A stretch of 64,000 bases of DNA from Clostridia bacterium. GTDB lineage: Bacteria; Bacillota; Clostridia; Oscillospirales; Acutalibacteraceae. The DNA lies in contig JAFQON010000041.1 in the NCBI GenBank assembly GCA_017403185.1, positions 62,001 to 126,000 of the forward strand. The letters run 5' to 3'. Each line of letters opens with the position of its first letter. The first letter of the stretch is position 1. Shown here piece after piece: positions 1-64,000 of the stretch. The position numbers and the translations under genes were made by a program. The notes beneath the pieces were generated by a model, which had not been told where the DNA came from, did no database searches, and worked only from the letters and a program-made list of their open reading frames with translations.

Positions 1-248
1 TCAGAAAAGCGGATGTTACCGCCAATCTTCCTGATTTCGGTGCTTTGTGGCTTCAATCGGTGAAGCTTTCCGAAAACGGCAAAAAAATTGTTGTCCGTCT
101 TTGCGAGCAAAACGGCGAAAGGGGAGCGATTACTCTTCCCGAAGAGGTTGAGGTTCTCAATATGCTTGAAGATGAAATCGGCAAAACAGACAGAATAGAA
201 TATTCACCCTTTGAAATAATTACCATAGCTATGAACAAGGAGTGTTAA
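1..248 (+). CDS. Alpha-mannosidase (GH38-like), C-terminal fragment
   Basis: The gene enters from the left edge, with its reading frame set by codons starting at base 3, so only about the last 80 residues are visible. The tail has the pattern of the C-terminal beta domain of family 38 alpha-mannosidases: a VVRLCEQNGERG stretch, then a short strand ending in PFEIITIAM close to the stop. The catalytic part lies outside the window, so the family call rests on this tail alone. It ends one base before the next start codon, so it is probably co-transcribed with the sugar phosphomutase that follows. Internal methionines are not real starts. Confidence 0.55.
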   Translation, partial: RKADVTANLPDFGALWLQSVKLSENGKKIVVRLCEQNGERGAITLPEEVEVLNMLEDEIGKTDRIEYSPFEIITIAMNKEC

Positions 249-249
249 A

Positions 250-1881
250 ATGAATACTTACGAATACTGGCTTACATTTGATGAAGAAACAAAAAATGAA
301 CTTGAAGCAATCACAGATAAAGCCGAAATTGAGGACAGATTTTATAAAGAACTCGAATTCGGCACGGGCGGTCTGCGCGGAATAATGGGTGCAGGTCCGA
401 ACCGAATGAATAAATACACCGTTTCAAAGGCAACAAAGGGCCTTGCAGATTATCTTATTGCAAATTTTGAGGGCGATAAATCTGTTGCGATTGCTTATGA
501 TTCACGCAATAATTCTCAGGCGTTTGCTCAGTTTGCTGCAGGCGTTCTTTGCAAGGCGGGCATAAAGGTTTATCTTTTTAAAAGCCTTATGCCTACCCCC
601 GTGCTCTCATTTGCAGTAAGGTATCACGGCTGCACAGCGGGCATTGTTATCACTGCTAGCCACAATCCCAAGGAGTACAACGGCTATAAAGTATATGACA
701 ATAAAGGCTGCCAGCTTGTGCCTGAATTTGCGGATAAGGTTATTGAATGTGTTAATGCGGTAACCGATATAAAGAATATTTCTTCCATGACTCTCAATGA
801 AGCAGAAAGGGAAGGCAGACTTGTTTATATCGGCAACGAAACGCTTGATGCCTTCATTGCAGAGGTGAAGAAGCAGAGCATATATAATGAACCCTCGGAG
901 CTTAAAATTGTTTATACACCTCTTCACGGCACGGGCAATATTCCCGTGAGAAAAATCCTTGAAGGCAAAAAGGTGTCAATCGTAGCATCTCAGGAGCTTC
1001 CCGACGGCAATTTTTCAACCGTACGCTCACCCAATCCCGAAGAAAAGGATGCACTTAACCTCGCCCTTGAGCAGGCAAAGGCAGAGGGAGCAGATATTGT
1101 TATCGGCACAGACCCTGATTGTGACAGAGTCGGAGTGGGCGTGCTTCATAACGGAGCTTATACACTGCTTACGGGCAATCAGACAGGCGCTTTGCTTGTT
1201 GATTTTATACTTAAATTCAAAAAAGATTCGCTGCCCGCAAACGCTGCGGTTGTAAAGACAATTGTTACAAGCGGAATAGGTGCAGCCATTGCGGAAAAAC
1301 ACGGCGCAAAAACTGTTCAGACACTCACAGGCTTCAAATACATCGGCGAAAAAATCTGTAAATGGGAAGAAAACGGCGAAAACACCTTCCTTTTCGGTTA
1401 TGAAGAAAGCTACGGTTACCTTGCGGGCACTCACGCAAGGGACAAAGATGCGGTTTCCGCTTCAATGCTGATTGCTGAAATGGCATCATACTATAAAAAT
1501 AAAGGTAAAACTCTTGTTGATGCCCTTGATGAGATTTATTCCGAATACGGCTATTACTTTGACTGTCTTGAAACCTTTGTGCTTAAAGGCAAAGAGGGTG
1601 CAGAAAAAATTCAGGCAGCAATGGCGGCGATGAGAGAATGCGGAGAAACACTTTTTGATGATCTTGAAGCACTTCTCGATTATTCGAAGGGTATTGATGG
1701 TTTGCCTAAGGAGAATGTGCTGAGATTTGACTTTAAAGACGGCTCATGGGCTGCTGCAAGACCTTCGGGCACTGAGCCTAAGCTGAAGCTTTATTTTTCG
1801 GTTAAGGGAGAAAATGCAGAGAAGGCGCAGCTCAGACAAAAGGCTGTCCGTGATGTGCTTGCACAAAAAGTTCTCGGATAA
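250..1881 (+). CDS. Phosphohexomutase (phosphoglucomutase/phosphomannomutase)
   Basis: A cytoplasmic alpha-D-phosphohexomutase of 543 residues, which interconverts hexose 1- and 6-phosphates. All four family motifs are visible: the phosphoserine loop TASHNP (about residue 136), the metal-binding DPDCDR (about 287), the sugar-specificity loop FGYEES (about 384) and the phosphate-binding RPSGTEPK near the C-terminus (about 507). The length fits the PgcA-type long phosphomutases of Firmicutes. AAGGAG lies 7 bases before the ATG. It starts just after the mannosidase fragment, which suggests processing of sugars released from mannose-containing glycans. Substrate preference (glucose or mannose) cannot be read from sequence. 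Confidence 0.93.
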   Translation: MNTYEYWLTFDEETKNELEAITDKAEIEDRFYKELEFGTGGLRGIMGAGPNRMNKYTVSKATKGLADYLIANFEGDKSVAIAYDSRNNSQAFAQFAAGVLCKAGIKVYLFKSLMPTPVLSFAVRYHGCTAGIVITASHNPKEYNGYKVYDNKGCQLVPEFADKVIECVNAVTDIKNISSMTLNEAEREGRLVYIGNETLDAFIAEVKKQSIYNEPSELKIVYTPLHGTGNIPVRKILEGKKVSIVASQELPDGNFSTVRSPNPEEKDALNLALEQAKAEGADIVIGTDPDCDRVGVGVLHNGAYTLLTGNQTGALLVDFILKFKKDSLPANAAVVKTIVTSGIGAAIAEKHGAKTVQTLTGFKYIGEKICKWEENGENTFLFGYEESYGYLAGTHARDKDAVSASMLIAEMASYYKNKGKTLVDALDEIYSEYGYYFDCLETFVLKGKEGAEKIQAAMAAMRECGETLFDDLEALLDYSKGIDGLPKENVLRFDFKDGSWAAARPSGTEPKLKLYFSVKGENAEKAQLRQKAVRDVLAQKVLG

Positions 1882-1883
1882 TA

Positions 1884-1912
1884 TTTACAAAAATCAAATT
1901 ATATTGTAAAAT
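1884..1912 (+). promoter_or_regulatory. Candidate sigma-A promoter for the first cotH gene
   Basis: TTTACA and TAAAAT are separated by 17 bases, 33 bases before the chosen start of the first CotH gene. No terminator is evident after the phosphomutase, so read-through is also possible. Confidence 0.45.
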
Positions 1913-1944
1913 ATAAGAAATCTAAAAAAACGGAGGAAAATTTG

Positions 1945-3738
1945 ATGAAAAAGATACTCTCATTGTTTCTTGCTTTTATTATGGCATTTTCTGCCTTTGC
2001 TCTCTGCGGCACCGCTGCGGATGATGCTCTCTCGGGCGTTTACGCCATGCAGGATGATTTGACAGCCGATGACGGCGTTGACAGAAAAATCAGCCTTTAT
2101 GAACACAACGGAACATATTATCTGTTTGTTCCCGCATCGGTAAATGCTTATCTTGCTGATTTTGTTGTTTCTGATGCAACAGCAAAAATCAACGGCGTTG
2201 CTTACACCGAAACCAAAAAGCTTGCAGAGGTTTTCGGCGATAAAGCAGAAATCACCCTTTCGCTTGGCGGCACTGATTACAAAATTGTCATGCTCAGCGA
2301 ATCAAAGGTAGCTTCAGTATTTATTGCCACAGAGTCGGGCAGCCTTGATTTTATTCACGCTCAGAAGGGCAATGAGGAAGAGGGCTTTATCGAAATTGCT
2401 GATCCTGCAGGCATAACCGTTTATGAGGGTGAGCTTGAAATCAAGGGAAGAGGCAACTCGACATGGGAAATGGAGAAAAAGCCTTATAACATCAAGCTCG
2501 CTGATAAGGTCAATCTTTTCGGAATGGGCAAAACAAAGAAGTGGAGCCTTATTGCTAATCACGGCGATAATTCTCTTATCAGAAATGTTCTTGCTTATGA
2601 AGCTGCAGAGAGAGCAGGCATGCCCTATACTCCGCAGTTTACTCCCGTTGATGTCTATATAAACAGTGATTATATGGGTTCATACCTTCTCACAACAAGA
2701 GTCGGCATTGACGGTTCAAGCGTTGATATTGACGACCTTGAAGGCGAAACCGAAGATGTTAACAAAGAAGACCTCGACACTTACGCAAGAGGCGGTGCTT
2801 ACGGCACATACGCAGGTTTGCTTGAAGGCACACAGAAATGGTACGAAATCCCCAATGACCCCGAAGACATCACAGGCGGCTACATTATCGAAATGGAGCT
2901 TGCAAACAGATATGCTGCTGAGGCAAGCGGCTTTGTAACCACAAGAAGCCAGCCCTTCACAATGAAAACTCCCGAATATGCGTCAAAAGCCCAGATTCAG
3001 TATATAAGCAGCTATTATCAGAAGGTTGAAGATGCGATTTATAACGGTGCATCAATGACAGAGCTTGATAAGCTTGTTGATGTTGAGTCGCTTGCTCAGA
3101 TGTATCTTATTAATGAGTGGGCATCAAATCAGGATGCTTCTCTCACGAGCACATATTTCTATAAGCCCGCAGGCGATAAGCTTTATGCAGGCCCCGTATG
3201 GGATTTTGATATCGGCTTCGGCAATAACGATTCAAACCGTTTCGGCAACGATTACACAGACCCCGAAAAGTGGACTGTATGCTATAACAGAATGTACAGA
3301 AACACTGTTTTCGGCTCATGGGATATCGATGAGCAGCCCACTGTTTTCAATGTCCTTACAAAAAATGCGGGCTTTGCTGCTGAAACAGAAAAGGTATGGA
3401 ACAACGGCACAAAGGCTGCTGTTGCAGACACAATAAAATGGGCGACCGATGTTTATGTTCCCTTTATTGAAGGCTCTGCCGTTGCAAACGCAATCCGCTG
3501 GAATGTTTTTGACACAACGGATGTTGCTGCAATTAAAACAGCATTCAGCAAAGAAACTCAGTATGTAATCGGCTTTGCAGGTGTAAAGGCAAACACAATA
3601 AGCGAGGGTGTTGGCAAGGTTCAGACCGACGCACCCGAAACAAATGCTTTTGTAAAATTCTTCAAGGGCTTCCTTGTCGGCATAAACGATTTGTTTGAGA
3701 AGCTTATTGTAACATTTGACCTCGTTAACAAAATCTGA
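1945..3738 (+). CDS. Secreted CotH-kinase family protein (copy 1)
   Basis: A 597-residue exported protein. It starts with a classic signal peptide (MKK, a hydrophobic core, and cleavage probably after residue 25 near GTAADD). The CotH kinase domain follows, with GRGNSTW (about 168-174), KKWSLIAN, the SLIRN helix, VYINSDYMGSYLL, NEWASNQDAS and the metal-binding GPVWDFDIGFGN (WDFD at about 419). CotH of Bacillus phosphorylates spore coat proteins. This copy carries a signal peptide and so acts outside the cell or at the wall, and its substrate is unknown. ATG 1945 is preferred over the in-frame TTG just upstream because GGAGG sits 8 bases before it. The C-terminus ends in an amphipathic hydrophobic stretch also seen in copy 2. 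Confidence 0.85.
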   Translation: MKKILSLFLAFIMAFSAFALCGTAADDALSGVYAMQDDLTADDGVDRKISLYEHNGTYYLFVPASVNAYLADFVVSDATAKINGVAYTETKKLAEVFGDKAEITLSLGGTDYKIVMLSESKVASVFIATESGSLDFIHAQKGNEEEGFIEIADPAGITVYEGELEIKGRGNSTWEMEKKPYNIKLADKVNLFGMGKTKKWSLIANHGDNSLIRNVLAYEAAERAGMPYTPQFTPVDVYINSDYMGSYLLTTRVGIDGSSVDIDDLEGETEDVNKEDLDTYARGGAYGTYAGLLEGTQKWYEIPNDPEDITGGYIIEMELANRYAAEASGFVTTRSQPFTMKTPEYASKAQIQYISSYYQKVEDAIYNGASMTELDKLVDVESLAQMYLINEWASNQDASLTSTYFYKPAGDKLYAGPVWDFDIGFGNNDSNRFGNDYTDPEKWTVCYNRMYRNTVFGSWDIDEQPTVFNVLTKNAGFAAETEKVWNNGTKAAVADTIKWATDVYVPFIEGSAVANAIRWNVFDTTDVAAIKTAFSKETQYVIGFAGVKANTISEGVGKVQTDAPETNAFVKFFKGFLVGINDLFEKLIVTFDLVNKI

Positions 3739-3749
3739 TTTGTAAATAA

Positions 3750-3782
3750 TTCCCCGTATCAAAAGATGCGGGGAAATTTTTT
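3750..3782 (+). terminator. Rho-independent terminator after cotH copy 1
   Basis: An 11-pair stem (TTCCCCGTATC with GATGCGGGGAA, one T-G wobble) with an AAAA loop is followed by a T-rich run. It separates the two cotH genes into different transcripts. Confidence 0.85.
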
Positions 3783-3793
3783 GAAAAATCATA

Positions 3794-3817
3794 GACCAAA
3801 CAGTTTTTTCAGTCGTC
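3794..3817 (+). promoter_or_regulatory. ECF-like promoter element, copy A (cotH copy 2)
   Basis: GACC at 3794-3797 and CGTC at 3814-3817 are separated by 16 bases, in the context ATAGACCAAAC...CGTCTTATAGATGAAGG. The same architecture occurs at 7286, 10135 and 26064. CGTC is a typical -10 of extracytoplasmic-function sigma factors and 16 bases is a typical spacer, so this is read as an ECF promoter. The matching sigma factor is not in the window. Confidence 0.6.
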
Positions 3818-3828
3818 TTATAGATGAA

Positions 3829-3847
3829 GGGGTCAAAAAAGAGCCCC
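3829..3847 (+). other. Leader hairpin after ECF-like promoter A
   Basis: GGGGTC and GA(g)CCCC flank a poly-A loop shortly after the presumed transcription start and before the GGAGG ribosome binding site at 3852. Equivalent short hairpins follow the copies at 10135 and 26064. Confidence 0.45.
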
Positions 3848-3863
3848 GAACGGAGGTATAATT

Positions 3864-5675
3864 ATGAAAAAACTTATTTCAATTCTTATGGCGGCAATTC
3901 TTTCTTTTTCAGTTGTTTCACTGAGTGCTTTTGCGGCTGACGGCGGAGCAATATCCGACTTTTCGCTCGGAATGTCGGCGGAAGGCGAAGAGGGCACCGG
4001 TATTGAGATTGAATGGTATGAAAGCAGCGTCGATGGCTGCAGGTATCTTTTTGTGCCGCAATATCTGGATATGAACAGTATGAATATTTATTTTGAGGCG
4101 GATGCTGATGTTTATATCGGTGAAAACAAGCTTGAAAACGGTTGCTCTGCAGCATTGCTTGCGGATAAAACAGAGTTTACGCTCAGCTGTGCAGGTGAGA
4201 GCTGCAGCGTGAAGCTTTTAAGGGATTCCGCTGTTTCATCGGTGTTTATTGAAACTGCAAGCGGCAGCCTTGATGCGATTCATGCCGATAAGGAGCATAA
4301 AGAAGAGGGAAACATAACGATTATCAATTCTGACGGCGAAGAGGAGTGCTGCGGAGAGCTTGAATATATAAAGGGCAGAGGAAATTCTACATGGGGATTT
4401 GCCAAAAAGCCTTACAATATCAAGCTTGACAAAAAAGCAAATCTTTTCGGTATGGGTAAGAGCAAAAAATGGAGCCTTCTCGCCAATTACGATGACGCAT
4501 CTCTTGTGAGAAACGCACTTGCCTACACTGCTGCAAAGAATGCGGGATTGCCTTATACACCTGAATTTGAAGCGGTTGATTTATATATCAACAACGAGTA
4601 TCAGGGCGCATACCTGCTCACAACCCGTGTTGAGATTGATGAAACAAGAGTTGATATAACCGATCTTGAAAAAGAAAATGAAAAGGTCAATGAAGATGTT
4701 GATTTTGAAACTCTCTCAAGAGGCGGCACATACGGAACCTTCTCGGGTTATATCGAAGGTTCGAAAAAGTGGATTGATATTGAAAACAATCCTGCAAATA
4801 TAACCGGCGGCTACCTGCTTGAAAACGAGCTTCCGAGCAGATATTGCGACGAAATAAGCGGTTTTGTTACAGAAGGCAGTCAGGCTGTTGTGGTGAAATC
4901 CCCCGAATATGCCTCAAAAGCTCAGGTTGAATATATCAGTGACTACTATCAGCGGTTTGAAAATGTGATACGCAGTGAAAGCAGCACTCAGGCGGATGTT
5001 GCAAAGCTTTGTGATGTCGATTCTCTTGTAAAGGTTTATCTTATCAATGAATGGACTGCAAACCACGATGCAGGCATAACAAGCTCATATTTTTATAAGC
5101 CCGTTGATGATGTGCTCTATGCAGGCCCCGTATGGGATTTCGACGGCTCATTCCCGACTTCGGCTAAAAGCAGATTCGGAATTGATTACAGCAATCCCGC
5201 CACATGGACTGCGGCACACAGCAGACTTTATGCCATAACTTATTTCGGTGCGGGCAATACTACAAATGATTCACCTACTTATCTCTCATCGCTTGCAAAA
5301 AAGCAGTGGTTTGTAACTCTTGCAAAAGAGGAGTGGGAGAATGTAATGAAGACTGCCGTTCAAAAAGCAACAGAATATATCGGCACTGAATATTATGAGC
5401 ACATTGAAGGCTCGGCAGTCAATAATGCAATCCGTTGGAATCGTTTCGGAACAACTGATACGGCAGCAATTAAAACCGCTTTTGCTTCGCAGGTGAAGAA
5501 GGTGACGGATTTCTCGTCCGCCAAATCAGCTTTTATCAGCGGCAATATCGGCACGGTTGCTCAGCCGTGGAGTGAAAAAACCGTATGGGATAATATCAAG
5601 GATGCTTTTAACATCTTTCTTAACGATGTGTTTGAGGATATCCTTGTTATCTTCAGGCTTATAAATGTTGTATAA
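3864..5675 (+). CDS. Secreted CotH-kinase family protein (copy 2)
   Basis: A 603-residue paralogue of the preceding gene with its own promoter. The signal peptide is about 24 residues (cleavage after SAFA). The CotH motifs are in the same order: GRGNSTW (about 171), KKWSLLAN, DLYINNEYQGAYLL, NEWTANHDAG and GPVWDFDGS (about 424). It has GSFPTSAKSRFG where copy 1 has IGFGNNDSNRFG, so the loop after the metal-binding site has diverged. The C-terminus carries the same amphipathic hydrophobic segment with an FLNDVFE core. Tandem copies with different promoters suggest duplication followed by different regulation. The function as a secreted protein kinase is inferred from family, and the target is unknown. 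Confidence 0.85.
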   Translation: MKKLISILMAAILSFSVVSLSAFAADGGAISDFSLGMSAEGEEGTGIEIEWYESSVDGCRYLFVPQYLDMNSMNIYFEADADVYIGENKLENGCSAALLADKTEFTLSCAGESCSVKLLRDSAVSSVFIETASGSLDAIHADKEHKEEGNITIINSDGEEECCGELEYIKGRGNSTWGFAKKPYNIKLDKKANLFGMGKSKKWSLLANYDDASLVRNALAYTAAKNAGLPYTPEFEAVDLYINNEYQGAYLLTTRVEIDETRVDITDLEKENEKVNEDVDFETLSRGGTYGTFSGYIEGSKKWIDIENNPANITGGYLLENELPSRYCDEISGFVTEGSQAVVVKSPEYASKAQVEYISDYYQRFENVIRSESSTQADVAKLCDVDSLVKVYLINEWTANHDAGITSSYFYKPVDDVLYAGPVWDFDGSFPTSAKSRFGIDYSNPATWTAAHSRLYAITYFGAGNTTNDSPTYLSSLAKKQWFVTLAKEEWENVMKTAVQKATEYIGTEYYEHIEGSAVNNAIRWNRFGTTDTAAIKTAFASQVKKVTDFSSAKSAFISGNIGTVAQPWSEKTVWDNIKDAFNIFLNDVFEDILVIFRLINVV

Positions 5676-5746
5676 TACACAGCTGAAAAAAGATTTTATC
5701 TTATAATCACAGAGGATAAAATTTAACCTTGGAAAGGGGAAGGGAA

Positions 5747-6322
5747 ATGACTTGTCCGTATTGTAATGCAGAAATTCTGAACGAAGCTAAAACATGTAAG
5801 TTCTGCGGAGCCGATGTCACGGCGAAAAAGTCACAGGTACAAGCGATTCCGGAAGCAACTCTCTTGCAGGAAGCTCCGTCAGGATTAGGAATGAAATGGT
5901 TTAAATTGCAGATATATTTCCTGCTTTTTGCAGATGCTTTGTCATTGGCTGCCGGCGGCATAATAAATCTGAACGGGGGATTATCGTTTGGCGGAATTTA
6001 TTCGGACTTTGGCATTTTGAAGCCTGTTGATATTATTTTCGGAGTAATTGCTCTGGGACTTGCCGCATTCTGTATCGTCACAAGATTTCAGCTTTCAAAA
6101 TTCAAAAAGAACGGTCCGAAACTCTTCTATGCGCTTTCGCTTGCTGCTTTTGTCAGATCATCTGCATATGAAATTATCTGTCTTGCCGTGATTGCGCCGA
6201 CTGCGGATGTCAGCGTGTTTTCAACGGTCAGGAATATTCTTATCGGTGTTGTGGCTGAGTTTATTTATATCGTGGCTAACAAGATTTATTTTGACAGACG
6301 AAGAAATTTATTTGTGAATTGA
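5747..6322 (+). CDS. Zinc-ribbon membrane protein of unknown function
   Basis: 191 residues. The N-terminus is a small zinc ribbon (CPYC-N11-CKFC from residue 3), followed by a linker and four predicted membrane segments (about residues 50-75, 92-118, 128-155 and 162-182). Start chosen at ATG 5747 because GGAAAGGGGAAGGG immediately precedes it; an upstream in-frame TTG would overlap this binding site. No family name is recognised beyond the zinc-ribbon plus membrane-domain layout common in Firmicutes. It may be co-transcribed with cotH copy 2, since no convincing terminator lies between them. Confidence 0.7.
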   Translation: MTCPYCNAEILNEAKTCKFCGADVTAKKSQVQAIPEATLLQEAPSGLGMKWFKLQIYFLLFADALSLAAGGIINLNGGLSFGGIYSDFGILKPVDIIFGVIALGLAAFCIVTRFQLSKFKKNGPKLFYALSLAAFVRSSAYEIICLAVIAPTADVSVFSTVRNILIGVVAEFIYIVANKIYFDRRRNLFVN

Positions 6323-6370
6323 AACCGTACTCAAGCATAGGGTTAAATACTTTGTTTAGGAGTGAGTAAA

Positions 6371-7276
6371 GTGAAAAAGAAAAATCTTTTTGCTGCAATT
6401 TTGGCTGTTATTCTGGTGTTTTACGGTGTGAATACATATTTTATATTCAGCGGTGTCAGGAGAAGCTTTTTGGAGAATTTCAACCGCAGCACACATTATT
6501 TGGATGAATTCCGTCTTGATATTGTAAACAGTGATTACGATATTGAGCGCACAGCGAGGGAAGTCAGAACAATAGAATCCGGCTTTCCGATCGCCGCAAT
6601 TCTCTATGATTCCGAAGGGAATGTTGTTTCGCAGTCGGGAGCATATATCAAAATTTTAAATGATGAAAGCTTTTGCAGAATAGACGATTATCTGACCTCG
6701 GATATCAGAAAACAGATTACGGATTTTGAAAAGAAACACGGCTTTTGGATCAGTCAATTGGATTACAACATAAAAAACGGTGAAATTGTTCCTGTCAGCA
6801 TTTTAATTGATGGTACCGGCAATCAGGAGGAATTAACGGAGAAAGTAGTCTTTTTGAAAGAAAAAGCTGAATGTTCGTCTGATCAGGTTACGAATTATTT
6901 TAATCCGACAAGCTGGGAAATCGACGAAAGCCATCATAATCATAAATTATATAAATCGCTCTGTGAGAAAGCATTCAGCGAAGATGTTTGGAACAAAGTT
7001 TCAGCTGAATTTGCCGATTGGACAGGCGATTCCATAGAGATTGCGGATTATTATTGCAGCGGAAGCTTTGATGAATATTATTCCACCGAATTTTATAACA
7101 TTGACGGAGAAAAATATGTGCTTCATATCTGCTCCGAATTCAACCCCTTCGTTGAAACTCTTTTCTCATATGATTTTATATTTTTTCAGTGTGAACTTAC
7201 TGTTATCTATCTGCTGATTGGTGCCGTGATTTTTATAATTGCAAATAAAAAATACAAAAAATATAAAAACAATTGA
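6371..7276 (+). CDS. Two-TM membrane protein with extracytoplasmic domain, unknown function
   Basis: 301 residues. A membrane anchor at about residues 6-27 is followed by a large, acidic, presumably external domain of about 235 residues. A second membrane segment (about 268-292) leads to a short lysine-rich cytoplasmic tail. This is the layout of a sensor input region, but no kinase, GGDEF or HAMP domain follows, so it is not a complete sensor. GTG 6371 is chosen because AGGAG at 6358-6362 is correctly spaced for it and would overlap an upstream GTG. It is probably co-transcribed with the zinc-ribbon gene. No family is recognised. Confidence 0.65.
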   Translation: MKKKNLFAAILAVILVFYGVNTYFIFSGVRRSFLENFNRSTHYLDEFRLDIVNSDYDIERTAREVRTIESGFPIAAILYDSEGNVVSQSGAYIKILNDESFCRIDDYLTSDIRKQITDFEKKHGFWISQLDYNIKNGEIVPVSILIDGTGNQEELTEKVVFLKEKAECSSDQVTNYFNPTSWEIDESHHNHKLYKSLCEKAFSEDVWNKVSAEFADWTGDSIEIADYYCSGSFDEYYSTEFYNIDGEKYVLHICSEFNPFVETLFSYDFIFFQCELTVIYLLIGAVIFIIANKKYKKYKNN

Positions 7277-7285
7277 AAAGCTTCA

Positions 7286-7309
7286 GACCAAATCAGTTTT
7301 TAAAGCATC
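7286..7309 (+). promoter_or_regulatory. ECF-like promoter element, copy B (no gene follows)
   Basis: GACC at 7286-7289 and CATC at 7306-7309, with 16 bases between, in the context CAGACCAAATCAG...CATCTTGTATA. The -10 differs from the other copies by one base. The first 110 bases downstream hold no credible reading frame and end in a strong terminator. Confidence 0.4.
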
Positions 7310-7315
7310 TTGTAT

Positions 7316-7420
7316 AACGAGAGTGATAAATAAAATGATTTTTTGATTTACGTCTTCTCGTAAATGCCTTTTTACATCGAAGCCCTGTGTTTTCATGCAG
7401 CACAGGGCACTCCCTTTTTT
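7316..7420 (+). ncRNA. Candidate small RNA between ECF-like element B and a terminator
   Basis: About 105 bases lie between the promoter-like element and the terminator at 7382-7420. The only reading frame is a 7-codon GTG frame. ACGAGA near the 5' end can pair with TCTCGT about 40 bases later, giving a two-hairpin RNA. It could equally be the remnant of a deleted gene. There is no match to a known RNA family. Confidence 0.3.
7382..7420 (+). terminator. Rho-independent terminator upstream of the T-box unit
   Basis: A perfect 8-pair stem (GCCCTGTG with CACAGGGC) is followed by seven T residues. It isolates the T-box transcript from the upstream genes. Confidence 0.85.
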
Positions 7421-7432
7421 TATAAAAAACTA

Positions 7433-7461
7433 TTGACAAATTAATTTCTGAGTGTTATTAT
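7433..7461 (+). promoter_or_regulatory. Sigma-A promoter of the T-box unit
   Basis: A consensus TTGACA and TATTAT separated by 17 bases. Transcription should begin near 7468, at the 5' end of the T-box leader. Confidence 0.75.
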
Positions 7462-7467
7462 TACTCA

Positions 7468-7733
7468 CATAAAAGCTATGACGAAGAAGGCAGAATCGCA
7501 AGGTTTTCAGAGAGGCGGCGTTTGGTGCGAGCCGTCAGCGGAACGATTCAAGGCTATCCCTTCCGAGCAGAGGCTCCGAAAACCTTGTGTTAGTAGACAG
7601 CTTCCGTAATCGCTGCGTTAAAGCGTAGGGCTTGATAGAGTCCGTTGAGCGGCACTGAAAAGTGCAATTTGAGTGGTACCGCGGGTTTGATTTTACTCGT
7701 CTCAAAGCAAAACTTGCTTTGGGGCGTTTTTTT
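7468..7733 (+). promoter_or_regulatory. T-box riboswitch leader
   Basis: The leader of the single downstream gene. It has the conserved T-box GAGTGGTACCGCGG at 7671-7684, a Stem I apical part with GGTG and GAGCCGTC, GAATCG pairing with CGATTC, and a 13-pair terminator (7698-7710 with 7714-7726) followed by seven T residues. UGGU pairs with an ACCA tRNA end, so the tRNA should have A at the discriminator position. That argues against glycine or cysteine. The specifier loop reads AAGGCTATCC. Aligning it with the usual layout gives GCU (Ala) or CUA (Leu), and the choice is uncertain. T-boxes sense uncharged tRNA and allow read-through when it is abundant. Confidence 0.88.
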
Positions 7734-7762
7734 ATTTCCTCGAAGCGAAAGGAGAGAAAAAT

Positions 7763-10081
7763 ATGATAACTTTTGGTCAGGGTTCAGTCGAAAACAAAAT
7801 AATGGAGGTTGCTCAGCGAATTATTGCTCTTCGTCTGGATATGGGTCTTACTCAGGGCGAAATGGCCAATAAAATCGGTATGAGTGAAGAAGAATATTGC
7901 TATTATGAATCTGGCAGCAGGGATTTCAGCTTTACATTTATCTATAAGCTTGCTCAGGTTTGCAATGTTGAAATTACCGATATCATGGAAGGCAGCAGCC
8001 CCAGCCTCACTGAATATACTCTCACAAGAAAAGGCGAGGGGATGCCCATAACAAGAAGAGAGGGCTATGTTTATAACCGCCTTGCACCCTTCTTCAAGAA
8101 TAAAATTGCAGAGCCCTTCAGAGTTGTTATCCCTTATTCGGAAGAAGCTCTTAATCCTCCTTATCACTGTGTTTCTCACGAGGGTCAGGAAATTAACATT
8201 GTAACAAAAGGCGCTCTTAAAATAATTATCGGCGACAGAACGGAAACCCTTAATGAGGGCGACTGTATTTATTTTGATTCGGCTGTTCCTCACTGTGAAA
8301 TCGCAGTCGGCGGTCAGGAATGCGAATTCTATGCAATTGTTATTTCGCCCGACGGTTCATCTGAGATGACGGAGTGTGTTGAAGAAATCAAGGTTCCCAG
8401 CACAACCAATGTTGACCTTGCAAATCTTCAGAATCCCGTTTATGCAAAGTTTATTGAAACAACTCTTGATGAAAACGGTGTTCTTAACGGTATCACCTTC
8501 AAAAATGACGATAAATTTAATTTTGCTTTTGATGTTGTTGATGAGCTTGCAAAGAAATGCCCTGATAAAACCGCAATGCTTCATATCGAAAACGACGGAA
8601 CAGAAAGACGCTTCACATTCGGTGATATGAGCCGTGAATCTGCAAGAACTGCAAACTACTTTAAGTCACTCGGCATCAAAAAGGGCGACAGAGTAATGCT
8701 TGTTCTTAAGCGTCACTATCAGTTCTGGTTCTCAATTCTTGCTCTTCATAAGATCGGAGCAATCGTTGTTCCCGCAACAAATCAGCTTGTTGAGCACGAT
8801 TTTGAATACCGCTTCAATGCAGGTCAGATAAGTGCAATCGTCTGCACTGCAGATGGAGATGTAGCCCGTCAGGTTGAGCTTGCTGCCGAAAAGAGCGAAT
8901 TCCTTAAAACAAAAATCATTGCTCACGGCAAGCGTGACGGCTGGCACAGCTTTGATGACGAATACTGCACCTTCAGCGATGTTTACGAAAGACCTTCGGC
9001 AGAAGAAGGCGCATTCGGTTATGACCCGATGCTTATGTTCTTCACCTCGGGCACAACAGGATATCCCAAAATTGCAATGCACAGCCACAGATATCCTCTC
9101 GGTCACTTTATCACTGCCAAATATTGGCACAATGTTGACCCCAACGGACTGCACTTTACCATTTCCGATACAGGCTGGGGTAAGGCTCTTTGGGGCAAGC
9201 TCTACGGTCAGTGGCTCTGTGAAGCGGGTGTATTTACCTATGACTTTGACCGTTTTGTTGCCGATGATATTCTCAAGCTTATCGGCAAGCACAAGATAAC
9301 AACCTTCTGTGCTCCCCCCACGATGTACCGCTTCTTTATCAAAGAAGACCTCTCAAAATATGACCTCAAGTCAATCAAATATGCAACAACTGCAGGCGAA
9401 GCACTCAATCCCGAGGTGTTCCAGCAGTTCCTTAAGGCAACGGGCATCAGACTTATGGAGGGCTTCGGTCAGACCGAAACCACTCTTGCAATCGGTAATT
9501 TTGTCGGCTCATCAATCAAGGTTGGCTCAATGGGCAAGCCCAGTCCGCTCTTTGATGTTGACCTTATCACATCGGAAGGCACTGTTGCCAAGGTCGGTGA
9601 GGTTGGCGAAATCGTAGTCAGAACAGATGCAGGCTCACCCTGCGGTCTGTTTATGGAATATTACCGCGATGAACAGAAAACAACCGAAGCGTGGCATGAT
9701 AATATCTATCATACAGGCGATACCGCATGGAGAGATGAAGACGGCTTCTTCTGGTATGTGGGCAGAGTTGATGACCTTATCAAGTCATCAGGCTACCGTA
9801 TAGGCCCCTTTGAGATTGAAAGCGTTATCATGGAGCTTCCCTATGTTCTTGAGTGTGCGGTTTCAGCTGCACCTGATGAAATCAGAGGTCAGGTTGTTAA
9901 GGCAGATATCGTTCTCACAAAGGGCACGGAAAAAACCGATGAACTCAAAAAAGAAATTCAGAAGTATGTTAAAGAGCGAACCGCTCCTTACAAATACCCC
10001 AGAATTGTTGAGTTCAGGGATGAACTTCCCAAAACAATCAGCGGAAAGATCCGCCGCGTAGACCTCAGAGCGGGTAAATAA
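7763..10081 (+). CDS. XRE-cupin-acyl-CoA synthetase fusion protein
   Basis: 772 residues in one frame with three domains. An XRE helix-turn-helix spans about residues 10-72, a small cupin about 100-200 (PPYHCVSHEGQEI, then a GDCIYFDSAVPH strand), and an AMP-binding acyl-CoA synthetase about 235-772. The ligase motifs are intact: FFTSGTTGYPK, GFGQTET, YHTGDTAWRDEDGFFWYVGR and the C-terminal lysine loop in PKTISGKIRR. The ligase resembles the acetate/medium-chain acyl-CoA synthetase group. XRE plus cupin is a common architecture of metabolite-sensing repressors, so the protein may both activate an acid and sense it. It is monocistronic, behind a T-box, which suggests an acid from amino-acid metabolism. 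Substrate and any DNA target are unknown. Confidence 0.88.
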   Translation: MITFGQGSVENKIMEVAQRIIALRLDMGLTQGEMANKIGMSEEEYCYYESGSRDFSFTFIYKLAQVCNVEITDIMEGSSPSLTEYTLTRKGEGMPITRREGYVYNRLAPFFKNKIAEPFRVVIPYSEEALNPPYHCVSHEGQEINIVTKGALKIIIGDRTETLNEGDCIYFDSAVPHCEIAVGGQECEFYAIVISPDGSSEMTECVEEIKVPSTTNVDLANLQNPVYAKFIETTLDENGVLNGITFKNDDKFNFAFDVVDELAKKCPDKTAMLHIENDGTERRFTFGDMSRESARTANYFKSLGIKKGDRVMLVLKRHYQFWFSILALHKIGAIVVPATNQLVEHDFEYRFNAGQISAIVCTADGDVARQVELAAEKSEFLKTKIIAHGKRDGWHSFDDEYCTFSDVYERPSAEEGAFGYDPMLMFFTSGTTGYPKIAMHSHRYPLGHFITAKYWHNVDPNGLHFTISDTGWGKALWGKLYGQWLCEAGVFTYDFDRFVADDILKLIGKHKITTFCAPPTMYRFFIKEDLSKYDLKSIKYATTAGEALNPEVFQQFLKATGIRLMEGFGQTETTLAIGNFVGSSIKVGSMGKPSPLFDVDLITSEGTVAKVGEVGEIVVRTDAGSPCGLFMEYYRDEQKTTEAWHDNIYHTGDTAWRDEDGFFWYVGRVDDLIKSSGYRIGPFEIESVIMELPYVLECAVSAAPDEIRGQVVKADIVLTKGTEKTDELKKEIQKYVKERTAPYKYPRIVEFRDELPKTISGKIRRVDLRAGK

Positions 10082-10089
10082 GATTTAAA

Positions 10090-10131
10090 ACTGCGGAAAT
10101 TTCAAAAAATTTCCGCAGTTTCTGCTTTTTT
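10090..10131 (+). terminator. Terminator after the T-box-controlled ligase
   Basis: ACTGCGGAAATTT and AAATTTCCGCAGT form a long stem, followed by TTTCTGCTTTTTT. It makes the ligase gene monocistronic. Confidence 0.85.
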
Positions 10132-10134
10132 ACA

Positions 10135-10158
10135 GACCAAACCGTAAAATTATTCGTC
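10135..10158 (+). promoter_or_regulatory. ECF-like promoter element, copy C
   Basis: GACC at 10135-10138 and CGTC at 10155-10158, again with 16 bases between, in the context ACAGACCAAACC...CGTCTTTAAGGTG. A leader hairpin (AAGGC 10169-10173 with GCCTT 10182-10186) follows. It drives the YfjL-like membrane protein gene. Confidence 0.6.
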
Positions 10159-10213
10159 TTTAAGGTGTAAGGCAGAAAAAGGCCTTGAAACACAGTCTGA
10201 AAGGATGAAAATT

Positions 10214-10894
10214 ATGAAAACAAAAACAAAGAAGAATATCATTAAGGCGGTTGTCGGCACGGCGGTTGCGGGTGTTGTTGCGTTTGCAGGTTGGCTGGGC
10301 TGTGCGTTTTGGGGGAATCCGTTAGAGATGCATAAACTCAGTAAATCAGCCGAAGAATATGTTGAGAAAAAGTATCCGGATGAAAATTATGAAATTTCAA
10401 AATGTACATTCGATTGGAAGTTAGGTGATTATTATGTTACGGCACAGTCTCCGACAAGCGAAGACACACGCTTCACAATCCGTAGTGACTATGACGGAGG
10501 ATTTACCGATAATCATTCTGCAGAGACTTTCCAGCGTAATGCTGTTGAACGGTTTCTTGATGCACTGAAGGAAGATGTCAGATTGCTTGTTGAAGATGAA
10601 TTCGGAAGGAATATTGAGTTGACGGTAGGCATAATATCAGATGATGAATCTCCTGTTGTTGCCATTGACCAGCCGGTTGACCTTGAAAATTTTCCGTGGG
10701 AAATAAGTATTCAGATGCGAACAAATAAAGGCGATAAAACTGAAGATGAGATGGTTGAAGAAACGGTTGACAGAATTGCAAAGACATTGGGTGATAAATA
10801 CACCGTTGGTGAGTATACTTTTTATTACAGCAGAGGTGACGGAGGCAATAACTGGGTTACCCTGACAGCAGAAGAGGCGGCAAGAATACAATAA
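10214..10894 (+). CDS. YfjL-like membrane-anchored protein
   Basis: 226 residues. It starts with a basic segment and one membrane-spanning or uncleaved signal segment (about 10-30), then GNPLEMHKLSKSAEEYVEKKY, which resembles the start of YfjL-like proteins of Firmicutes (GNP, followed by an amphipathic helix and a KKYP motif). The rest looks like a soluble extracytoplasmic domain with alternating strands. ATG 10214 is chosen over 10205 because AAGGA at 10201-10205 overlaps the earlier one. It is monocistronic, behind an ECF-like promoter, which fits an envelope role. The biochemical function is unknown. Confidence 0.6.
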   Translation: MKTKTKKNIIKAVVGTAVAGVVAFAGWLGCAFWGNPLEMHKLSKSAEEYVEKKYPDENYEISKCTFDWKLGDYYVTAQSPTSEDTRFTIRSDYDGGFTDNHSAETFQRNAVERFLDALKEDVRLLVEDEFGRNIELTVGIISDDESPVVAIDQPVDLENFPWEISIQMRTNKGDKTEDEMVEETVDRIAKTLGDKYTVGEYTFYYSRGDGGNNWVTLTAEEAARIQ

Positions 10895-10897
10895 AAA

Positions 10898-10931
10898 ATC
10901 CCCGAGTTTCAAAAACTCGGGGATAAATTTT
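10898..10931. terminator. Bidirectional terminator between convergent genes
   Basis: ATCCCCGAGTTT and AAACTCGGGGAT form a 12-pair stem flanked by A-rich and T-rich runs. It can therefore end transcripts from both the YfjL-like gene and the leftward DUF3798 operon. Confidence 0.85.
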
Positions 10932-10933
10932 TG

Positions 10934-12133
10934 TTATCTGAGTGTTTCAAATCCCGGCTGATATGCCATAAAAGCATTTTTCTTTGTGCCGTAAGCCGTG
11001 ATTGAGAAATCGTCGCTGTTTGCGGCAACGAGTGCTCTTACGGTTGCTTTATCAGCCATGTTTTCTGCTGTCATTGTGCCGCCGAGAAGATCAAACGAGC
11101 TGTGAACGGCTGCTCTGAGAAGGATTGATGCGAGCGGAGTTTTGTAGATGCTGAGCCTTGCCGTGCCGCTGTTGTCAGCTTCAACGGCATCCTTTGCGCT
11201 CTTGATATAGGCTGCAACATCCGTAATGCTTTCGGGCTTTGCAATTTCATAAACCTCGCCGAGTCCGTTGTAGGCGGTGGGGAATGAGGGGCATACATAT
11301 ATAAGTCCTCTGCTGTTTGCCTGGTTTATGAGTGTGGACTGAACGGCGCTGTCTGTTGAGAAAAGAGCAACATCCTTACCCTCTACTGTTTTGTTGAGAT
11401 AGAGTCTTGCAACTGCTTCGTCAATATATTTCTGAGCTGCTGAAATACCGCCGGTATTGTTGGTGTCAACGCTGCTGTTATAGATATAAGTTATTCCCTG
11501 TGCATCGCAGGCGTTTTTGAAAGCATCAATTTCGCTTCTGATAAGGGGGTTGGAGGAAATATGGCGGGAAATCGAGAATGCAACAAAATATTTTGCTCCC
11601 TGAGCCTTTGCCTGAGCAACAATGTCTTCGGCAGCCTTTGCCCAGTCAACGCAATAAACAAGGTTTGCGAGGTCTGAAATTTCTTCGATATCTTCTTCGG
11701 GTTCTATGCAGACCGTTACGATTTCGGGGTTGATTTCTTTTGCTTTGTAGATGGCGTTTCTTGTGTACTGAGTTGCTCTTGCATAAACGATTGCACCTAT
11801 GTCAGGGTCATTTGCAAGCTCTTTTGAGAATGTGATGATGCCGGGGTCGCCGCCTTCAAGAATACGGCTGTCCTTGTATTCTTTGATTACAATGTTGTTG
11901 GGATATTCGCTTTCAAGCTCTTTGGCTGCCTTGTAATCTTCGGGGAACTGTGCCTCGGGTGCAACAAGAATTGCAACCTTTTTGTCAGGAAGCACAATTT
12001 CATCGGCGTTATATTTTACTGCAGGATCTTCGGGCTTTTCATCTTTGCAGGAAGCGAGAGAAAAGAGCAGAACAAAAACAAGCGTTGCTGCTGCTATTCT
12101 TTTGAAAAGTCCATGTTTCTTTGTGAGTTTCAT
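10934..12133 (-). CDS. DUF3798 lipoprotein (substrate-binding-like)
   Basis: 399 residues with a lipoprotein signal peptide (hydrophobic core, then LFSLASC, lipidated Cys at about 28). The mature part matches the DUF3798 pattern: LANDPDIGAIVYARATQ, a GAKYFVAFSISRHIS segment like the family's FPRH motif, then IDEAVARLYL and CPSFPTAYNGLGE. The fold is expected to resemble type 1 periplasmic binding proteins, so a small ligand at the cell surface is likely, but which one is unknown. Its ATG overlaps the stop of the regulator gene upstream (ATGA), so the two are translationally coupled. It is the last gene of the operon starting near 15.5 kb. Confidence 0.78.
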   Translation of the reverse strand: MKLTKKHGLFKRIAAATLVFVLLFSLASCKDEKPEDPAVKYNADEIVLPDKKVAILVAPEAQFPEDYKAAKELESEYPNNIVIKEYKDSRILEGGDPGIITFSKELANDPDIGAIVYARATQYTRNAIYKAKEINPEIVTVCIEPEEDIEEISDLANLVYCVDWAKAAEDIVAQAKAQGAKYFVAFSISRHISSNPLIRSEIDAFKNACDAQGITYIYNSSVDTNNTGGISAAQKYIDEAVARLYLNKTVEGKDVALFSTDSAVQSTLINQANSRGLIYVCPSFPTAYNGLGEVYEIAKPESITDVAAYIKSAKDAVEADNSGTARLSIYKTPLASILLRAAVHSSFDLLGGTMTAENMADKATVRALVAANSDDFSITAYGTKKNAFMAYQPGFETLR

Positions 12134-13125
12134 AATATTACCTCTTTGTTGATTAATTTTTGGTCAAACAGATTTTTTAACCCGTTCGGAGCAAGGATTT
12201 CTATTTTATCGCTTAATGTAAGCAGCCAGCCGACCAATGAATAGTCAATCACGGTGAAAACTTTGGCTACACAGTACCCTTCGGTATCATCCTTGCGGAA
12301 TTGAACGGGAAAATTGAAGCGGTTTTCTATAATATCAATATATTCCGTTTTGGTTCGCAACAGAAGCCAGCTTTTTTCGGCCAAATTCATTTTGGAAGGT
12401 TCGCATCCGAAATAGTTGTCTGCCGATGTGAGGTCATCGGTGAATTCGACTGACTCATTTTCGGTGATAACGGCATCCTCGATGCGTGAAATATGAATAT
12501 ATTCTGCCTTTTTCGGGCAGGTTGCCTGAGTAAACACAAGTGAAACCGTGCCGTTGGCCACTGCAAGCACTATGGGGTTAACCGTGATGCTTTCAATTTG
12601 CCTTGCTTCTGAAAAGCTGTCCCCCGGAATTGCTCTTGATATTTTCAAAACAACCTGTTTTTTGTCTGTTACAGCAATTCTCAGCGTGCGTATGACACTG
12701 CTTAATTCCTTGCGTGATGACGGCAGAGAATTGAGGTTTACCGTAGTGTTTAGCACAAGGTCAAGGGTAGGTACGCATACGCATTTGCGCAGATATTTTT
12801 TTATATATTCGACATCATTTTCGGTGAGCATTTCTGAAGAAAAAACCGATTCAAGAATAAGACCTATGGCATCCTGTGAAAAATACTTTGCAATGTAATA
12901 TCCTTTTTTTGGCTTTGTAACGCTGATTATTTTTATTGGCGTTGTGTTGATTGCTTTTATATCGGATAAAACATTTCTTTTTGTAACCTCATATCCGTAG
13001 TCGCACAGCCAATCGCATATTTCTTCAAGCGAAAGAATGTTGTGCTCGTCCGAATACATGGTCATGATTTCCACGAGGCAAAGCAGTCTTGTTCTTGCAT
13101 TGGTGTTTGCTGCCAATGTAACCAC
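12130..13125 (-). CDS. WYL-type helix-turn-helix transcriptional regulator
   Basis: 331 residues. The N-terminal third is a DeoR/YafY-like winged helix (SLEEICDWLCDYGYEVTKRNVLSDIKAI reads as the recognition region). The middle resembles a WYL-type ligand domain (VNPIVLAVANGTVSLVFT, then HISRIEDAVIT), and a C-terminal extension follows. Such proteins bind nucleotides or small effectors and regulate neighbouring genes. The start used is GTG 13125, which lies very close to its AAAAGGCG site; a TTG nine bases in is a credible alternative. It sits between a GH2 glycosidase and a DUF3798 lipoprotein and probably controls them. Confidence 0.72.
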   Translation of the reverse strand: MVTLAANTNARTRLLCLVEIMTMYSDEHNILSLEEICDWLCDYGYEVTKRNVLSDIKAINTTPIKIISVTKPKKGYYIAKYFSQDAIGLILESVFSSEMLTENDVEYIKKYLRKCVCVPTLDLVLNTTVNLNSLPSSRKELSSVIRTLRIAVTDKKQVVLKISRAIPGDSFSEARQIESITVNPIVLAVANGTVSLVFTQATCPKKAEYIHISRIEDAVITENESVEFTDDLTSADNYFGCEPSKMNLAEKSWLLLRTKTEYIDIIENRFNFPVQFRKDDTEGYCVAKVFTVIDYSLVGWLLTLSDKIEILAPNGLKNLFDQKLINKEVIL

Positions 13126-13148
13126 CGCCTTTTTTATTTTTATCTGCC

Positions 13149-14906
13149 TTAATATGTGAGCTTTTTGTTTGTTTCGATAAGAATATTTTTATCTATTTTG
13201 AGCACTTCTCTGTCATAGCTGTAAATTCCGTTGACTTCGAACTCAACATCGCTGACCTGAGTATATACCGTTGCACACAGACCTTTTTTGATGAGCCTTA
13301 CAATCTGAACATCATGCAGATGCTTGTATGCGGCTGAAAGCTTCTCGCTGTTGGGGAACATAATATATCCGAAGGATTTTTTTGCATTCCACACATGGTC
13401 TTTTATATTCCAGCTGTATCCGCCGTATTCGCTGAGCACATAGGGGCGGCCCTTCTTGGTGAACCAAAACGGACCCGTGACGGGAACGATATATCTGTGC
13501 ATACTCTTGAAGTCGGGGCCTTTCTGGTCATGCCAACCGCTTGCGTGATCAACAAAACGGGTCGGGTCGAGCTCCTTTACTTTTATTGCGATTTCCTTTG
13601 CATCAAACTGGCCCCAACCTTCGTTGAAGGGTACCCAGCAGCAGATTGAAACGCAGTTGTAAAGGCTGTCAATCATGCGCCAAAGCTCCTGCCTGAATTC
13701 TTCACGCCACTCGGGTTCACCGCGCTTGAAGCTCTTATACATATTATCTTTTACATGAATGCTGAGATTGGGCAACACGCCCGCAAGAACATTGCCGATG
13801 TATTCACCGCCGCTCACCATATCCTGCCATACAAGCATTCCGAGGCGGTCACAGTGATAATACCATCTGAGAGGCTCAACCTTGATATGCTTTCTGAGCA
13901 TATTGAAGCCGCATTCCTTCATTTTTTCAATATCAAAAATCATTGCTTCATCGCACGGGGGAGTGAGCTGGCTTTCAGGCCAATAACCCTGGTCAAGCAG
14001 ACCCTTCTGAAAATAGGGCTTGTTGTTGAGAGCAAGCCTCGGGATACCCTTGTCATCTTTAACTATTGAGAATTTACGCATTCCGAAGTAGCTCTTTACT
14101 TCGTCTTTTTCTCCGTTGCAGTCAAGGGTGAGATAAAGGTCATAAAGGAACGGATATTCGGGACTCCAGAGCTTTGCATCGGGAACGGGGATTTCAGCAT
14201 CGGCGGAGATTTCGCCGTCAAATACAACCTTATCACCGTCAAGAATTTTTGCAAAAAGCTTGCCGCCGCATTCGCAGGTGGTGTTAACCTTAACGCCTAT
14301 AACGCCTTTATCAATATCGGGGATAAGCTTGATTTTTTCAATTCTGCAGTAGTTTACCGGCTCAAGCCATACAGTCTGCCATATACCTGAGGTTGCGGTG
14401 TACCAGAAGCCGTGAGTTTTGTTTACTTGCTTGCCTCTCTGCTGATGACCCGAATCCGTGGGGTCATACACCTTGACGACAAGCTCATTTTCACATTCTT
14501 TTAGAGCATCTGTGATATCAAAATAAAACGGATCATAGCCGCCTGTGTGCTCGCCCACAAGAACCGAGTTCACCCATACGCTGCACTGCCAGTCAACCGC
14601 ATCAAAATGGAGCAGAGTTCTTTTGCCCTTGAAGTCATCTGAAAGCGTGAAAAATCTGCGATACCAGAGGCGTTCATCGGGGCTGAGAGCCTTCTCAACA
14701 CCCGAAGCGGCAGATTCAATTGAAAAGGGCACAAGAATTTTGCCGCCAAAGCTTTCGGGCTTTTCTGCGTTTTTGTCAGTTACGGCATAGTCATAGCTGC
14801 CGTTAAGACACATCCAGCTTTCTCTTTCAAGCTGCGGTCTGGGGTATTCGGCAAGCGGGCATTCCTGACTGATTTCTTTAAACCATCGTGTTCTTAATTC
14901 GCTCAT
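13149..14906 (-). CDS. Glycoside hydrolase family 2 (beta-galactosidase/glucuronidase-like)
   Basis: 585 residues without a signal peptide, so cytoplasmic. The order is an N-terminal jelly-roll (residues about 20-190, with the GDYDPFYFDIT-type loop), an immunoglobulin-like sandwich (about 190-280), and a TIM barrel. The acid/base is in WVPFNEGWGQ and the nucleophile in VLSEYGGYSW. The barrel is followed directly by the stop, so the extra C-terminal domains of long GH2 enzymes are missing. Substrate cannot be assigned by eye. Twenty bases separate it from the lipoprotein upstream and about twenty from the regulator downstream, which indicates one operon. Confidence 0.9.
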   Translation of the reverse strand: MSELRTRWFKEISQECPLAEYPRPQLERESWMCLNGSYDYAVTDKNAEKPESFGGKILVPFSIESAASGVEKALSPDERLWYRRFFTLSDDFKGKRTLLHFDAVDWQCSVWVNSVLVGEHTGGYDPFYFDITDALKECENELVVKVYDPTDSGHQQRGKQVNKTHGFWYTATSGIWQTVWLEPVNYCRIEKIKLIPDIDKGVIGVKVNTTCECGGKLFAKILDGDKVVFDGEISADAEIPVPDAKLWSPEYPFLYDLYLTLDCNGEKDEVKSYFGMRKFSIVKDDKGIPRLALNNKPYFQKGLLDQGYWPESQLTPPCDEAMIFDIEKMKECGFNMLRKHIKVEPLRWYYHCDRLGMLVWQDMVSGGEYIGNVLAGVLPNLSIHVKDNMYKSFKRGEPEWREEFRQELWRMIDSLYNCVSICCWVPFNEGWGQFDAKEIAIKVKELDPTRFVDHASGWHDQKGPDFKSMHRYIVPVTGPFWFTKKGRPYVLSEYGGYSWNIKDHVWNAKKSFGYIMFPNSEKLSAAYKHLHDVQIVRLIKKGLCATVYTQVSDVEFEVNGIYSYDREVLKIDKNILIETNKKLTY

Positions 14907-14925
14907 TATATTTTTCTCCTATGGA

Positions 14926-15498
14926 TTAATAATATATGTTTTCAAGACGGATATTTCCGTCAACGGTTACTGCTTTAATTTCAAAGGTATGGTCTTTGCC
15001 TTTTTCGGTTTTAACCGTAACCTCAAGCTCATATGTGCCTTCGGCTGCGGTTATAACTTCAATTTCGGGTGCGCTCCAATCATAGTTCTTTGCTTTTACA
15101 GCGGAGCTTTTGGTGTTGAGGTAAAGCTGACCGTAAATATCTTTATACATATCAAACTCCTCAAGGATGCTTTTGGCAGCTTCATCAGTGTAGGTTGCAT
15201 TGAGCGACTGCACAAAATCCTCGTATGAATCGAATATATCGGATGAAACAGGGGCGAATGTGCCGCTTTTATCAGAGATTGACTTATCGGCATCCACGGG
15301 CAGGAATTCTTCAACGAAAACTTCTTCAACAAAAAGCGCATTGGAGTTGATAAGTGAACGCAAAACTGTCATCTGCCCCTCGGCCACATAGTTTGGTGCA
15401 AGGGCATCTTTTTTTGAAGTGCTGTCGGTATTGCCTGAGTCTGAGCAGCCTGCAAATAAAAACAAGATACAAGCAAAAATCAAAACAAATCTTTTCAT
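14926..15498 (-). CDS. Small lipoprotein of unknown function
   Basis: 190 residues, starting with a lipoprotein signal (FLFAGC, lipidated Cys at about 19), then a serine/threonine-rich linker and a mixed alpha/beta domain rich in acidic residues. No family is recognised. It is the first gene of a leftward operon with the GH2 glycosidase, the WYL-type regulator and the DUF3798 lipoprotein. That suggests a surface-attached accessory or sensing role in the same pathway. Confidence 0.7.
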   Translation of the reverse strand: MKRFVLIFACILFLFAGCSDSGNTDSTSKKDALAPNYVAEGQMTVLRSLINSNALFVEEVFVEEFLPVDADKSISDKSGTFAPVSSDIFDSYEDFVQSLNATYTDEAAKSILEEFDMYKDIYGQLYLNTKSSAVKAKNYDWSAPEIEVITAAEGTYELEVTVKTEKGKDHTFEIKAVTVDGNIRLENIYY

Positions 15499-15537
15499 AA
15501 ACGCATTCCTTTAATATAAATGTTTATAATTAAATAT

Positions 15538-15566
15538 ATTATATAAAATAATATTGATTTAGTCAA
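15538..15566 (-). promoter_or_regulatory. Sigma-A promoter of the lipoprotein-GH2-WYL-DUF3798 operon
   Basis: On the minus strand, TTGACT (15561-15566) and TATAAT (15538-15543) are 17 bases apart, 40 bases before the lipoprotein start. Confidence 0.75.
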
Positions 15567-15597
15567 CTGTTTATCGGTAATATGAACAAAAATTCAC

Positions 15598-15632
15598 AAA
15601 TAAAAACTGCCTCACGAAAGCAAGGCAGTTTG
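15598..15632 (-). terminator. Terminator on the minus strand
   Basis: AAACTGCCT and AGGCAGTTT form a 9-pair stem, followed by a T-rich run when read leftwards. It serves the small gene ending at 15747. Between them (15640-15740) is an open minus-strand stretch that encodes a hydrophobic run followed by NPAAGEIIKQNKASKK but has no good start. It may be a gene remnant. Confidence 0.75.
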
Positions 15633-15746
15633 TGTTGTTATTTTTTTGAAGCTTTGTTCTGCTTTATTATTTCGCCCGCAGCGGGATTGAGTACGGTTAA
15701 TATTATGATTATCAATATTATACGCCGTGGTGTAAATATAAGGAAA

Positions 15747-16088
15747 TCATCTCTTTAAAAGGTTATTGATTGTTTCCATTTCTTTTTTAGAGGAGCACGC
15801 AAATGTATATACAGGACGGTTCATTGAGTGAACGGTCACGAGAGCAGTTAACAGTGTTTTCTTTGCTTCAACAGAGGTTATTTCTCTTATCGGGATAAGA
15901 ATAATGTCGTTTTTCATATCAGCTGATGCCGACATTGCTAAGCCGATAAGTCCGCCGATACTGTTACCCAAAAGGCTGCCTTTTTTAAATGCGAGATATT
16001 CTTCGGTTATTTCGAAGGCACAAGGTCTGTAGCCTTTAGTGTTATTGTCGGTGAATTTTATAGTCTGTGAGTAAAAAAGTGTCTGCAT
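15747..16088 (-). CDS. Small protein with PH-like domain pattern, unknown function
   Basis: 113 residues, cytoplasmic. The alternation FEITEEYLAFKKGSL, IPIREITSVEAKK, VYTFACSSKKEMETINNLL resembles small bacterial PH/GRAM-like domains, and a glycine-rich hydrophobic patch (about 40-57) sits between strands. The assignment is weak. ATG 16088 is chosen because AGGAG lies 8 bases upstream; the longer TTG frame begins inside that site. It appears to be monocistronic. Confidence 0.5.
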   Translation of the reverse strand: MQTLFYSQTIKFTDNNTKGYRPCAFEITEEYLAFKKGSLLGNSIGGLIGLAMSASADMKNDIILIPIREITSVEAKKTLLTALVTVHSMNRPVYTFACSSKKEMETINNLLKR

Positions 16089-16137
16089 TGTGTCATCTCC
16101 TGTCAAAATTTGTTGTATATATTATACTGTATTACAA

Positions 16138-16175
16138 TAAAAAAATCAAGCAGTCTGCATAAGCAAACTGCTTGA
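16138..16175 (-). terminator. Terminator after the XRE regulator gene
   Basis: TCAAGCAGT and ACTGCTTGA form a 9-pair stem, followed leftwards by seven T residues. It ends the XRE transcript. Confidence 0.8.
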
Positions 16176-16234
16176 CTGTAAAATTTTTAACCGATATATC
16201 TCACGGAAAATATGCCGAAAGAACTTGCTGAAAA

Positions 16235-16459
16235 TTATCTGAAATCAAATAATTCCTTCGGGGTTATTTCAAGAACCTCGCAGAGCTTGAAAATAACATC
16301 AAACGATACACCTACCTTCCCGAGCTCAATGGCACTTATGTGGCTTCTGTCAATATCAGCAAGCTCTGCCAGCTGAAGCTGAGTCAGCTTTTTCTTTTTG
16401 CGGTAAAACACAACATTCAAACCGAATTTTTCATAAAGCTCTCTGTATTCCTGCTTCAA
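16235..16459 (-). CDS. XRE-family helix-turn-helix regulator, single domain
   Basis: 74 residues, one Cro/C1-type DNA-binding domain. LTQLQLAELADIDRSHISAI is the helix-turn-helix, and FDVIFKLCEVLEITPKELF is the usual closing helix pair. It starts at TTG 16459, behind a GGGGGGATT ribosome binding site. It is monocistronic and lies divergent from the promoter at 16542, so it may control that transcript. No effector domain is present. Confidence 0.85.
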   Translation of the reverse strand: MKQEYRELYEKFGLNVVFYRKKKKLTQLQLAELADIDRSHISAIELGKVGVSFDVIFKLCEVLEITPKELFDFR

Positions 16460-16541
16460 AATAATCCCCCCAATAATTCTTTATTTATATTTTAGGGCGA
16501 CTTACACAAATAATAAACCTTGTCACAGTCTCATAACGCTA

Positions 16542-16570
16542 TTGACACAAGTCAAATGTTGGGGTATAAT
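16542..16570 (+). promoter_or_regulatory. Consensus sigma-A promoter
   Basis: A perfect TTGACA and a perfect TATAAT with 17 bases between, in the intergenic region divergent from the XRE regulator. It should drive a strong transcript covering the 33-residue frame at 16663 and the membrane protein at 16798. Confidence 0.85.
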
Positions 16571-16662
16571 AGTCAAAACACTCGAAATGCGTAAAATGAG
16601 CAAGAATTTTGCGCGGTATCTGTTGTGTTATTTCTATTTTGAAAAGAAAAGGGGATTTTATT

Positions 16663-16764
16663 ATGTTTTGTAATAAAGCTTACTGTCATAAGTATTTGTT
16701 CATTTTTGTTACTGTATATCCCGAAGCATATATATATAATCCCTATGACACAAAAAATATATAA
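16663..16764 (+). CDS. Small open reading frame, 33 residues
   Basis: The frame begins MFCNKAYCHKYLFIFVTVYP and is rich in Tyr, Phe and Cys. It sits behind AAAAGGGG with proper spacing and about 90 bases after a consensus promoter. The peptide is hydrophobic in its middle and has two Cys close to the start. It could be a real small protein, a leader peptide for the next gene, or chance. No family is recognised. Confidence 0.4.
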   Translation: MFCNKAYCHKYLFIFVTVYPEAYIYNPYDTKNI

Positions 16765-16797
16765 TGTTACTCATAAAACCCAAAAGGAGAAATACAT

Positions 16798-17109
16798 ATG
16801 GTTATGACAAAATACGCCTGGATGTTTACAAAATACGGTTGGATTGCGCTTATGGTGATTTCGGTTCTTGCTGTTGCAGTGTTGTTGATTCTGAACTCTT
16901 CAAAAAAATCATCCGTCAAATCCAAGAAAAAATTCAAAATACTGACAGCGATATTTCTTGTGATTGCACTTGTTGCAGGCTTTTTCTCGTTCGGATACCC
17001 CGCGCTCAAAGACTCTCAGTCAGAAAGAAAATATGAAGACCTTGAGGATTGGGAAAAGGAAAATGCCAAGTGGGCATATCAGGTTCAGCAGGAAATCAAC
17101 GAAAAATAA
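16798..17109 (+). CDS. Small two-TM membrane protein, unknown function
   Basis: 103 residues: a first membrane helix (about 14-34), a basic loop rich in Lys and Ser, a second membrane helix (about 46-66), then an acidic amphipathic tail (YEDLEDWEKENAKWAYQVQQEI) likely to form a helix. AAAAGGAG precedes the ATG. It follows the 33-residue frame on the transcript from the consensus promoter. Function unknown. Confidence 0.65.
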   Translation: MVMTKYAWMFTKYGWIALMVISVLAVAVLLILNSSKKSSVKSKKKFKILTAIFLVIALVAGFFSFGYPALKDSQSERKYEDLEDWEKENAKWAYQVQQEINEK

Positions 17110-17110
17110 C

Positions 17111-17146
17111 AAACAAAAAACGGAGCAGAATAATCTGCTCCGTTTG
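17111..17146. terminator. Bidirectional terminator
   Basis: CGGAGCAGA and TCTGCTCCG form a 9-pair stem with an ATAA loop. It lies between convergent genes, with a good T-run on the minus strand for the rubrerythrin operon and a weaker one on the plus strand. Confidence 0.8.
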
Positions 17147-17166
17147 TTCATTTATAGGGTAGGGGA

Positions 17167-17712
17167 TTAACCGAAATATCTCTCAAGAAGACCCTGGAAT
17201 GCCTTGCCGTGTCTTGCTTCGTCACGAGCCATTTCGTGAACGGTGTCGTGGATAGCATCAAGACCCTGCTCCTTAGCCATCTTTGCAAGCTCAAACTTGC
17301 CTGCTGTTGCGCCGTTTTCTGCGTCAACTCTCATCTCGAGGTTCTTCTTTGTGCTGTCAGTGATAACTTCGCCGAGAAGCTCTGCAAACTTTGCTGCGTG
17401 CTCTGCTTCTTCGTAAGCTGCTTTTTCCCAGTAAAGACCGATTTCGGGGTAGCCTTCACGGTGAGCAACTCTTGCCATTGCAAGGTACATACCTACTTCC
17501 GAGCACTCGCCTTCAAAGTTAGCTCTGAGACCGTCGATGATTTCCTGGCTTACGCCCTTTGCAACGCCTACAACATGCTCTGCAGCCCATGACATTTCGC
17601 CTGACTTCTGCTCATTGAACTTCTCTGCAGGAACCTTGCACTGGGGGCAGAATTCGGGAGCCGAATCACCTTCGTGAACATAACCGCAAACTGAACATAC
17701 AAACTTTTTCAT
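17167..17712 (-). CDS. Reverse rubrerythrin / NADH peroxidase
   Basis: 181 residues. The rubredoxin-like zinc/iron ribbon is N-terminal (CSVCGYV, then FCPQCKVP, residues 5-30). The diiron ferritin-like domain follows ([21 protein letters not shown], then EEAEHAAKF, and a second [13 protein letters not shown]). In classical rubrerythrin the rubredoxin domain is C-terminal, so this is the reversed type known in Clostridia as an NADH-dependent hydrogen peroxide reductase. ATG 17712 has GGAGG upstream; the longer frame runs into the preceding gene. It lies 46 bases behind a PerR-type gene, forming a peroxide-defence operon. Confidence 0.92.
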
Positions 17713-17758
17713 AACATTTTTCCTCCAAAATTTAAATTTAATTTTTGTCGATTTATGA

Positions 17759-18148
17759 TTATCCCGCTTGTTTTGAACAAGAAGGACAATATCCTGTGAA
17801 TAATACCGAGTGTGAAACGATTTTTCCGTCAAAGGACTCGGCGGCCTTTTGGCATAATCCGCAATCATCGTTCAGAAAGATATCAAATACTCCGCCGCAA
17901 TCAAGGCAGGTGAGGTGATAATGAAGGTTGATGTTGCCGTCATATCTTTTGGTGGTGCCTGATTCAATGCGTATTATCTTTCCGTCGGATTCAAGCTGTG
18001 CAAGGTTTCTGTAAACCGTTGCAAGGCTTAGTGCGGGAATCTGAGGCTTTAATGAGAAGTACAAATCTTCAGCCGTGGGGTGGTCGTATCTTGAACAAAG
18101 ATTTTCAAGAATTGCATCACGCTGCTTGCTGTGCCGCTGTGCCTGCAT
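17759..18148 (-). CDS. perR: Fur-family peroxide/metal regulator (PerR-like)
   Basis: 129 residues. A winged helix ([28 protein letters not shown] is the Fur-family DNA-binding signature) is followed by the dimerisation and metal domain with [11 protein letters not shown] and a C-terminal CPSC, the structural zinc site of PerR. ATG 18148 is chosen because AGGAG is 8 bases away. The neighbouring rubrerythrin and the operator overlapping the start region fit an autoregulated peroxide sensor. Fur or Zur cannot be strictly excluded from sequence. Confidence 0.85.
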
Positions 18149-18167
18149 TCGTCTCACTCCTTTCGTT

Positions 18168-18186
18168 AACGATAATCGTTATCGTT
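18168..18186 (-). promoter_or_regulatory. Fur/PerR-type operator
   Basis: AACGATAATCGTTATCGTT is a near-palindrome with the GATAAT...ATTATC-like spacing of Fur-family boxes. It lies just downstream of the -10, between promoter and gene, where a bound repressor would block transcription. Confidence 0.65.
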
Positions 18187-18192
18187 AGCATT

Positions 18193-18221
18193 ATTATAGC
18201 GTGCAGATTTCGTTTTGTCAA
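18193..18221 (-). promoter_or_regulatory. Sigma-A promoter of the perR-rubrerythrin operon
   Basis: On the minus strand, perfect TTGACA (18216-18221) and perfect TATAAT (18193-18198) are separated by 17 bases. The Fur-type operator follows directly. Confidence 0.85.
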
Positions 18222-18254
18222 TAGTTTTTTTAAAATTTTTTTGGAATTTTTTGC

Positions 18255-18292
18255 GCAAAAAAAGCCTGTGCGGTTTGTTACGCACAGGCTTT
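18255..18292 (-). terminator. Terminator after the small membrane protein gene
   Basis: AAAGCCTGTGCG and CGCACAGGCTTT form a perfect 12-pair stem with a T-run on the minus strand. Confidence 0.88.
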
Positions 18293-18298
18293 AAAATA

Positions 18299-18517
18299 TT
18301 AATACATCTCCATATGTGCTCTGATAGCTTCCTTTGCAAACTCAAATAATTCTTTATAATCAAGAGTTAAAATGTATTCAAATATCTCTTCATAAAATTC
18401 AGGGTCAAAGAATGACGGAAGAGCATGAAGCCCCATTCCGATAACAGCTACAAGAAAACATAAAACAAATATCGGCCCCGCAGTGACAACAATAATAATC
18501 GTTCCTAACAGATTCAT
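18299..18517 (-). CDS. Small membrane protein, unknown function
   Basis: 72 residues: one long hydrophobic segment (about 5-32) and an acidic amphipathic tail (PEFYEEIFEYILTLDYKELFEFAKEAI). GGAGG precedes the ATG, with its own promoter and terminator, so it is a complete transcription unit. CTCC-AAAAA-GGAG at the 5' end of the message can fold over the ribosome binding site. No family is recognised. Confidence 0.6.
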   Translation of the reverse strand: MNLLGTIIIVVTAGPIFVLCFLVAVIGMGLHALPSFFDPEFYEEIFEYILTLDYKELFEFAKEAIRAHMEMY

Positions 18518-18540
18518 TGAAATTACCTCCTTTTTGGAGA

Positions 18541-18569
18541 ATTATATCAAACAGGGTGAGGAGTGTCAA
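18541..18569 (-). promoter_or_regulatory. Sigma-A promoter of the 72-residue membrane protein gene
   Basis: On the minus strand, TTGACA (18564-18569) and TATAAT (18541-18546) are 17 bases apart. The message would start within a few bases of the SD-sequestering CTCC. Confidence 0.8.
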
Positions 18570-18631
18570 CAAACTGCGGTTTACATTTATGTAAATTTCG
18601 CTTTGCGTTTTCAGGTTGCATTAAATAACCA

Positions 18632-18686
18632 ACCGAATACAGCGTAATAATTGCAATCCGTTTGAAATTCGGTTATCATTTCGGTT
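18632..18686 (+). promoter_or_regulatory. Candidate LytTR operator repeats
   Basis: TTCGGTT occurs at 18668-18674 and again at 18680-18686, a direct repeat with a 12-base period. An inverted partner ACCGAAT lies at 18632-18638. All sit just upstream of the LytTR gene, where autoregulatory sites of LytTR systems are usually found. Confidence 0.4.
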
Positions 18687-18701
18687 GTAAGGAGGCTTCT
18701 T

Positions 18702-19136
18702 ATGAAATTCAGATTGATTATCGATAAAAACCGTGAAGAGGAAGTGATAGTTTATTCTCATAACAAAACAAAGCTGACCGATGAAATCGAGAAACTCGTT
18801 GAAAACGATTCGGCAGAGCTTATCGGGTATATTGAAAGAGAAATGTATAAAATCCGATTGTCTGAGGTTTGCTGTTTTGTTGCGGAAAATAATAATGTAT
18901 ATGCAATAACTGATGTAAACAGACTCAGAGTGAAACAACGCTTATATCAGCTTGAAGAAATGCTCGGTGATGATTATTTAAAAATCAATCAGTCCTGTAT
19001 TGTCAAGGTCAAAGAAATACGCAAGTTTGATGCCTCGCTTTCAGGCGCACTAAGAGTAACTCTCAAAAACGGATATTCAGATTATGTGTCAAGACGAAAT
19101 ATCAAAAAAGTTAAAGAAAGGTTAGGTGTTAAATGA
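18702..19136 (+). CDS. LytTR-domain DNA-binding regulator
   Basis: 144 residues. A short N-terminal region is followed by a LytTR DNA-binding domain from about residue 40. IRLSEVCCFVAENNNVYAIT, LYQLEEMLGDDYLKINQSCIVK and the closing VTLKNGYSDYVSRRNIKKVKERL are the expected strands and helix. There is no receiver domain. The gene overlaps a DUF3021 membrane protein by ATGA, the arrangement of LytTR regulatory systems in which the membrane protein restrains the regulator. Targets are unknown. Confidence 0.9.
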   Translation: MKFRLIIDKNREEEVIVYSHNKTKLTDEIEKLVENDSAELIGYIEREMYKIRLSEVCCFVAENNNVYAITDVNRLRVKQRLYQLEEMLGDDYLKINQSCIVKVKEIRKFDASLSGALRVTLKNGYSDYVSRRNIKKVKERLGVK

Positions 19137-19552
19137 TGAATAAATATTTAAAGGAATTTTTTCTCAGAGGAATGATGTTCGGCGGGTTTGGACCGATTAT
19201 ATTGGGGATAATATATTTTGTGCTTTCAAAATCATTAAGTGATTTTTCGCTCGGCGGTTCTGAGGTTTTTCTCGGGATTGTTTCAATTTATCTTCTTGCT
19301 TTTGTTCATGCAGGTGCCAGTGTGTTTAATCAGATTGAGCATTGGTCGATAGCAAAATCCCTTTTATGTCATTTCAGTTCACTTTATGTTGCATATGTTG
19401 TTTGCTATATCGCAAACTCATGGATACCGTTTGATTGGGGAGTTATAGGAATCTTTACTGCGATTTTTGTTGTGCTGTATTTTATTATATGGTTTACCGT
19501 TTACTTTATTGTGAAAGCAACAGAGAAAAGATTGAACGCAACCTTAAAATGA
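19133..19552 (+). CDS. DUF3021 membrane protein, partner of the LytTR regulator
   Basis: 139 residues, four membrane helices (about 14-32, 43-63, 76-95 and 102-127) and a basic C-terminal tail. The layout and position directly after a LytTR gene match the DUF3021 family. In known LytTR regulatory systems (for example HdrRM and BrsRM of streptococci) the membrane protein inhibits its regulator; the same role here is inference from the pairing. Two consecutive ATG codons occur at the start. Confidence 0.85.
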   Translation: MMNKYLKEFFLRGMMFGGFGPIILGIIYFVLSKSLSDFSLGGSEVFLGIVSIYLLAFVHAGASVFNQIEHWSIAKSLLCHFSSLYVAYVVCYIANSWIPFDWGVIGIFTAIFVVLYFIIWFTVYFIVKATEKRLNATLK

Positions 19553-19555
19553 AAG

Positions 19556-19590
19556 TAAAAAGACAAGGCGGTTATCCGTCTTGTCTTTTT
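19556..19590. terminator. Terminator between convergent genes
   Basis: AAAAGACAAGGCGG and CCGTCTTGTCTTTT form a stem, followed by T residues on the plus strand. It overlaps the last codons of the leftward acetyltransferase gene. Confidence 0.75.
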
Positions 19591-20060
19591 GCAAATTCCG
19601 TGAGTTTGTTGCCTGCCATGCGGTAGGTTGTCCATTCATCCATAGGCGTTGCACCGAGTGATAAATAAAAGTCGATGCTCGGTTTATTCCAGTCAAGGCA
19701 GCACCATTCAAGCCTGCCGCAGTCTCTTTCAACCGCAATTTCGGCAAGCTTTTTCAGCAGAGATTTGCCGTAGCCCTTGCCTCTGTATTCAGGCAGCACA
19801 AACAAATCCTCAAGGTAAATTCCTGCTCTGCCGAGAAAGGTTGAAAAGTTATGAAAGAACAGTGCAAAACCAACCTTTTTGCCGTTTTCAACAGCAAAAA
19901 CAACCTCGGCTTTTTTCTTCTCAAAAAGCCATTCCTTCAGCAATTCGGGTGTGGCAACAACCTCGTCAAGCATGTTTTCATATTCCGCAAGCCTTGTGAT
20001 AAAATCAAGAATGGTTCCTACATCATCTTCGGTTGCGTATGTAATTTCAAAATCATTCAT
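19572..20060 (-). CDS. GNAT acetyltransferase, diamine N-acetyltransferase-like
   Basis: 162 residues with the GNAT fold. YLEDLFVLPEYRGKGYGKSL is the acetyl-CoA-binding motif A, and RLEWCCLDWNKPSIDFYLSLGA with MDEWTTYRM matches the spermidine/spermine (or thialysine) acetyltransferase branch. It would acetylate a polyamine or small amine with acetyl-CoA in the cytoplasm. It is monocistronic. Exact substrate uncertain. Confidence 0.85.
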   Translation of the reverse strand: MNDFEITYATEDDVGTILDFITRLAEYENMLDEVVATPELLKEWLFEKKKAEVVFAVENGKKVGFALFFHNFSTFLGRAGIYLEDLFVLPEYRGKGYGKSLLKKLAEIAVERDCGRLEWCCLDWNKPSIDFYLSLGATPMDEWTTYRMAGNKLTEFAKRQDG

Positions 20061-20138
20061 ATATCATCACCCGGAAATAATATAACATTATATTGCGTTT
20101 TTTGCAACAAATTAATCGATTTTAAGGATGCTTCGTGT

Positions 20139-20231
20139 ATGATTGATCAGACAAACAAGCCTGAAACCCGGATTACTCTTAACACAAACGGAACAGCCGC
20201 AAAGGATGATTTTGTCAGCGGGCAAGCTTAA
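20139..20231 (+). CDS. Possible small reading frame, 30 residues
   Basis: The frame starts MIDQTNKPETRITLNTNGTA and ends in SGQA. An AAGG lies about 12 bases upstream, farther than usual. The intergenic stretch 20061-20261 otherwise shows nothing recognisable. It may be a gene fragment or chance. Confidence 0.2.
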   Translation: MIDQTNKPETRITLNTNGTAAKDDFVSGQA

Positions 20232-20261
20232 AGTTTGTCCGTCTTATTTTTTCTTTTGCTG

Positions 20262-20289
20262 TTGACTTTTTTTATTAATATGGTATACT
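20262..20289 (+). promoter_or_regulatory. Promoter of the pyrimidine operon
   Basis: TTGACT and TATACT with 16 bases between, plus a TG one base before the -10. Only 30 bases separate it from pyrC, too short for a PyrR attenuator, and no terminator-antiterminator pair is visible. Confidence 0.7.
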
Positions 20290-20319
20290 TAATAAAGTAA
20301 CTGATGAAAGGGTTAGACC

Positions 20320-21555
20320 ATGAGTTTTACTGTAAAGGGTTGTAAAATAAACGGGCAGGGCAATTCTGCTGATATATTTGTTTCAGGCGGCGTCTTCGGC
20401 GGTGCCTGTGATACCGTTTTTGAATTTAATAATTGTGCTGTTTTTCCCGGCTTTATTGATGTTCATGTTCATCTCAGAGAGCCGGGATTTTCTTATAAAG
20501 AAACGATAAAAACGGGCACAAAAGCCTGCGCAAGGGGCGGCTACACAACCGTTTGTTCAATGCCCAATCTGAATCCTGTGCCCGACAGCGCCGAGCATCT
20601 CAATGCACAGCTTGAACTGATAAAAAGCGGTGCGGTGATGAATGTTGCACCCTACGGCTCGATAACAGTCGGTCAGAATGGTGAAAAGCTCTCCGATATG
20701 GCGGCTATGACGCCTTATGTGTGTGCTTTCTCCGATGACGGCAAGGGCGTGCAGAGTGAGGATATGATGCGTGAAGCGATGATAACCGCAAAGTCGCTCG
20801 GCAAAATGATCGTTGCCCACTGTGAAGATAATTCATTGCTTAACGGCGGATATATTCATGCAGGCAAATATGCGGCTGAGCACGGTCACAGAGGAATCTG
20901 CTCCGAAAGCGAATGGAAGCCCATTGAGCGTGACCTTAAATTAGCTGCCGAAACAGGCTGTGCATACCATGTGTGCCACATCTCAACAAAAGAGAGTGTT
21001 GACCTTATCCGCAAAGCAAAGGCTGCAGGCGTTGATGTTACCTGCGAAACAGCTCCGCACTATCTTATTCTCAGCGATAAGGATTTGCAGGAGCACGGCA
21101 GATTCAAAATGAATCCGCCCCTGCGTGACGAAAGTGACAGACTTGCTCTTATCGAGGGCATCTGTGACGGCACAATCGATATGATTGCCACCGACCACGC
21201 ACCCCATTCTGCCGAAGAAAAGGGCAGGGGTCTTGAAAAAAGCGCAATGGGAATAACAGGCATTGAAACAGCCTTCCCTTTGCTTTACACACATCTTGTA
21301 AAAGAAAAAATCATAACTCTTGATAAGCTCATCGAGCTTATGAGCACAAATCCCGCAAAGCGTTTCGGCTTTGATAACTCAATTGAAAACGGCAATTTCA
21401 ACGTGTTTGATTTAAACAGCAAATATACAATTAATCCCGATGATTTTCTTTCAAAGGGCAGAGCAACTCCGTTTGAAGGGTATGAAGTATACGGCGAATG
21501 TGTTATGACCGTATGCGGCGGAAAAATAGCTTGGAAGAAGGGAGAAGACAAATGA
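20320..21555 (+). CDS. pyrC: Dihydroorotase
   Basis: 411 residues, class I dihydroorotase, which closes carbamoyl-aspartate to dihydroorotate. The metal-binding DVHVHLREPG (about 47) and a C-terminal IATDHAPHS motif (about 290) are present, with the usual GGYTTVCSMPNL segment between. It is the first gene of a seven-gene operon, and its stop overlaps the next start (ATGA). Confidence 0.96.
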   Translation: MSFTVKGCKINGQGNSADIFVSGGVFGGACDTVFEFNNCAVFPGFIDVHVHLREPGFSYKETIKTGTKACARGGYTTVCSMPNLNPVPDSAEHLNAQLELIKSGAVMNVAPYGSITVGQNGEKLSDMAAMTPYVCAFSDDGKGVQSEDMMREAMITAKSLGKMIVAHCEDNSLLNGGYIHAGKYAAEHGHRGICSESEWKPIERDLKLAAETGCAYHVCHISTKESVDLIRKAKAAGVDVTCETAPHYLILSDKDLQEHGRFKMNPPLRDESDRLALIEGICDGTIDMIATDHAPHSAEEKGRGLEKSAMGITGIETAFPLLYTHLVKEKIITLDKLIELMSTNPAKRFGFDNSIENGNFNVFDLNSKYTINPDDFLSKGRATPFEGYEVYGECVMTVCGGKIAWKKGEDK

Positions 21556-22283
21556 ACAGAGGAATATATGAAATAATCGAAAACAAACCCCTGACCAAAG
21601 ATATTTATGAGATGAAGCTTGCGGGCGAAACCTCTCATATTACCGCACCGGGTCAGTTTATAAATATTCTTCTTGAAGGCTTTTATCTTCGCAGACCCAT
21701 CTCAATCTGCGATTACGACGACAAAACAATAACAATAATTTATAAGGTGGTCGGTCACGGCACAGAGGCAATGGCAAGGCTTTCAAAAGGTGAAAAGCTC
21801 GATATTCTCTGCGGTCTCGGCAACGGCTTTGACACTTCAAAGAGTGGCAAAAAAGCAGTGCTCATCGGCGGCGGGGTAGGCGTGCCCCCGATGTATAATC
21901 TCTGCAAAAAATTGCTTGCTGAGGGCAAAGAAGTTTCTGTTATTCTCGGCTTCAACACAGCAAGCGAAATTTTCTATAAAGAAGAATTTGAAGCGCTCGG
22001 CGCAAAGGTTTATGTTTCAACCGTTGACGGCAGCGAGGGTGTAAAAGGCTTTGTTACCGATGTGCTCAAAGACCTTGAATATGACTATTTCTTCACTTGC
22101 GGCCCGATGCCGATGTTCCGTGCAATCGAAAAGATTGCCGCAACGAGCGGTCAGTACAGCTTTGAGGAGCGTATGGGCTGCGGCTTCGGTGCCTGCATGG
22201 GATGCTCATGCAAAACAAAATACGGATATAAGAGAATCTGCAGGGACGGCCCCGTGCTTGAAAGGGAGGAGATAATATGGTAA
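21552..22283 (+). CDS. pyrK: Dihydroorotate dehydrogenase electron-transfer subunit
   Basis: 243 residues. An FAD-binding ferredoxin reductase-like fold (RRPISICDYD, then the nucleotide-binding GGGVGVPPMYNLCKKL) is followed by the [2Fe-2S] cysteine cluster CGFGACMGCSC with a later C near RICRDGP. It passes electrons from dihydroorotate to NAD via the PyrD partner. ATG 21552 is chosen because it overlaps the pyrC stop and lies behind AAGGGAGAAG. It overlaps pyrD by 7 bases. Confidence 0.95.
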   Translation: MNRGIYEIIENKPLTKDIYEMKLAGETSHITAPGQFINILLEGFYLRRPISICDYDDKTITIIYKVVGHGTEAMARLSKGEKLDILCGLGNGFDTSKSGKKAVLIGGGVGVPPMYNLCKKLLAEGKEVSVILGFNTASEIFYKEEFEALGAKVYVSTVDGSEGVKGFVTDVLKDLEYDYFFTCGPMPMFRAIEKIAATSGQYSFEERMGCGFGACMGCSCKTKYGYKRICRDGPVLEREEIIW

Positions 22284-23194
22284 ACACAAAGGTTAATCTT
22301 TGCGGAATTGAGCTTGATAACCCCGTTATTCCCGCTTCGGGCACCTTTGGTTTCGGCTACGAATTTGCAGAGCTTTATGATATCAACTGCCTTGGAACTT
22401 TTTCGTTCAAGGGCACAACAAAGGATGCGCGCTTCGGCAATCCCACTCCCAGAATTGCAGAGTGTGACAGCGGCATGATAAATGCTGTCGGTTTGCAGAA
22501 TCCCGGCGTTGAAACGGTTATAAGCCACGAGCTTCCCGAACTGAAAAAATGCTTTTCAAAGCCCGTTATGGCGAATGTAAGCGGTTTTTCAATTGAAGAT
22601 TATGCTTACACCTGCGAAAAACTTGATAAAGAAGAGCAGGTCGGTTGGCTTGAGGTTAATATAAGCTGCCCCAATGTTCATGGCGGCGGTATGAGCTTCG
22701 GCACATCGCCCGAGGCGGCAGCAGAGGTCACAAAAGCAGTTAAGGCGGTAACGACAAAGCCTGTGATTATCAAGCTTTCACCGAATGTTACCGATATCGT
22801 TTCAATTGCAAAGGCTTGTGAGGAAGCCGGTGCAGACGGCGTGAGCCTTATAAATACTCTTCTCGGCATGAGAATTGATCTGAAAACAGGAAAACCCGTT
22901 ATTGCAAATAAAATGGGCGGATTTTCAGGCGCAGCAATAAAGCCCGTAGGCATAAGAATGGTTTATCAGGTCAGCAATGCCGTCAAAATTCCCGTTATCG
23001 GTATGGGCGGCGTTTCAAATGCAGAGGATGTAATTGAATATATTATGGCAGGCGCAACGGCCGTTGAGGTCGGCGCTGCAAATCTTGTCAATCCATATGC
23101 GAGCAAAGAGATTGTTGAAAATCTTCCTGCAGTCATGGCTAAATACGGTGTTAAAAATTTAATTGATATAAAAGGATGTGCACACAATGGGTAA
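22277..23194 (+). CDS. pyrD: Dihydroorotate dehydrogenase, class 1B catalytic subunit
   Basis: 305 residues, an FMN-dependent TIM barrel. The class 1 signature EVNISCPN carries the catalytic Cys, and the FMN phosphate loop GMGGVSNAEDVIEYIMAGATAV lies near the end. The adjacent pyrK shows that it is the NAD-linked 1B type. Starts inside the end of pyrK behind GGGAGGA and overlaps pyrF by 8 bases. Confidence 0.96.
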   Translation: MVNTKVNLCGIELDNPVIPASGTFGFGYEFAELYDINCLGTFSFKGTTKDARFGNPTPRIAECDSGMINAVGLQNPGVETVISHELPELKKCFSKPVMANVSGFSIEDYAYTCEKLDKEEQVGWLEVNISCPNVHGGGMSFGTSPEAAAEVTKAVKAVTTKPVIIKLSPNVTDIVSIAKACEEAGADGVSLINTLLGMRIDLKTGKPVIANKMGGFSGAAIKPVGIRMVYQVSNAVKIPVIGMGGVSNAEDVIEYIMAGATAVEVGAANLVNPYASKEIVENLPAVMAKYGVKNLIDIKGCAHNG

Positions 23195-23885
23195 AGATGT
23201 AATCGTAGCTTGCGATTTCAGCAGCAAGCAGGCAGTAATGGATTTTCTCGATAAGTTTACAGAGGAAAAGCCTTATGTAAAAATCGGCATGGAGCTTTTC
23301 TATGCGGAAGGTCCTTCAATTGTTAAGGAAATCAAGGCAAGAGGACACAAGATTTTTCTTGACCTCAAGCTTTGCGATATTCCCAACACAGTCAAGAAAG
23401 CCATGAGCGTGCTCAGCGGACTTGATGTTGACATGACAAATCTTCACGCAAGCGGCACAATTGAAATGATGCAGGCTGCACTTGAAGGTCTCACAAGACC
23501 CGACGGCACAAGACCTCTTCTTATCGCAGTAACTCAGCTCACCTCAACAAGTGAAGAAAGAATGAGGGAGCAGCTTCTTATTGATAAGCCTCTTGATGAG
23601 GTTGTTATGCACTACGCTTCAAATGCTGAAAAGGCAGGTCTTGACGGTGTCGTTTGCTCGCCTCTTGAAGCAGGCAAGGTTCACGACAGATGCGGTGCAA
23701 AATTCATCACCGTTACTCCCGGTGTACGCTTTGCAGACGGCGATATCGGTGACCAGGTAAGAGTTACCACTCCCGAAAAGGCAAAGGAGCTCGGCTCGGA
23801 CTACATCGTAGTCGGCAGACCCATCACAGCTGCCGAAGACCCCGTTGCGGCTTACAGAAGATGTGTTGCGGAATTCGTAGGTTAA
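23187..23885 (+). CDS. pyrF: Orotidine 5'-phosphate decarboxylase
   Basis: 232 residues, group 1 OMP decarboxylase. The catalytic block is FLDLKLCDIPNTV (Asp-x-Lys-x-x-Asp, about 60-72), and phosphate-binding GVRFADGD and VVGRPI loops follow. It makes UMP from OMP. ATG 23187 is preferred over GTG 23178 because AAAGGA at 23171-23176 is spaced for the former. Confidence 0.96.
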   Translation: MGKDVIVACDFSSKQAVMDFLDKFTEEKPYVKIGMELFYAEGPSIVKEIKARGHKIFLDLKLCDIPNTVKKAMSVLSGLDVDMTNLHASGTIEMMQAALEGLTRPDGTRPLLIAVTQLTSTSEERMREQLLIDKPLDEVVMHYASNAEKAGLDGVVCSPLEAGKVHDRCGAKFITVTPGVRFADGDIGDQVRVTTPEKAKELGSDYIVVGRPITAAEDPVAAYRRCVAEFVG

Positions 23886-23916
23886 TCAGTAAATAATTCT
23901 CAGGAGGTTAATATAT

Positions 23917-24555
23917 ATGGAAAAGCTTATTGCAAAAGATTTACTCTCAATCGGTGCTGTTTTTCTTCGCCCCGAAGAGCCCTTTACATGGGCAAGCGGC
24001 ATCAAAAGCCCCATTTACTGCGATAACAGACTCACTCTCACTGCACCGGCAGTAAGAACAGATGTTGAAAAAGGTCTTGCAGAAATCGTTAAAAATCATT
24101 ATCCTGATGCAGAGGTGCTTATGGGCACTTCAACCGCAGGTATTGCTCACGCAGCAATCACTGCTCATCTTCTTGATATGCCTATGGGCTATGTGCGTTC
24201 GGGTGCAAAGGACCACGGCAGAGGCAATCAGATTGAGGGCAAGCTTGAAAAGGGTCAGAAAGTAGTTGTTATTGAAGACCTTATCTCAACAGGCGGCAGC
24301 GTTATTGAAGTTGTTGATGCTCTTCGTGAAGCAGGCGCAGAGGTGCTTGGCATTGCAAGCATCTTCACATATGGCATGAAAAAGGGTCTTGACAGACTTG
24401 CAGCAGCCGAAGTTAAGAATGTAAGCCTCACAAACCTTGATGTAATAGCAGAAGTCGCAGCGGAAACAGGCTATATCAAGCCTGAGGATGTTGCCCGTCT
24501 TATTGCTTTCAGAAACAACCCCTCCGACGAAAGCTGGATAGGGGGAGCAAAATGA
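23917..24555 (+). CDS. pyrE: Orotate phosphoribosyltransferase
   Basis: 212 residues. Type I phosphoribosyltransferase with the PRPP-binding motif [14 protein letters not shown] (about 115-128) and the flexible loop [15 protein letters not shown]. It attaches orotate to PRPP. CAGGAGG precedes the start, and its end overlaps pyrB (ATGA). Confidence 0.96.
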
Positions 24556-25466
24556 GAAGTCTTATAGACATTCTTTCGCTCACAACAGAAGAAATTGACG
24601 AGCTTATTGCCGTTGCCGAGGATATTATAGCAAATCCCGTGAAATACCGCGATAAGTGCAGATACAAGAAGCTTGCAACCCTTTTCTTTGAGCCCTCAAC
24701 AAGAACCCGCCTCAGCTTTGAGGCGGCTATGTATGAGCTCGGCGGTCAGGTGCTTGGCTTTTCTGAGGCTAATTCATCATCAGCCGCAAAGGGTGAAAGC
24801 GTTGCCGATACCGCAAGAACGGTAAGCTGTTATGCGGATATCATAGCCATGCGTCATCCCAAAGAGGGCGCACCGCTTGTTGCATCAATGGCGGCAAGCG
24901 TGCCTATTATCAATGCGGGTGACGGCGGTCATAACCACCCCACGCAGACACTCACCGACCTTCTCACAATCAAGCGTGAAAAGGGCAGGCTCAATAATCT
25001 CACCATCGGCTTTTGCGGAGACCTTAAATTCGGAAGAACCGTTCATTCTCTTATCGAAGCTATGTCAAGATATACCGGCATAAAGGTTGTGCTTATTTCA
25101 CCTTATGAGCTTCAGCTTCCCGGATATCTCAAAAAAGAAACTCTTGATGCAAAGGGCATCGAGTATAAAGAAACAACGGATCTCAGTGCGGTTATGCCCG
25201 AGCTTGATATTCTTTATATGACAAGAGTTCAGCGTGAGCGTTTCTTCAACGAAGAGGATTACCTCAGACTCAAGGACAGCTATATTCTCACCCCCGAGAA
25301 GCTTGTTGATGCAAAAGAAGACCTTGCAATTCTTCATCCGCTGCCGAGAGTTAACGAAATCCATACATCCGTTGATGCAGACCCCAGAGCCTGCTATTTC
25401 AGGCAGGTGCTCAACGGCAAATTTATCCGCATGGCTCTTATTCTTAAACTGCTGGAGGTGGAGTAA
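24552..25466 (+). CDS. pyrB: Aspartate carbamoyltransferase catalytic subunit
   Basis: 304 residues. The carbamoyl phosphate loop [13 protein letters not shown] (about 43-56), HPTQTLTDL, and the aspartate-domain HPLPR motif (about 265) are all present. This is the committed step of pyrimidine synthesis. With pyrI directly downstream it belongs to the allosteric holoenzyme type. Confidence 0.97.
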
Positions 25467-25883
25467 TTGCATATTGATTCTATCAAAAACGGCGTTGTAA
25501 TTGACCATATCAAAGCGGGCAAAAGCATGGAGATTTATAACCATCTTGAGCTTGATAAGCTTGACTGCACGGTTGCAATCATAAAAAATGTCAGCAGCAA
25601 GAAGATGGGCAGAAAGGATATTATCAAGGTTGATTCCGAGATGGAGGTTGACCTTGATGTGCTCGGTTATATTGACCCTGATATCACGGTTAATATAATC
25701 AAGAATGAAGTGCTTTGCGAAAAGAAGAAGCTTACTCTGCCAAATCAGATAAAAGATGTTGTAAAGTGCAAAAATCCCCGTTGCATCACTACCACCGAGC
25801 AGGATTTGCCCCACATTTTCAAGCTTACAAATGCAGAAACCAAGACCTATCGCTGCATTTATTGCGAATCAAAAGCAAAATAA
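25467..25883 (+). CDS. pyrI: Aspartate carbamoyltransferase regulatory subunit
   Basis: 138 residues. The N-terminal allosteric domain (IDHIKAGKSMEIYNHLEL) binds nucleotides, and the C-terminal zinc domain has the four cysteines CKNPRC and CIYC. It starts at TTG 25467 directly after the pyrB stop, behind GGAGGTGGAG; no ATG is available at the proper position. Last gene of the pyr operon, which lacks carAB and pyrR. Confidence 0.95.
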   Translation: MHIDSIKNGVVIDHIKAGKSMEIYNHLELDKLDCTVAIIKNVSSKKMGRKDIIKVDSEMEVDLDVLGYIDPDITVNIIKNEVLCEKKKLTLPNQIKDVVKCKNPRCITTTEQDLPHIFKLTNAETKTYRCIYCESKAK

Positions 25884-25893
25884 TTGTTCTCAA

Positions 25894-25924
25894 AACCTGT
25901 ACGGCTGACCGTGCAGGTTTTTTG
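25894..25924 (+). terminator. Terminator of the pyr operon
   Basis: AACCTGTACGG and CCGTGCAGGTT form an 11-pair stem (one wobble) followed by T residues. Confidence 0.88.
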
Positions 25925-26063
25925 TTACAAATTGTTACATATATATTACAACAATTACGGTTTGATTTCAGTTGTGTAATAAATATTTACAAATCGCAAA
26001 TTAATGCTAAAATGGAATTACAAAAAGATTTAAAAAATTTTAAATTTTTTCAAAAAAAACATA

Positions 26064-26087
26064 GACCAACCGCAGATTTGTATCGTC
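26064..26087 (+). promoter_or_regulatory. ECF-like promoter element, copy D
   Basis: GACC at 26064-26067 and CGTC at 26084-26087, 16 bases between, in the context ATAGACCAACC...CGTCTTATAGGTGAAAGG. A hairpin GGGTT/GACCC (26101-26115) follows. It drives the tandem secreted-protein genes. The rest of the gap from 25925 is AT-rich with no other feature. Confidence 0.62.
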
Positions 26088-26144
26088 TTATAGGTGAAAG
26101 GGGTTAAAAAGACCCGAAAACCAACCTTACGGAGGTAATGAAAA

Positions 26145-27392
26145 ATGAAAAAAACAATGAAATCAATCATCGCAGCAACACTCGCACTCGTTATGCTTCT
26201 TTGTTCAGTGCCTGCTTTTGCGTATAATACAGGCGATACGGTGGAATGGCTTGTTTCACGCTATGAATATATGGATTCATATTTATATGCCGGTGAACTC
26301 AAGGTTGGAAATAATACCGTTACTTGTGAAAAAAATAATATTTGCTGTAATATTAATGTCGACAAAGCAGGATATTATCTTTTTACCGGTGACGAAATGG
26401 GAGATGTTTACATTTCCGAAAACATTCAACCGGACGGCTCTCCGCAGGGTTATATTGATGTGTTGGAAGTATATGAGAGTGAAAAGAATGAATCGGTTGT
26501 TTATCTCCCTGAAGGCGAATCATTTATCGGATTTTATACCAATGATTCAACTGATAAAACTGAAATTACTGTTTCTTACTTCGACGAAGAAATAACTGCT
26601 GTTGAGTTTGAAGAGAATTCATTTAAAGACCTCATTTTCTGGGAGGATTATTGGATATCACCAACCGATGACGGCGAAAAAATAGGTATGTATCGTGATG
26701 CGAAAATTACTTTTTCAAACGGAAGCGTATATGAGGTTTGTTTTGGTAAGTTTGCATTTGATTATGAAATGATATCTGAAAATGAATATAACCTCACCGT
26801 TATCCTTCCCGGTTACACAGAAGAATTCATAATGACCTGTTGTGAAGTCAAAGATGTTGTAAAAAATGTTGAAATTACGAATATAGATAAATATCTCAAT
26901 TCTGTTTTGTTCTATGATAATACAGCTTGTTCAGCGTTTGAAGACGATGCTCTCAAAAATGAGAAAATGACACTTACTTTTGTTGATGGAAGCACATACA
27001 CTATTGATAGCATATATGATTTTGTTGATTATGTTGATTTCCCCAACGGCAGAGGATATGAAATGTTTATTTTTGATGTGGTTGAAGAAAATGGCTCAGT
27101 GAAGCTCGTGGTTGAAATAGCAGAGCAGAGTGTGGCAGAATTTGAGTGCAAAGTAAGAAAAGCCAGCTTTTTTGAAAATTTATCAGTTCTTGCAGACAAT
27201 ATCACTGAAAACTTGAATTTAATAAAATACGAGTATGATATGTTTACATGTGTTTTGAATGCTGAGGATGCGGATGTAAATGAGATTGTTGAAAGCATCA
27301 AAAATCTTATTGATATAATTAAAAGAGAATCGGCAGATGTTTATGAAAAGGTAATTAATTTTGCGGATTTTTACATTAACGGAGGTAATTAA
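26145..27392 (+). CDS. Secreted protein of unknown function, tandem copy 1
   Basis: 415 residues. Signal peptide MKKTMKSIIAATLALVMLLC and onward to a cleavage after PAFA (26). The mature region is very acidic and consists of beta-rich repeats in which EEITAVEFEENSFKDL-type and CEVKDVVKNVEITNIDKYL-type segments look like Ig-like folds. A C-terminal helical stretch closes the protein. The domain plan is shared with the next gene, but sequences have diverged. Own ECF-like promoter. No family is recognised; a surface or secreted role is inferred from the signal peptide only. Confidence 0.72.
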   Translation: MKKTMKSIIAATLALVMLLCSVPAFAYNTGDTVEWLVSRYEYMDSYLYAGELKVGNNTVTCEKNNICCNINVDKAGYYLFTGDEMGDVYISENIQPDGSPQGYIDVLEVYESEKNESVVYLPEGESFIGFYTNDSTDKTEITVSYFDEEITAVEFEENSFKDLIFWEDYWISPTDDGEKIGMYRDAKITFSNGSVYEVCFGKFAFDYEMISENEYNLTVILPGYTEEFIMTCCEVKDVVKNVEITNIDKYLNSVLFYDNTACSAFEDDALKNEKMTLTFVDGSTYTIDSIYDFVDYVDFPNGRGYEMFIFDVVEENGSVKLVVEIAEQSVAEFECKVRKASFFENLSVLADNITENLNLIKYEYDMFTCVLNAEDADVNEIVESIKNLIDIIKRESADVYEKVINFADFYINGGN

Positions 27393-27393
27393 A

Positions 27394-28662
27394 ATGAAAA
27401 AAACAATGAAATCAATCATCGCAGCAACCCTTGCACTCGTAATGCTTCTTTGCTCAGTGCCTGCTTTTGCGGCAGGTGCGGACGAAACAGTGAAATGGTA
27501 TTGGTGGGAGGATAATTACCACGAGTATCACTATGAAGGAGTCCTTGAAGAAGGCACTGTTGAATTCGGCAAAGATACTCCCGAGTATATTTATTACACT
27601 TTTGATGCTCAGGAAGAGGGCTATTATCTCATGACAGAAGAAAATGAGTGGCTCGGTGCTATTATGCCCGAAGAAATAAAAAACGGCAGCTTTTACGGTG
27701 AAATATATTGTGATGAGCATATCGGAAAAATTGCAGAAACAGGAGATTTTGCCTCTCTTTGGTATCTTGAAGAAGGCGAGCATATCATAGGCTTTTATCT
27801 TGGCGGCGGCACGGGATCACCTTCAACGCTTGCCGAATGCGGCGGATTTTCGCTTGAATACTGCGGCAAGGAAATAACAGACCTTGAATTTGATGAAAAT
27901 TCACTCGACGGATTGGTTATTGATTACGATCTGTGCTTCAACGAACATTCGGGAAGAGAAGACGAATATCATATGTCTGATGTTGACGGTGTTACGGTTA
28001 CTTTCTCAGGCGGAAAGAGCATCACAGTTGATGACAACGGGTATTATGTTTACCCTCAGGGTGAAATAAAAGAGGGCGTCAATGAATTTGAGGTTGATTT
28101 TCTCGGATACAAGGAGAATATCACCGTAATCGCTTATTCTTTGTCCCATTATATTAAGTCGGCAGAGCTCAACAATGTTGAAAAATACACTGACATAAAA
28201 ATGCTTTATGATTGTAACTATGAATATAACGGCGATTTCAGCGGCGAAACCGTGACCGTTACTTTTGCTGACGGCACAAAGAAGAATTATGTGCTTGATG
28301 AATTCAACGGTGCAGAAATCAAGCTTGACAACGGAAGAAAATATTATATTGATGTTTATTATACATTCAATCTGACTGAATGCGATTTGCACATATCTTT
28401 CGGATTTTATGAAACACTCTGCAAGTATGAATGCAATGTTGAGCAGGCTTCTTTTAAAGAAAACCTTGAATGGTTCAAGTTCAATATTGAGCACGGCACA
28501 TATTGGAATGTCAGAAACATCAGAGAAGCCTTCAATAATATTTTTGATGTTGATTCACCTTTTGAGCTTATCAATAATATTGCAGTATTTGCAGATGTGT
28601 TGATTGTTAATACATCAGTGATTCTTGATTTTGTAAGCACAGAGCTCGGTATGCTTATATAA
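27394..28662 (+). CDS. Secreted protein of unknown function, tandem copy 2
   Basis: 422 residues. The signal peptide has the same amino acids as copy 1 and nearly the same codons, while the mature part has drifted: KEITDLEFDENSLDGL and ENITVIAYSLSHYIKSAELNN parallel segments of copy 1, and ECNVEQASFKENLE parallels ECKVRKASFFENLS. It begins one base after copy 1 ends, and its GGAGG lies in the last codons of copy 1. Therefore the pair is one operon. Function unknown. Confidence 0.72.
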   Translation: MKKTMKSIIAATLALVMLLCSVPAFAAGADETVKWYWWEDNYHEYHYEGVLEEGTVEFGKDTPEYIYYTFDAQEEGYYLMTEENEWLGAIMPEEIKNGSFYGEIYCDEHIGKIAETGDFASLWYLEEGEHIIGFYLGGGTGSPSTLAECGGFSLEYCGKEITDLEFDENSLDGLVIDYDLCFNEHSGREDEYHMSDVDGVTVTFSGGKSITVDDNGYYVYPQGEIKEGVNEFEVDFLGYKENITVIAYSLSHYIKSAELNNVEKYTDIKMLYDCNYEYNGDFSGETVTVTFADGTKKNYVLDEFNGAEIKLDNGRKYYIDVYYTFNLTECDLHISFGFYETLCKYECNVEQASFKENLEWFKFNIEHGTYWNVRNIREAFNNIFDVDSPFELINNIAVFADVLIVNTSVILDFVSTELGMLI

Positions 28663-28692
28663 TTTGATTTAAATAACTTGGTTTGTGTTTGT

Positions 28693-28719
28693 TCCCCCGA
28701 CTTCGGTCGGGGGATTTTC
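28693..28719 (+). terminator. Terminator after the tandem secreted-protein genes
   Basis: TCCCCCGAC and GTCGGGGGA form a 9-pair stem capped by a stable TTCG tetraloop, followed by TTTTC. Confidence 0.85.
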
Positions 28720-28790
28720 TTTGCAGAAGCTTGAAAACAGAATAATAATATGTTACTATATATAAAAATATATTATGGAGTAGTGTATTT

Positions 28791-29087
28791 ATGATTAAGC
28801 ATATTGTTTGTTTTAAATTAAAGGACAACAGCCCTGCGGAATGTGAAAAGGCAAAGGAAGTGCTTCTTTCAATGAAGGGCAAGGTGCCTCAGCTCAGAGA
28901 TATTTCGGTTGGCGTAGATTTTCTTCATTCCGAGCGTTCATATGACCTCATTCTTGAGGTTGTGCTTGACGATGCAAAGGCTCTTGAGGACTATCAGAAT
29001 GACCCTTATCACTGCTCAGCAGTAAAAACTCATATGCACGCCGTGAGAGAGAGCTGCGTTGCAATAGACTATGTTATTGAGGGGTAG
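28791..29087 (+). CDS. Dabb-domain protein (stress-responsive A/B barrel)
   Basis: 98 residues, one dimeric alpha/beta barrel. It starts MIKHIVCFKLKDNS with the typical His near the N-terminus; GVDFLHSERSYDLILEVVL and YQNDPYHCSAVKTHM complete the pattern. In glycan clusters such small proteins are often of unclear function. Only five bases separate it from the GH43 gene. Confidence 0.85.
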   Translation: MIKHIVCFKLKDNSPAECEKAKEVLLSMKGKVPQLRDISVGVDFLHSERSYDLILEVVLDDAKALEDYQNDPYHCSAVKTHMHAVRESCVAIDYVIEG

Positions 29088-29092
29088 TTGTT

Positions 29093-30040
29093 ATGCAGCT
29101 TCTTGAAATCAATAAAGAAAAATATATCGGTCAGGCGGACCCGTTTATTCTTGAAAGCAACGGAAGATTTTATATTTACACCACCGGCAAAGACGGCATT
29201 TATGCCTATTCTTCAAACGAGCTTTTAAACGGTTGGAAGTTCGAGGGCAAGGTGTTTGAGTATGACGATCCCGATGTGCACGATTATTGGGCACCGTCCG
29301 TTATTGAGCTTGACGGTGTGTTTTATATGTATTGCTCATTTGAATACTACAAAGATACGCCCGATATCGGCGGGCACCATCAGACGATGTTTGTTTCTTC
29401 AAGCAAGAATCCGCTCGGACCGTTTGAGAATGCAAAGCAGCTTCTTCATCCCTTCTCAATTGATTCCCATGTTGTGAAGAACGAAAGCGGCTTGTTTATT
29501 TTCTATTCAACAAACACTTTTGAGGGCGAAAGGATAGGTACATATATATGCGTTGACAGACTTGTTACTCCTGAAAAGGCTGAGGGCAAGCCTGTGCCTG
29601 TTATAACCGCATCTATTGATGAAGAAATTTATTGTAAAGACAGATACAAAAAGGGTGTTCACTGGCATACTCTCGAAGGAGCTTTCTATTTCAAAGAAGG
29701 TGATTGGCAGTATGTTATGTATAGCGGAGCCTGCTATGAAAATGAAAAGTATTTTATCGGCTACGCAAGGGCTAAGACTGATGAAACCGATCTTACAAAA
29801 ATAAAATTTGAAAAATATCCCGATGACAAAACCTATGCGCCCGTTCTTAACAGCAACGAGTGGGAAGAGGGCACGGGTCATCACTCGATGATTAAGCACG
29901 GCGGTGAGTGGTATGCGATATATCATGCAAGGAATTCTGAGGATGACGGGCTTGAGGGTGACAGAAGAAACGCAAGAATCTGTCGCCTTGAAATAAAAGA
30001 CGGCATTATCACGGCAGACAGAAAACAGTTTGAAATTTAA
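29093..30040 (+). CDS. Glycoside hydrolase family 43-like (five-bladed propeller)
   Basis: 315 residues, no signal peptide, so it likely acts on imported oligosaccharides. QADPFILESNGRFYIYTT carries the N-terminal catalytic Asp of GH43, YWAPSVIELDGVFYMY is the second blade, and WHTLEGAFYFKEGDWQYVMYSG holds the probable acid Glu. Members cleave arabinofuranosides or xylosides, and the exact activity is not readable. It is followed by a symporter and a GH3 enzyme. Confidence 0.88.
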   Translation: MQLLEINKEKYIGQADPFILESNGRFYIYTTGKDGIYAYSSNELLNGWKFEGKVFEYDDPDVHDYWAPSVIELDGVFYMYCSFEYYKDTPDIGGHHQTMFVSSSKNPLGPFENAKQLLHPFSIDSHVVKNESGLFIFYSTNTFEGERIGTYICVDRLVTPEKAEGKPVPVITASIDEEIYCKDRYKKGVHWHTLEGAFYFKEGDWQYVMYSGACYENEKYFIGYARAKTDETDLTKIKFEKYPDDKTYAPVLNSNEWEEGTGHHSMIKHGGEWYAIYHARNSEDDGLEGDRRNARICRLEIKDGIITADRKQFEI

Positions 30041-30053
30041 ACGAGGTGTTGAA

Positions 30054-32381
30054 GTGGCTGAAAAGAATACTATTGTTGAAAAAGTCCGTTCCGTAATAGA
30101 AGAGGTTTTTCTCTATTGGAACCACCCGAGACCGGGGGAATATGTGCCTTATAAGGAGATTGTTATGCTCAGTCTCGGCTGGATGGTGCAGTATTTTACC
30201 GTTCAGTTTTCAATAAGCTTTGGTGTGGGCAATGTGTTCACAGGTCAGACCCTCAAAATGAATAACAACGAGCTGCTTGTTATGGGTTATGTGTGCCAGA
30301 TTATCGGCTATGCGATGGCACCGTTCAATTCATGGCTTGTTGATAATCTGAGAAGTGCAAAGGGTAAATACAGGGTTTACATACAGCTTGCAATCCCTTC
30401 AATGATTCTGACTCTTATCGCTTTGTGGCTGCCTTATGAGCAGCTGCGAGACGGTGTATCCCGTTATGTGATGATTGCCGTTTTGTTCCTCATCGGTCAG
30501 ATTCAGGGCACCGTGCAAAGCTGGTTCCAGACGGGAATTACAAACATGGTTTATGTTATCACTCCCAACTCTCAGGAGCGAGCCAAAATCATGTCAATAA
30601 CAGGCATAGTTTACAGCTTTGCACCGACTCTTCTTAACATTTATATGCCTGCAATGGTAGATATACTGAAGGTTGACAAATTCAGCATGGCTTATTACAG
30701 AGGCACATATACACCTCTTGCTCTTTTTGCTCCGCTTGCACTTGTGGCCTTCTTCGGCACTCAGGAACGCCTTGTGCTTCCTAAAAGCCGTATAACCAAA
30801 ATGAGCTTCGGCAATTCAATCAGAAGCGTTGCGGGCAACAGAATTTTCTGGATTAAATGCTTTGATGCGTGGAACGATTTTCTTGAAGGTGCCAAGGGAA
30901 ATGTTTGGGAGCAGCTTGTATACCGTGCTCACATAGTATCAAGCACAACCTACGGCTTTTTAAATACACTTTGCCATAATGCACAGCTGTGGTCTATGAT
31001 ATTCTCGCCGTGGTTTATTAAAAAATTCGGCAAAAAGAAAATCAAGGTGTTCAAAAACATTGTGCAGGTATTTGTTGTTGCGGGCATAGGTCTTGTATAC
31101 AAATCTAAATTTGCCATTGTCTTTTTGTTTATACTTAATTATATCAACAGATTTGTAGATTGTGCCGAGGTTATCGATAAGGCTATTGAATCCGATATGA
31201 GAGATACTCAGCAGTATCTTGTGGGCGAAAGAATAGACGGCTCGTTCGGTATGATTTCAACCTATGCCAACGGATTTGTCGGTATGTTTACAGGACTTTT
31301 CCTGCCGTGGATTTACGCAAAATGCGGCTTTGACGGCAACGATTATTCGGTTCTTGATGTTTATATTGATTATAACCCCGATTTGCCGCTGAGCCAACAG
31401 CAGAAGAATCCCAATTGCGTGCTTTACAGTATGCTTGATGTTCTGATTGCGGTTTCTGTTTTCGGTGCAGTGGTCGATGTTATCCCGTGGCTTTTCTATG
31501 ATGTAAGTGAAACGGGTCAGAAGTCAATGCTCAGGGTTATTCGCCTGAGAACAATGGTTGAAGACAAGGATTCCGGCAAGGAAGATGTTGAGAATTATCT
31601 TGAAGGCTGCAGGGCGGTTATGAATGCGCAAAAGTATATCGGCCTTGAAAAGGTTGAGCTTCCCAAGGATGAGCTTAAAAAGGCAAAGCTTCTGCCCAAA
31701 AACACCGATGAAGAAAAAGAGCTGAGAGAAAAAACTATCAAGGAGATTAAGCAGCGTATTTCTCAGGCGGAAACAGATAATGAAGAAATTGAAATTGCAA
31801 AGTTCGTTATGTTTGAAATCAACAGATTTTCAACCGAATTCGGTGCAAAGCAGCTTGAACTTGCAAAATTGATTGTTAATGCCGGCAGCGAAAGGTTTTA
31901 TGAGGTATATGAGCAGGCGGTTGAGCTTGCAACAAATCTGCCGAAGTCAAGCGTTAAGGAAGAGAAGATCTGGCGCAGGCAGGAGGTAAGAAATGCCAAT
32001 TCGCTCCGCAGAAGCATGAAGCTTGCATATAAATATTATCCCGACGGAAATATCAGTTTTGACCCTCAGTGCATCGAGGATGCCTATAATATGCCCGATG
32101 AAACCCGTGAAGAGCAAAAAGCAAGAAGAAAGGCAATGAAAAAGGCAAACAAAGAGCAGAATATCTATTCAAAGGTTGCGTTTGCTTATCTTTCAGCGTT
32201 GAGAACCGTAAAGCTTGCGGAAGGATATGAAAACCTTTCCGATATCATGTCGGATTACGATGAGATTACCGAGAAGTGCGAGCTTGAGCGAAACGAGCAG
32301 CTGCTCAAAGATAAAAAGATAGCCGAAGAACGCAGGCTTGATATGGAACGCAAAAAGGCTCAGAAAAAACTGAAAAAGTGA
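30054..32381 (+). CDS. GPH-type sugar:cation symporter (MFS) with long cytoplasmic tail
   Basis: 775 residues. The first 490 or so contain about 12 membrane helices in the pattern of glycoside-pentoside-hexuronide:cation symporters (SFGVGNVFTGQTL, YAMAPFNSWLVDNL and MVYVITPNSQERAKIMS regions). The last 280 residues form a charged, helical tail with KK/EE runs ending LDMERKKAQKKLKK, not usual for the family. GTG 30054 is chosen since ACGAGGTG sits 7 bases upstream; the upstream TTG frame overlaps the GH43 end. It likely imports the oligosaccharides cut by the neighbouring enzymes. Confidence 0.8.
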   Translation: MAEKNTIVEKVRSVIEEVFLYWNHPRPGEYVPYKEIVMLSLGWMVQYFTVQFSISFGVGNVFTGQTLKMNNNELLVMGYVCQIIGYAMAPFNSWLVDNLRSAKGKYRVYIQLAIPSMILTLIALWLPYEQLRDGVSRYVMIAVLFLIGQIQGTVQSWFQTGITNMVYVITPNSQERAKIMSITGIVYSFAPTLLNIYMPAMVDILKVDKFSMAYYRGTYTPLALFAPLALVAFFGTQERLVLPKSRITKMSFGNSIRSVAGNRIFWIKCFDAWNDFLEGAKGNVWEQLVYRAHIVSSTTYGFLNTLCHNAQLWSMIFSPWFIKKFGKKKIKVFKNIVQVFVVAGIGLVYKSKFAIVFLFILNYINRFVDCAEVIDKAIESDMRDTQQYLVGERIDGSFGMISTYANGFVGMFTGLFLPWIYAKCGFDGNDYSVLDVYIDYNPDLPLSQQQKNPNCVLYSMLDVLIAVSVFGAVVDVIPWLFYDVSETGQKSMLRVIRLRTMVEDKDSGKEDVENYLEGCRAVMNAQKYIGLEKVELPKDELKKAKLLPKNTDEEKELREKTIKEIKQRISQAETDNEEIEIAKFVMFEINRFSTEFGAKQLELAKLIVNAGSERFYEVYEQAVELATNLPKSSVKEEKIWRRQEVRNANSLRRSMKLAYKYYPDGNISFDPQCIEDAYNMPDETREEQKARRKAMKKANKEQNIYSKVAFAYLSALRTVKLAEGYENLSDIMSDYDEITEKCELERNEQLLKDKKIAEERRLDMERKKAQKKLKK

Positions 32382-32391
32382 GGTAGCTTTT

Positions 32392-34818
32392 ATGAGTGTT
32401 ATCAAAAAGAAGGTTATGAAATATGTGGGCAAGGTAGTTAACTTTGTGACTACAACAACTTCACAGGGCACCTCCGACGGCGCACTCGGCAAAAGCTTTG
32501 TGCCCGATGAAGAAATAATCCGTCTTTGCCGCAAAGTGGGTGCTGAGGGCATTGTTATGCTCAAAAATGAGAATAACACTCTGCCTTTGACACCGGACAG
32601 AACAGTTTCCGTTTTCGGCAGAGTGCAGAATGACTATTTCTATGTAGGCTACGGCTCAGGCGGTGATGTTAAAGCTCCTTATAAAGTAAGCCTTATGGAA
32701 GGTATACGCAATAACGGAAAAATAAAGTATAACGAGCTTCTTGCAACCGCATATGTGAATTGGGGTAAACAGAATCCCGTTGACGACGGATTCTGGGGCA
32801 ACTGGCCCATGTGCTATGACGAAATGCCCGTTGATTTTTCAATGGCAAAAACAGCCGCCTCAATGTCCGATACGGCAATCGTTGTTATCGGCAGGTCAGC
32901 AGGTGAGGACAGAGAAAATAAGCTTGAAAAGGGAAGCTATTATCTTACAGATACCGAAAAGCAGGTGCTTGACAGTGTAACATCCGCCTTTGATAAGGTT
33001 GTTGTGCTTCTGAACTGCGGCAGTATTATGGATATGGCAGAGATTGATGCCTACGGTGATAAAATTTCAGCAATCCTCTATGTGTGGCAGACGGGAATGG
33101 AAAGCGGAAACGCCATCGCCGATGTGCTTTCAGGTGACTCTTTCCCGAGCGGTAAGCTTACCGATACAATCGCAAAAAGCTATGCCGATTATCCCGGCAG
33201 CAGCGATTTCGGCGACAGAAAGTTCAACAACTACACCGAAGATATCTATGTTGGCTACAGATGCTTTGAAACCTTTGCAAAAGATAAGGTGATTTATCCT
33301 TTCGGCTTTGGCCTCGGCTACACTGAGTTTGCTGTTGAAAATGTAAGCTGTGCCTGTGAAAACGGAGAAATAACAGTTTCGGCCGATGTGAAAAATATCG
33401 GTGATTCCGAAGGCAAAGAAGTGCTTCAGCTTTATTATGAAGCGCCTTGCGGCAGACTCGGCAAGCCTTCAAGAGCACTTGCTGCCTTTGCTAAAACAAA
33501 GAAACTGCTTCCCGGTGAGAGCGAAAGCATAACTCTCAGATTAAAGTCAGCCGATATGGCATCATATGATGACGAAGAAACGTTCTCATATATTCTCGAA
33601 AAGGGTACATATAATATCTACCTCGGCACGGATGTTCGCTCAGCAGAGCTTTGCTGCACCTATGAGCAGGAGAAAGGCGAAACCGTAAAGAAGCTTTCGC
33701 AGACATCCGCTGTCAATCCCGAATGTGCGTTCAAACGCTTGAAATTCATTGACGGTAAGCAGGTTTATGAAACCGTGCCTACCGCAAAGTATAATCTCAA
33801 AGAAATCATTCTTGAAAATCTCCCCGAAGCAACTCCGCAGACGGGCGATAAAGGATACAAGCTTGCCGATGTAAAGAACGGCAAGGTGTCAATGGCGGAT
33901 TTTGTTGCTCAGCTTGATAACACAGAGCTTGAAGCAATCAGCAGGGGCGACTATGTTATGAACAGCCCCCTCGGTGCGGCGGGCAACGCAGGCACCTTCG
34001 GCGGCGTGCTCAAATCAATGAGGGATAAAGGAATACCTGCCGTTACCACCACCGACGGTCCTTCAGGTATCAGAATCAATGAGGGAGCATCGCTTCTCCC
34101 CGTTGCAACGGCTCTTGCGTGCTCGTGGAACACGGAGCTTGTGGAAATGCTTTATGAGCAGGTTGGTATTGAGATGAAGCGTGTGGGCTCTCATATCCTT
34201 CTTGCACCCGGTATGAATATCCACAGAACACCGCTTTGCGGCAGAAATTTTGAGTATTTTTCGGAAGATCCGCTTCTCACGGGTTATATGGCGGCTGCTA
34301 TTGTCAAGGGCGTTCAGAAGGCGGGAGTATCAGCTTGCCCGAAGCATTTTGCCTGCAATAATCAGGAAACAAACAGAACTCACAATGATTCAAGAGTTTC
34401 CGAAAGAGCGCTTCGCGAGATTTACCTCAAAGGCTTTGAAATCTGCGTTAAAACCGCAAATCCGCAGAATATTATGACATCATATAACAAAATCAACGGT
34501 GTATGGGGTCACTATAACTATGAGCTTTGCGTCAGAATTCTCAGAGGCGAATGGGGCTACAAGGGCTGCATAATGACAGACTGGTGGATGCGTTCGTCAA
34601 AATCACCCGAATTTCCGTCAATCCGTGATCAGGCCTACAGAGTGAGAGCAGGCGTTAATGTTCTTATGCCCGGCGGCGGAAGAACAGGCATACGCAAGCC
34701 TGACGGAACGCTTCTCAGAACTCTCGGTAAGCCCGAAGGAATTACTCTCGGCGAGCTTCAGCGCAATGCCGCAGAGGTGCTCGGCTTTGTTATGAACAGC
34801 GAAGCTATGAATAAATAA
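32392..34818 (+). CDS. GH3 beta-glucosidase-like enzyme with inverted domain order
   Basis: 808 residues, no signal peptide. The domain order is reversed relative to most GH3 enzymes. The C-terminal-type alpha/beta domain comes first (AEGIVMLKNENNTLPL, about 46-290, with PFGFGLGYTEF), then a fibronectin-like domain (about 315-430), and finally the TIM barrel (TDGPSGIR, GRNFEYFSEDP, KHFACNNQE and MTDWWM with the nucleophile Asp at about 730). Such inverted enzymes are known from Ruminococcus albus and Butyrivibrio beta-glucosidases. It is the last gene of the Dabb-GH43-symporter operon, and probably hydrolyses the imported sugar. Confidence 0.9.
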   Translation: MSVIKKKVMKYVGKVVNFVTTTTSQGTSDGALGKSFVPDEEIIRLCRKVGAEGIVMLKNENNTLPLTPDRTVSVFGRVQNDYFYVGYGSGGDVKAPYKVSLMEGIRNNGKIKYNELLATAYVNWGKQNPVDDGFWGNWPMCYDEMPVDFSMAKTAASMSDTAIVVIGRSAGEDRENKLEKGSYYLTDTEKQVLDSVTSAFDKVVVLLNCGSIMDMAEIDAYGDKISAILYVWQTGMESGNAIADVLSGDSFPSGKLTDTIAKSYADYPGSSDFGDRKFNNYTEDIYVGYRCFETFAKDKVIYPFGFGLGYTEFAVENVSCACENGEITVSADVKNIGDSEGKEVLQLYYEAPCGRLGKPSRALAAFAKTKKLLPGESESITLRLKSADMASYDDEETFSYILEKGTYNIYLGTDVRSAELCCTYEQEKGETVKKLSQTSAVNPECAFKRLKFIDGKQVYETVPTAKYNLKEIILENLPEATPQTGDKGYKLADVKNGKVSMADFVAQLDNTELEAISRGDYVMNSPLGAAGNAGTFGGVLKSMRDKGIPAVTTTDGPSGIRINEGASLLPVATALACSWNTELVEMLYEQVGIEMKRVGSHILLAPGMNIHRTPLCGRNFEYFSEDPLLTGYMAAAIVKGVQKAGVSACPKHFACNNQETNRTHNDSRVSERALREIYLKGFEICVKTANPQNIMTSYNKINGVWGHYNYELCVRILRGEWGYKGCIMTDWWMRSSKSPEFPSIRDQAYRVRAGVNVLMPGGGRTGIRKPDGTLLRTLGKPEGITLGELQRNAAEVLGFVMNSEAMNK

Positions 34819-34851
34819 AAATAAACCGCAGGAGCAATCCTGCGGTTTTTG

Positions 34852-35553
34852 TTATGCAAGTATGTCGTTAAGCCTTTTCATCGTTTCTTTATCAGGTTCG
34901 GGAATATGAGCGAAGGGGAATTCGATTCCGAGCTTGTCGTATTTCACCTGACAGATTTTACGGAAAGGCAGAAGCTCCGTTTTGTCAACGCATTTGTGAG
35001 ACTGTGCAATTATTTTAAGAGCTACAATATTCTCCTCATTATCATTCAAAGAGGGGATAATAACCTGCCTTAAGGTTACGGGAATTTCTTGTATGTCAAG
35101 ATAATCAAGAAAATCCAACACAGTCTGCATTTTGCAACCTGCGTGCTTTTTATAAAGGATATCGTTTGTGTATTTTATATCAAGCAGTACACGGTCCGTT
35201 TCTTTCAGAAGAGCTTTTACTGCTTTATTCATAATGCTGCCTGAAGTGTCAAGGCAGGTGTTTATGCCTTCTTTATGGCATAGCTCAAATATTTCTCTCA
35301 CAAAATCCGCCTGCAGAAGCGGTTCACCGCCCGAAACGGTTATTCCGCCCTCGCTGCCGAAATATTCTTTGTATCTTACAGCCCTTTTCACAACATCTTC
35401 GGCTGTGTATTCCGTGCCTTCACCGATTTTCCATGTATCGGGATTGTGGCAGCAGCCACAGCGAAGATTGCAGCCCTGAGTAAACACAACAAAGCGTATA
35501 CCGGGTCCGTCTATTGCGCCGAGGCTCTGGAAGGAGTGAACAAAGCCCGTCAT
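34852..35553 (-). CDS. pflA: Pyruvate formate-lyase activating enzyme
   Basis: 233 residues, radical SAM. The cluster motif CNLRCGCC (Cys-x3-Cys-x2-Cys, from about 29) lies in FTQGCNLRC, and [13 protein letters not shown] is the SAM-binding strand. It installs the glycyl radical on PflB. Its ATG overlaps the pflB stop by four bases. Confidence 0.96.
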
Positions 35554-37781
35554 ATCGCTTCGTGGAAGGTGCGGCTGATAACTTCTCTCTGCTGCTCTCT
35601 TGAGAGCTTGTTGAAGTTAACCGCATAGCCTGAAACTCTGATTGTGAGGTTAGGATATTCTTCGGGGTTTTCATAAGCCTTCATAAGAGTTTCACGGTTG
35701 AGCACATTAACATTGATGTGGTGTGCCTTCTTTGCAAAATAGCCGTCAAGAATAGAAACAAGGTTTGTGATTCTCTCGTCTTCATCTCTGCCGAGTGCAT
35801 CGGGAGTGATTGAGAATGTGTTTGAAACGCCGTCACGGCAATCGTCATAGCTGATTTTTGCGACAGAGTTGAGTGATGCAAGCGCACCGTTTTCTTCTCT
35901 GTTGTGCATCGGGTTTGCACCGGGTGCAAAGGGCGCTGATGCCTTTCTGCCGTCAGGAGTTGCACCTGTATTCTTGCCGTACATAACATTTGATGTGATT
36001 GTGAGAACGGAAAGAGTGTGGATTGCTTTTCTGTAAGTGGGGGTCTTGCGGAGCTCGGTTATAACCTTGTGAGCCATATCTTTTGCTATAAGGTCAACTC
36101 TGTCGTCATCGTTGCCGTATTTGGGGAAGTCGCCTTCCGTTTTAAACTCGGTAATAAAACCGTTGCTGTTCTTAATCGGCTGAACATTTGCAAACTTTAT
36201 TGCGCTGAGTGAGTCTGCAACAACAGAAAGGCCTGCAATGCCGAATGCCATGAAACGCTCAACCTCTGTATCGTGCAGAGCCATCTGAGTCTTTTCGTAG
36301 GCGTATTTATCGTGCATATAATGAATGATGTTCATTGTGTTAACATAGAGGTTGCTCAGCCACTTGATATAAACATCAAAACGCTCCATTACTTCGTCAT
36401 AGTCAAGCTTGTCACCGCTGAGGACGGGCATCTGCGGGCCGATGTGCATACCGCTTGTGGTGTCATATCCGCCGTTGATTGCGATAAGCAGAAGCTTTGC
36501 AAGGTTGCATCGAGCACCGAAAAACTGCATCTGCTTGCCCACCTTCATTGCCGAAACGCAGCAGGCAATCGCATAGTCATCGCCGTAGATGGGGCGCATA
36601 ATATCGTCATTTTCATACTGAATTGAGTCTGTGTCTGCCGAAACCTTTGCACAGAATTTTTTGAAATTCTCGGGCAGTGAATTTGACCAGAGTACGGTGA
36701 GGTTGGGCTCCGGCGATGAGCCGAGAGTGTAAAGCGTGTTGAGAATACGGTAGCTGTTCTTTGTAACAAGAGTTCTGCCGTCTTCACCCATACCGCCGAC
36801 TGCTTCGGTAATCCACATCGGGTCGCCGCCGAAAAGCTCGTTGTATTCGGGTGTGCGAAGGTGGCGGGCAATGCGCAGCTTCATAACAAAATCGTCAACA
36901 AGCTCCTGTGCGCCTTCCTCTGTGAGAATGCCGTTTGCAATATCACGCTCAATATAAATATCAAAGAATGTGCTTACTCTGCCAAGTGACATTGCGGCAC
37001 CATTTTGCTCCTTTATTGCACCGAGATAACCGAAATAAGTCCACTGAATAGCTTCTCTTGCATTTGCGGCGGGCTTGCTTATATCAAAGCCGTACATGGC
37101 AGCCATTTCTTTAAGATAGCCGAGGAATGCAATCTGCTGATAAAGCTCTTCATCAAGGCGAATCTGCTCAGTGTTGAAAGCTGCGGTTGCAAGAGCACTT
37201 TTATCCTTTTTCTTTTCTTCTATAAGTCTGTCTATTCCGTAGAGCGCAACTCTGCGGTAGTCACCGATGATTCTGCCTCTGCCGTAAGCATCGGGCAGAC
37301 CTGTGATAACATGACATTTGCGTGCCTGGCGCATTTCTTCGGTATATGCACGGAAAACGCCGTCATTATGGGTTGTGCGGAAGCGGAATTCCTCCTCAAC
37401 CTTCTTGCTTAATTTATAGCCGTATGCTTCGCAGGCCTGACGCACCATTCTCATGCCGCCAAAGGGGTTAACACCTCTTTTAAGCGGGCGATTGGTCTGC
37501 ATACCGACGATTAATTCGTTTTCTTTATCTATATATCCGGGTGAGTAGCTTGTGAGAGACGAAACGGTAGCAGTGTCGATATCAAGCACACCGCCAAACT
37601 GTCTTTCAAGAGCGAAAAGTGCCTGAAGCTTTTTCATAAGTGCCTGAGTACGCTCTGTTGCGCCTGCAAGGAAGCTGCTGTCTCCCTCATATGCCTTGTA
37701 GTTTTTCTGAATGAAGTCACGGACATTGATTTCTTCCTGCCATGCACCTGCGGCAAAGCCGTTCCAATTCTTGTGTTCCAT
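35550..37781 (-). CDS. pflB: Formate C-acetyltransferase (pyruvate formate-lyase)
   Basis: 743 residues, the normal length. The active-site Cys pair is in [21 protein letters not shown], and the glycyl-radical loop is [13 protein letters not shown] near the end (Gly at about 718). It splits pyruvate plus CoA into acetyl-CoA and formate under anaerobic conditions. ATG 37781 has AAGGAGG upstream. Expression is under the ZTP riboswitch in its leader. Confidence 0.97.
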
Positions 37782-37825
37782 AGAAATCCTCCTTAATTGA
37801 AGTAACTGTTCAGCACTTAAAAAAC

Positions 37826-37861
37826 AAAAAAGGGCCAATCAGTTTGAAAAACTGATCGCCC
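37826..37861 (-). terminator. ZTP riboswitch expression-platform terminator
   Basis: On the minus strand GGGC-ATCAGTTT pairs with AAACTGAT-GGCCC, followed by six or more T residues. The 5' GGGC of this stem is also the conserved end of the aptamer (CCGTCTGGGC), so ligand binding and termination are mutually exclusive. This is a transcriptional ON switch. Confidence 0.85.
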
Positions 37862-37951
37862 AGACGGTCGGCATATATATACCTTATATTCAAGGTATAA
37901 GGTTTACATTCCCCCGCGGTGATCCGCTTTTCCGTCAGTCATGTAAACTTC
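37858..37951 (-). promoter_or_regulatory. ZTP (pfl motif) riboswitch aptamer
   Basis: Read leftwards: CATGACTGACGG, a GCGGATCACCGCGGGG core, a variable hairpin of about 35 bases, and the conserved CCGTCTGGGC. The order and motifs match the pfl RNA motif, which binds ZTP/ZMP and signals 10-formyl-tetrahydrofolate shortage. Control of pflB fits, since PFL makes the formate used for formyl-THF. Confidence 0.9.
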
Positions 37952-37958
37952 TGATATT

Positions 37959-37987
37959 ATTATACATAAAGTGTGCGCTTTTGTCAA
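37959..37987 (-). promoter_or_regulatory. Sigma-A promoter of the ZTP riboswitch-pflBA unit
   Basis: On the minus strand, perfect TTGACA (37982-37987) and TATAAT (37959-37964), 17 bases between. It ends at the last bases of the his operon terminator. Confidence 0.88.
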
Positions 37988-37992
37988 TTTAT

Positions 37993-38026
37993 AAAAAGAA
38001 TAAAGCACCGCCTTGCGATGCTTTAT
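37993..38026 (-). terminator. Terminator of the histidine operon
   Basis: AAAGCATCGC and GCGGTGCTTT (minus strand) form a 10-pair stem, followed by ATTCTTTTT. Confidence 0.82.
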
Positions 38027-38048
38027 TTTTTGTCATATTTAATAAATC

Positions 38049-38684
38049 TTACTGCATTTTTTCCTGCTTTACCTTGTGGTCAACAATGTGGCGCTTTGCA
38101 AGCTCTGCGGTTACTTCGTCAAGAGTTATGCCCATTTCAATCATCATAACAGTGATGTGATAAAGAAGGTCTGCAATTTCATAAACGGTCTCTGCCTTGT
38201 CGCCGCCCTTTGCGCCGATGATAACCTCCGTACACTCTTCGCCGACCTTTTTGAGAATTTTATCAATTCCCTTTTCGAAAAGATAGGTTGTGTATGAGCC
38301 TTCTTTTTTTTCAACCTTTCTGCCTACGAGCATTTCATAAAGTCCTTCGTAGGAGAATTCTTCGGCTTCAGGAGTAACGATATCCTCAAAGAAGCAGGTT
38401 TCGCTGCCGGTGTGGCAGGCGGGGCCGTTTTTGATGACATCGATAAGAAGGGTGTCCTTATCGCAGTCTGTGCGGATTGAAACAACCTGCTGAGTGTTGC
38501 CTGAGGTTTCGCCTTTTCTCCAAAGACACTTGCGGCTTCTGCTCCAGAAGCAGGTTTTGCCCTCTTTGATTGTGATATCAAGGCTTTCTGCGTTCATATA
38601 TGCAAGCATAAGCACTTTTTTGCTGTAGTGATCCTGCACAATTGCGGGGATAAGTCCGTCTGCATTATATTTAAGTTCAACCAT
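38049..38684 (-). CDS. hisIE: Bifunctional phosphoribosyl-AMP cyclohydrolase / phosphoribosyl-ATP pyrophosphatase
   Basis: 211 residues, a fusion. The HisI part (1-110) has DCDKDTLL and the zinc ligands in [10 protein letters not shown]. The HisE part (about 118-205) has [17 protein letters not shown] and the acidic [13 protein letters not shown] helix. It performs steps 2 and 3 of histidine synthesis. Last gene of the operon; 2 bases after hisF. Confidence 0.96.
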
Positions 38685-38686
38685 TT

Positions 38687-39442
38687 TTATATCCTCATCT
38701 CTATGTTATTTTCGTTAAGATATCTCTTCAAATCCATAATATCAACTTCCTTGAAATGGAAGATTGAAGCGGCAAGACCTGCATCTGCGCAGCCTGCTCT
38801 GAAAAGCTCAAGAAAATCCTCTTTTTTTCCTGCGCCTCCGCTTGCGATAACGGGGATTGAAACGAGGTCACTGATTTTCTGAAGCATTTCAAGGTCAAAG
38901 CCCTTCTTAACGCCGTCGGTATCGATGCTGTTAACAACAAGCTCACCTGCACCATTGTTTTCACCCATTTTTGCCCATTCAAGAGCATCGATGCCCGTGT
39001 CAATTCTGCCGCCTTTGCTGAAAATATGGAATGAACCGTCAACACGCTTTATGTCCATCGAAAGCACAACACACTGGTCGCCGTATTTTTTGGCTGCCTT
39101 TTCAATGAGTGAGGGGTCTTTGATTGCGCCCGAATTTACGGATACCTTATCAGCGCCGCATTTGAGCACTCTGTCGAAATCATCAAGAGTGTTGATACCG
39201 CCGCCTACCGTGAGGGGAATGAAGATTTCGCTTGCAACCTGAGTGAGAGCATCTGTGAAAAGTGCTCTGCCTTCAAATGAAGCAGTGATATCATAAAAAA
39301 CAAGCTCGTCTGCGCCGCTGTCATTATAGAAATGAGCAAGCTCAACAGGTGAAGCAACGTCCTGAATGCCTTCAAAGTTAACACCTTTAACAACTCTGCC
39401 GTTTCTTACATCAAGGCAGGGGATTATTCTTTTTGTAATCAT
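38687..39442 (-). CDS. hisF: Imidazole glycerol phosphate synthase, cyclase subunit
   Basis: 251 residues, a TIM barrel. Catalytic Asp in [14 protein letters not shown] (about 11) and in [13 protein letters not shown] (about 130-135), phosphate loops GGGINTLDD and [11 protein letters not shown]. It forms IGP and AICAR with HisH. ATGA overlap with hisA. Confidence 0.97.
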
Positions 39443-40158
39443 AAAGCACCTCCTGCGGCAAGAGCATCCTTAAGGCTGAGCTTGCCTTCATAAACTGCTT
39501 TGCCGACTATTGCGCCGTAAATGCCCATTTTATTGAGCGTTTTGAGCTCATCGGCAAAGGTGATACCGCCCGACGCGACGATATCAAGCCCCTGAATTTC
39601 AGAAAGCTCTTTGTATATTTCAAGGTTTGTGCCCGAAAGCATGCCGTCTTTTGAAATGTCGGTGTATATTACGGTTGAAACGCCCGTGTCACGGAGCTTT
39701 TTGCAGAATTCAACCGAGTTAACATTGGTTGTTTCCTGCCAGCCGCTTACTGCAACAAAGCCTTCCTTTGCATCAACACCTACTGCAACAGCAGAGCCGA
39801 ATTTTTTGACCGCTTCTTCAACGAAGGGGTAGTTGCGGATTGCTGCAGTGCCGAGGATAACTCTCTTAACACCGAGCGAAAGATACTCTTCAATTCTCTG
39901 CATATTTCTTATGCCGCCGCCGACTTCAATGAAAAGCCCTTTGATTTTTGCGGCTTCTTTAATGGCGTCAAAGTTAACGGGAGTGCCGTCTTTTGCGCCG
40001 TCAAGGTCAACCATATGTAAATTTGTTGCTCCGTCTTTCATGAATTCCAGAGCCATTTCGGCGGGTGAATCTGCATAGATTTTAACTTGATTGTAGTCGC
40101 CTTTTGTCAGGCGCACAACCTTGCCGCCGAGTATATCTGTTGCGGGAAATATCTGCAT
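39439..40158 (-). CDS. hisA: Phosphoribosylformimino-5-aminoimidazole carboxamide ribotide isomerase
   Basis: 239 residues, the hisF-like half-barrel duplicate. ATDILGGKVVRLTKGD has the catalytic Asp at about 8, YTDISKDGM the second at about 130, and GGGIRNMQRIEEYL and ASGGITFADEL bind phosphate. It lies 9 bases after hisH. Confidence 0.97.
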   Translation of the reverse strand: MQIFPATDILGGKVVRLTKGDYNQVKIYADSPAEMALEFMKDGATNLHMVDLDGAKDGTPVNFDAIKEAAKIKGLFIEVGGGIRNMQRIEEYLSLGVKRVILGTAAIRNYPFVEEAVKKFGSAVAVGVDAKEGFVAVSGWQETTNVNSVEFCKKLRDTGVSTVIYTDISKDGMLSGTNLEIYKELSEIQGLDIVASGGITFADELKTLNKMGIYGAIVGKAVYEGKLSLKDALAAGGAL

Positions 40159-40167
40159 AATGCCTCC

Positions 40168-40776
40168 TTATAATTCAGCAAAAGCTTTTAAGAGTGCAAG
40201 ACCCTTTGCGCCGCTTTTTTCGGGATGAAACTGCATTCCGTAAACACTTCCGCTTTTTACAATTGCGGGCACAGCCACGCCGTATTCTGCGAATGCAAGT
40301 GTGTTTTCAACGCAGCCCTTAGCGTAGAATGAATGAACGAAATACATATAGTCGCCCTGTTCAATATATTTGAAGATGGGGTCTGATTTGGCTAAATTGA
40401 GTTTATTCCAGCCCATATGGGGGATTTTCAGATTCTCGGGAATCTGACCCTCAAGAGGGCCTACATAGCCTTTGATGAGCCCCAGACCTACGTGCGCTCC
40501 GTATTCAAAGCTTCTCTCAAAAAGAAGCTGCATTCCGAGACATATGCCGAGGATAGGCTTGCTTTCGTCTGCAAGCTTGCGGATAAGCTCAACCATTCCG
40601 CAATCACGGAGCTTTTGCGCCGCATCGCCGAATGCTCCGACGCCGGGGAGGATTATTCTGTCTGCCGAGGCAATTTCATCTTTGTCGCCTGTTATTTTGC
40701 ACTCAATGCCGAGGCTTCTGAGTGATGATGAGAGCGAAAAAAGATTGCCGCAGCCGTAGTCAATTATTGCAATCAT
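40168..40776 (-). CDS. hisH: Imidazole glycerol phosphate synthase, glutaminase subunit
   Basis: 202 residues, class I glutamine amidotransferase. Nucleophile Cys in LGICLGMQLLF (about 79) and the His-Glu pair in MQFHPEKSG (about 183) are present. It supplies ammonia to HisF. Overlaps the hisB stop by one base. Confidence 0.96.
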   Translation of the reverse strand: MIAIIDYGCGNLFSLSSSLRSLGIECKITGDKDEIASADRIILPGVGAFGDAAQKLRDCGMVELIRKLADESKPILGICLGMQLLFERSFEYGAHVGLGLIKGYVGPLEGQIPENLKIPHMGWNKLNLAKSDPIFKYIEQGDYMYFVHSFYAKGCVENTLAFAEYGVAVPAIVKSGSVYGMQFHPEKSGAKGLALLKAFAEL

Positions 40777-41363
40777 TATAAAAGTCCTTTCGTTGAGGGG
40801 ATTTCGCCGCCGAGCGTGAGGTCTTCAAAAACTGCTTTGCAGAGTGCTCTTGAAACGGCTTTGAAAATGCCTTCGATGATATGATGGCTGTTTTTACCCT
40901 CAAGCTGCTTGATGTGGAGAGTGATATCGCTGTTGCGCACAAATGAGATGAAGAATTCTTCAACAAGCTCCGTATCCATGCCGCCCACAGCGGGGGTGGG
41001 GATTTTGACATCATAATTGAGATATGCTCTGCCGCTGATGTCAATGCTTGCAAGAATGAGTGTTTCATCCATGGGCAGAAGAATGCTGCCGTAGCGTGAA
41101 ATTCCGCGCTTTTCGCCAATTGCCTTTGCAAATGCCTGACCGAGCACAATGCCGACATCTTCAACTGTGTGATGGTAGTCAACATGGGTGTCACCCGTGC
41201 ACTTGACATTCAAATCCATTCTGCCGTGGCGAGCGAAAAGCTCAAGCATATGGTCAAGAAATCCGCAGCCTGTGTCAATTTCGTTTTTGCCAGTGCCGTC
41301 AAGATTCAGCCAAAGCTCTATATCGGTTTCGTTTGTCTTTCTTTTGATTTCAGCCTCTCTCAT
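40776..41363 (-). CDS. hisB: Imidazoleglycerol-phosphate dehydratase
   Basis: 195 residues, monofunctional dehydratase with no phosphatase domain. Metal-binding histidine blocks are FLDHMLELFARHG, DYHHTVEDVGI and KNSHHIIEGIFKA. It performs step 6. Confidence 0.97.
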   Translation of the reverse strand: MREAEIKRKTNETDIELWLNLDGTGKNEIDTGCGFLDHMLELFARHGRMDLNVKCTGDTHVDYHHTVEDVGIVLGQAFAKAIGEKRGISRYGSILLPMDETLILASIDISGRAYLNYDVKIPTPAVGGMDTELVEEFFISFVRNSDITLHIKQLEGKNSHHIIEGIFKAVSRALCKAVFEDLTLGGEIPSTKGLL

Positions 41364-41364
41364 T

Positions 41365-42423
41365 TCAAGCCTCCGTTATTTCTTTAATCGCATTAATAAG
41401 TGTCTGCATTTCTTCATCTGTGCCGACGGTTATGCGAAGATAATTATCAATTTTTGCTTTGTTGAAATATCTTACGAGAATTCCCTTTTTGCGAAGCTCT
41501 GCCGCAAGGTCACACGCAGTGATTTTGTTGCTTGATGCAAAAATGAAGTTTGCTTTTGAATCCGTGCATACAAAGCCCGATTCTCTGAGCTGTGAAATTG
41601 TCTTTTCTCTTGTTACAACGATTTTTGCAATTTTATCGTCATAATATTCGTTATCTGCGATAGCTGCAGCCGCCGCTTTGATTGAAAGGGTGTTGAGATT
41701 ATAGGGGTTGAACGAATATTTGAGTTTGTTGAGGTCATCGATGATTTCTTTTGAGCCGATGCCGAAGCCGACTCTCAGACCTGCAAGCGAATGGCTTTTT
41801 GAGAATGTTCTTGTAACAAGAAGGTTATCGTATTTTTTAACAAGCTCCATGCAGCTTTCACCGCAGAATGCCATATAAGCCTCGTCCATAATAACAAGGT
41901 TATCGGGATTTGAAGCAACAATTTTTTCAACCTCATCAAAAGTGAGGGTGAGACCTGTTGGCGCATTGGGGTTTGCGATAACGATATTCTTGTTTTTGCC
42001 GATATAGTTGTTTGCATCTATTGAAAAATCATCTTTAAGGGGGATTTGTTCAAGCTCAACACCGAATATATCAGCATATACGGGGTAAAAGCCGTATGAG
42101 ATTTCAGGGCAGCAAAGCTTGCCGCCTGCGCCGCAAAAGCCCATAATCGCAAATGCAAGCACATCATCCGAGCCGTTGCCGCAGAATACCATATCGGGCG
42201 TTACGCCGAATTGCTCCGCTATTGCACTGCGGAGCTCTTTGAGCTCAGGGTCGGAGTAAAGATTGAGCTTGTCTATAACTTCTTCGCTCAGAACCTCTTT
42301 AACCTTAGGTGAAGGCGGGAAAGGGGATTCGTTTGTGTTTAGTTTTATAACCTTTACATTAACCTGTTCGCCGGGTGTGTAGGGAACAAGTTTTTCATAG
42401 TTTTTTGAAAGAAATCTGCTCAT
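41365..42423 (-). CDS. hisC: Histidinol-phosphate aminotransferase
   Basis: 352 residues, PLP fold type I aminotransferase. FCGNGSDDVLAFAI, NPNAPTGLTLT, and the PLP lysine in TFSKSHSLAGLRVGFGI (about 215) are visible. It converts imidazole acetol phosphate to histidinol phosphate. One base separates it from hisB and nine from hisD. Confidence 0.95.
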   Translation of the reverse strand: MSRFLSKNYEKLVPYTPGEQVNVKVIKLNTNESPFPPSPKVKEVLSEEVIDKLNLYSDPELKELRSAIAEQFGVTPDMVFCGNGSDDVLAFAIMGFCGAGGKLCCPEISYGFYPVYADIFGVELEQIPLKDDFSIDANNYIGKNKNIVIANPNAPTGLTLTFDEVEKIVASNPDNLVIMDEAYMAFCGESCMELVKKYDNLLVTRTFSKSHSLAGLRVGFGIGSKEIIDDLNKLKYSFNPYNLNTLSIKAAAAAIADNEYYDDKIAKIVVTREKTISQLRESGFVCTDSKANFIFASSNKITACDLAAELRKKGILVRYFNKAKIDNYLRITVGTDEEMQTLINAIKEITEA

Positions 42424-42432
42424 GGGTTCACC

Positions 42433-43710
42433 TTATTTCTCAAATCTGATTGCCGCACTCTTGCCGTGAGCGTGAAGACCTTCACGGTTTGCGAAAAGAA
42501 CGATGTTATCCTTGACCTTGCCGAGCGCTTCTTCGGTGTAATAGATATACTGTGATTTCTTGACGAAATCATCAACCGAAAGGGGCGAGCTGAATCTTGC
42601 CGTGCCCGATGTGGGAAGGGTGTGGTTTGTGCCTGCAAGATAATCGCCGAGGGCTTCAGGTGTGTTTTTACCGAGGAAAATTGAGCCTGCGTTTTTGATT
42701 TTATCAAGAAGCGCAAACGGGTCATCAACGCAAACCTCAAGGTGCTCGGGAGCAATTTCGTTTGCAATTTCAACGCCCTGTTCAAGGTTTTTCGCAATAA
42801 TAATTTTGCCGTTTGTATCAATGGATGCTCGTGCAATTTCTTCTCTGGGAAGCATGGGAATCTGCTTTTCAAGCTCTTCGCTTACCGCATAGGCAAGCTT
42901 TTCGCTGTCTGTTACAAGAACTGCGCTTGCAAGTTTGTCGTGTTCAGCCTGAGAGAGAAGGTCAGCGGCAACATAAGCGGGGTTGCAGGTGTCGTCTGCA
43001 AGCACAAGAATTTCGCTCGGGCCCGCAATCATATCAATGTCAACAAGGCCGTAGAGCATTCTCTTTGCCGTTGCAACAAACACATTTCCCGGGCCTACTA
43101 TCTTGTCTACCTTGGGCACGCTTTCAGTGCCGTATGCAAGGGCGGCAACTGCCTGAGCACCGCCTGTTTTGATTATTGTGTCAACGCCTGCAATCTTAGC
43201 TGCGCAAAGAATTGCTGATGGGATGTTGCCGTTTTTATCGGGCGGGGTTACCATAACAATTTCTTTAACGCCTGCAATTTTGGCGGGTACGGCATTCATA
43301 AGCACAGTTGAGGGGTAGCTGGCAGTGCCGCCGGGCACATAAAGACCCGCCTTTTCAATGGGCGTAATCTTCTGGCCTGAAATCATGCCGTTGCCTTCGT
43401 TTATTTCAAAGCCTTCGCGAAGCTGGTTTTTATGGAAAGCTTCAATGTTGTTTTTGGCTATTTCAAGAGTTCTGATAAACTCTTTATCTTCGGCTTCATA
43501 GGCGTTTTCGATTTCCTCAGCCGTAACGCGAAGATTTTCGATTTCTGCTTTATCAAATTTAAGCGCATACTCCTTAAGAGCCTTGTCACCGTTTTCTTTT
43601 ACATTTGCGATAATATCCGCAACGATTGATTCAACGCCGCTTTCAAGCTTGATATCGCGGGTGAGAATATCGGATTTTTCTGCATTTTCTATGTTGATTA
43701 TTTTAATCAT
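42433..43710 (-). CDS. hisD: Histidinol dehydrogenase
   Basis: 425 residues, NAD-dependent, zinc-binding. GLYVPGGTASYPSTVLMNAVPA, the signature DMIAGPSEILVLAD, NHTLPTSGTARFSSPL and QAEHDKLASAVL are present. It performs the last two steps. ATGA overlap with hisG. Confidence 0.97.
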   Translation of the reverse strand: MIKIINIENAEKSDILTRDIKLESGVESIVADIIANVKENGDKALKEYALKFDKAEIENLRVTAEEIENAYEAEDKEFIRTLEIAKNNIEAFHKNQLREGFEINEGNGMISGQKITPIEKAGLYVPGGTASYPSTVLMNAVPAKIAGVKEIVMVTPPDKNGNIPSAILCAAKIAGVDTIIKTGGAQAVAALAYGTESVPKVDKIVGPGNVFVATAKRMLYGLVDIDMIAGPSEILVLADDTCNPAYVAADLLSQAEHDKLASAVLVTDSEKLAYAVSEELEKQIPMLPREEIARASIDTNGKIIIAKNLEQGVEIANEIAPEHLEVCVDDPFALLDKIKNAGSIFLGKNTPEALGDYLAGTNHTLPTSGTARFSSPLSVDDFVKKSQYIYYTEEALGKVKDNIVLFANREGLHAHGKSAAIRFEK

Positions 43711-44330
43711 TTTGCCAACTCCTTTGTGAGTTTTTCCATAAGTCGGTCAATGTCTTCACCCTTGAATTTATAGGATGATTTGTTTGCAATCAGCCTTGCG
43801 CTGATGGGCATAATCTGCTCATAAACCCTGAGGTTGTTTTCCTTGAGGGTTTTGCCTGATTCAACGATATCAACGATAACATCCGTAAGGCCGAGCAGGG
43901 GAGCTATTTCGATTGAACCGTTGAGCTTGATTATCTCAATTTCGCGGTTGATTGAAATATAATAATTCTTTGCAATGTTCACGAATTTTGTTGCAACTCT
44001 GAGAGGCCTGTCGAAATCCTCAACATAATCGTTGGGAGCGGCAACGCACATATTGCACTTACCGAGGCCGAGGTCGAGAAGCTCATAAATATCAAAGTCG
44101 CCTTCTTCAAGAATATCCTTGCCGACCACGCCGATATCCGCTGCACCGTGTGCAATGTAAATAGCAACATCGGAGGGCTTTACGAGAAGATAACGCACGC
44201 CGTTTTCTTTGTTTTCAAAAACAAGTTTGCGGTTATCGCTGTAGATTTCACTGCAGTCATAACCGATTGAAGCAAAAAGCTCGTAAACCTTGTCGCCGAG
44301 CCTGCCTTTGGGTAAAGCTATATTCAGCAT
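43707..44330 (-). CDS. hisG: ATP phosphoribosyltransferase catalytic subunit, short form
   Basis: 207 residues, short form lacking the C-terminal regulatory domain, so it needs HisZ. ALPKGRLGDKVYELF and the PRPP loop DVIVDIVESGKTLKENNL are clear. First committed step. Its start overlaps the hisZ end by 7 bases. Confidence 0.96.
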   Translation of the reverse strand: MLNIALPKGRLGDKVYELFASIGYDCSEIYSDNRKLVFENKENGVRYLLVKPSDVAIYIAHGAADIGVVGKDILEEGDFDIYELLDLGLGKCNMCVAAPNDYVEDFDRPLRVATKFVNIAKNYYISINREIEIIKLNGSIEIAPLLGLTDVIVDIVESGKTLKENNLRVYEQIMPISARLIANKSSYKFKGEDIDRLMEKLTKELAK

Positions 44331-45445
44331 GCCGTCACCTCCCTGAGTGCACCGTTTTCATAGGAATAAACTGTTTTTGCTTTGTAGCCTTCGGGGATTG
44401 AATGCTCAACTCTTACCGAAAAGCCCTTGTCAACAAAGCTTTCTACCAGAGAAAGCAAGGATTCGCTTCTGCTCTGTGTGTCAAATATAATAAGAATATC
44501 GCTGTCAAACTCGCGTTTCTTTTTATAATAAAGATTGAGATTGTCAAGATAAACCGCAAAGCCTATTGCCTGTGTGTTTTCACGAAGCTTGCCTGCAAGC
44601 TTATCATATCTGCCGCCCGAAAGCACTGCCGAGGGGGCTTTTTCAACATAACCCTGAAATATTATACCGTTATAATATTCTGTGTTGTTGAGCACTGAAA
44701 GGTCAATGAAAAGTCTGTCTGCAAGCGGGCTTTTGGAGAGTGATGATGCTATAAATTCAAGTTCACTGCAGGCGGTCTTCATTTCGTTATTGCAGGCAAG
44801 AGCGCAAAGCTCGGGGATAACGGTGTTGATTTTGCCGTTGATGCCTGCAAGTTTTGAAAGAAGCTCTGTTTTATCAGCTGCAACGCCGTTCTTTTCGCAT
44901 ATTGAACGCAAATCGTGAATGTTTTTGCCCTTTACACAGCGGATGATATCCTTCTTTGTATTTTCGCTGATTTCAAGCTCAGAAAGAAGAGAGGGAATAA
45001 ATGCCATGTGCGAAACGGAGAGCACAAAATCCTTATCAATTTTTCGCAGGCTTTTTGCGGCAAGACCAAGCACCTCCGCAATAAGATATTCGTCAATATT
45101 GCCGAGTACCTCAACGCCCGTCTGCTTGATTTCTTTATAATCCAATGAGCTGTCGCTCATCCTGAACACGCTTTCGTTGTAGTAAAGTTTTGTGAGCGAG
45201 TCCGAAAGCTTGGCGTTTTTGACAATTGAAAGGGTAATGTCGGGCTTAAGCGCCATAAGTCTGCCGTCTGAATTATTAAAAGCGAGGATGCCTTTGCTTG
45301 AGAGGAAATCACGGTTATCGCTGTAGAAGCTGTATTCCTCAAATTTCGCCATGCGGTATTCTTTGTATCCCCACTGCTTATAAAGCCTTGAAAGCTCATA
45401 TGTAAGGCTGTCTTCTTTTGACATTGTTGCAAGAAATTCTTCCAT
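44324..45445 (-). CDS. hisZ: ATP phosphoribosyltransferase regulatory subunit
   Basis: 373 residues, a histidyl-tRNA synthetase-like fold without the anticodon domain (YKQWGYKEYRMAKFEEYSF, GILAFNNSDGRLMALKPDITLSI, SGGRYDKLAGKLRENTQAIGFAVYLD). It senses histidine for HisG. ATG 45445 is chosen, behind GGGAG; upstream codons lie inside the promoter region. First gene of the operon. Confidence 0.93.
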   Translation of the reverse strand: MEEFLATMSKEDSLTYELSRLYKQWGYKEYRMAKFEEYSFYSDNRDFLSSKGILAFNNSDGRLMALKPDITLSIVKNAKLSDSLTKLYYNESVFRMSDSSLDYKEIKQTGVEVLGNIDEYLIAEVLGLAAKSLRKIDKDFVLSVSHMAFIPSLLSELEISENTKKDIIRCVKGKNIHDLRSICEKNGVAADKTELLSKLAGINGKINTVIPELCALACNNEMKTACSELEFIASSLSKSPLADRLFIDLSVLNNTEYYNGIIFQGYVEKAPSAVLSGGRYDKLAGKLRENTQAIGFAVYLDNLNLYYKKKREFDSDILIIFDTQSRSESLLSLVESFVDKGFSVRVEHSIPEGYKAKTVYSYENGALREVTAC

Positions 45446-45475
45446 AGTATTCTCCCATAGTATTTTAATGATGAC

Positions 45476-45504
45476 AGTATAGCACACTTCATCGTATTAG
45501 TCAA
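45476..45504 (-). promoter_or_regulatory. Sigma-A promoter of the histidine operon
   Basis: On the minus strand, TTGACT (45499-45504) and TATACT (45476-45481) with 17 bases between, 30 bases before hisZ. No T-box or attenuator is visible in the short leader. Confidence 0.75.
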
Positions 45505-45528
45505 TTAGCGATTTACCACGCTAAATCG
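45505..45528 (-). promoter_or_regulatory. Nested inverted repeats upstream of the his promoter
   Basis: CGATTTA-N6-TAAATCG (45509-45528) overlaps TTAGCG-N8-CGCTAA (45505-45524) just upstream of the -35. Both are perfect. This looks like an operator for an unidentified regulator of the histidine genes. Confidence 0.5.
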
Positions 45529-45595
45529 AATTGTTTACGGTGTGATTTATATAAAATAGACAAAGCGCATGGCGTTTGCCACACGCTGGCGTGAA

Positions 45596-45961
45596 TTATT
45601 CGTTGTTGACAGCTTTGCAAAGGCACTCAAAGCTTTCCTGACTTATAACATGTTCAATGCGGCAGGCATCAATGGCAGCCTGGTCTTTGCTCACACCGAT
45701 GCCGACGAGCCATTTTGTGATTGTTTCGTGCCTGTTATACACATTGTTTGCAATTTCAAGCCCTGACGAAGTGAGGGTAATGGAACCGTCGCTGTCCGTT
45801 ACGATATATCCGTGCTCCCTGAGGTTCCTCATGGCAACGCAAACGCTGGGCTTCGAATAGCCGAGCTCTGTGGCAATGTCGACGGAGCGTACGGCGGATT
45901 TCTTTTGGCTCAGTATAAGAATGGTTTCAAGATAATTTTCTGCGGATTCGCCCATTATCAT
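45596..45961 (-). CDS. DtxR/MntR-family metal-dependent regulator
   Basis: 121 residues. Winged helix (AENYLETILILSQKKSAVRSVDIA, LGYSKPSVCVAMRNLREHGYI) followed by the dimerisation helices with metal-ligand-type residues (NRHETITKWLVGIGVS, DACRIEHVISQESFECL). Short MntR-type, without an SH3 domain. ATG 45961 chosen since AAAGAGG is spaced for it. It has a palindromic site in its own promoter. Metal (Mn or Fe) unknown. Confidence 0.87.
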   Translation of the reverse strand: MIMGESAENYLETILILSQKKSAVRSVDIATELGYSKPSVCVAMRNLREHGYIVTDSDGSITLTSSGLEIANNVYNRHETITKWLVGIGVSKDQAAIDACRIEHVISQESFECLCKAVNNE

Positions 45962-45981
45962 TTTTTTCACCTCTTTGCGGA

Positions 45982-45993
45982 TTAGTTAACTAA
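45982..45993 (-). promoter_or_regulatory. DtxR/MntR-type operator
   Basis: TTAGTTAACTAA is a perfect 12-base palindrome, between the -10 and the start codon of the DtxR-like gene. It resembles DtxR-family operator cores and suggests autoregulation. Confidence 0.6.
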
Positions 45994-46001
45994 CCGTAAC
46001 C

Positions 46002-46030
46002 ATTATATCATATTTTACATTTAATTCAAT
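46002..46030 (-). promoter_or_regulatory. Promoter of the DtxR-like regulator
   Basis: On the minus strand, TTGAAT (46025-46030) and TATAAT (46002-46007), 17 bases between. Confidence 0.7.
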
Positions 46031-46050
46031 ATAAGTTATATACAAAATAA

Positions 46051-46073
46051 ACTCCCTTTGAAAGGGAGTTTTA
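46051..46073 (-). terminator. Terminator after the alpha/beta hydrolase gene
   Basis: AAACTCCCTTT and AAAGGGAGTTT form a tight stem around a 1-base-overlap loop, followed leftwards by T-rich sequence. Confidence 0.75.
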
Positions 46074-46074
46074 A

Positions 46075-47034
46075 TCAAATATATTTATTTATAAATTTTG
46101 TAACTGCATCCCAATAAATTTCGGGATAAACATAGCCTGCCGCAGCATGGGTTGCTCCTTCGACAACAAGTCTTTCTTTTTCGCATTTTGCGTTCTGATA
46201 AAGAGGGTAATTCATATAGAACGGAACTGTTGAATCCTTGTCGCCGTGAATGAAAAGGGTGGGTGTTTTTGATTTTTTGACCTGATTAAGCGGCGAATTA
46301 TCTCTTAAATCAAAGCCGAGCTTTGACCTAACAATCGGATTTGCCGTTTTCAGAATAATTTCGGGCGGAATCCTTGTCATTGCTTTAATCTGAACGGTGT
46401 ATTGCTCCCAAAGCGATGTGAATCCGCAGTCTTCTATGCAGCAGATTACATTTTCGGGAAGAGACTCACCTGTTGCATTCATAACCGTAACCGCGCCCAT
46501 TGATGCACCGTGAAGAATGATTTTAGCTTCACTGTCTTTCTCAATTATATAATTAATCCAGTCGATTATATCAAGCCTGTCAAGCCAGCCCATTGTGCAG
46601 TAGTAATGCTCGCTTTTGCCGTGACCTCTGAGATAAGGCAGAAGAACATTGTAACCCATTTCATAGAATCTGCGGGCGTAGATGTTGTTTTGTGAAGGGT
46701 CACCCGTAAAGCCGTGGCACGATATGGCATAAATATGGCTGCCTTCATTTCTGTAATATATTGAATGAAGGCATTCGCCGTGTTTGTTGAAGGTGAAGAG
46801 CTTTTCGTAAACTTTTTTTCTGTAGAATTCTATGCCCTTCAAAGCTTCATCGGAGGTATAGAAGCACGCCGATTCTTCAGATGGCATCAGCCCGCCTTGT
46901 GCGATAAGAGCTTTGATTGACTTTTTGCCGAGAAGGTTTTCAACAAGGATATTACCGATAACAGAGTAAACAGCACCAGCAGCTATGCCTGCAACTGCCG
47001 TTTTTATTAATAAACCGCATTTCTTTTTAGCCAT
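46075..47034 (-). CDS. Membrane-anchored alpha/beta hydrolase
   Basis: 319 residues. An N-terminal hydrophobic segment (about 8-28) is an anchor or uncleaved signal. The catalytic core has YAISCHGFTGDPSQNN (oxyanion region), LRGHGKSEH, the nucleophile in LHGASMGAVT (Ser about 193), the Asp in FIHGDKDSTVPF, and the His in GATHAA. This is the serine-esterase group with unknown substrate. Own promoter and terminator. Confidence 0.85.
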   Translation of the reverse strand: MAKKKCGLLIKTAVAGIAAGAVYSVIGNILVENLLGKKSIKALIAQGGLMPSEESACFYTSDEALKGIEFYRKKVYEKLFTFNKHGECLHSIYYRNEGSHIYAISCHGFTGDPSQNNIYARRFYEMGYNVLLPYLRGHGKSEHYYCTMGWLDRLDIIDWINYIIEKDSEAKIILHGASMGAVTVMNATGESLPENVICCIEDCGFTSLWEQYTVQIKAMTRIPPEIILKTANPIVRSKLGFDLRDNSPLNQVKKSKTPTLFIHGDKDSTVPFYMNYPLYQNAKCEKERLVVEGATHAAAGYVYPEIYWDAVTKFINKYI

Positions 47035-47063
47035 GGATTTAACCTCCGTGTATTTCTGAATTA

Positions 47064-47092
47064 ATTATATCATACTTCAATATAAAATACAA
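47064..47092 (-). promoter_or_regulatory. Promoter of the alpha/beta hydrolase gene
   Basis: On the minus strand, TTGTAT (47087-47092) and TATAAT (47064-47069), 17 bases apart. Confidence 0.55.
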
Positions 47093-47125
47093 TGAAAAAC
47101 TGCACAAACCAAAGCTTGTGCAGTT
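47092..47125 (-). terminator. Terminator after the acyl-CoA ligase gene
   Basis: AACTGCACAA and TTGTGCAGTT form a 10-pair stem, followed leftwards by T residues. Confidence 0.83.
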
Positions 47126-47132
47126 TTTATAC

Positions 47133-48851
47133 TTAATCGTTGTTTTTGTGTCTCATAATCTTTGAGGTTGTGGTTTTAACAAATTCAGTGCGTCTGATTT
47201 TGAAATCAACAATTTTCTTGAAGGGGGGCAGCTTTGCATTTACGCCGTCAACAACCTCTTTGAAGATTTTTTTGAGTTCGTCATCCGTGAATTTGTCTGC
47301 GCTTTTGCCGTAGCGATCGCTGAGTTCTTCAAAATTGGGGAAGATTCTTGCTGCAACAATAACCTCGCCCTTGCTGTTTTTATCACCGAGAACAAGAGCT
47401 TCGCCAACACGGATATCGGTGCTGAGGTGATATTCAAGCTCCTCGGGGTAGATGTTTTTACCGTTGCTTGTAACAATAACATTCTTGCATCTGCCTGAAA
47501 TGTAGAAGCAGCCTTTTTTATCCATGTAGCCGAGGTCGCCTGTGTGGAACCAACCGTCTTTATCAATAACCTTTGCGGTTTCTTCGGGGTTGTTGTAGTA
47601 GCCGAGCATAACCATATCGCCCTTAACGCAGATTTCACCTACGCCGTTTTCATCGGGGTCAAGAATTTTTGCTTCGCTGCCGGGAATAACCTCGCCAACC
47701 GATTCCGCAAGATGAAGTCTGTCGTGGTTAAGAATAGCGAGAGGTGCGCATTCGGTCAGACCGTAGCCGAAAATAATCTGAATGCCGAAGGCTTCGAAAT
47801 CCTTGAGAATCTGGGGATTGATGGGGGCGGCACCGCAGATGATAAGTCGCATATTGCCGCCGAAGGTGTCAATGATTTCCTTAAAGAACACTTTTTTGAG
47901 GTCGATGCCCACCTTTGCCGCAGCCTTGACAAGCACGCTGCCAACCTTGAAAAGTGTAAGACCGTGAGGCTTTGCCGCAACAGCTTTCATAAGGCGTCTG
48001 TGAACTGTTTCAAGAAGAAGGGGAACAGCAACAAAAACAGAAGGGTTGAATTCTTTCATGTTCTTGAGAACATACTTGAAGCCGTCACAGAAAGTAACCT
48101 TAGCACCGCAATAGGGGGCGAAGAAAAGAATGATTGTGCTTTCATAGGTGTGGTGAAGGGGAAGCATTGAAATGCCGCAGTCTTCGGGATAAATTTTGAT
48201 AACACCCATGGCAGCCTTAACTTCATAGCAGAAGTTTTTGTGGCAGAGCATAACACCCTTTGACATACCTGTTGTGCCTGATGTGAAAAGAAGTGAGCAC
48301 ATTGCTTCGGGGTCAATTTCGGCATCAAGGTAACGGGTGTCACCGTTCTTGAGAAGCTCTTTGCCCTTGGCAACAAGGTCTGTAATGTTGAGTACGCCGT
48401 CTTCCTTCTGGGTGTGCATCATAACAACTGTAAGGTCTTTTTTCAGTTCGTCTTTTCTTTCATTGAGCTTTTTGGCGATTTTTTTATCGCAGAAGAAAAG
48501 CTTGACATCAGCTGTGTTGAGAATCATGTTGATATCATCAAAAAGAAGCTCTTTATCAACAGGCACAATAACACCAACGCCTGTTACGGTTGCCATGTAT
48601 GAAAGGCACCATTCGTAGCTGTTATCGCCGCCTACGGCAATTTTTTCGCCCGAAAGACCCATATCAACAAGAGCGGTTCCGAGAGCCTGAATTTCTTCAT
48701 GATACTGTTTGTAGGTTATTTGATACTGCTTTCCGCTTTTATCCTTAACTTCAAAAGCAGGTCTGTCGCTGTAAAGCTTTGCGCTTTGATTGATAAGGTC
48801 TCTTAAATCTTTGATTTCTCTGACATCATAGAACTTTTTGTTGTTTTTCAA
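47133..48851 (-). CDS. Long-chain-fatty-acid-CoA ligase-like AMP-binding enzyme
   Basis: 572 residues, one adenylation domain. Motifs LLFTSGTTGMSKGVMLCH, GYGLTECAPLAI, GWFHTGDLGYMDKKGCFYISGR and the final TTSKIMRH are all present. It resembles long-chain acyl-CoA synthetases. TTG 48851 is suggested as the start because GGGGGG lies about 7 bases upstream; a TTG five codons earlier is possible. Monocistronic. Substrate not readable. Confidence 0.87.
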   Translation of the reverse strand: MKNNKKFYDVREIKDLRDLINQSAKLYSDRPAFEVKDKSGKQYQITYKQYHEEIQALGTALVDMGLSGEKIAVGGDNSYEWCLSYMATVTGVGVIVPVDKELLFDDINMILNTADVKLFFCDKKIAKKLNERKDELKKDLTVVMMHTQKEDGVLNITDLVAKGKELLKNGDTRYLDAEIDPEAMCSLLFTSGTTGMSKGVMLCHKNFCYEVKAAMGVIKIYPEDCGISMLPLHHTYESTIILFFAPYCGAKVTFCDGFKYVLKNMKEFNPSVFVAVPLLLETVHRRLMKAVAAKPHGLTLFKVGSVLVKAAAKVGIDLKKVFFKEIIDTFGGNMRLIICGAAPINPQILKDFEAFGIQIIFGYGLTECAPLAILNHDRLHLAESVGEVIPGSEAKILDPDENGVGEICVKGDMVMLGYYNNPEETAKVIDKDGWFHTGDLGYMDKKGCFYISGRCKNVIVTSNGKNIYPEELEYHLSTDIRVGEALVLGDKNSKGEVIVAARIFPNFEELSDRYGKSADKFTDDELKKIFKEVVDGVNAKLPPFKKIVDFKIRRTEFVKTTTSKIMRHKNND

Positions 48852-49057
48852 AAGATTTCCCCCCAAAAATATTCTCTGTATATTATTATTGATTATTTAT
48901 TAAACAAAACATTCGATATTGTAGCATATTACCTGTCGAAAATCAAGGAATAAATTCTTAATGTTTTTCTAAATATTGTGCAGTTGTTAATGTTTTGTTA
49001 ATATATTTTGCGTTTTGCACAGAATTTGCAAAAAAACAGGGAAGGTTTTGTTGAAAA

Positions 49058-49090
49058 ACAAAAACTCCATCCGAAGATGGAGTTTTTATT
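49058..49090. terminator. Terminator downstream of the isomerase operon
   Basis: AAAACTCCATC and GATGGAGTTTT form an 11-pair stem with a CGAA loop. T-runs occur on both strands. The rest of 48867-49057 is AT-rich with no feature. Confidence 0.8.
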
Positions 49091-49099
49091 GAAAAATGT

Positions 49100-49966
49100 T
49101 TATATAAAATCAATCATTTTTTTGAGATTTTCAAAGCCGATTTCAATGCCGTCAACGCATTTTTCAAGCCCTTCAAACTCAACGCTTACCCAGCCTTCAT
49201 AGCCTGAATTATTAATGACGGAGAGGCACTGATAAACGGGAATATCGCCGTGGCCGATGATTGACCCTCTCAGATAGTTGCCGCCCCTTGATTTGAAGAA
49301 GCCCTTACCCGGATTGAGTCCGTTTCCGCTTTTGATGTGAAAATCCTTTGCGTGAACATGCTTTATGTACGGCGCAAGTCTTCCCGCAGCCTTTGTGCTG
49401 TCCTCATCCGCACAGCAGAAGTTGCCGATATCAAGCAAAACGCCGAAATTCGGGTTTGAAACACCTGTTACGATTTTTTCAACTCTTTCGCTGTCCTGGC
49501 AGAAGAAGCCGTGGTTTTCAATCATTGTTGTTATGCCTTTTGATGCTGCATATTCCGTTATTCTTTTGCAGCCGTCAACAAGCACGGGCAAAATATCTTC
49601 AAAACCCTGATGGTTTTTTACATCTTCGGGCATTGACCATGCTGCATCGTGACGAAGACACTTCGCACCGAGAATCTCAGCAATATCAACCTTTCTGCAT
49701 ACTCTTTCAACCTCTGCATCAAGGCCGTTTTCATTAAGAAGATTAGCGGAAATCGTGTATGCAATTATCGGCAGACCAACCTTTTCGCTCTCTTCCCTGA
49801 GCATTTCGGCGTATTCATTTTCGCTTACTCCCTCAGGAGAGTCAAGGTCGATGAATTCGATGCCGTCAAAGCCCATTTCCTTGGCTTTTTTTATTATGCT
49901 GAGCTGAGTTTCTTCGCCTGAAGAAATAAGCTGCTGAAAGCTGTAGCTGCTTACTCCGATTTTCAT
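49100..49966 (-). CDS. Sugar phosphate isomerase/epimerase (TIM barrel), copy 1
   Basis: 288 residues, xylose-isomerase-like barrel. MKIGVSSYSFQQLI, GFDGIEFIDLDS, MIENHGFF, LLDIGNF and HVHAKDFHIKSG with SVEFEG give the metal-binding Glu/Asp/His pattern. ATG 49966 is chosen behind GAGGTG. It sits 10 bases after a related gene on the same strand. Substrate unknown. Confidence 0.87.
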   Translation of the reverse strand: MKIGVSSYSFQQLISSGEETQLSIIKKAKEMGFDGIEFIDLDSPEGVSENEYAEMLREESEKVGLPIIAYTISANLLNENGLDAEVERVCRKVDIAEILGAKCLRHDAAWSMPEDVKNHQGFEDILPVLVDGCKRITEYAASKGITTMIENHGFFCQDSERVEKIVTGVSNPNFGVLLDIGNFCCADEDSTKAAGRLAPYIKHVHAKDFHIKSGNGLNPGKGFFKSRGGNYLRGSIIGHGDIPVYQCLSVINNSGYEGWVSVEFEGLEKCVDGIEIGFENLKKMIDFI

Positions 49967-49976
49967 TTTATTCACC

Positions 49977-50822
49977 TCAGCATCCGTGACTCTTAAGGAA
50001 TTCAACCGCCTTGCGGATATCCTTTGCGGGGTCGTCGCCTACTTCTCTTTCAATTGTAAGGAAGCCCTTGTAGCCGATTTCTTCAAGAGCGTTGAGGTAA
50101 TCTGCCCACACAACGCTGCCCTCGCCGAGAGGCACTTCAATGAATGAATCGTCTGTTACGATAACATCTTTCTTAAGACCGTAAACAATTTCGGGGTCCT
50201 TGAAGAAAATCTGCTTGCCGTCTTTAGCGTGTGTATGTACTATGTACTTCTGAAGGTTATGAACAGCCATTACAGGGTCATCACCCGTAACCATAACAAG
50301 GTTTGCGGGGTCAAGGTTAACGCCTACGCCCGTTGAGCCGAGAGAATCAAGGAATTCCTTGAGAATTGCGGAGGTTTCAGGTCCTGTTTCGATTGCAAAA
50401 TGAGCACCTATGCTGTCAGCATAGCGTGAAAGCTCAAAGCAAGCTTCCTGCATAACCTTATATCTGTCGTGATTCTTGTCTTCGGGCACAACACCGATGT
50501 GAGTTGTAACAACATTTGTGTCAAGCTCTTTTGCAAGGTCAATGATTCTCTTTGATTTCTCGATTTTTTCGGGATTTCTGTCTGCAAAGCTGAATCCGCC
50601 GCCGCCAAGGTCGCCGCAGAGAGCGGAGATAACAAGGCCGTTATCTGCTACAAGTTTTTTGAATTCTGCAATTTTTTCTGCATTCATGTTTTCGGGTGAC
50701 ATCTCACCGTGGGTTGCATAAACCTGAATGCCCTGTGCACCCACCGCAGCAGCTTTTTTTACTGCTGTGGGAATATCTGTTCTGAAGCTATCAATTATAA
50801 CACCGATAGGAAATCTGCCCAT
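49977..50822 (-). CDS. Sugar phosphate isomerase/epimerase (TIM barrel), copy 2
   Basis: 281 residues. GAQGIQVYATHGEMSPENM, VTTHIGVVPEDK, FAIETGPETSAIL, NLDPANLVMV and HTHAKDGKQIF with FLTIEREVG match the family. First gene of the leftward pair, with AAAGGAG before ATG 50822, divergent from a Gfo/Idh/MocA dehydrogenase. The three together suggest a sugar or polyol rearrangement pathway. Confidence 0.88.
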   Translation of the reverse strand: MGRFPIGVIIDSFRTDIPTAVKKAAAVGAQGIQVYATHGEMSPENMNAEKIAEFKKLVADNGLVISALCGDLGGGGFSFADRNPEKIEKSKRIIDLAKELDTNVVTTHIGVVPEDKNHDRYKVMQEACFELSRYADSIGAHFAIETGPETSAILKEFLDSLGSTGVGVNLDPANLVMVTGDDPVMAVHNLQKYIVHTHAKDGKQIFFKDPEIVYGLKKDVIVTDDSFIEVPLGEGSVVWADYLNALEEIGYKGFLTIEREVGDDPAKDIRKAVEFLKSHGC

Positions 50823-50902
50823 AACAATTACTCCTTTGAATATGTGTTTTTGTTTATGATATCAAACATCGCATCATTTATCAAGTTTTTTTTGCAATTA
50901 AC

Positions 50903-50930
50903 TTTACATTTTTTGTTTTTGTGGTATATT
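50903..50930 (+). promoter_or_regulatory. Candidate promoter of the Gfo/Idh/MocA gene
   Basis: TTTACA and TATATT with 16 bases between, the -10 in the context GTGGTATATT. Confidence 0.45.
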
Positions 50931-50974
50931 ATTTAGTATGTATAATTATAATTTGTTTACGGAGGTACATAATT

Positions 50975-52039
50975 ATGTCAAAAATGAAAGTAGCGGTTAT
51001 AGGCTGCGGTAACATTGCTAACGCAGCGCATATTCCCGCATATATGAAGAACGATGAGGTTGAAATCAAATATTTCTGTGACCTTATTCCTGAAAGAGCG
51101 GAAGAATGTGTTGAAAAATACGGCTGCGGTAAAGCTGTTGTTGATTATCATGATTTTCTTAATGACCCCGAGCTTGATGCAGTTTCCGTCTGCACACATA
51201 ATGATTTCCATTCGATTATCTCGATTGATTTTCTTAAAGCGGGGAAACATGTAATGTGTGAGAAGCCTGCAGCAAGAATTCTTTCGGAGGCTCTTGAAAT
51301 GCAGAAGGTTGCTCACGAAACGGGCAAAATTCTCAACATCGGCGTTGTTAACCGTTTTAACACCTATGTTATGAAAATAAGAGAGCTTATCGAAAACGGC
51401 GAGCTCGGTGAGGTTTATCATGTATATGCTTCTTTCAGAAGCCACAGATCAATCCCCGGCATCGGCGGTGATTTTACAACCAAGTCAAAATCCGGCGGCG
51501 GAGCACTTATTGACTGGGGTGTTCATTTCATTGACCTTATTCTTTATTGCTGCGGCGACCCCAAGCCCTTGAGCGCATCGGGCGAAGCCTTCTGTAAGCT
51601 TGGCAAGGATATCAAAAATTATGTATGCACAAGTATGTGGGCAGCTAATTCCTGCGATATGAACGGCACTTATGATGTTGACGATTCTGTTGTAGGTCTC
51701 GTCAGAACCGAAGGACCCGTTGTAAGCTTCAACGGAGCATGGGCTCAGAATATCGGAGAGAGAGAAATGTTTATCGACTTTATGGGTGATAAAGCGGGCA
51801 TCCGCCTTCAGTATTGCTCGGACTTCCAGATCTGGTCGGTCAAAAACGGTATGCTTACCGAAACAAAGGTAGCATCAATGGAAACAGATATGTATGAAAA
51901 TGAAATAAACGATTTCATCAGATGTATCAAAACAGGCGACAAGAACCAGCAGTATATCGACTATGCTGTTGAAACTTCAAAGATAATGCAGGCAATTTAC
52001 GATTCATCAGACAGTCACAGCGAAATGAAAATTAATTGA
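50975..52039 (+). CDS. Gfo/Idh/MocA-family oxidoreductase
   Basis: 354 residues. An N-terminal Rossmann fold (KVAVIGCGNIANAAHIPAY) with the family EKPAAR motif (CEKPAARILSEA, about 97), then the alpha/beta substrate domain (GGGALIDWGVHFIDLILYC). NAD(P)-dependent sugar or polyol dehydrogenases have this form. ATG 50975 is chosen behind GGAGG. It is 15 bases ahead of nagB on the same strand and divergent from the isomerase pair. Confidence 0.92.
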   Translation: MSKMKVAVIGCGNIANAAHIPAYMKNDEVEIKYFCDLIPERAEECVEKYGCGKAVVDYHDFLNDPELDAVSVCTHNDFHSIISIDFLKAGKHVMCEKPAARILSEALEMQKVAHETGKILNIGVVNRFNTYVMKIRELIENGELGEVYHVYASFRSHRSIPGIGGDFTTKSKSGGGALIDWGVHFIDLILYCCGDPKPLSASGEAFCKLGKDIKNYVCTSMWAANSCDMNGTYDVDDSVVGLVRTEGPVVSFNGAWAQNIGEREMFIDFMGDKAGIRLQYCSDFQIWSVKNGMLTETKVASMETDMYENEINDFIRCIKTGDKNQQYIDYAVETSKIMQAIYDSSDSHSEMKIN

Positions 52040-52054
52040 AAGAGGTAATTTATA

Positions 52055-52777
52055 ATGGATATCAGAATTCTTAAAAATGATGCCGAAATCGGCGTTGCAG
52101 CAGGCAAGCTTTTCTGCGATTTTGTTAACGAAAAGCCCGATTGCGTTCTCGGCCTTGCAACAGGCGCTACACCTGTTCCCACCTATAACTATATTGCTGA
52201 GCAGTATGCTCAGGGTAAGGTTTCCTTCAAGAATGTAAAGACATTCAACCTTGACGAATACTGTGACCTTCCCAAAACTCATAAGAACAGCTATTACACA
52301 TTCATGATTGAAAATCTCTTCTCAAAGCTTGACCTTAATCTTGATAATGTAGGCTTCCTTGACGGCAACGCCGAGGACCCCGAGGCAGAGAGTGCTCGAT
52401 ATGCTGCAGATATCGCTTCAAAGGGCGGTATTGACATTCAGCTTCTCGGTATCGGCAGAAACGGTCATATCGCTTTCAACGAGCCTTCCGATGAATTCAC
52501 GGGTGAAAGCCATAAAATCAAGCTTACAGACAGCACAATTGAAGCAAACTCAATCTATTTTGACGATATTCCCATGCCCCGTTATGCAATGACAATGGGC
52601 ATCGGCTCGATCATGAAGTCAAAGAAAATCGTTCTCATTGCAACGGGCGCTTCAAAGGCTGAGGCAGTTAAGGCAATGATTCAGGGTCCCGTTACACCTC
52701 ATTGCCCCGCATCAATCCTTCAGCAGCACGAGGATGCCGTTATCTTCCTTGATGAGGCGGCAGCAAGCCTTCTTTAA
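52055..52777 (+). CDS. nagB: Glucosamine-6-phosphate deaminase
   Basis: 240 residues. LGLATGATPVPTYNYI (phosphate loop), FNLDEYCDLPKTHKNSYY (catalytic Asp) and GIGRNGHIAFNEPSDEF (catalytic His) are diagnostic. It makes fructose 6-phosphate and ammonia from glucosamine 6-phosphate. It follows the oxidoreductase, so amino-sugar breakdown is likely for this locus. No nagA is visible. Confidence 0.96.
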   Translation: MDIRILKNDAEIGVAAGKLFCDFVNEKPDCVLGLATGATPVPTYNYIAEQYAQGKVSFKNVKTFNLDEYCDLPKTHKNSYYTFMIENLFSKLDLNLDNVGFLDGNAEDPEAESARYAADIASKGGIDIQLLGIGRNGHIAFNEPSDEFTGESHKIKLTDSTIEANSIYFDDIPMPRYAMTMGIGSIMKSKKIVLIATGASKAEAVKAMIQGPVTPHCPASILQQHEDAVIFLDEAAASLL

Positions 52778-52853
52778 TCAGATTCTGCATGGCGGGGGCT
52801 TGCTCCCGCCGTTGAAATAATCCTTCAAAGAAAACTAAGGAGGTATAATTCCA

Positions 52854-54785
52854 ATGGATAACAAAAAATTCTATATAACAACACCGATATATTATCCCTC
52901 GGATAAGCTTCATATCGGCCATACTTACTCAACTGTTGCGGCGGACACAATGGCACGCTACAAGCGTTTTCAGGGCTTTGATACTTTCTTTCTTACCGGC
53001 ACGGACGAGCACGGTCAGAAGATTGAAGATAAAGCCAAGGAAGCAGGCGTAACACCCAAGGAATATGTTGACAAAATCGTTGCGGGTATCAAAGACCTGT
53101 GGAAGCTGATGAATATTTCAAACGATAAGTTTATCAGAACTACAGACGAATATCATGAAAAGGCAGTTCAGAAGATATTCACCAAAATGTACGAAAAGGG
53201 TGATATCTATAAAGGATATTACGAAGGACTTTACTGCAAGCCCTGCGAATCCTTCTGGACTGAAACACAGGCTGTTGACGGCAAATGCCCCGATTGCGGC
53301 AGACCCGTTACCAACGAACGTGAAGAAGCATATTTCTTCAAGCTTTCCGCTTATGCAGACAAGCTTCTCAAATATTATGAGGAGCATCCCGGCTTTATTG
53401 AGCCCGTAAGCAGGCAGAATGAAATGGTCAACAACTTTATCAAGCCCGGTCTTCAGGATTTGTGTGTATCCCGTTCATCCTTCAAGTGGGGCATTCCCGT
53501 GCCCGTTAACGAGGATCATGTTATCTATGTATGGCTTGATGCTCTTACCAACTATATAACTGCTCTCGGCTACGGCTCAGACGATGAAACACTCTATAAC
53601 AAATTCTGGCCCGCAGATGTTCACCTTATCGGCAAGGATATTATCCGATTCCACACCATTTATTGGCCCGCTTTCCTTATGTCGCTTGATCTGCCCCTTC
53701 CCGAGAAGGTTTACGGTCACGGCTGGGTGCTTCTTGAAGGCGGCAAAATGAGCAAGTCAAAGGGCAATGTCGTTGACCCCGTAATTCTTGCCGAAAGATA
53801 CGGCGTGGATGCACTCCGCTATTATCTTCTTCGAGAAATCGCTTTCGGCTCAGACGGTATTTTCTCAAACGAAAACCTTATCAACAGAATCAATTCAGAC
53901 CTTGCGAATGACCTCGGCAACCTTGTTTCAAGAACAGTTGCCATGGTTCAGAAGTATTTCGGCGGCACAATTCCTGCTGAAAGAGAAGCGGGCGAATTTG
54001 ATGCTGACCTCAAGGTTCTTGCTGCGCAGACAAAAACCGATGCCGAAGCGGAGCTTGATAAGCTCAATTTCTCAGTTGCCCTCACTAATATCTGGAAGTT
54101 TGTTTCAAGAACAAATAAATACATTGACGAAACTGCTCCCTGGGCTCTTGCAAAAGATGAAACAAAGCAGGCAAGGCTTGCAGAGGTTATGTATAATCTT
54201 TGCGAAAGCATAAGAATTATTTCTGTGCTTATTGCGCCCTTTATGCCTGAAACCTCCGCAAAAATCAGAGCTCAGCTTGGTGTAGCAGCCGATTTTGACT
54301 GGAGCGAAAGCGGCGAATTCGGCAAGGAAGCAACTTATACCGTTGTTAAAGGCGATATAATCTTCCCGAGAATTGACCTTGAAAAGGAGCTTGCAGAGCT
54401 TGAAGCAGCAAAGGCAGCTGCCGAGCCGGTAAATCCTCTTAAAGAAGAAATTCAGGGCGTTGCAAGAATCGGTATTGACGATTTCGCAAAGGTTGATCTC
54501 AGAGTTGCCAAAATTACCGCTTGCGAGCCTGTAAAGAAGGCCAAGAAGCTTCTCAAGCTCACCCTCGATGACGGAACTGGCGACCCCAGAACAGTTGCAT
54601 CGGGTATTGCACTTTACTATAAACCCGAAGAGCTTGTCGGCAAGAGCATAATTCTTGTTTCAAATCTCAAGCCTGCCGTTCTCTGCGGAGTTGAGAGCTG
54701 CGGAATGATTCTTGCGGCTGATGCAGGCGAAGATGTGAAGGTTATCTTTGTTGACGGAATTCCTGCGGGAAGTAAGGTAAGATAA
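52854..54785 (+). CDS. metG: Methionyl-tRNA synthetase
   Basis: 643 residues. Class I signatures are TPIYYPSDKLHIGHTYS (HIGH) and KMSKSKGNV (KMSKS), the zinc knuckle is CKPCESFW with CPDCGRP, and a C-terminal tRNA-binding domain (GIDDFAKVDLRVAKIT, about 540-643) is present. GGAGG precedes the start. Only a 20-base hairpin without a T-run lies between it and nagB. Confidence 0.97.
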   Translation: MDNKKFYITTPIYYPSDKLHIGHTYSTVAADTMARYKRFQGFDTFFLTGTDEHGQKIEDKAKEAGVTPKEYVDKIVAGIKDLWKLMNISNDKFIRTTDEYHEKAVQKIFTKMYEKGDIYKGYYEGLYCKPCESFWTETQAVDGKCPDCGRPVTNEREEAYFFKLSAYADKLLKYYEEHPGFIEPVSRQNEMVNNFIKPGLQDLCVSRSSFKWGIPVPVNEDHVIYVWLDALTNYITALGYGSDDETLYNKFWPADVHLIGKDIIRFHTIYWPAFLMSLDLPLPEKVYGHGWVLLEGGKMSKSKGNVVDPVILAERYGVDALRYYLLREIAFGSDGIFSNENLINRINSDLANDLGNLVSRTVAMVQKYFGGTIPAEREAGEFDADLKVLAAQTKTDAEAELDKLNFSVALTNIWKFVSRTNKYIDETAPWALAKDETKQARLAEVMYNLCESIRIISVLIAPFMPETSAKIRAQLGVAADFDWSESGEFGKEATYTVVKGDIIFPRIDLEKELAELEAAKAAAEPVNPLKEEIQGVARIGIDDFAKVDLRVAKITACEPVKKAKKLLKLTLDDGTGDPRTVASGIALYYKPEELVGKSIILVSNLKPAVLCGVESCGMILAADAGEDVKVIFVDGIPAGSKVR

Positions 54786-54788
54786 ACT

Positions 54789-55556
54789 ATGAATAATATC
54801 TTTGACAGTCATGCACATTATGACAGTGAAGCTTTTGATGCAGACCGAAAAGAGCTGTTGAACGCCCTGCCTGAGCGGGGCGTTTGCGGCATAATAAACT
54901 GTGCAAGTGATATGGCTTCGTCGCTCACAAGCCTTGAACTTGCTGATGAATTTGATTTCGTTTACGCTGCCTGCGGTGTTCATCCTCATGAAGCGGAAGG
55001 CTGCAAGCAGGGGTATCTGCCCGTGCTGAAAAAGCTTTGTACGGAAGAAAAATGTGTTGCCGTTGGCGAAATCGGTCTTGATTATCACTATGATTTTTCT
55101 CCCCGTGACATTCAGAAAAAGGTGTTTGAGCAGCAGCTCGTTCTTGCTAAGGAGCTTGATTTGCCCGTTATAATTCATGACAGAGAAGCTCACGAGGACA
55201 CGATGACACTTCTTAAACGGTACAAGCCCAAGGGAGTTGTGCACTGCTTCTCGGGCTCGGCTGAAATGGCAAGGGAGGTTGTGAAGCTCGGTATGTATAT
55301 AGGTCTCGGCGGCGCGGTCACCTTCAAAAACGCACGCAAGCCCAAAGAGGTTGCAGAAATTGTTCCCGAGGACAAGCTTCTTATTGAAACCGATTGTCCG
55401 TATATGACACCGGTGCCGTTCAGGGGTCAGAGATGCGACTCTTCGTTTATTCCATATACCGCCGAGGTGCTCGCTCAGGTCAGAGGAGTAACGGCTGAAG
55501 AAATTCTTGACCTTACCCGCAAAAATGCAAACACTCTTTTCGGATTGGAGTTATAA
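54789..55556 (+). CDS. tatD: TatD-family hydrolase (metal-dependent DNase)
   Basis: 255 residues. FDSHAHYDSEAFD, GVHPHEAEGC, GEIGLDYHYDFSP, IIHDREAHEDT, GVVHCFSGS and LLIETDCPYM give the metal-binding set. It follows metG by 3 bases, the usual metG-tatD arrangement of Firmicutes. Confidence 0.94.
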   Translation: MNNIFDSHAHYDSEAFDADRKELLNALPERGVCGIINCASDMASSLTSLELADEFDFVYAACGVHPHEAEGCKQGYLPVLKKLCTEEKCVAVGEIGLDYHYDFSPRDIQKKVFEQQLVLAKELDLPVIIHDREAHEDTMTLLKRYKPKGVVHCFSGSAEMAREVVKLGMYIGLGGAVTFKNARKPKEVAEIVPEDKLLIETDCPYMTPVPFRGQRCDSSFIPYTAEVLAQVRGVTAEEILDLTRKNANTLFGLEL

Positions 55557-55558
55557 TT

Positions 55559-56305
55559 ATGTTTTTACACGAAAAAACCTATGATATTGATGAGCTTGCA
55601 AGGCATAATCTGCATATTCACACACGCTTTTCAGGCTGCGCAAAGCCTGAAATGACGTCGAGGGATATAATAAAAACCGCCGAGGCGGCGGGACTTGAAA
55701 TGATAGCTATGACCGACCATAACTACATAGACAAGCAGAATGCCGTTGCTCAGCAGAGGTATGATATTCTCAGAGAAATTGCGGATATGGAAACAAATGT
55801 TAAGGTGTATATCGGTGCGGAGCTTTCGTCATACGGTGTCGGAAAATTTGCTGATGACATCGCTTGTGATAATTCGCTTGATTACAGACTTTATACTACA
55901 AACCATTATCATCAGAAATATTGGGAGCATCCCGAAGTTAAAACGCCGAGAGCTTATGCCGAGCATATGCTTGCAATAATTGACGGCGTTATCGAAAGCG
56001 GCAGAGCAGATTGCTTTGCGCATCCGTTTATGTCAGGCTATATTCACGCTTTTGATGATTTCAAGGATGTTACAAGAGCCTTTACCGATAATGAACTCGG
56101 CGATATAATGAAAAAGGCATATGAGCATGAAATTGCTTGGGAAATCAATGTTCCCGCCGTTATGAAGGACCCTGAATTCCACAAACGCTACTTCAACATC
56201 GGCAAAGAAATTGGTGTTGTTTTCAATATGGGTACGGATGCCCATTTGCTTTGCAATATTGACCCGAAGCAATTTGCCGATAAATTGAAAATAATGCTTT
56301 ATTAA
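55559..56305 (+). CDS. PHP-domain phosphoesterase
   Basis: 248 residues. LHIHTRFSGC and MTDHNY at the N-terminus, then TNHYHQKYW, CFAHPFMSGY and NMGTDAH at the C-terminus, the PHP metal site. It lies 2 bases after tatD. A histidinol phosphatase (HisK) role was considered, since that gene is missing from the his operon, but the overall pattern is not specific for it. Confidence 0.85.
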   Translation: MFLHEKTYDIDELARHNLHIHTRFSGCAKPEMTSRDIIKTAEAAGLEMIAMTDHNYIDKQNAVAQQRYDILREIADMETNVKVYIGAELSSYGVGKFADDIACDNSLDYRLYTTNHYHQKYWEHPEVKTPRAYAEHMLAIIDGVIESGRADCFAHPFMSGYIHAFDDFKDVTRAFTDNELGDIMKKAYEHEIAWEINVPAVMKDPEFHKRYFNIGKEIGVVFNMGTDAHLLCNIDPKQFADKLKIMLY

Positions 56306-56309
56306 TGCT

Positions 56310-56345
56310 AAAAGAGCTGCCTCAATCATGAGACAGCTCTTTTTG
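56310..56345. terminator. Bidirectional terminator
   Basis: AAAAGAGCTG and CAGCTCTTTT form a 10-pair stem with T-runs on both strands, between convergent genes. Confidence 0.85.
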
Positions 56346-56346
56346 G

Positions 56347-57669
56347 TTATTTAACTGATTTTTTGCTTTTTGTTTTTTGCTCGGGTTGATTTTCAAGCTC
56401 ATCTTTTTTCTTGACTCTGATATCAACAAGGTGGGTGAGCAGGCTGTAGATAACCGCTAATGCGGGCACACTCACAACTATTCCCATAACTCCGCCTGTT
56501 GTGCCGCCGATTGTGACCGCAACAAGCACCCAGATGCCGGGCAGACCAACCGATTTGCCTACAACCTTGGGATAAATAAGGTTGCTTTCAAGCTGCTGAA
56601 GAACTACTATGAAAACCACAAACCAAACAGCTTTTATCGGCTCGTCAAGAAGAATAAGGAATGCACCTATAGCAGTGCCGATGAATGCACCGAAAACGGG
56701 TATCAGCGCAGTGAAGCCTACAAGCACCGATATAACTGCAGCATAAGGCATTTTGAAAATCAGCATACCTATAAAGCAAAGAACACCGGTTATAACACCC
56801 TCTGCAAGCTGACCCGTGATAAAGCCGGTGAATGTTCTGTCAACGATTTCACAGAAATTCACAATGCGGTTAACATCGTTTTTTCTGGGCAGAAAAGCCT
56901 GCATAAGCTTTCTTGCCTGAAAGCCGAGCTTTTCTTTTTGTGCAAGAAGATAAAGTGAGAATGCGATTGCAACAATGAGGTTGACAAGACCCGAAACAAG
57001 GGAGCCGGTAAAGTTGAGTGTTTTGTCAACAAGACCGTTATCATTGATGAAGTTTTTGACTGTATCAAGGATTTTTGCCGAATTAAAGGTCATTTCGGGG
57101 AGCGTTATTCCGTGATTATCGGCAAATGCAACAAGCTTTTCAATCCATGTTTCAATCTGAACAATATATTCGGGCACGGATTTGGCAAGATTTTGCAGAG
57201 CTTTTATGAATTCGGGCAGAATCATAAAAATCAAAGCGAACAGAAAGCCTATAATCAAAAGCGTGCTGAGTGTAAGGCAAACGGGTCGCCTTGCCTTATT
57301 GCGCAGCTTCTCGTTGCCCTTTTTGAAGATTTTGTCAAAAATCTTTTCCATTGGTCTCATGAGAACATTTATAATAAAAGCAAAGCATGAGCCTATAACA
57401 AAGGGCGCAAGAAGTGATGAAATGCCCGACACAATCTGAGAAACCTTGTCCCAGTTATTGATTCCCCACGCAAAGAGAACTATAAAAGCGGCACCGGCAA
57501 CAACATATTTTATTGTTTTATTATTGAATTCAAAAACAATTTTACCGCCTGAGCTTTTTTGATGTTTTTTTGGGTTAAGCTCAATTCCGCCGTCTTCGGG
57601 AATTACACTGGCAATCAGCTCCTCAGAGGTTGCGTCCTCTGCGTTGAACTGAACATTATTATTATCCAT
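56347..57669 (-). CDS. AI-2E family transporter (PerM/YdiK-like)
   Basis: 440 residues, eight predicted membrane helices, with a charged N-terminal region of about 50 residues and a lysine-rich tail. The family signature is visible in FVIGSCFAFIINVLMRPMEKIF, then FGAFIGTAIGAFLILL and QQLESNLIYPKVVGKSVGLPGIWVL. Family members export varied molecules, and the substrate is unknown. It is 15 bases after the amino acid permease on the same strand. Confidence 0.92.
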   Translation of the reverse strand: MDNNNVQFNAEDATSEELIASVIPEDGGIELNPKKHQKSSGGKIVFEFNNKTIKYVVAGAAFIVLFAWGINNWDKVSQIVSGISSLLAPFVIGSCFAFIINVLMRPMEKIFDKIFKKGNEKLRNKARRPVCLTLSTLLIIGFLFALIFMILPEFIKALQNLAKSVPEYIVQIETWIEKLVAFADNHGITLPEMTFNSAKILDTVKNFINDNGLVDKTLNFTGSLVSGLVNLIVAIAFSLYLLAQKEKLGFQARKLMQAFLPRKNDVNRIVNFCEIVDRTFTGFITGQLAEGVITGVLCFIGMLIFKMPYAAVISVLVGFTALIPVFGAFIGTAIGAFLILLDEPIKAVWFVVFIVVLQQLESNLIYPKVVGKSVGLPGIWVLVAVTIGGTTGGVMGIVVSVPALAVIYSLLTHLVDIRVKKKDELENQPEQKTKSKKSVK

Positions 57670-57684
57670 AATTCAGAGTGTCCT

Positions 57685-59061
57685 TTAGTTTTTAGCGGGC
57701 TTTTTATTCATAAAGAAAAGACCGATAATCATTATAACAGCAAAAATGATAAGGTAACCGGGGATTTCCTTAAGATGTGCATAGAATGCTGCAATAACCA
57801 TGAAAACGCTGCCTGCGATTGCGAGCACGGGGGATACAAAACGGTTAAAGCCCTTGAAGGATTTGTTTGTCATCATCTTGATAAAGATGGGAATATAGAA
57901 GGGATAAATTGTAACAATGGGAAGCTCTGTGGGGTCAAACGCAAATATGCCGAGCTTTGCACTGAAATCGCTGAGCGATGAGCAATAGAAATAAAGAAGC
58001 CATGCTGCGCAAAGGAGAAGAGCAACGATTGATGAGTTTGCAGGCATGTTTGTGTGGGGGTCAAGATGACTGAGCACCTTGGGTGAGGGGCCTCTGTTTC
58101 TGCTGGCAATTGAATAAAGACCTCTTGAGCAGCCGAGCATAAGACCGTTAAGTGTGCCGAGACATGAAACGATAACGAAAACGAAGATGCCCGTACCCAT
58201 AACTTTTCCGAAAACGGCAGCAAAAGCGTTCTTGGCACCTGTCTGACCGTTTGCCATCATTTCTGCGTTGGGGATTGCGCCTGCAAGACCGACATAATAA
58301 AGAACATAGATAGCAACAATTATGAATGCACCGATAACGAGAGCTTTGGGAAGATTTTTCTTTGCATCCTTAAGCTCAGCGTTGATTGATGTTGCGATAA
58401 TCCAGCCTTCATATGCAAAAACAGTTGCGCAAACTGCGCCGAAAATAGCATCGGTTGTTGTAACGTTCGGGTCAACAACGGTTGAGAAGTTCTGAATTGT
58501 GCAGCCGTTATCTGAGGTCAGACCGTAGATTGTTCCCACAACAGCCATGAGAAGAAGGGGAACGAGCTTGATGAATGTGGTTGAAACCTGGAATTTACCC
58601 GAAAGAATGGGTGAAAGTGTGTTGAGAGCGTAGCTTCCTACAAGGTAGAATGCTGAAAGAGCAAGGCAGAGACCGCCTGAGATATCTGCATTTTCGCCCA
58701 TAAATACAACAAGAGTATATCTTGCTGAAAGCCATGCGAGAGCCATTGTAAGCGTGGGGTAGTAAATAGTTGAGAGGAACCAACCTACTATATAGCCGTA
58801 TTTTTCACCCACGGCCGCTTCGGCATAGTCAACAACGCCGTTGACTTTTTCGTATTTTGTGGCCATAACAGAGAAAGCGTATGCGCAGATAATCATTATG
58901 ATACCGCCGATTATCCATGCAAGAATACCGAGCTTGAGGTTACCGCCCGTAACCTGAAGAATCTTTTCGGCCTTGAAGAAAACGCCGCTGCCTACAACAA
59001 TACCTACAACCATACAGATTGCGGTGAGCAGGCCATACTTCTTTTTGAGTTCTGTTGCCAT
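57685..59061 (-). CDS. APC-family amino acid permease
   Basis: 458 residues, 12 predicted membrane helices. The start LLTAICMVVGIVVGSGVFF is the typical APC first helix, and AYEGWIIATSINAELKDAKKNLPKAL is the LAT-like helix 6 and following loop. This points to neutral amino acid uptake or exchange. ATG 59061 is chosen behind GGAGG. Probably in an operon with the AI-2E-type gene. Confidence 0.9.
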   Translation of the reverse strand: MATELKKKYGLLTAICMVVGIVVGSGVFFKAEKILQVTGGNLKLGILAWIIGGIIMIICAYAFSVMATKYEKVNGVVDYAEAAVGEKYGYIVGWFLSTIYYPTLTMALAWLSARYTLVVFMGENADISGGLCLALSAFYLVGSYALNTLSPILSGKFQVSTTFIKLVPLLLMAVVGTIYGLTSDNGCTIQNFSTVVDPNVTTTDAIFGAVCATVFAYEGWIIATSINAELKDAKKNLPKALVIGAFIIVAIYVLYYVGLAGAIPNAEMMANGQTGAKNAFAAVFGKVMGTGIFVFVIVSCLGTLNGLMLGCSRGLYSIASRNRGPSPKVLSHLDPHTNMPANSSIVALLLCAAWLLYFYCSSLSDFSAKLGIFAFDPTELPIVTIYPFYIPIFIKMMTNKSFKGFNRFVSPVLAIAGSVFMVIAAFYAHLKEIPGYLIIFAVIMIIGLFFMNKKPAKN

Positions 59062-59092
59062 TTTATTACCTCCGTAAATCATTGTTATTCAA

Positions 59093-59121
59093 ATTTTACA
59101 TTTATTTTAATAAATTGTCAA
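59093..59121 (-). promoter_or_regulatory. Sigma-A promoter of the permease operon
   Basis: On the minus strand, TTGACA (59116-59121) and TAAAAT (59093-59098), 17 bases apart. Confidence 0.75.
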
Positions 59122-59155
59122 TATTTTTAAAACAGAAGATTAAAATTTTATATGC

Positions 59156-59184
59156 TTGCCTTACGCTGAAAAATGTGATATAAT
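59156..59184 (+). promoter_or_regulatory. Sigma-A promoter of the small lipoprotein
   Basis: TTGCCT and TATAAT with 17 bases between, about 30 bases before the start codon. Confidence 0.7.
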
Positions 59185-59213
59185 AATCAGCAATAAATTA
59201 TTCGGAGGCATAA

Positions 59214-59606
59214 ATGAAAAAAAGAGTTCTGGCGGTGCTTTTGCTCTCTTCGATTGCGTTGAGCATTACTTCGTGCAAAATAGACAAGAATATTGATTTT
59301 TCAGGTGACACAACAGCTCAGTCAACCCAAAAAGAAACAAGAATTCATAACAGCTTCAAGGATGTGCTTCCTGATTTCGGCTTTGACAGCGTACCTTTAG
59401 AAAACTACAGGGAGGGTGTCAGCTATTCATTCAGTGCTCAATGCTCTGAAAAGGACTATGAGAAATACATTGATGCCGTGAAAAAAACAGGCTTTAATGT
59501 GAACTCAACAGAGGCAAACGGCTATTATTCGGCTTACACAGAAGATGATTATTTTGCGGAAATAACTCTCGTTGACGGCATGATAACGGTATTTGTGAAA
59601 AGATAA
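59214..59606 (+). CDS. Small lipoprotein of unknown function
   Basis: 130 residues. A lipoprotein signal (ALSITSC, lipidated Cys at about 21), a Thr/Gln-rich linker, and a compact alpha/beta domain (residues about 50-130). SFSAQCSEKDYEKYIDAVKK is followed by a closing ITVFVKR strand. It is monocistronic with its own promoter and terminator. No family is firmly recognised. Confidence 0.72.
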   Translation: MKKRVLAVLLLSSIALSITSCKIDKNIDFSGDTTAQSTQKETRIHNSFKDVLPDFGFDSVPLENYREGVSYSFSAQCSEKDYEKYIDAVKKTGFNVNSTEANGYYSAYTEDDYFAEITLVDGMITVFVKR

Positions 59607-59654
59607 AAGAACGGCTTGTATGGCAATTTTCTGTCATTACAAGCCGTTCTTTGT
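59606..59654. terminator. Bidirectional terminator
   Basis: AAAGAACGGCTTGTA and TACAAGCCGTTCTTT form a 15-pair stem, between the lipoprotein and the spoIVA gene. Confidence 0.85.
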
Positions 59655-59660
59655 TTCGGT

Positions 59661-61139
59661 TTAAAGAATAATGCAAATTAATCCGCTGCAGCCCTCGTTA
59701 ATGACTCTTTCAAGCGTTTCACGGAGTTTAAGCCTTGCGTCGCCCGGCATTCTGTAAAGCTTGTTGTGAAGTCCTTCGTTAACAAGCTGATGCAGTGATG
59801 TGCCGAAAATGTTGGATTGCCATATCATTGAAGGATTTTCTTCAAATTCCTTAAGCAGATATCTGATAAGCTCCTCCGATTGCGTTTCGGAGCCCACAAT
59901 GGGAGCAACTTCGGTTTGGATATCCGCTCTCATTATGTGAAGGGAGGGGGCGCTTGCCTTGAGTCTGACACCGTATCTTCCGCCTTGTCTCATGATTTCA
60001 GGCTCCTCAAGCGTCAGGTCATCAACATCGGGCAGCACTATGCCGTAGCCCGTAGCCTCAACCTCTTCAAGTGCATCCTGAATTCTCTTGTACCCGCTCT
60101 GTGCAGCGGAAAGCTCCTTCATTTTATTCATAAGCTGCTGTTCGTTTTCAACAGAAACTCCCGTTTCTTCCTCAATGATTTTAAAAAACAGCCCGGGATT
60201 AAGCACTACGGTTATTTTTGCGCTGCCTGAGGAAAGATTCATATTGTCAACCGAAGCGGAGTGTATATGCTCGCTTTCTTCAACGGTGCAGACAAAGCTG
60301 TTTATATCACGCACTCTTTTAAGCTTGACTGCAAGGGAGCTGATTTTTCCGAATATATCCGATCTGAGCCAGTGCTCTTTTTTCAGTGAAGTTATCCAAC
60401 CTGGCAAGTCAATTTTTACCTCTTTTATCGGAAATTCAAAAAGAATCTGAGATAAAATTTCCGTGATTTCTTTTTGCGTGAGATCAAGGCAGTTAACGGG
60501 CACAACGGGCACGCCGTAGCCGTCGGTGAGCTTTGCGGCGAGAGATAATGCCGAAGGTGAAGAGGGCTCTTTGCAGTTCAACAGCACAACAAAAGGCTTG
60601 TTGAGCGATTGAAGCTCGTTTATAACTCTCTTTTCCGCTTCTTCGTATTCGCTGCGTGGTATTTCACTGATTGAGCCGTCGGTTGTAACTACAAGACCTA
60701 TCGTTGAATGCTCCGAAATAACCTTTTGCGTGCCGATTTCCGCTGCCATATTGAACGGTATTTCTTCTTCATACCACGGGGTTTTTACCATCCTCGGCAT
60801 TTCACCTTCAATGTAACCCAAAGCGGAGGGCACAATGTAGCCCACACAGTCTATCATCCTGACCTTCATTCTGGATTTTGACGGCAGAGAGATTTCAACC
60901 GCATCCTCGGGTATGAATTTAGGCTCCGTTGTCATTATGGTTCTGCCTGCCGATGACTGGGGGAGCTCATCCGTTGCCCGTTCTTTTCTCTGCTCATCTT
61001 CAATGTTTGGCAATACCATGGATTCCATGAACTTTTTGATAAATGTTGATTTTCCTGTTCTTACGGGTCCTACGACTCCGATGTAAATGTCTCCGCCCGT
61101 TCTTGCGGCGATGTCCTGATAAATATTTCTGTCAGCCAT
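59661..61139 (-). CDS. spoIVA: Stage IV sporulation protein A
   Basis: 492 residues. An ATPase that polymerises on the forespore surface to build the coat base. The P-loop is YIGVVGPVRTGKSTFIKKFM (about 20), and the DCVGYIVPSALGY region and a long alpha-helical and beta tail match the family. ATG 61139 is chosen behind GGAGG; the longer frame reads upstream non-coding DNA. It marks the organism as a spore-former (endospore genes). Confidence 0.96.
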   Translation of the reverse strand: MADRNIYQDIAARTGGDIYIGVVGPVRTGKSTFIKKFMESMVLPNIEDEQRKERATDELPQSSAGRTIMTTEPKFIPEDAVEISLPSKSRMKVRMIDCVGYIVPSALGYIEGEMPRMVKTPWYEEEIPFNMAAEIGTQKVISEHSTIGLVVTTDGSISEIPRSEYEEAEKRVINELQSLNKPFVVLLNCKEPSSPSALSLAAKLTDGYGVPVVPVNCLDLTQKEITEILSQILFEFPIKEVKIDLPGWITSLKKEHWLRSDIFGKISSLAVKLKRVRDINSFVCTVEESEHIHSASVDNMNLSSGSAKITVVLNPGLFFKIIEEETGVSVENEQQLMNKMKELSAAQSGYKRIQDALEEVEATGYGIVLPDVDDLTLEEPEIMRQGGRYGVRLKASAPSLHIMRADIQTEVAPIVGSETQSEELIRYLLKEFEENPSMIWQSNIFGTSLHQLVNEGLHNKLYRMPGDARLKLRETLERVINEGCSGLICIIL

Positions 61140-61218
61140 TACAATTCCTCCGAAATCACTGATTATTATTGCTTCTGTAAACCTTATGCAAATTCGGGAC
61201 AATGTATGACTGCAAACC

Positions 61219-61252
61219 AAAAGAACCGCATCACGGCGATGCGGTTCTTTGA
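61219..61252. terminator. Terminator after the secreted hydrolase gene
   Basis: AAAGAACCGCATC and GATGCGGTTCTTT form a 13-pair stem, with weak T-runs on both sides. Confidence 0.75.
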
Positions 61253-61255
61253 ATT

Positions 61256-62779
61256 TTATCCGAAAACGGATTCTTTTATCAATGCAAATGCAGAGGTAAT
61301 TATAATCTCCTCATCGCATCTTTCATCAACTGCGGATTTGCCTGTTGCGGGATTGATTTTGCCTTCGCTTTCCGCCATAAACTGAGGATATTGCTTGCTT
61401 GACCTGACTGTCGGCTGACCTTTATAGCGGATTGCCCATTCAATGAATTCACAGTATTCCTCGCCAAAATCATTGTGACCGTTGCCACTGAAGAACCATG
61501 TGTATTCGGGGAATGCACCGGTTGAAGCATCAATAGTATTTTCGGGCGATATGTGGTTGTGACCGCAGGATTTTTCAGCCTGTTTGTAGTTGATGCCGAG
61601 ATCTCCCGTGATGGTTGAGCAGGTTGCGCCGAGAGTCATGTTTTCGGTGTCGATGAGGTAATCGCCGTGTGTTGCCTGAGCCGGCGTGACGGGAATGGTG
61701 GAAATATTATATCCTGCCGCAATAACGATATCTGTTCCGTTCGCTTTTGCTTTTTTCAGGATATCTGTTGTCTTTGTCTGAACTTTTTTATAGTAATAGT
61801 CTGTTTTCTTGATTATATCGTCGTATTTCTTGTCGCCGCCGAACATTGCGGTCTTTGCTGCTTCATAATCCTCGGGAGGAACAAACGCCCAGAGTCCCGG
61901 CATTGTTCCGAAAATATCGATAAGGCATTCGTCAAACACCCTGTCAAGCTCGTCATCGAGAACCTTCTGCAGGTAATTCAGTGCAAAATCAACGATTCCG
62001 TAGCTGTTTATAAGCGAAACAACCGAAACGATAAGCTGACTTTGTGCACTCTCAAAGCCCATAATACCCTTGAGATATTCTTCAAGCGCATCGCCTTTGT
62101 GTGAAATGCTCACCTCTTTTTTGAACAGCGAGCCGATAAGAGAAAGCCCCTGATATGCCGGTGAAAGGCAGATAACCTTTTCTATTCCTTTGCTTCCGTA
62201 AAGCTGAAGATATGATGTTAAAATGGTGTTGCCCTGGCTGTGTGCGGCAAGAACGATTTCGCTGTGCCCCGTAATCGCCTTTACATCGGAAATATATTCT
62301 CTGAGAAGTTTGGCGTTGTCAATCGGTGAAAGACGCCAGTCATATCTGAATTTATAGTAGCCTTCGTCCATGCCGTCTTCGGGTGCGAAAGCGGGCATCT
62401 TGTGAGTATCCGTGAGCTTGCCCATAGGGTCAATGCCTGTGTTCTCGGGTGCTGTGCCGTCAGCGTTACAGGCGAGAGAGCCGAGCATGATGTTTACCGC
62501 CTTTGAAGCAAATTTTCCGAAACCGTCATTGTTGCCTGTAAGAAGGCTGCCGACTGCAACAAGAAGGTCGGGAACAGCTTTTGCTATTGCATCGCCTTCG
62601 GGCGGGAAAACAGATACGGGTTCGTCCGTGTCGAGGTCTTTATAAATAGCATCACCGAAGCCCACGATATAAACAACGGGTGTCATTGAGCATCTGCATT
62701 TTTTGCTTTTGGCAAAAACGGGCACACAAAAGGTGAACGCAAGGACTGCTGCAAGGATAAGGCTCAGAATTCTTTTCAT
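61256..62779 (-). CDS. Secreted lipase-like alpha/beta hydrolase
   Basis: 507 residues. Signal peptide of about 23 residues (ending VPVFA). The core resembles lecithin:cholesterol acyltransferase-type hydrolases: FRYDWRLSPIDNAK, the nucleophile elbow VLAAHSQGNTIL (Ser about 181), LSPAYQGLSLI, and a distal GHNDFGEEYCEF with the probable His. It is secreted or surface-located. Substrate (lipid or ester) is unknown. It is followed by a terminator and then spoIVA on the same strand. Confidence 0.78.
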   Translation of the reverse strand: MKRILSLILAAVLAFTFCVPVFAKSKKCRCSMTPVVYIVGFGDAIYKDLDTDEPVSVFPPEGDAIAKAVPDLLVAVGSLLTGNNDGFGKFASKAVNIMLGSLACNADGTAPENTGIDPMGKLTDTHKMPAFAPEDGMDEGYYKFRYDWRLSPIDNAKLLREYISDVKAITGHSEIVLAAHSQGNTILTSYLQLYGSKGIEKVICLSPAYQGLSLIGSLFKKEVSISHKGDALEEYLKGIMGFESAQSQLIVSVVSLINSYGIVDFALNYLQKVLDDELDRVFDECLIDIFGTMPGLWAFVPPEDYEAAKTAMFGGDKKYDDIIKKTDYYYKKVQTKTTDILKKAKANGTDIVIAAGYNISTIPVTPAQATHGDYLIDTENMTLGATCSTITGDLGINYKQAEKSCGHNHISPENTIDASTGAFPEYTWFFSGNGHNDFGEEYCEFIEWAIRYKGQPTVRSSKQYPQFMAESEGKINPATGKSAVDERCDEEIIITSAFALIKESVFG

Positions 62780-62802
62780 TTTATCGTTACTCCCTTACAA
62801 AT

Positions 62803-63252
62803 TTAATTTGAAAATTCGGCAGCTTTTGCTGTTGCAAGCTTATCGCATCTTTCGTTTTCGGGGTGCCCTGCGTGACCCTTGACCCAGATTATTTTGTATT
62901 CGTGCTTGTTGATTTCGCTTATCAGGGTTTGCCACAGCTCAGGGTTGAGAACAGGCTTTTTATCGGCCTTTTTCCAGCCGTTTTTCATCCAGTTCCATAT
63001 CCACCCCTGCAAAAAGGCATCAGCAACATATTTTGAGTCGGTGTATATGGTAACTTCGCATTTTTGGTTGAGCTTTTTTAACGCTTCGATAACCGCCGTG
63101 AGCTCCATACGGTTATTGGTGGTTGGGTTTTCTCCGCCGCTGAGTTCGAGCTCTCTGCTTCCGTATCGAAGTATTGCACCCCATCCGCCGGGGCCCGGGT
63201 TACCTGAGCAGGCTCCGTCTGTAAAGATATCAACTTTTTTCAGTTCAGACAT
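62803..63252 (-). CDS. rnhA: Ribonuclease HI
   Basis: 149 residues. [43 protein letters not shown] and [15 protein letters not shown] give the DEDD catalytic set. It removes RNA from RNA-DNA hybrids. Just upstream on the minus strand of the lipase-like gene, 23 bases apart. Confidence 0.96.
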
Positions 63253-63362
63253 ATTTTACTCCTGAAATTTATTTAAAACAAAATAATTATAGCATTATAT
63301 CCGTGTATTTTCAATATATTTTGTCAATAATATTGCCGAGAAATCTGAAAGGAATGGTTTTG

Positions 63363-64000
63363 ATGAAAGCGGTGATTATGGCAGGCGGCGAAGGCAGCAG
63401 ACTGAGGCCTCTGACTTGTACCTTACCGAAACCCATGGCAAAAATTCTCGGGAAGCCTGTTATCGAGTATATTTTTGATTTGCTGATTTCGGGCGGAGTT
63501 ACAACCGCTGCTGTAACTCTCGGGTATCTGCCGCATATAATTGAGGAGCATTATGAATCGGGTTATAAAAATCTGAAGCTTGAGTTTGTCAGGGAGGATG
63601 AACCTCTCGGCACTGCAGGCGGCGTAAAAGAAGCAGCTTCAGGATTTGATGAGCCGTTTGTTGTTATCAGCGGTGATGCTCTGTGTGATATAGATATCAG
63701 TAAAATAATGAAATATCATAAAGCGAGCGGGGCAAAAATAACAATTGTTGCCACCGATGCTACAGACCCCCGTGAATACGGAATTGTTAAGGTTGATAAA
63801 GAAAACCGTGTTGTGGGGTTTGTTGAAAAGCCTTCCTGGAATCAGGCGGTGAGTAATCTTGCAAATACGGGCATATATATAGTCAATCCTGAATGTCTCA
63901 AGCTTATTCCGAAAGATAAAAAATTTGATTTTGCTTCCGATTTGTTTCCTTTGATGCTTGAAAATGATATGCCGATTTATTGTCATCATACGGATGAATA
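63363..64000 (+). CDS. Sugar nucleotidyltransferase, N-terminal part (runs off the right edge)
   Basis: At least 212 residues are visible. It starts KAVIMAGGEGSRLRPLTCTL with the nucleotide-binding loop, LPKPMAKILGKPVIEYI, then LGTAGGVK and VISGDALCDID (metal Asp). It is of the NDP-sugar pyrophosphorylase type, like mannose-1-phosphate guanylyltransferases that carry a C-terminal phosphomutase-like domain in Firmicutes. The C-terminus is outside the window. AAAGGA precedes the ATG. Confidence 0.88.
   Translation, partial: MKAVIMAGGEGSRLRPLTCTLPKPMAKILGKPVIEYIFDLLISGGVTTAAVTLGYLPHIIEEHYESGYKNLKLEFVREDEPLGTAGGVKEAASGFDEPFVVISGDALCDIDISKIMKYHKASGAKITIVATDATDPREYGIVKVDKENRVVGFVEKPSWNQAVSNLANTGIYIVNPECLKLIPKDKKFDFASDLFPLMLENDMPIYCHHTDE

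Follow-up and report, generated by a model that had tools for sequence, protein, structure and literature searches.

What reads the promoter-like motif that recurs in the genome of an uncultured gut clostridium, and what kind of genes does it switch on? In the window, that is, the whole 64-kb stretch of DNA analyzed here, a sequence-only reading had placed four ECF-like promoters of constant spacing, at 3794, 7286, 10135, and 26064, and had suggested an exported-protein regulon. All four copies are present at those positions: GACC-N16-CGTC occurs exactly at 3794–3817, 10135–10158, and 26064–26087, and the copy at 7286–7309 has the form CATC, with a single mismatch. The motif is an ECF-type promoter regulon, chiefly of envelope and secreted proteins, and membrane-tethered ECF σ factors encoded outside the window are the likely regulators of the window promoters.

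The motif and its placement before genes

On its own, the short pattern is only mildly unusual, with three exact sites in the window compared to 0.62 expected (4 of 100 shuffles reach three) and 25 sites compared to 17.8 expected when up to one mismatch is allowed. The longer pattern AGACCAA-N14-CGTCTT, also with at most one mismatch, finds exactly the four window sites against 0.07 expected, and no shuffle reaches four. Across the genome, there are 14 copies of GACCAA-N14-CGTC and one of its reversed control; when the gap is left free between 2 and 30 bases, 14 of 41 matches have a gap of 14, and any other gap is seen at most three times (Poisson p = 2.8e-12). The constant spacing of the four sites had been argued to be improbable by chance, and the observation is confirmed.

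All 14 exact genome copies have a start codon 33–59 nt downstream, and the interiors of ORFs of more than 130 amino acids are free of them; at two of the copies, the downstream gene's own frame is open into or past the motif. Hydrophobic segments are present in 12 of the 14 first genes, as compared to 20 of the 57 ORFs in the window (p = 7.5e-4), in line with the proposed regulon of exported proteins. One of the copies (L008) precedes an ECF σ gene, whose product has 752 amino acids and a hydrophobic segment. The genome-wide search, the fixed gap, and the placement before start codons support the ECF-like promoter reading: read from the DNA itself, the pattern comprises a −35 and a CGT-type −10 element at a fixed spacing of ~16 bases and stands directly before genes, with a σ gene of its own among them. 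The three CGTC copies, together with the genome set, are very probably on-switches of surface-protein genes in a gut bacterium. Of 20 genomes, five have matches to a motif model, R1, at E ≤ 1e-3, and tethered σ factors are encoded in all five (Fisher, 3.9e-4; six carriers); R1 was built from sequences including the three CGTC window copies, whose scores are 48–57 bits. Homologous genes stand under the motif in other species, too, and one regulon member, a candidate protease-like gene, encodes a membrane protein that contains HESGH and matches M50 weakly.

The features of the window are collected in the table. The zinc-ribbon protein encoded behind the CotH-domain gene has 75% identity to the product of the first gene behind a G008 motif (L080); its G008 relative has a class A promoter of its own, and the gene order around it is kept in L193. 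A Pfam scan of the 304-aa membrane protein that follows gave no family. The membrane proteins L082 and L084 (~210 aa), encoded behind copies of the motif in G006 and G008, were considered as relatives of the YfjL-like protein and dropped, being found by blastp at E ≥ 7 or not listed; L082, L084, and L098 are related to one another (blastp). The predicted structure of the secreted protein (pLDDT 57) was too poor for use. PDB 2wz8 (cellulosome protein dockerin type I), which we take to be a carbohydrate-binding module, was matched weakly in a profile search (E 1.7e-4); the match was absent from a single-sequence search and was not counted as evidence.

Table. Promoters, downstream elements, and genes in the window. 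Fold z scores are against mononucleotide shuffles.
Feature	Position	Strand	Evidence
ECF-type promoter, class A (AGACC −35, CGTC −10)	3793..3817	+	exact match; R1 54.2 bits (C36:65780); precedes CotH-domain gene
Conserved block TTATAGATGAAGGGGT and start of short hairpin	3818..3833	+	alignment A1, columns invariant in 15 copies; fold z −2.7
First gene: secreted CotH-domain protein, 603 aa	3864..5675	+	Pfam CotH 9.2e-37; start codon 46 nt past CGTC
Zinc-ribbon membrane protein, probable operon member	5747..6322	+	Zn_Ribbon_1 2e-5, slightly below curated cut-off
304-aa membrane protein, probable last gene of CotH operon	6362..7276	+	ORF; gene order kept in G008
Fourth site, CATC form	7285..7309	+	one mismatch; R1 13.3 bits, E 0.17; conserved in G008
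Terminator-like hairpin 3' of fourth site	7382..7408	+	RNA 7316–7420, fold z −3.8
ECF-type promoter, class A	10134..10158	+	exact match; R1 48.0 bits; precedes YfjL-like gene
Conserved block TTTAAGGTGTAAGG and start of hairpin	10159..10180	+	alignment A1; fold z −3.9
Membrane-anchored YfjL-like protein, 229 aa; start possibly 10214	10205..10894	+	Pfam YfjL_N 5e-11
ECF-type promoter, class A	26063..26087	+	exact match; R1 57.0 bits; precedes secreted beta-domain gene
Conserved block TTATAGGTGAAAGGGG and hairpin	26088..26118	+	alignment A1; fold z −6.5
Secreted 415-aa protein, homologue of outer domain of C13 tethered σ	26145..27392	+	blastp; hhalign
Second secreted protein, same family, next gene, same direction	27394..28662	+	32–34% identity to product of 26145..27392

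The proposal of an exported-protein regulon is supported. At the CATC copy, no gene stands at the distance expected of a promoter, and the site faces a terminator. This copy is without TG at +8/+9 in the window, and the G008 site has TG one base further on. The fourth site is conserved in a single relative, G008, but as a functional promoter it is unproven. It could give rise to a small RNA of ~95 nt that ends at the terminator, which we consider unlikely: the core has 3 differences from that of G008 over 37 positions, within a stretch of 82% overall identity, the predicted fold is stable (z −3.8), and the terminator lies downstream, but the TG is missing from the window copy, the R1 score is weak, and the predicted folds of the window and G008 diverge outside the terminator, so the terminator may simply end the upstream operon.

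Membrane-tethered σ factors as candidate readers

The window had been said to contain no σ gene, and indeed none of the 25 Sigma70_r2 matches falls on C36. Elsewhere in the genome are paralogous ECF σ factors in which the σ part continues into an Ala-rich linker, a single predicted membrane helix, a stalk, and a further domain at the C terminus; there are six such fusions in G000. Both Sigma70_r2 and Sigma70_r4_2 score above their curated cut-offs in L037, L034, and L038, and L037 matches TIGR02937 with 97 bits (cut-off 42.9). By hydropathy alone, which suggests the tethered topology, a 19-residue segment above 1.7 lies within residues 260–312 in 13 of 13 chains (out of 16 loci, three having been removed by a filter), one of which has a second such segment at residues 226–244. 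The predicted structure of the full σ factor (pLDDT 32) was too poor for use.

Upstream DNA is available for 23 of the 24 tethered-type genes, and in 15 of the 23 a promoter of the regulon kind stands before the gene or its operon; upstream of the first 18, the search pattern is found 15 times on the coding strand versus three times on the other. The fusion architecture and the autogenous promoters can be read from the sequences. No promoter is present at 8 of the 23 genes, including the L033 type; it is missing for all four genes with leucine-rich-looking ends (G000_C25, G011_C8, G002_C44, and G006_C70), and in G006_C19 it lies 1,092 nt upstream, before a different gene. Promoter class agrees with σ clade: with labels assigned by eye, the four promoter variants sort with the σ tree in four changes, the minimum, as compared to shuffle means of 12.1 (19 rows) and 13.4 (23 rows), and in both cases none of 200 shuffles is as low; neither class A nor class L037 is a single supported clade. 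Operons inherited whole would have promoter classes that track the σ tree even with another factor as reader. None of the four tethered σ factors of G002 has a class A promoter, and this genome has just three motif matches. G008 has seven matches, and a class A σ factor was sought there and not found in a bin that is 88% complete. Tethered σ factors are present and the promoter absent in G005 and, as judged from upstream regions only, in G143. The outer domain of L037, the tethered σ factor of C13, is homologous to secreted regulon products, including that of 26145–27392; in hhalign, a profile with this product as its first row matches the C13 outer domain with a probability of 99.1% and E 6.4e-19.

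The whole explanation that we judge probable is a family of membrane-tethered ECF σ factors that read the three CGTC promoters upon proteolytic release; the surface-gene promoters are likely operated by membrane-anchored σ factors that carry their own outside sensor. We infer which σ factor pairs with which promoter, and likewise topology, cue, and release, as follows. The ECF domains σ2 and σ4 (residues 1 to ~185) would reside in the cytoplasm, and an Ala/Thr-rich linker would connect them to a single membrane helix (~residues 260–310); outside would be a stalk, which is rich in Thr in most of the proteins, and a C-terminal domain regarded as the surface sensor. Once the cue reaches the outer domain, cleavage within the membrane or close to it would set the σ part free to read AGACC-N16-CGTC promoters, including that of its own operon, which often appears to include a conserved partner protein of 77–96 aa. 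Some 16 further operons would be read, and for 13 of them the first product is predicted to be secreted or membrane-bound (11 judged by hydropathy and two by eye). The best candidate for the class A promoters of the window would be the 510-aa σ factor of C9:31590 (L038), whose operon begins with a class A promoter, and some paralogues would read variants of the same promoter.

Alternatively, an ordinary ECF factor, L031 (C20:54239), might read the regulon with a membrane anti-σ partner, the tethered σ factors being targets only. The L031 gene is followed by a gene for a 350-aa anti-σ-like membrane protein, the two resemble a σ/anti-σ pair, and GACC-N16-CGTT-TTATAAGTGAAGGGG stands directly before the L031 start (R1 26.5 bits). 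However, relatives of L031 in other motif-bearing genomes have at most 50% identity, similar proteins (45–48%) also occur in the motif-less genomes G001, G003, G004, G005, and G012, and the clade-specific promoter variants before the tethered σ operons would be left unexplained, all of which makes this alternative improbable.

The conserved block behind the −10 element

Regulon promoters carry a conserved block, TTATAGGTGAAAGG, 3' of the −10 element. The start region and hairpin that had been noted in the three CGTC copies are both real there; the block is not specific to the regulon. In the alignment, the spacer is free, and the −35, the −10, and the downstream block are fixed. Conservation of [GAT]T[GA] is claimed from the 14 copies, picked by −35 and −10 alone, and from the 15 of A1, because the filter for a larger set of 45 promoters itself required these letters. 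The hairpin was rejected as a general promoter feature, z being below −1.5 in only 18 of 45 copies (mononucleotide shuffles). A leaderless short ORF from the conserved GTG/ATG/TTG was also dropped, because several of the 45 aligned promoters read GTG TAA, a start directly followed by a stop, and the frames end variously.

The block bears on the proposal that the motif is the binding site of another type of regulator and no promoter, since conservation of the GTGAAAGG type after the −10 element exceeds what ECF factors are known to read. Two non-palindromic blocks at a fixed 16-base distance, a CGTC −10 element, sites 33–59 nt before starts, and ECF σ genes among the targets argue against this proposal and render it very improbable. 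That the copies are leftovers of a dispersed mobile repeat is scarcely credible, for although the copies are numerous in certain genomes within a single genus and are not enriched across the wider order, the spacer is free whereas the −35, the −10, and the downstream block are fixed, and each exact copy faces a gene.

With tethered ECF σ factors as the preferred readers, a wider interpretation can be offered tentatively, as possible rather than probable. The paralogues may be one-chain switches that both sense and transcribe. Each would have a distinct outer domain, and several a distinct promoter variant; with one or more of these domains akin to secreted regulon products, the cell may in this way be gauging its surface layer or the ligand of those proteins. 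As part of the same interpretation, the GTGAAAGG block, six bases behind the −10 element and common to ECF promoters of several groups in the order, may be read by the polymerase and not by one σ factor, or may be a 5' mRNA element. For uncultured ruminant gut Clostridia, this would be a signaling design in which one protein senses outside and transcribes inside, and promoter variants would separate the paralogues from one another; that a sensor domain is related to secreted products hints at what is sensed. The block shared among ECF promoters is an unexplained feature, and the motif supplies a rule by which surface-protein regulons may be predicted in genomes known from sequence only.

Comparison with known systems

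Membrane-bound ECF factors as such are already known, as in IutY and ECF52. ECF52 (SCO4117 of Streptomyces coelicolor) is described as exclusive to Actinobacteria and has a zinc-finger domain; positive autoregulation was suggested and proteolytic release proposed (PMC5826349). In the present proteins, as in ECF52, an ECF σ domain is joined in a single chain to a membrane segment, here a predicted one, and to what would be a low-complexity stalk and a domain on the outside. Unlike ECF52, they are clostridial and form a paralogue set with promoter variants, and where ECF52 has its zinc finger, between σ and membrane segment, no Pfam zinc finger was matched in L037, L034, or L038, the three scanned. 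IutY of Pseudomonas putida (ECF243) is a σ factor fused to a membrane-bound regulator and freed by regulated intramembrane proteolysis (PMC8999054). It shares with the present proteins the union of σ and a membrane-bound part, predicted in the latter, in one protein, but the part fused in IutY is an anti-σ factor of an iron-siderophore system, and nothing such was recognized here. ECF262, whose type sequence is from the clostridial species Ruminococcus albus, is likewise listed with a regulatory extension (PMC8999054), and C-terminal extensions are found, according to a review, in ECFs of many groups (PMC8103513). Within the results of our literature searches, no description of a clostridial tethered ECF family with promoter variants was found.

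SigI and RsgI are two proteins, of which SigI is not counted among the typical ECF factors, and RsgI sensors resemble the secreted targets. In Clostridium thermocellum, several paralogous sensors of this system are cut in the membrane helix and switch on secreted-enzyme genes (PMC12203970). The present family, too, has multiple paralogous putative sensors within one genome; unlike in SigI/RsgI, the putative sensor and the σ factor are here one chain.

A motif with a fixed gap

The three exact copies of GACC-N16-CGTC in the window and the fourth copy, with CATC, are located where the sequence-only reading had placed them, and its observation of a repeated motif is confirmed. By itself, the short form is weak evidence for a motif (three found, 0.62 expected); the extended form, one mismatch allowed, gave four sites versus 0.07 expected, and no shuffle reached four. 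The genome-wide search for GACCAA-N14-CGTC proposed with that observation yielded 14 matches in the draft genome (G000; 2.4 Mb, 50 contigs, 80% complete), where the window is C36:62001-126000, and one for the reversed control. With the gap between the half-sites left free from 2 to 30, 41 matches were obtained, 14 of them at a gap of 14 and three at each of the next commonest gaps (Poisson p 2.8e-12 for the excess at 14). Because the free-gap total does not exceed that of the control (47), the signal is the fixed gap.

A start codon of an ORF lies 33-59 nt downstream of all 14 exact copies. None of these copies is interior to another long ORF. Most are overlapped by short mechanical ORFs of 60-130 aa, and at two loci (L003 and L007) the frame of the downstream gene itself runs on without a stop into the motif or beyond it. 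The suggested enrichment of exported or membrane proteins is supported: a hydrophobic segment is found in 12 of the 14 first genes, compared with 20 of 57 window ORFs (p 7.5e-4), the latter a greedy non-overlapping set that includes three motif genes.

An alignment of 15 copies, the 14 exact ones and L015:12978, has AGACC, CGTCTT, the TG at bases 8-9 downstream of CGTC, and an A two positions past that TG as invariant columns. A sequence-only model matched G000 20 times at E <= 1e-3 and 26 times at E <= 10, 15 of these matches being the sequences from which it was built. Among the added sites are those at genes for a papain-like protease (C15) and a secreted protein (C40), at a GNAT-like gene (C46), at the operon of a further sigma gene (C2), and at an ordinary ECF gene (L031), as well as a weaker-scoring variant class, TGAACC...CTCGTCTAATGGGTGAAAGG (C47, C29). 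The reading of the motif as an ECF promoter is well supported.

The block behind the -10 element, GTGA[AG][AG] six bases behind CG[TA]N, is a pattern chosen after examples had been seen. Of 40 ordinary sigma genes picked from those fetched in the genus and order, some of them related and none being L031 or a tethered gene, 7 have it upstream (shuffles: mean 0.12, maximum 2; reverse strand 0). A further search in genomes other than G000 gave 10 matches versus 3 in the control; three of nine loci looked at adjoin, upstream, an ECF gene (L203, L208, and L209, the last two from the same genus). Because it is also found before ordinary sigma and ECF genes, the block belongs to ECF promoters more widely. 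The form GTGAAAGG, or a near one, also stands at a constant position downstream of the -10 in front of ordinary ECF sigma genes belonging to several groups and families; loci with this type of block are L036, L043, L133, L140, L142, L144, L151, L203, L208, and L209. Our guess is that the block might act as a Shine-Dalgarno-like 5' stabiliser of the mRNA.

Predicted membrane-tethered sigma factors and promoter classes

G000 has 25 Sigma70_r2 matches, six of which are ORFs of 504-752 aa with N-terminal sigma regions 2 and 4, an Ala/Thr-rich stretch, and then one hydrophobic region near residues 270-300. Four (L030, L033, L034, L038) have a Thr-rich stalk and a small C-terminal domain, L048 has, by eye, a stalk and a leucine-rich-repeat-like end, and L037 carries a domain of ~440 aa. 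Two further long sigma-like ORFs, L039 and L049, are of other shape by eye. The closest named protein match of the 752-aa sigma is 98% identical and comes from Clostridia bacterium RGIG2096, a goat-colon metagenome bin.

The motif is present in five of 20 genomes (G000, 20; G002, 3; G006, 10; G008, 7; G011, 11). Tethered-type sigmas, defined by E < 1e-27 and a frame of 495 aa or more, comprise 24 genes in these five genomes, G005, and G007 (30% identity). Since the genomes are related, the Fisher p-values for co-occurrence are a guide only: 3.9e-4 with six carrier genomes, about 0.0014 by hand calculation if G007 is taken as the seventh, and 0.0047 within the genus. L031 has ordinary ECF relatives in 14 of the 20 genomes, with or without the motif.

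A promoter of this kind lies within 2.2 kb upstream of 15 of 23 tethered-type genes, examined as 18 + 5 and excluding G005_C329, which has no upstream DNA; for G006_C19 it is 1,092 nt upstream, in front of another gene. None was found in that span for G000_C47_6109, G000_C25, G005_C524, G002_C69b, G002_C44, G006_C70, G007_C22, and G011_C8, the last having a single isolated pattern match that lacks a CGT -10. Upstream of the first 18 genes (31,772 bases), the pattern occurs 15 times forward versus 3 antisense. L178, L180, L181, and L185 (one each from G006, G011, G002, and G000) form a subclade of tethered sigmas whose ends are leucine-rich-repeat-like, and they have no promoter of this kind.

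Promoters were labeled by eye as class A (CGTC then TATAGGTG), CGTA-type, class B (TGAACC...CGTCTAATGGGTG), L037 class (CGTCTTATTTATG, CGTCTAATTTATG, or CATC), or none. With 19 sigma domains in the tree, these five labels need four changes, the minimum (shuffled mean 12.1), and with 23 again four (shuffled mean 13.4), with 0 of 200 shuffles as low in either case. Class B, CGTA, and "none" each form one group; two changes apiece are needed for A and for L037. Inheritance of whole operons could account for part of this agreement. Control of the regulon by membrane-tethered ECF factors is likely.

Regulon content and the fourth site

Ten tethered-sigma operons, chosen after having been seen, encode a protein of 77-96 aa between promoter and sigma (G000 C2, C9, C47; G011 C7, C19, C21; G006 C34; G008 C26, C21; G002 C69; loci L183, L184, L187, L176, L123, L177, L179, L182, L119, L121). 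Its core, VNLDGLHSLDISVNE ... IYAEKFDAPCNYLKAAIKKGI, is strongly conserved, and a Pfam scan of one member gave no match. One idea is that this protein may regulate the sigma in the cytoplasm.

Genes behind the motif in other genomes were compared with their G000 counterparts by blastp. These include a papain-like protease (G006, 44%; G008, 48%; G002, 41%), a BNR/sialidase-like protein (G008, 62%; G006, 60%), an ABC ATPase (G006, 71%), and, from the window operon, the zinc-ribbon membrane protein (G008, 75%). Relatives of the secreted beta-domain protein at 26145 lie behind the motif in G000 C9, G011 (L081, L092), and G006 (L088). The CotH gene has the promoter in the window and lacks it in G008, where the zinc-ribbon gene next after the CotH counterpart has its own. 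Two CotH-domain genes stand in tandem in the window, with a promoter before the second only. In G011 C14 (L190) a class A promoter stands behind the AMP-binding gene, as the one at 10135 does in the window; the gene after it differs, being transporter-like by eye in G011 and YfjL-like in the window.

The outer part of L037 is homologous to secreted proteins encoded in the window and on C9 (hhalign: probability 99.1%, E 6.4e-19, 297 columns; CotH control, 0.2%), a relation of putative sensor to product seen here in the L037 clade only. One regulon member, on C4, resembles a membrane-bound metalloprotease, with HESGH and a match to Pfam M50 (E 0.0012) under cut-off; its sequence makes it a candidate for the protease that would cut the tethered sigma.

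The fourth site sits after the 7276 stop codon and ahead of a terminator-like hairpin, and the gene at 7763 has its own promoter. The core of the site is kept in G008 (20.8 bits), and the folds predicted for the two sequences differ beyond the terminator. Site and terminator might together specify a small RNA under ECF control, a possible reading.

Coordinates of features in the window and, where stated, on a second locus
Feature	Position	Strand	Details
First tandem CotH-domain gene	1942-3738		
Second tandem CotH-domain gene	3864-5675		
CATC site plus terminator	7285-7410		Possible small RNA
Terminator-like hairpin	7382-7408		
Promoter of gene at 7763	7433-7461		TTGACA-17-TATTAT
T-box leader	7469-7707	+	Rfam RF00230, 97 bits; precedes 7763-10081 gene
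AMP-binding enzyme gene	7763-10081		HTH and cupin domains
ZMP/ZTP riboswitch	37851-37952	-	Rfam RF01750, 60.7 bits
Metalloprotease-like gene	L018:6347-7486	-	G000 C4

Distribution and relation to known one-chain factors

GACCAA-N14-CGTCTTA occurs in two of 117 genomes of the order, a sample that left out G002, G006, G008, and G011: in G000 and, as a single match, in one other; the control pattern gave scattered single matches as well. Tethered sigmas extend to a few other genera, with matches in 7 of 50 family genomes, including G000 and one congener; the nine matches outside G000 have no such promoter in 1.2 kb upstream.

One-chain membrane ECF factors are already described in Actinobacteria (PMC5826349) and Pseudomonas (PMC8999054). 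The clostridial set is without a recognised zinc finger, as judged by Pfam scans of three of the six fusions (L034, L037, and L038). As far as our searches reach, what is new here is such a clostridial set, in which promoters are clade-specific and a putative sensor is kin to the products.
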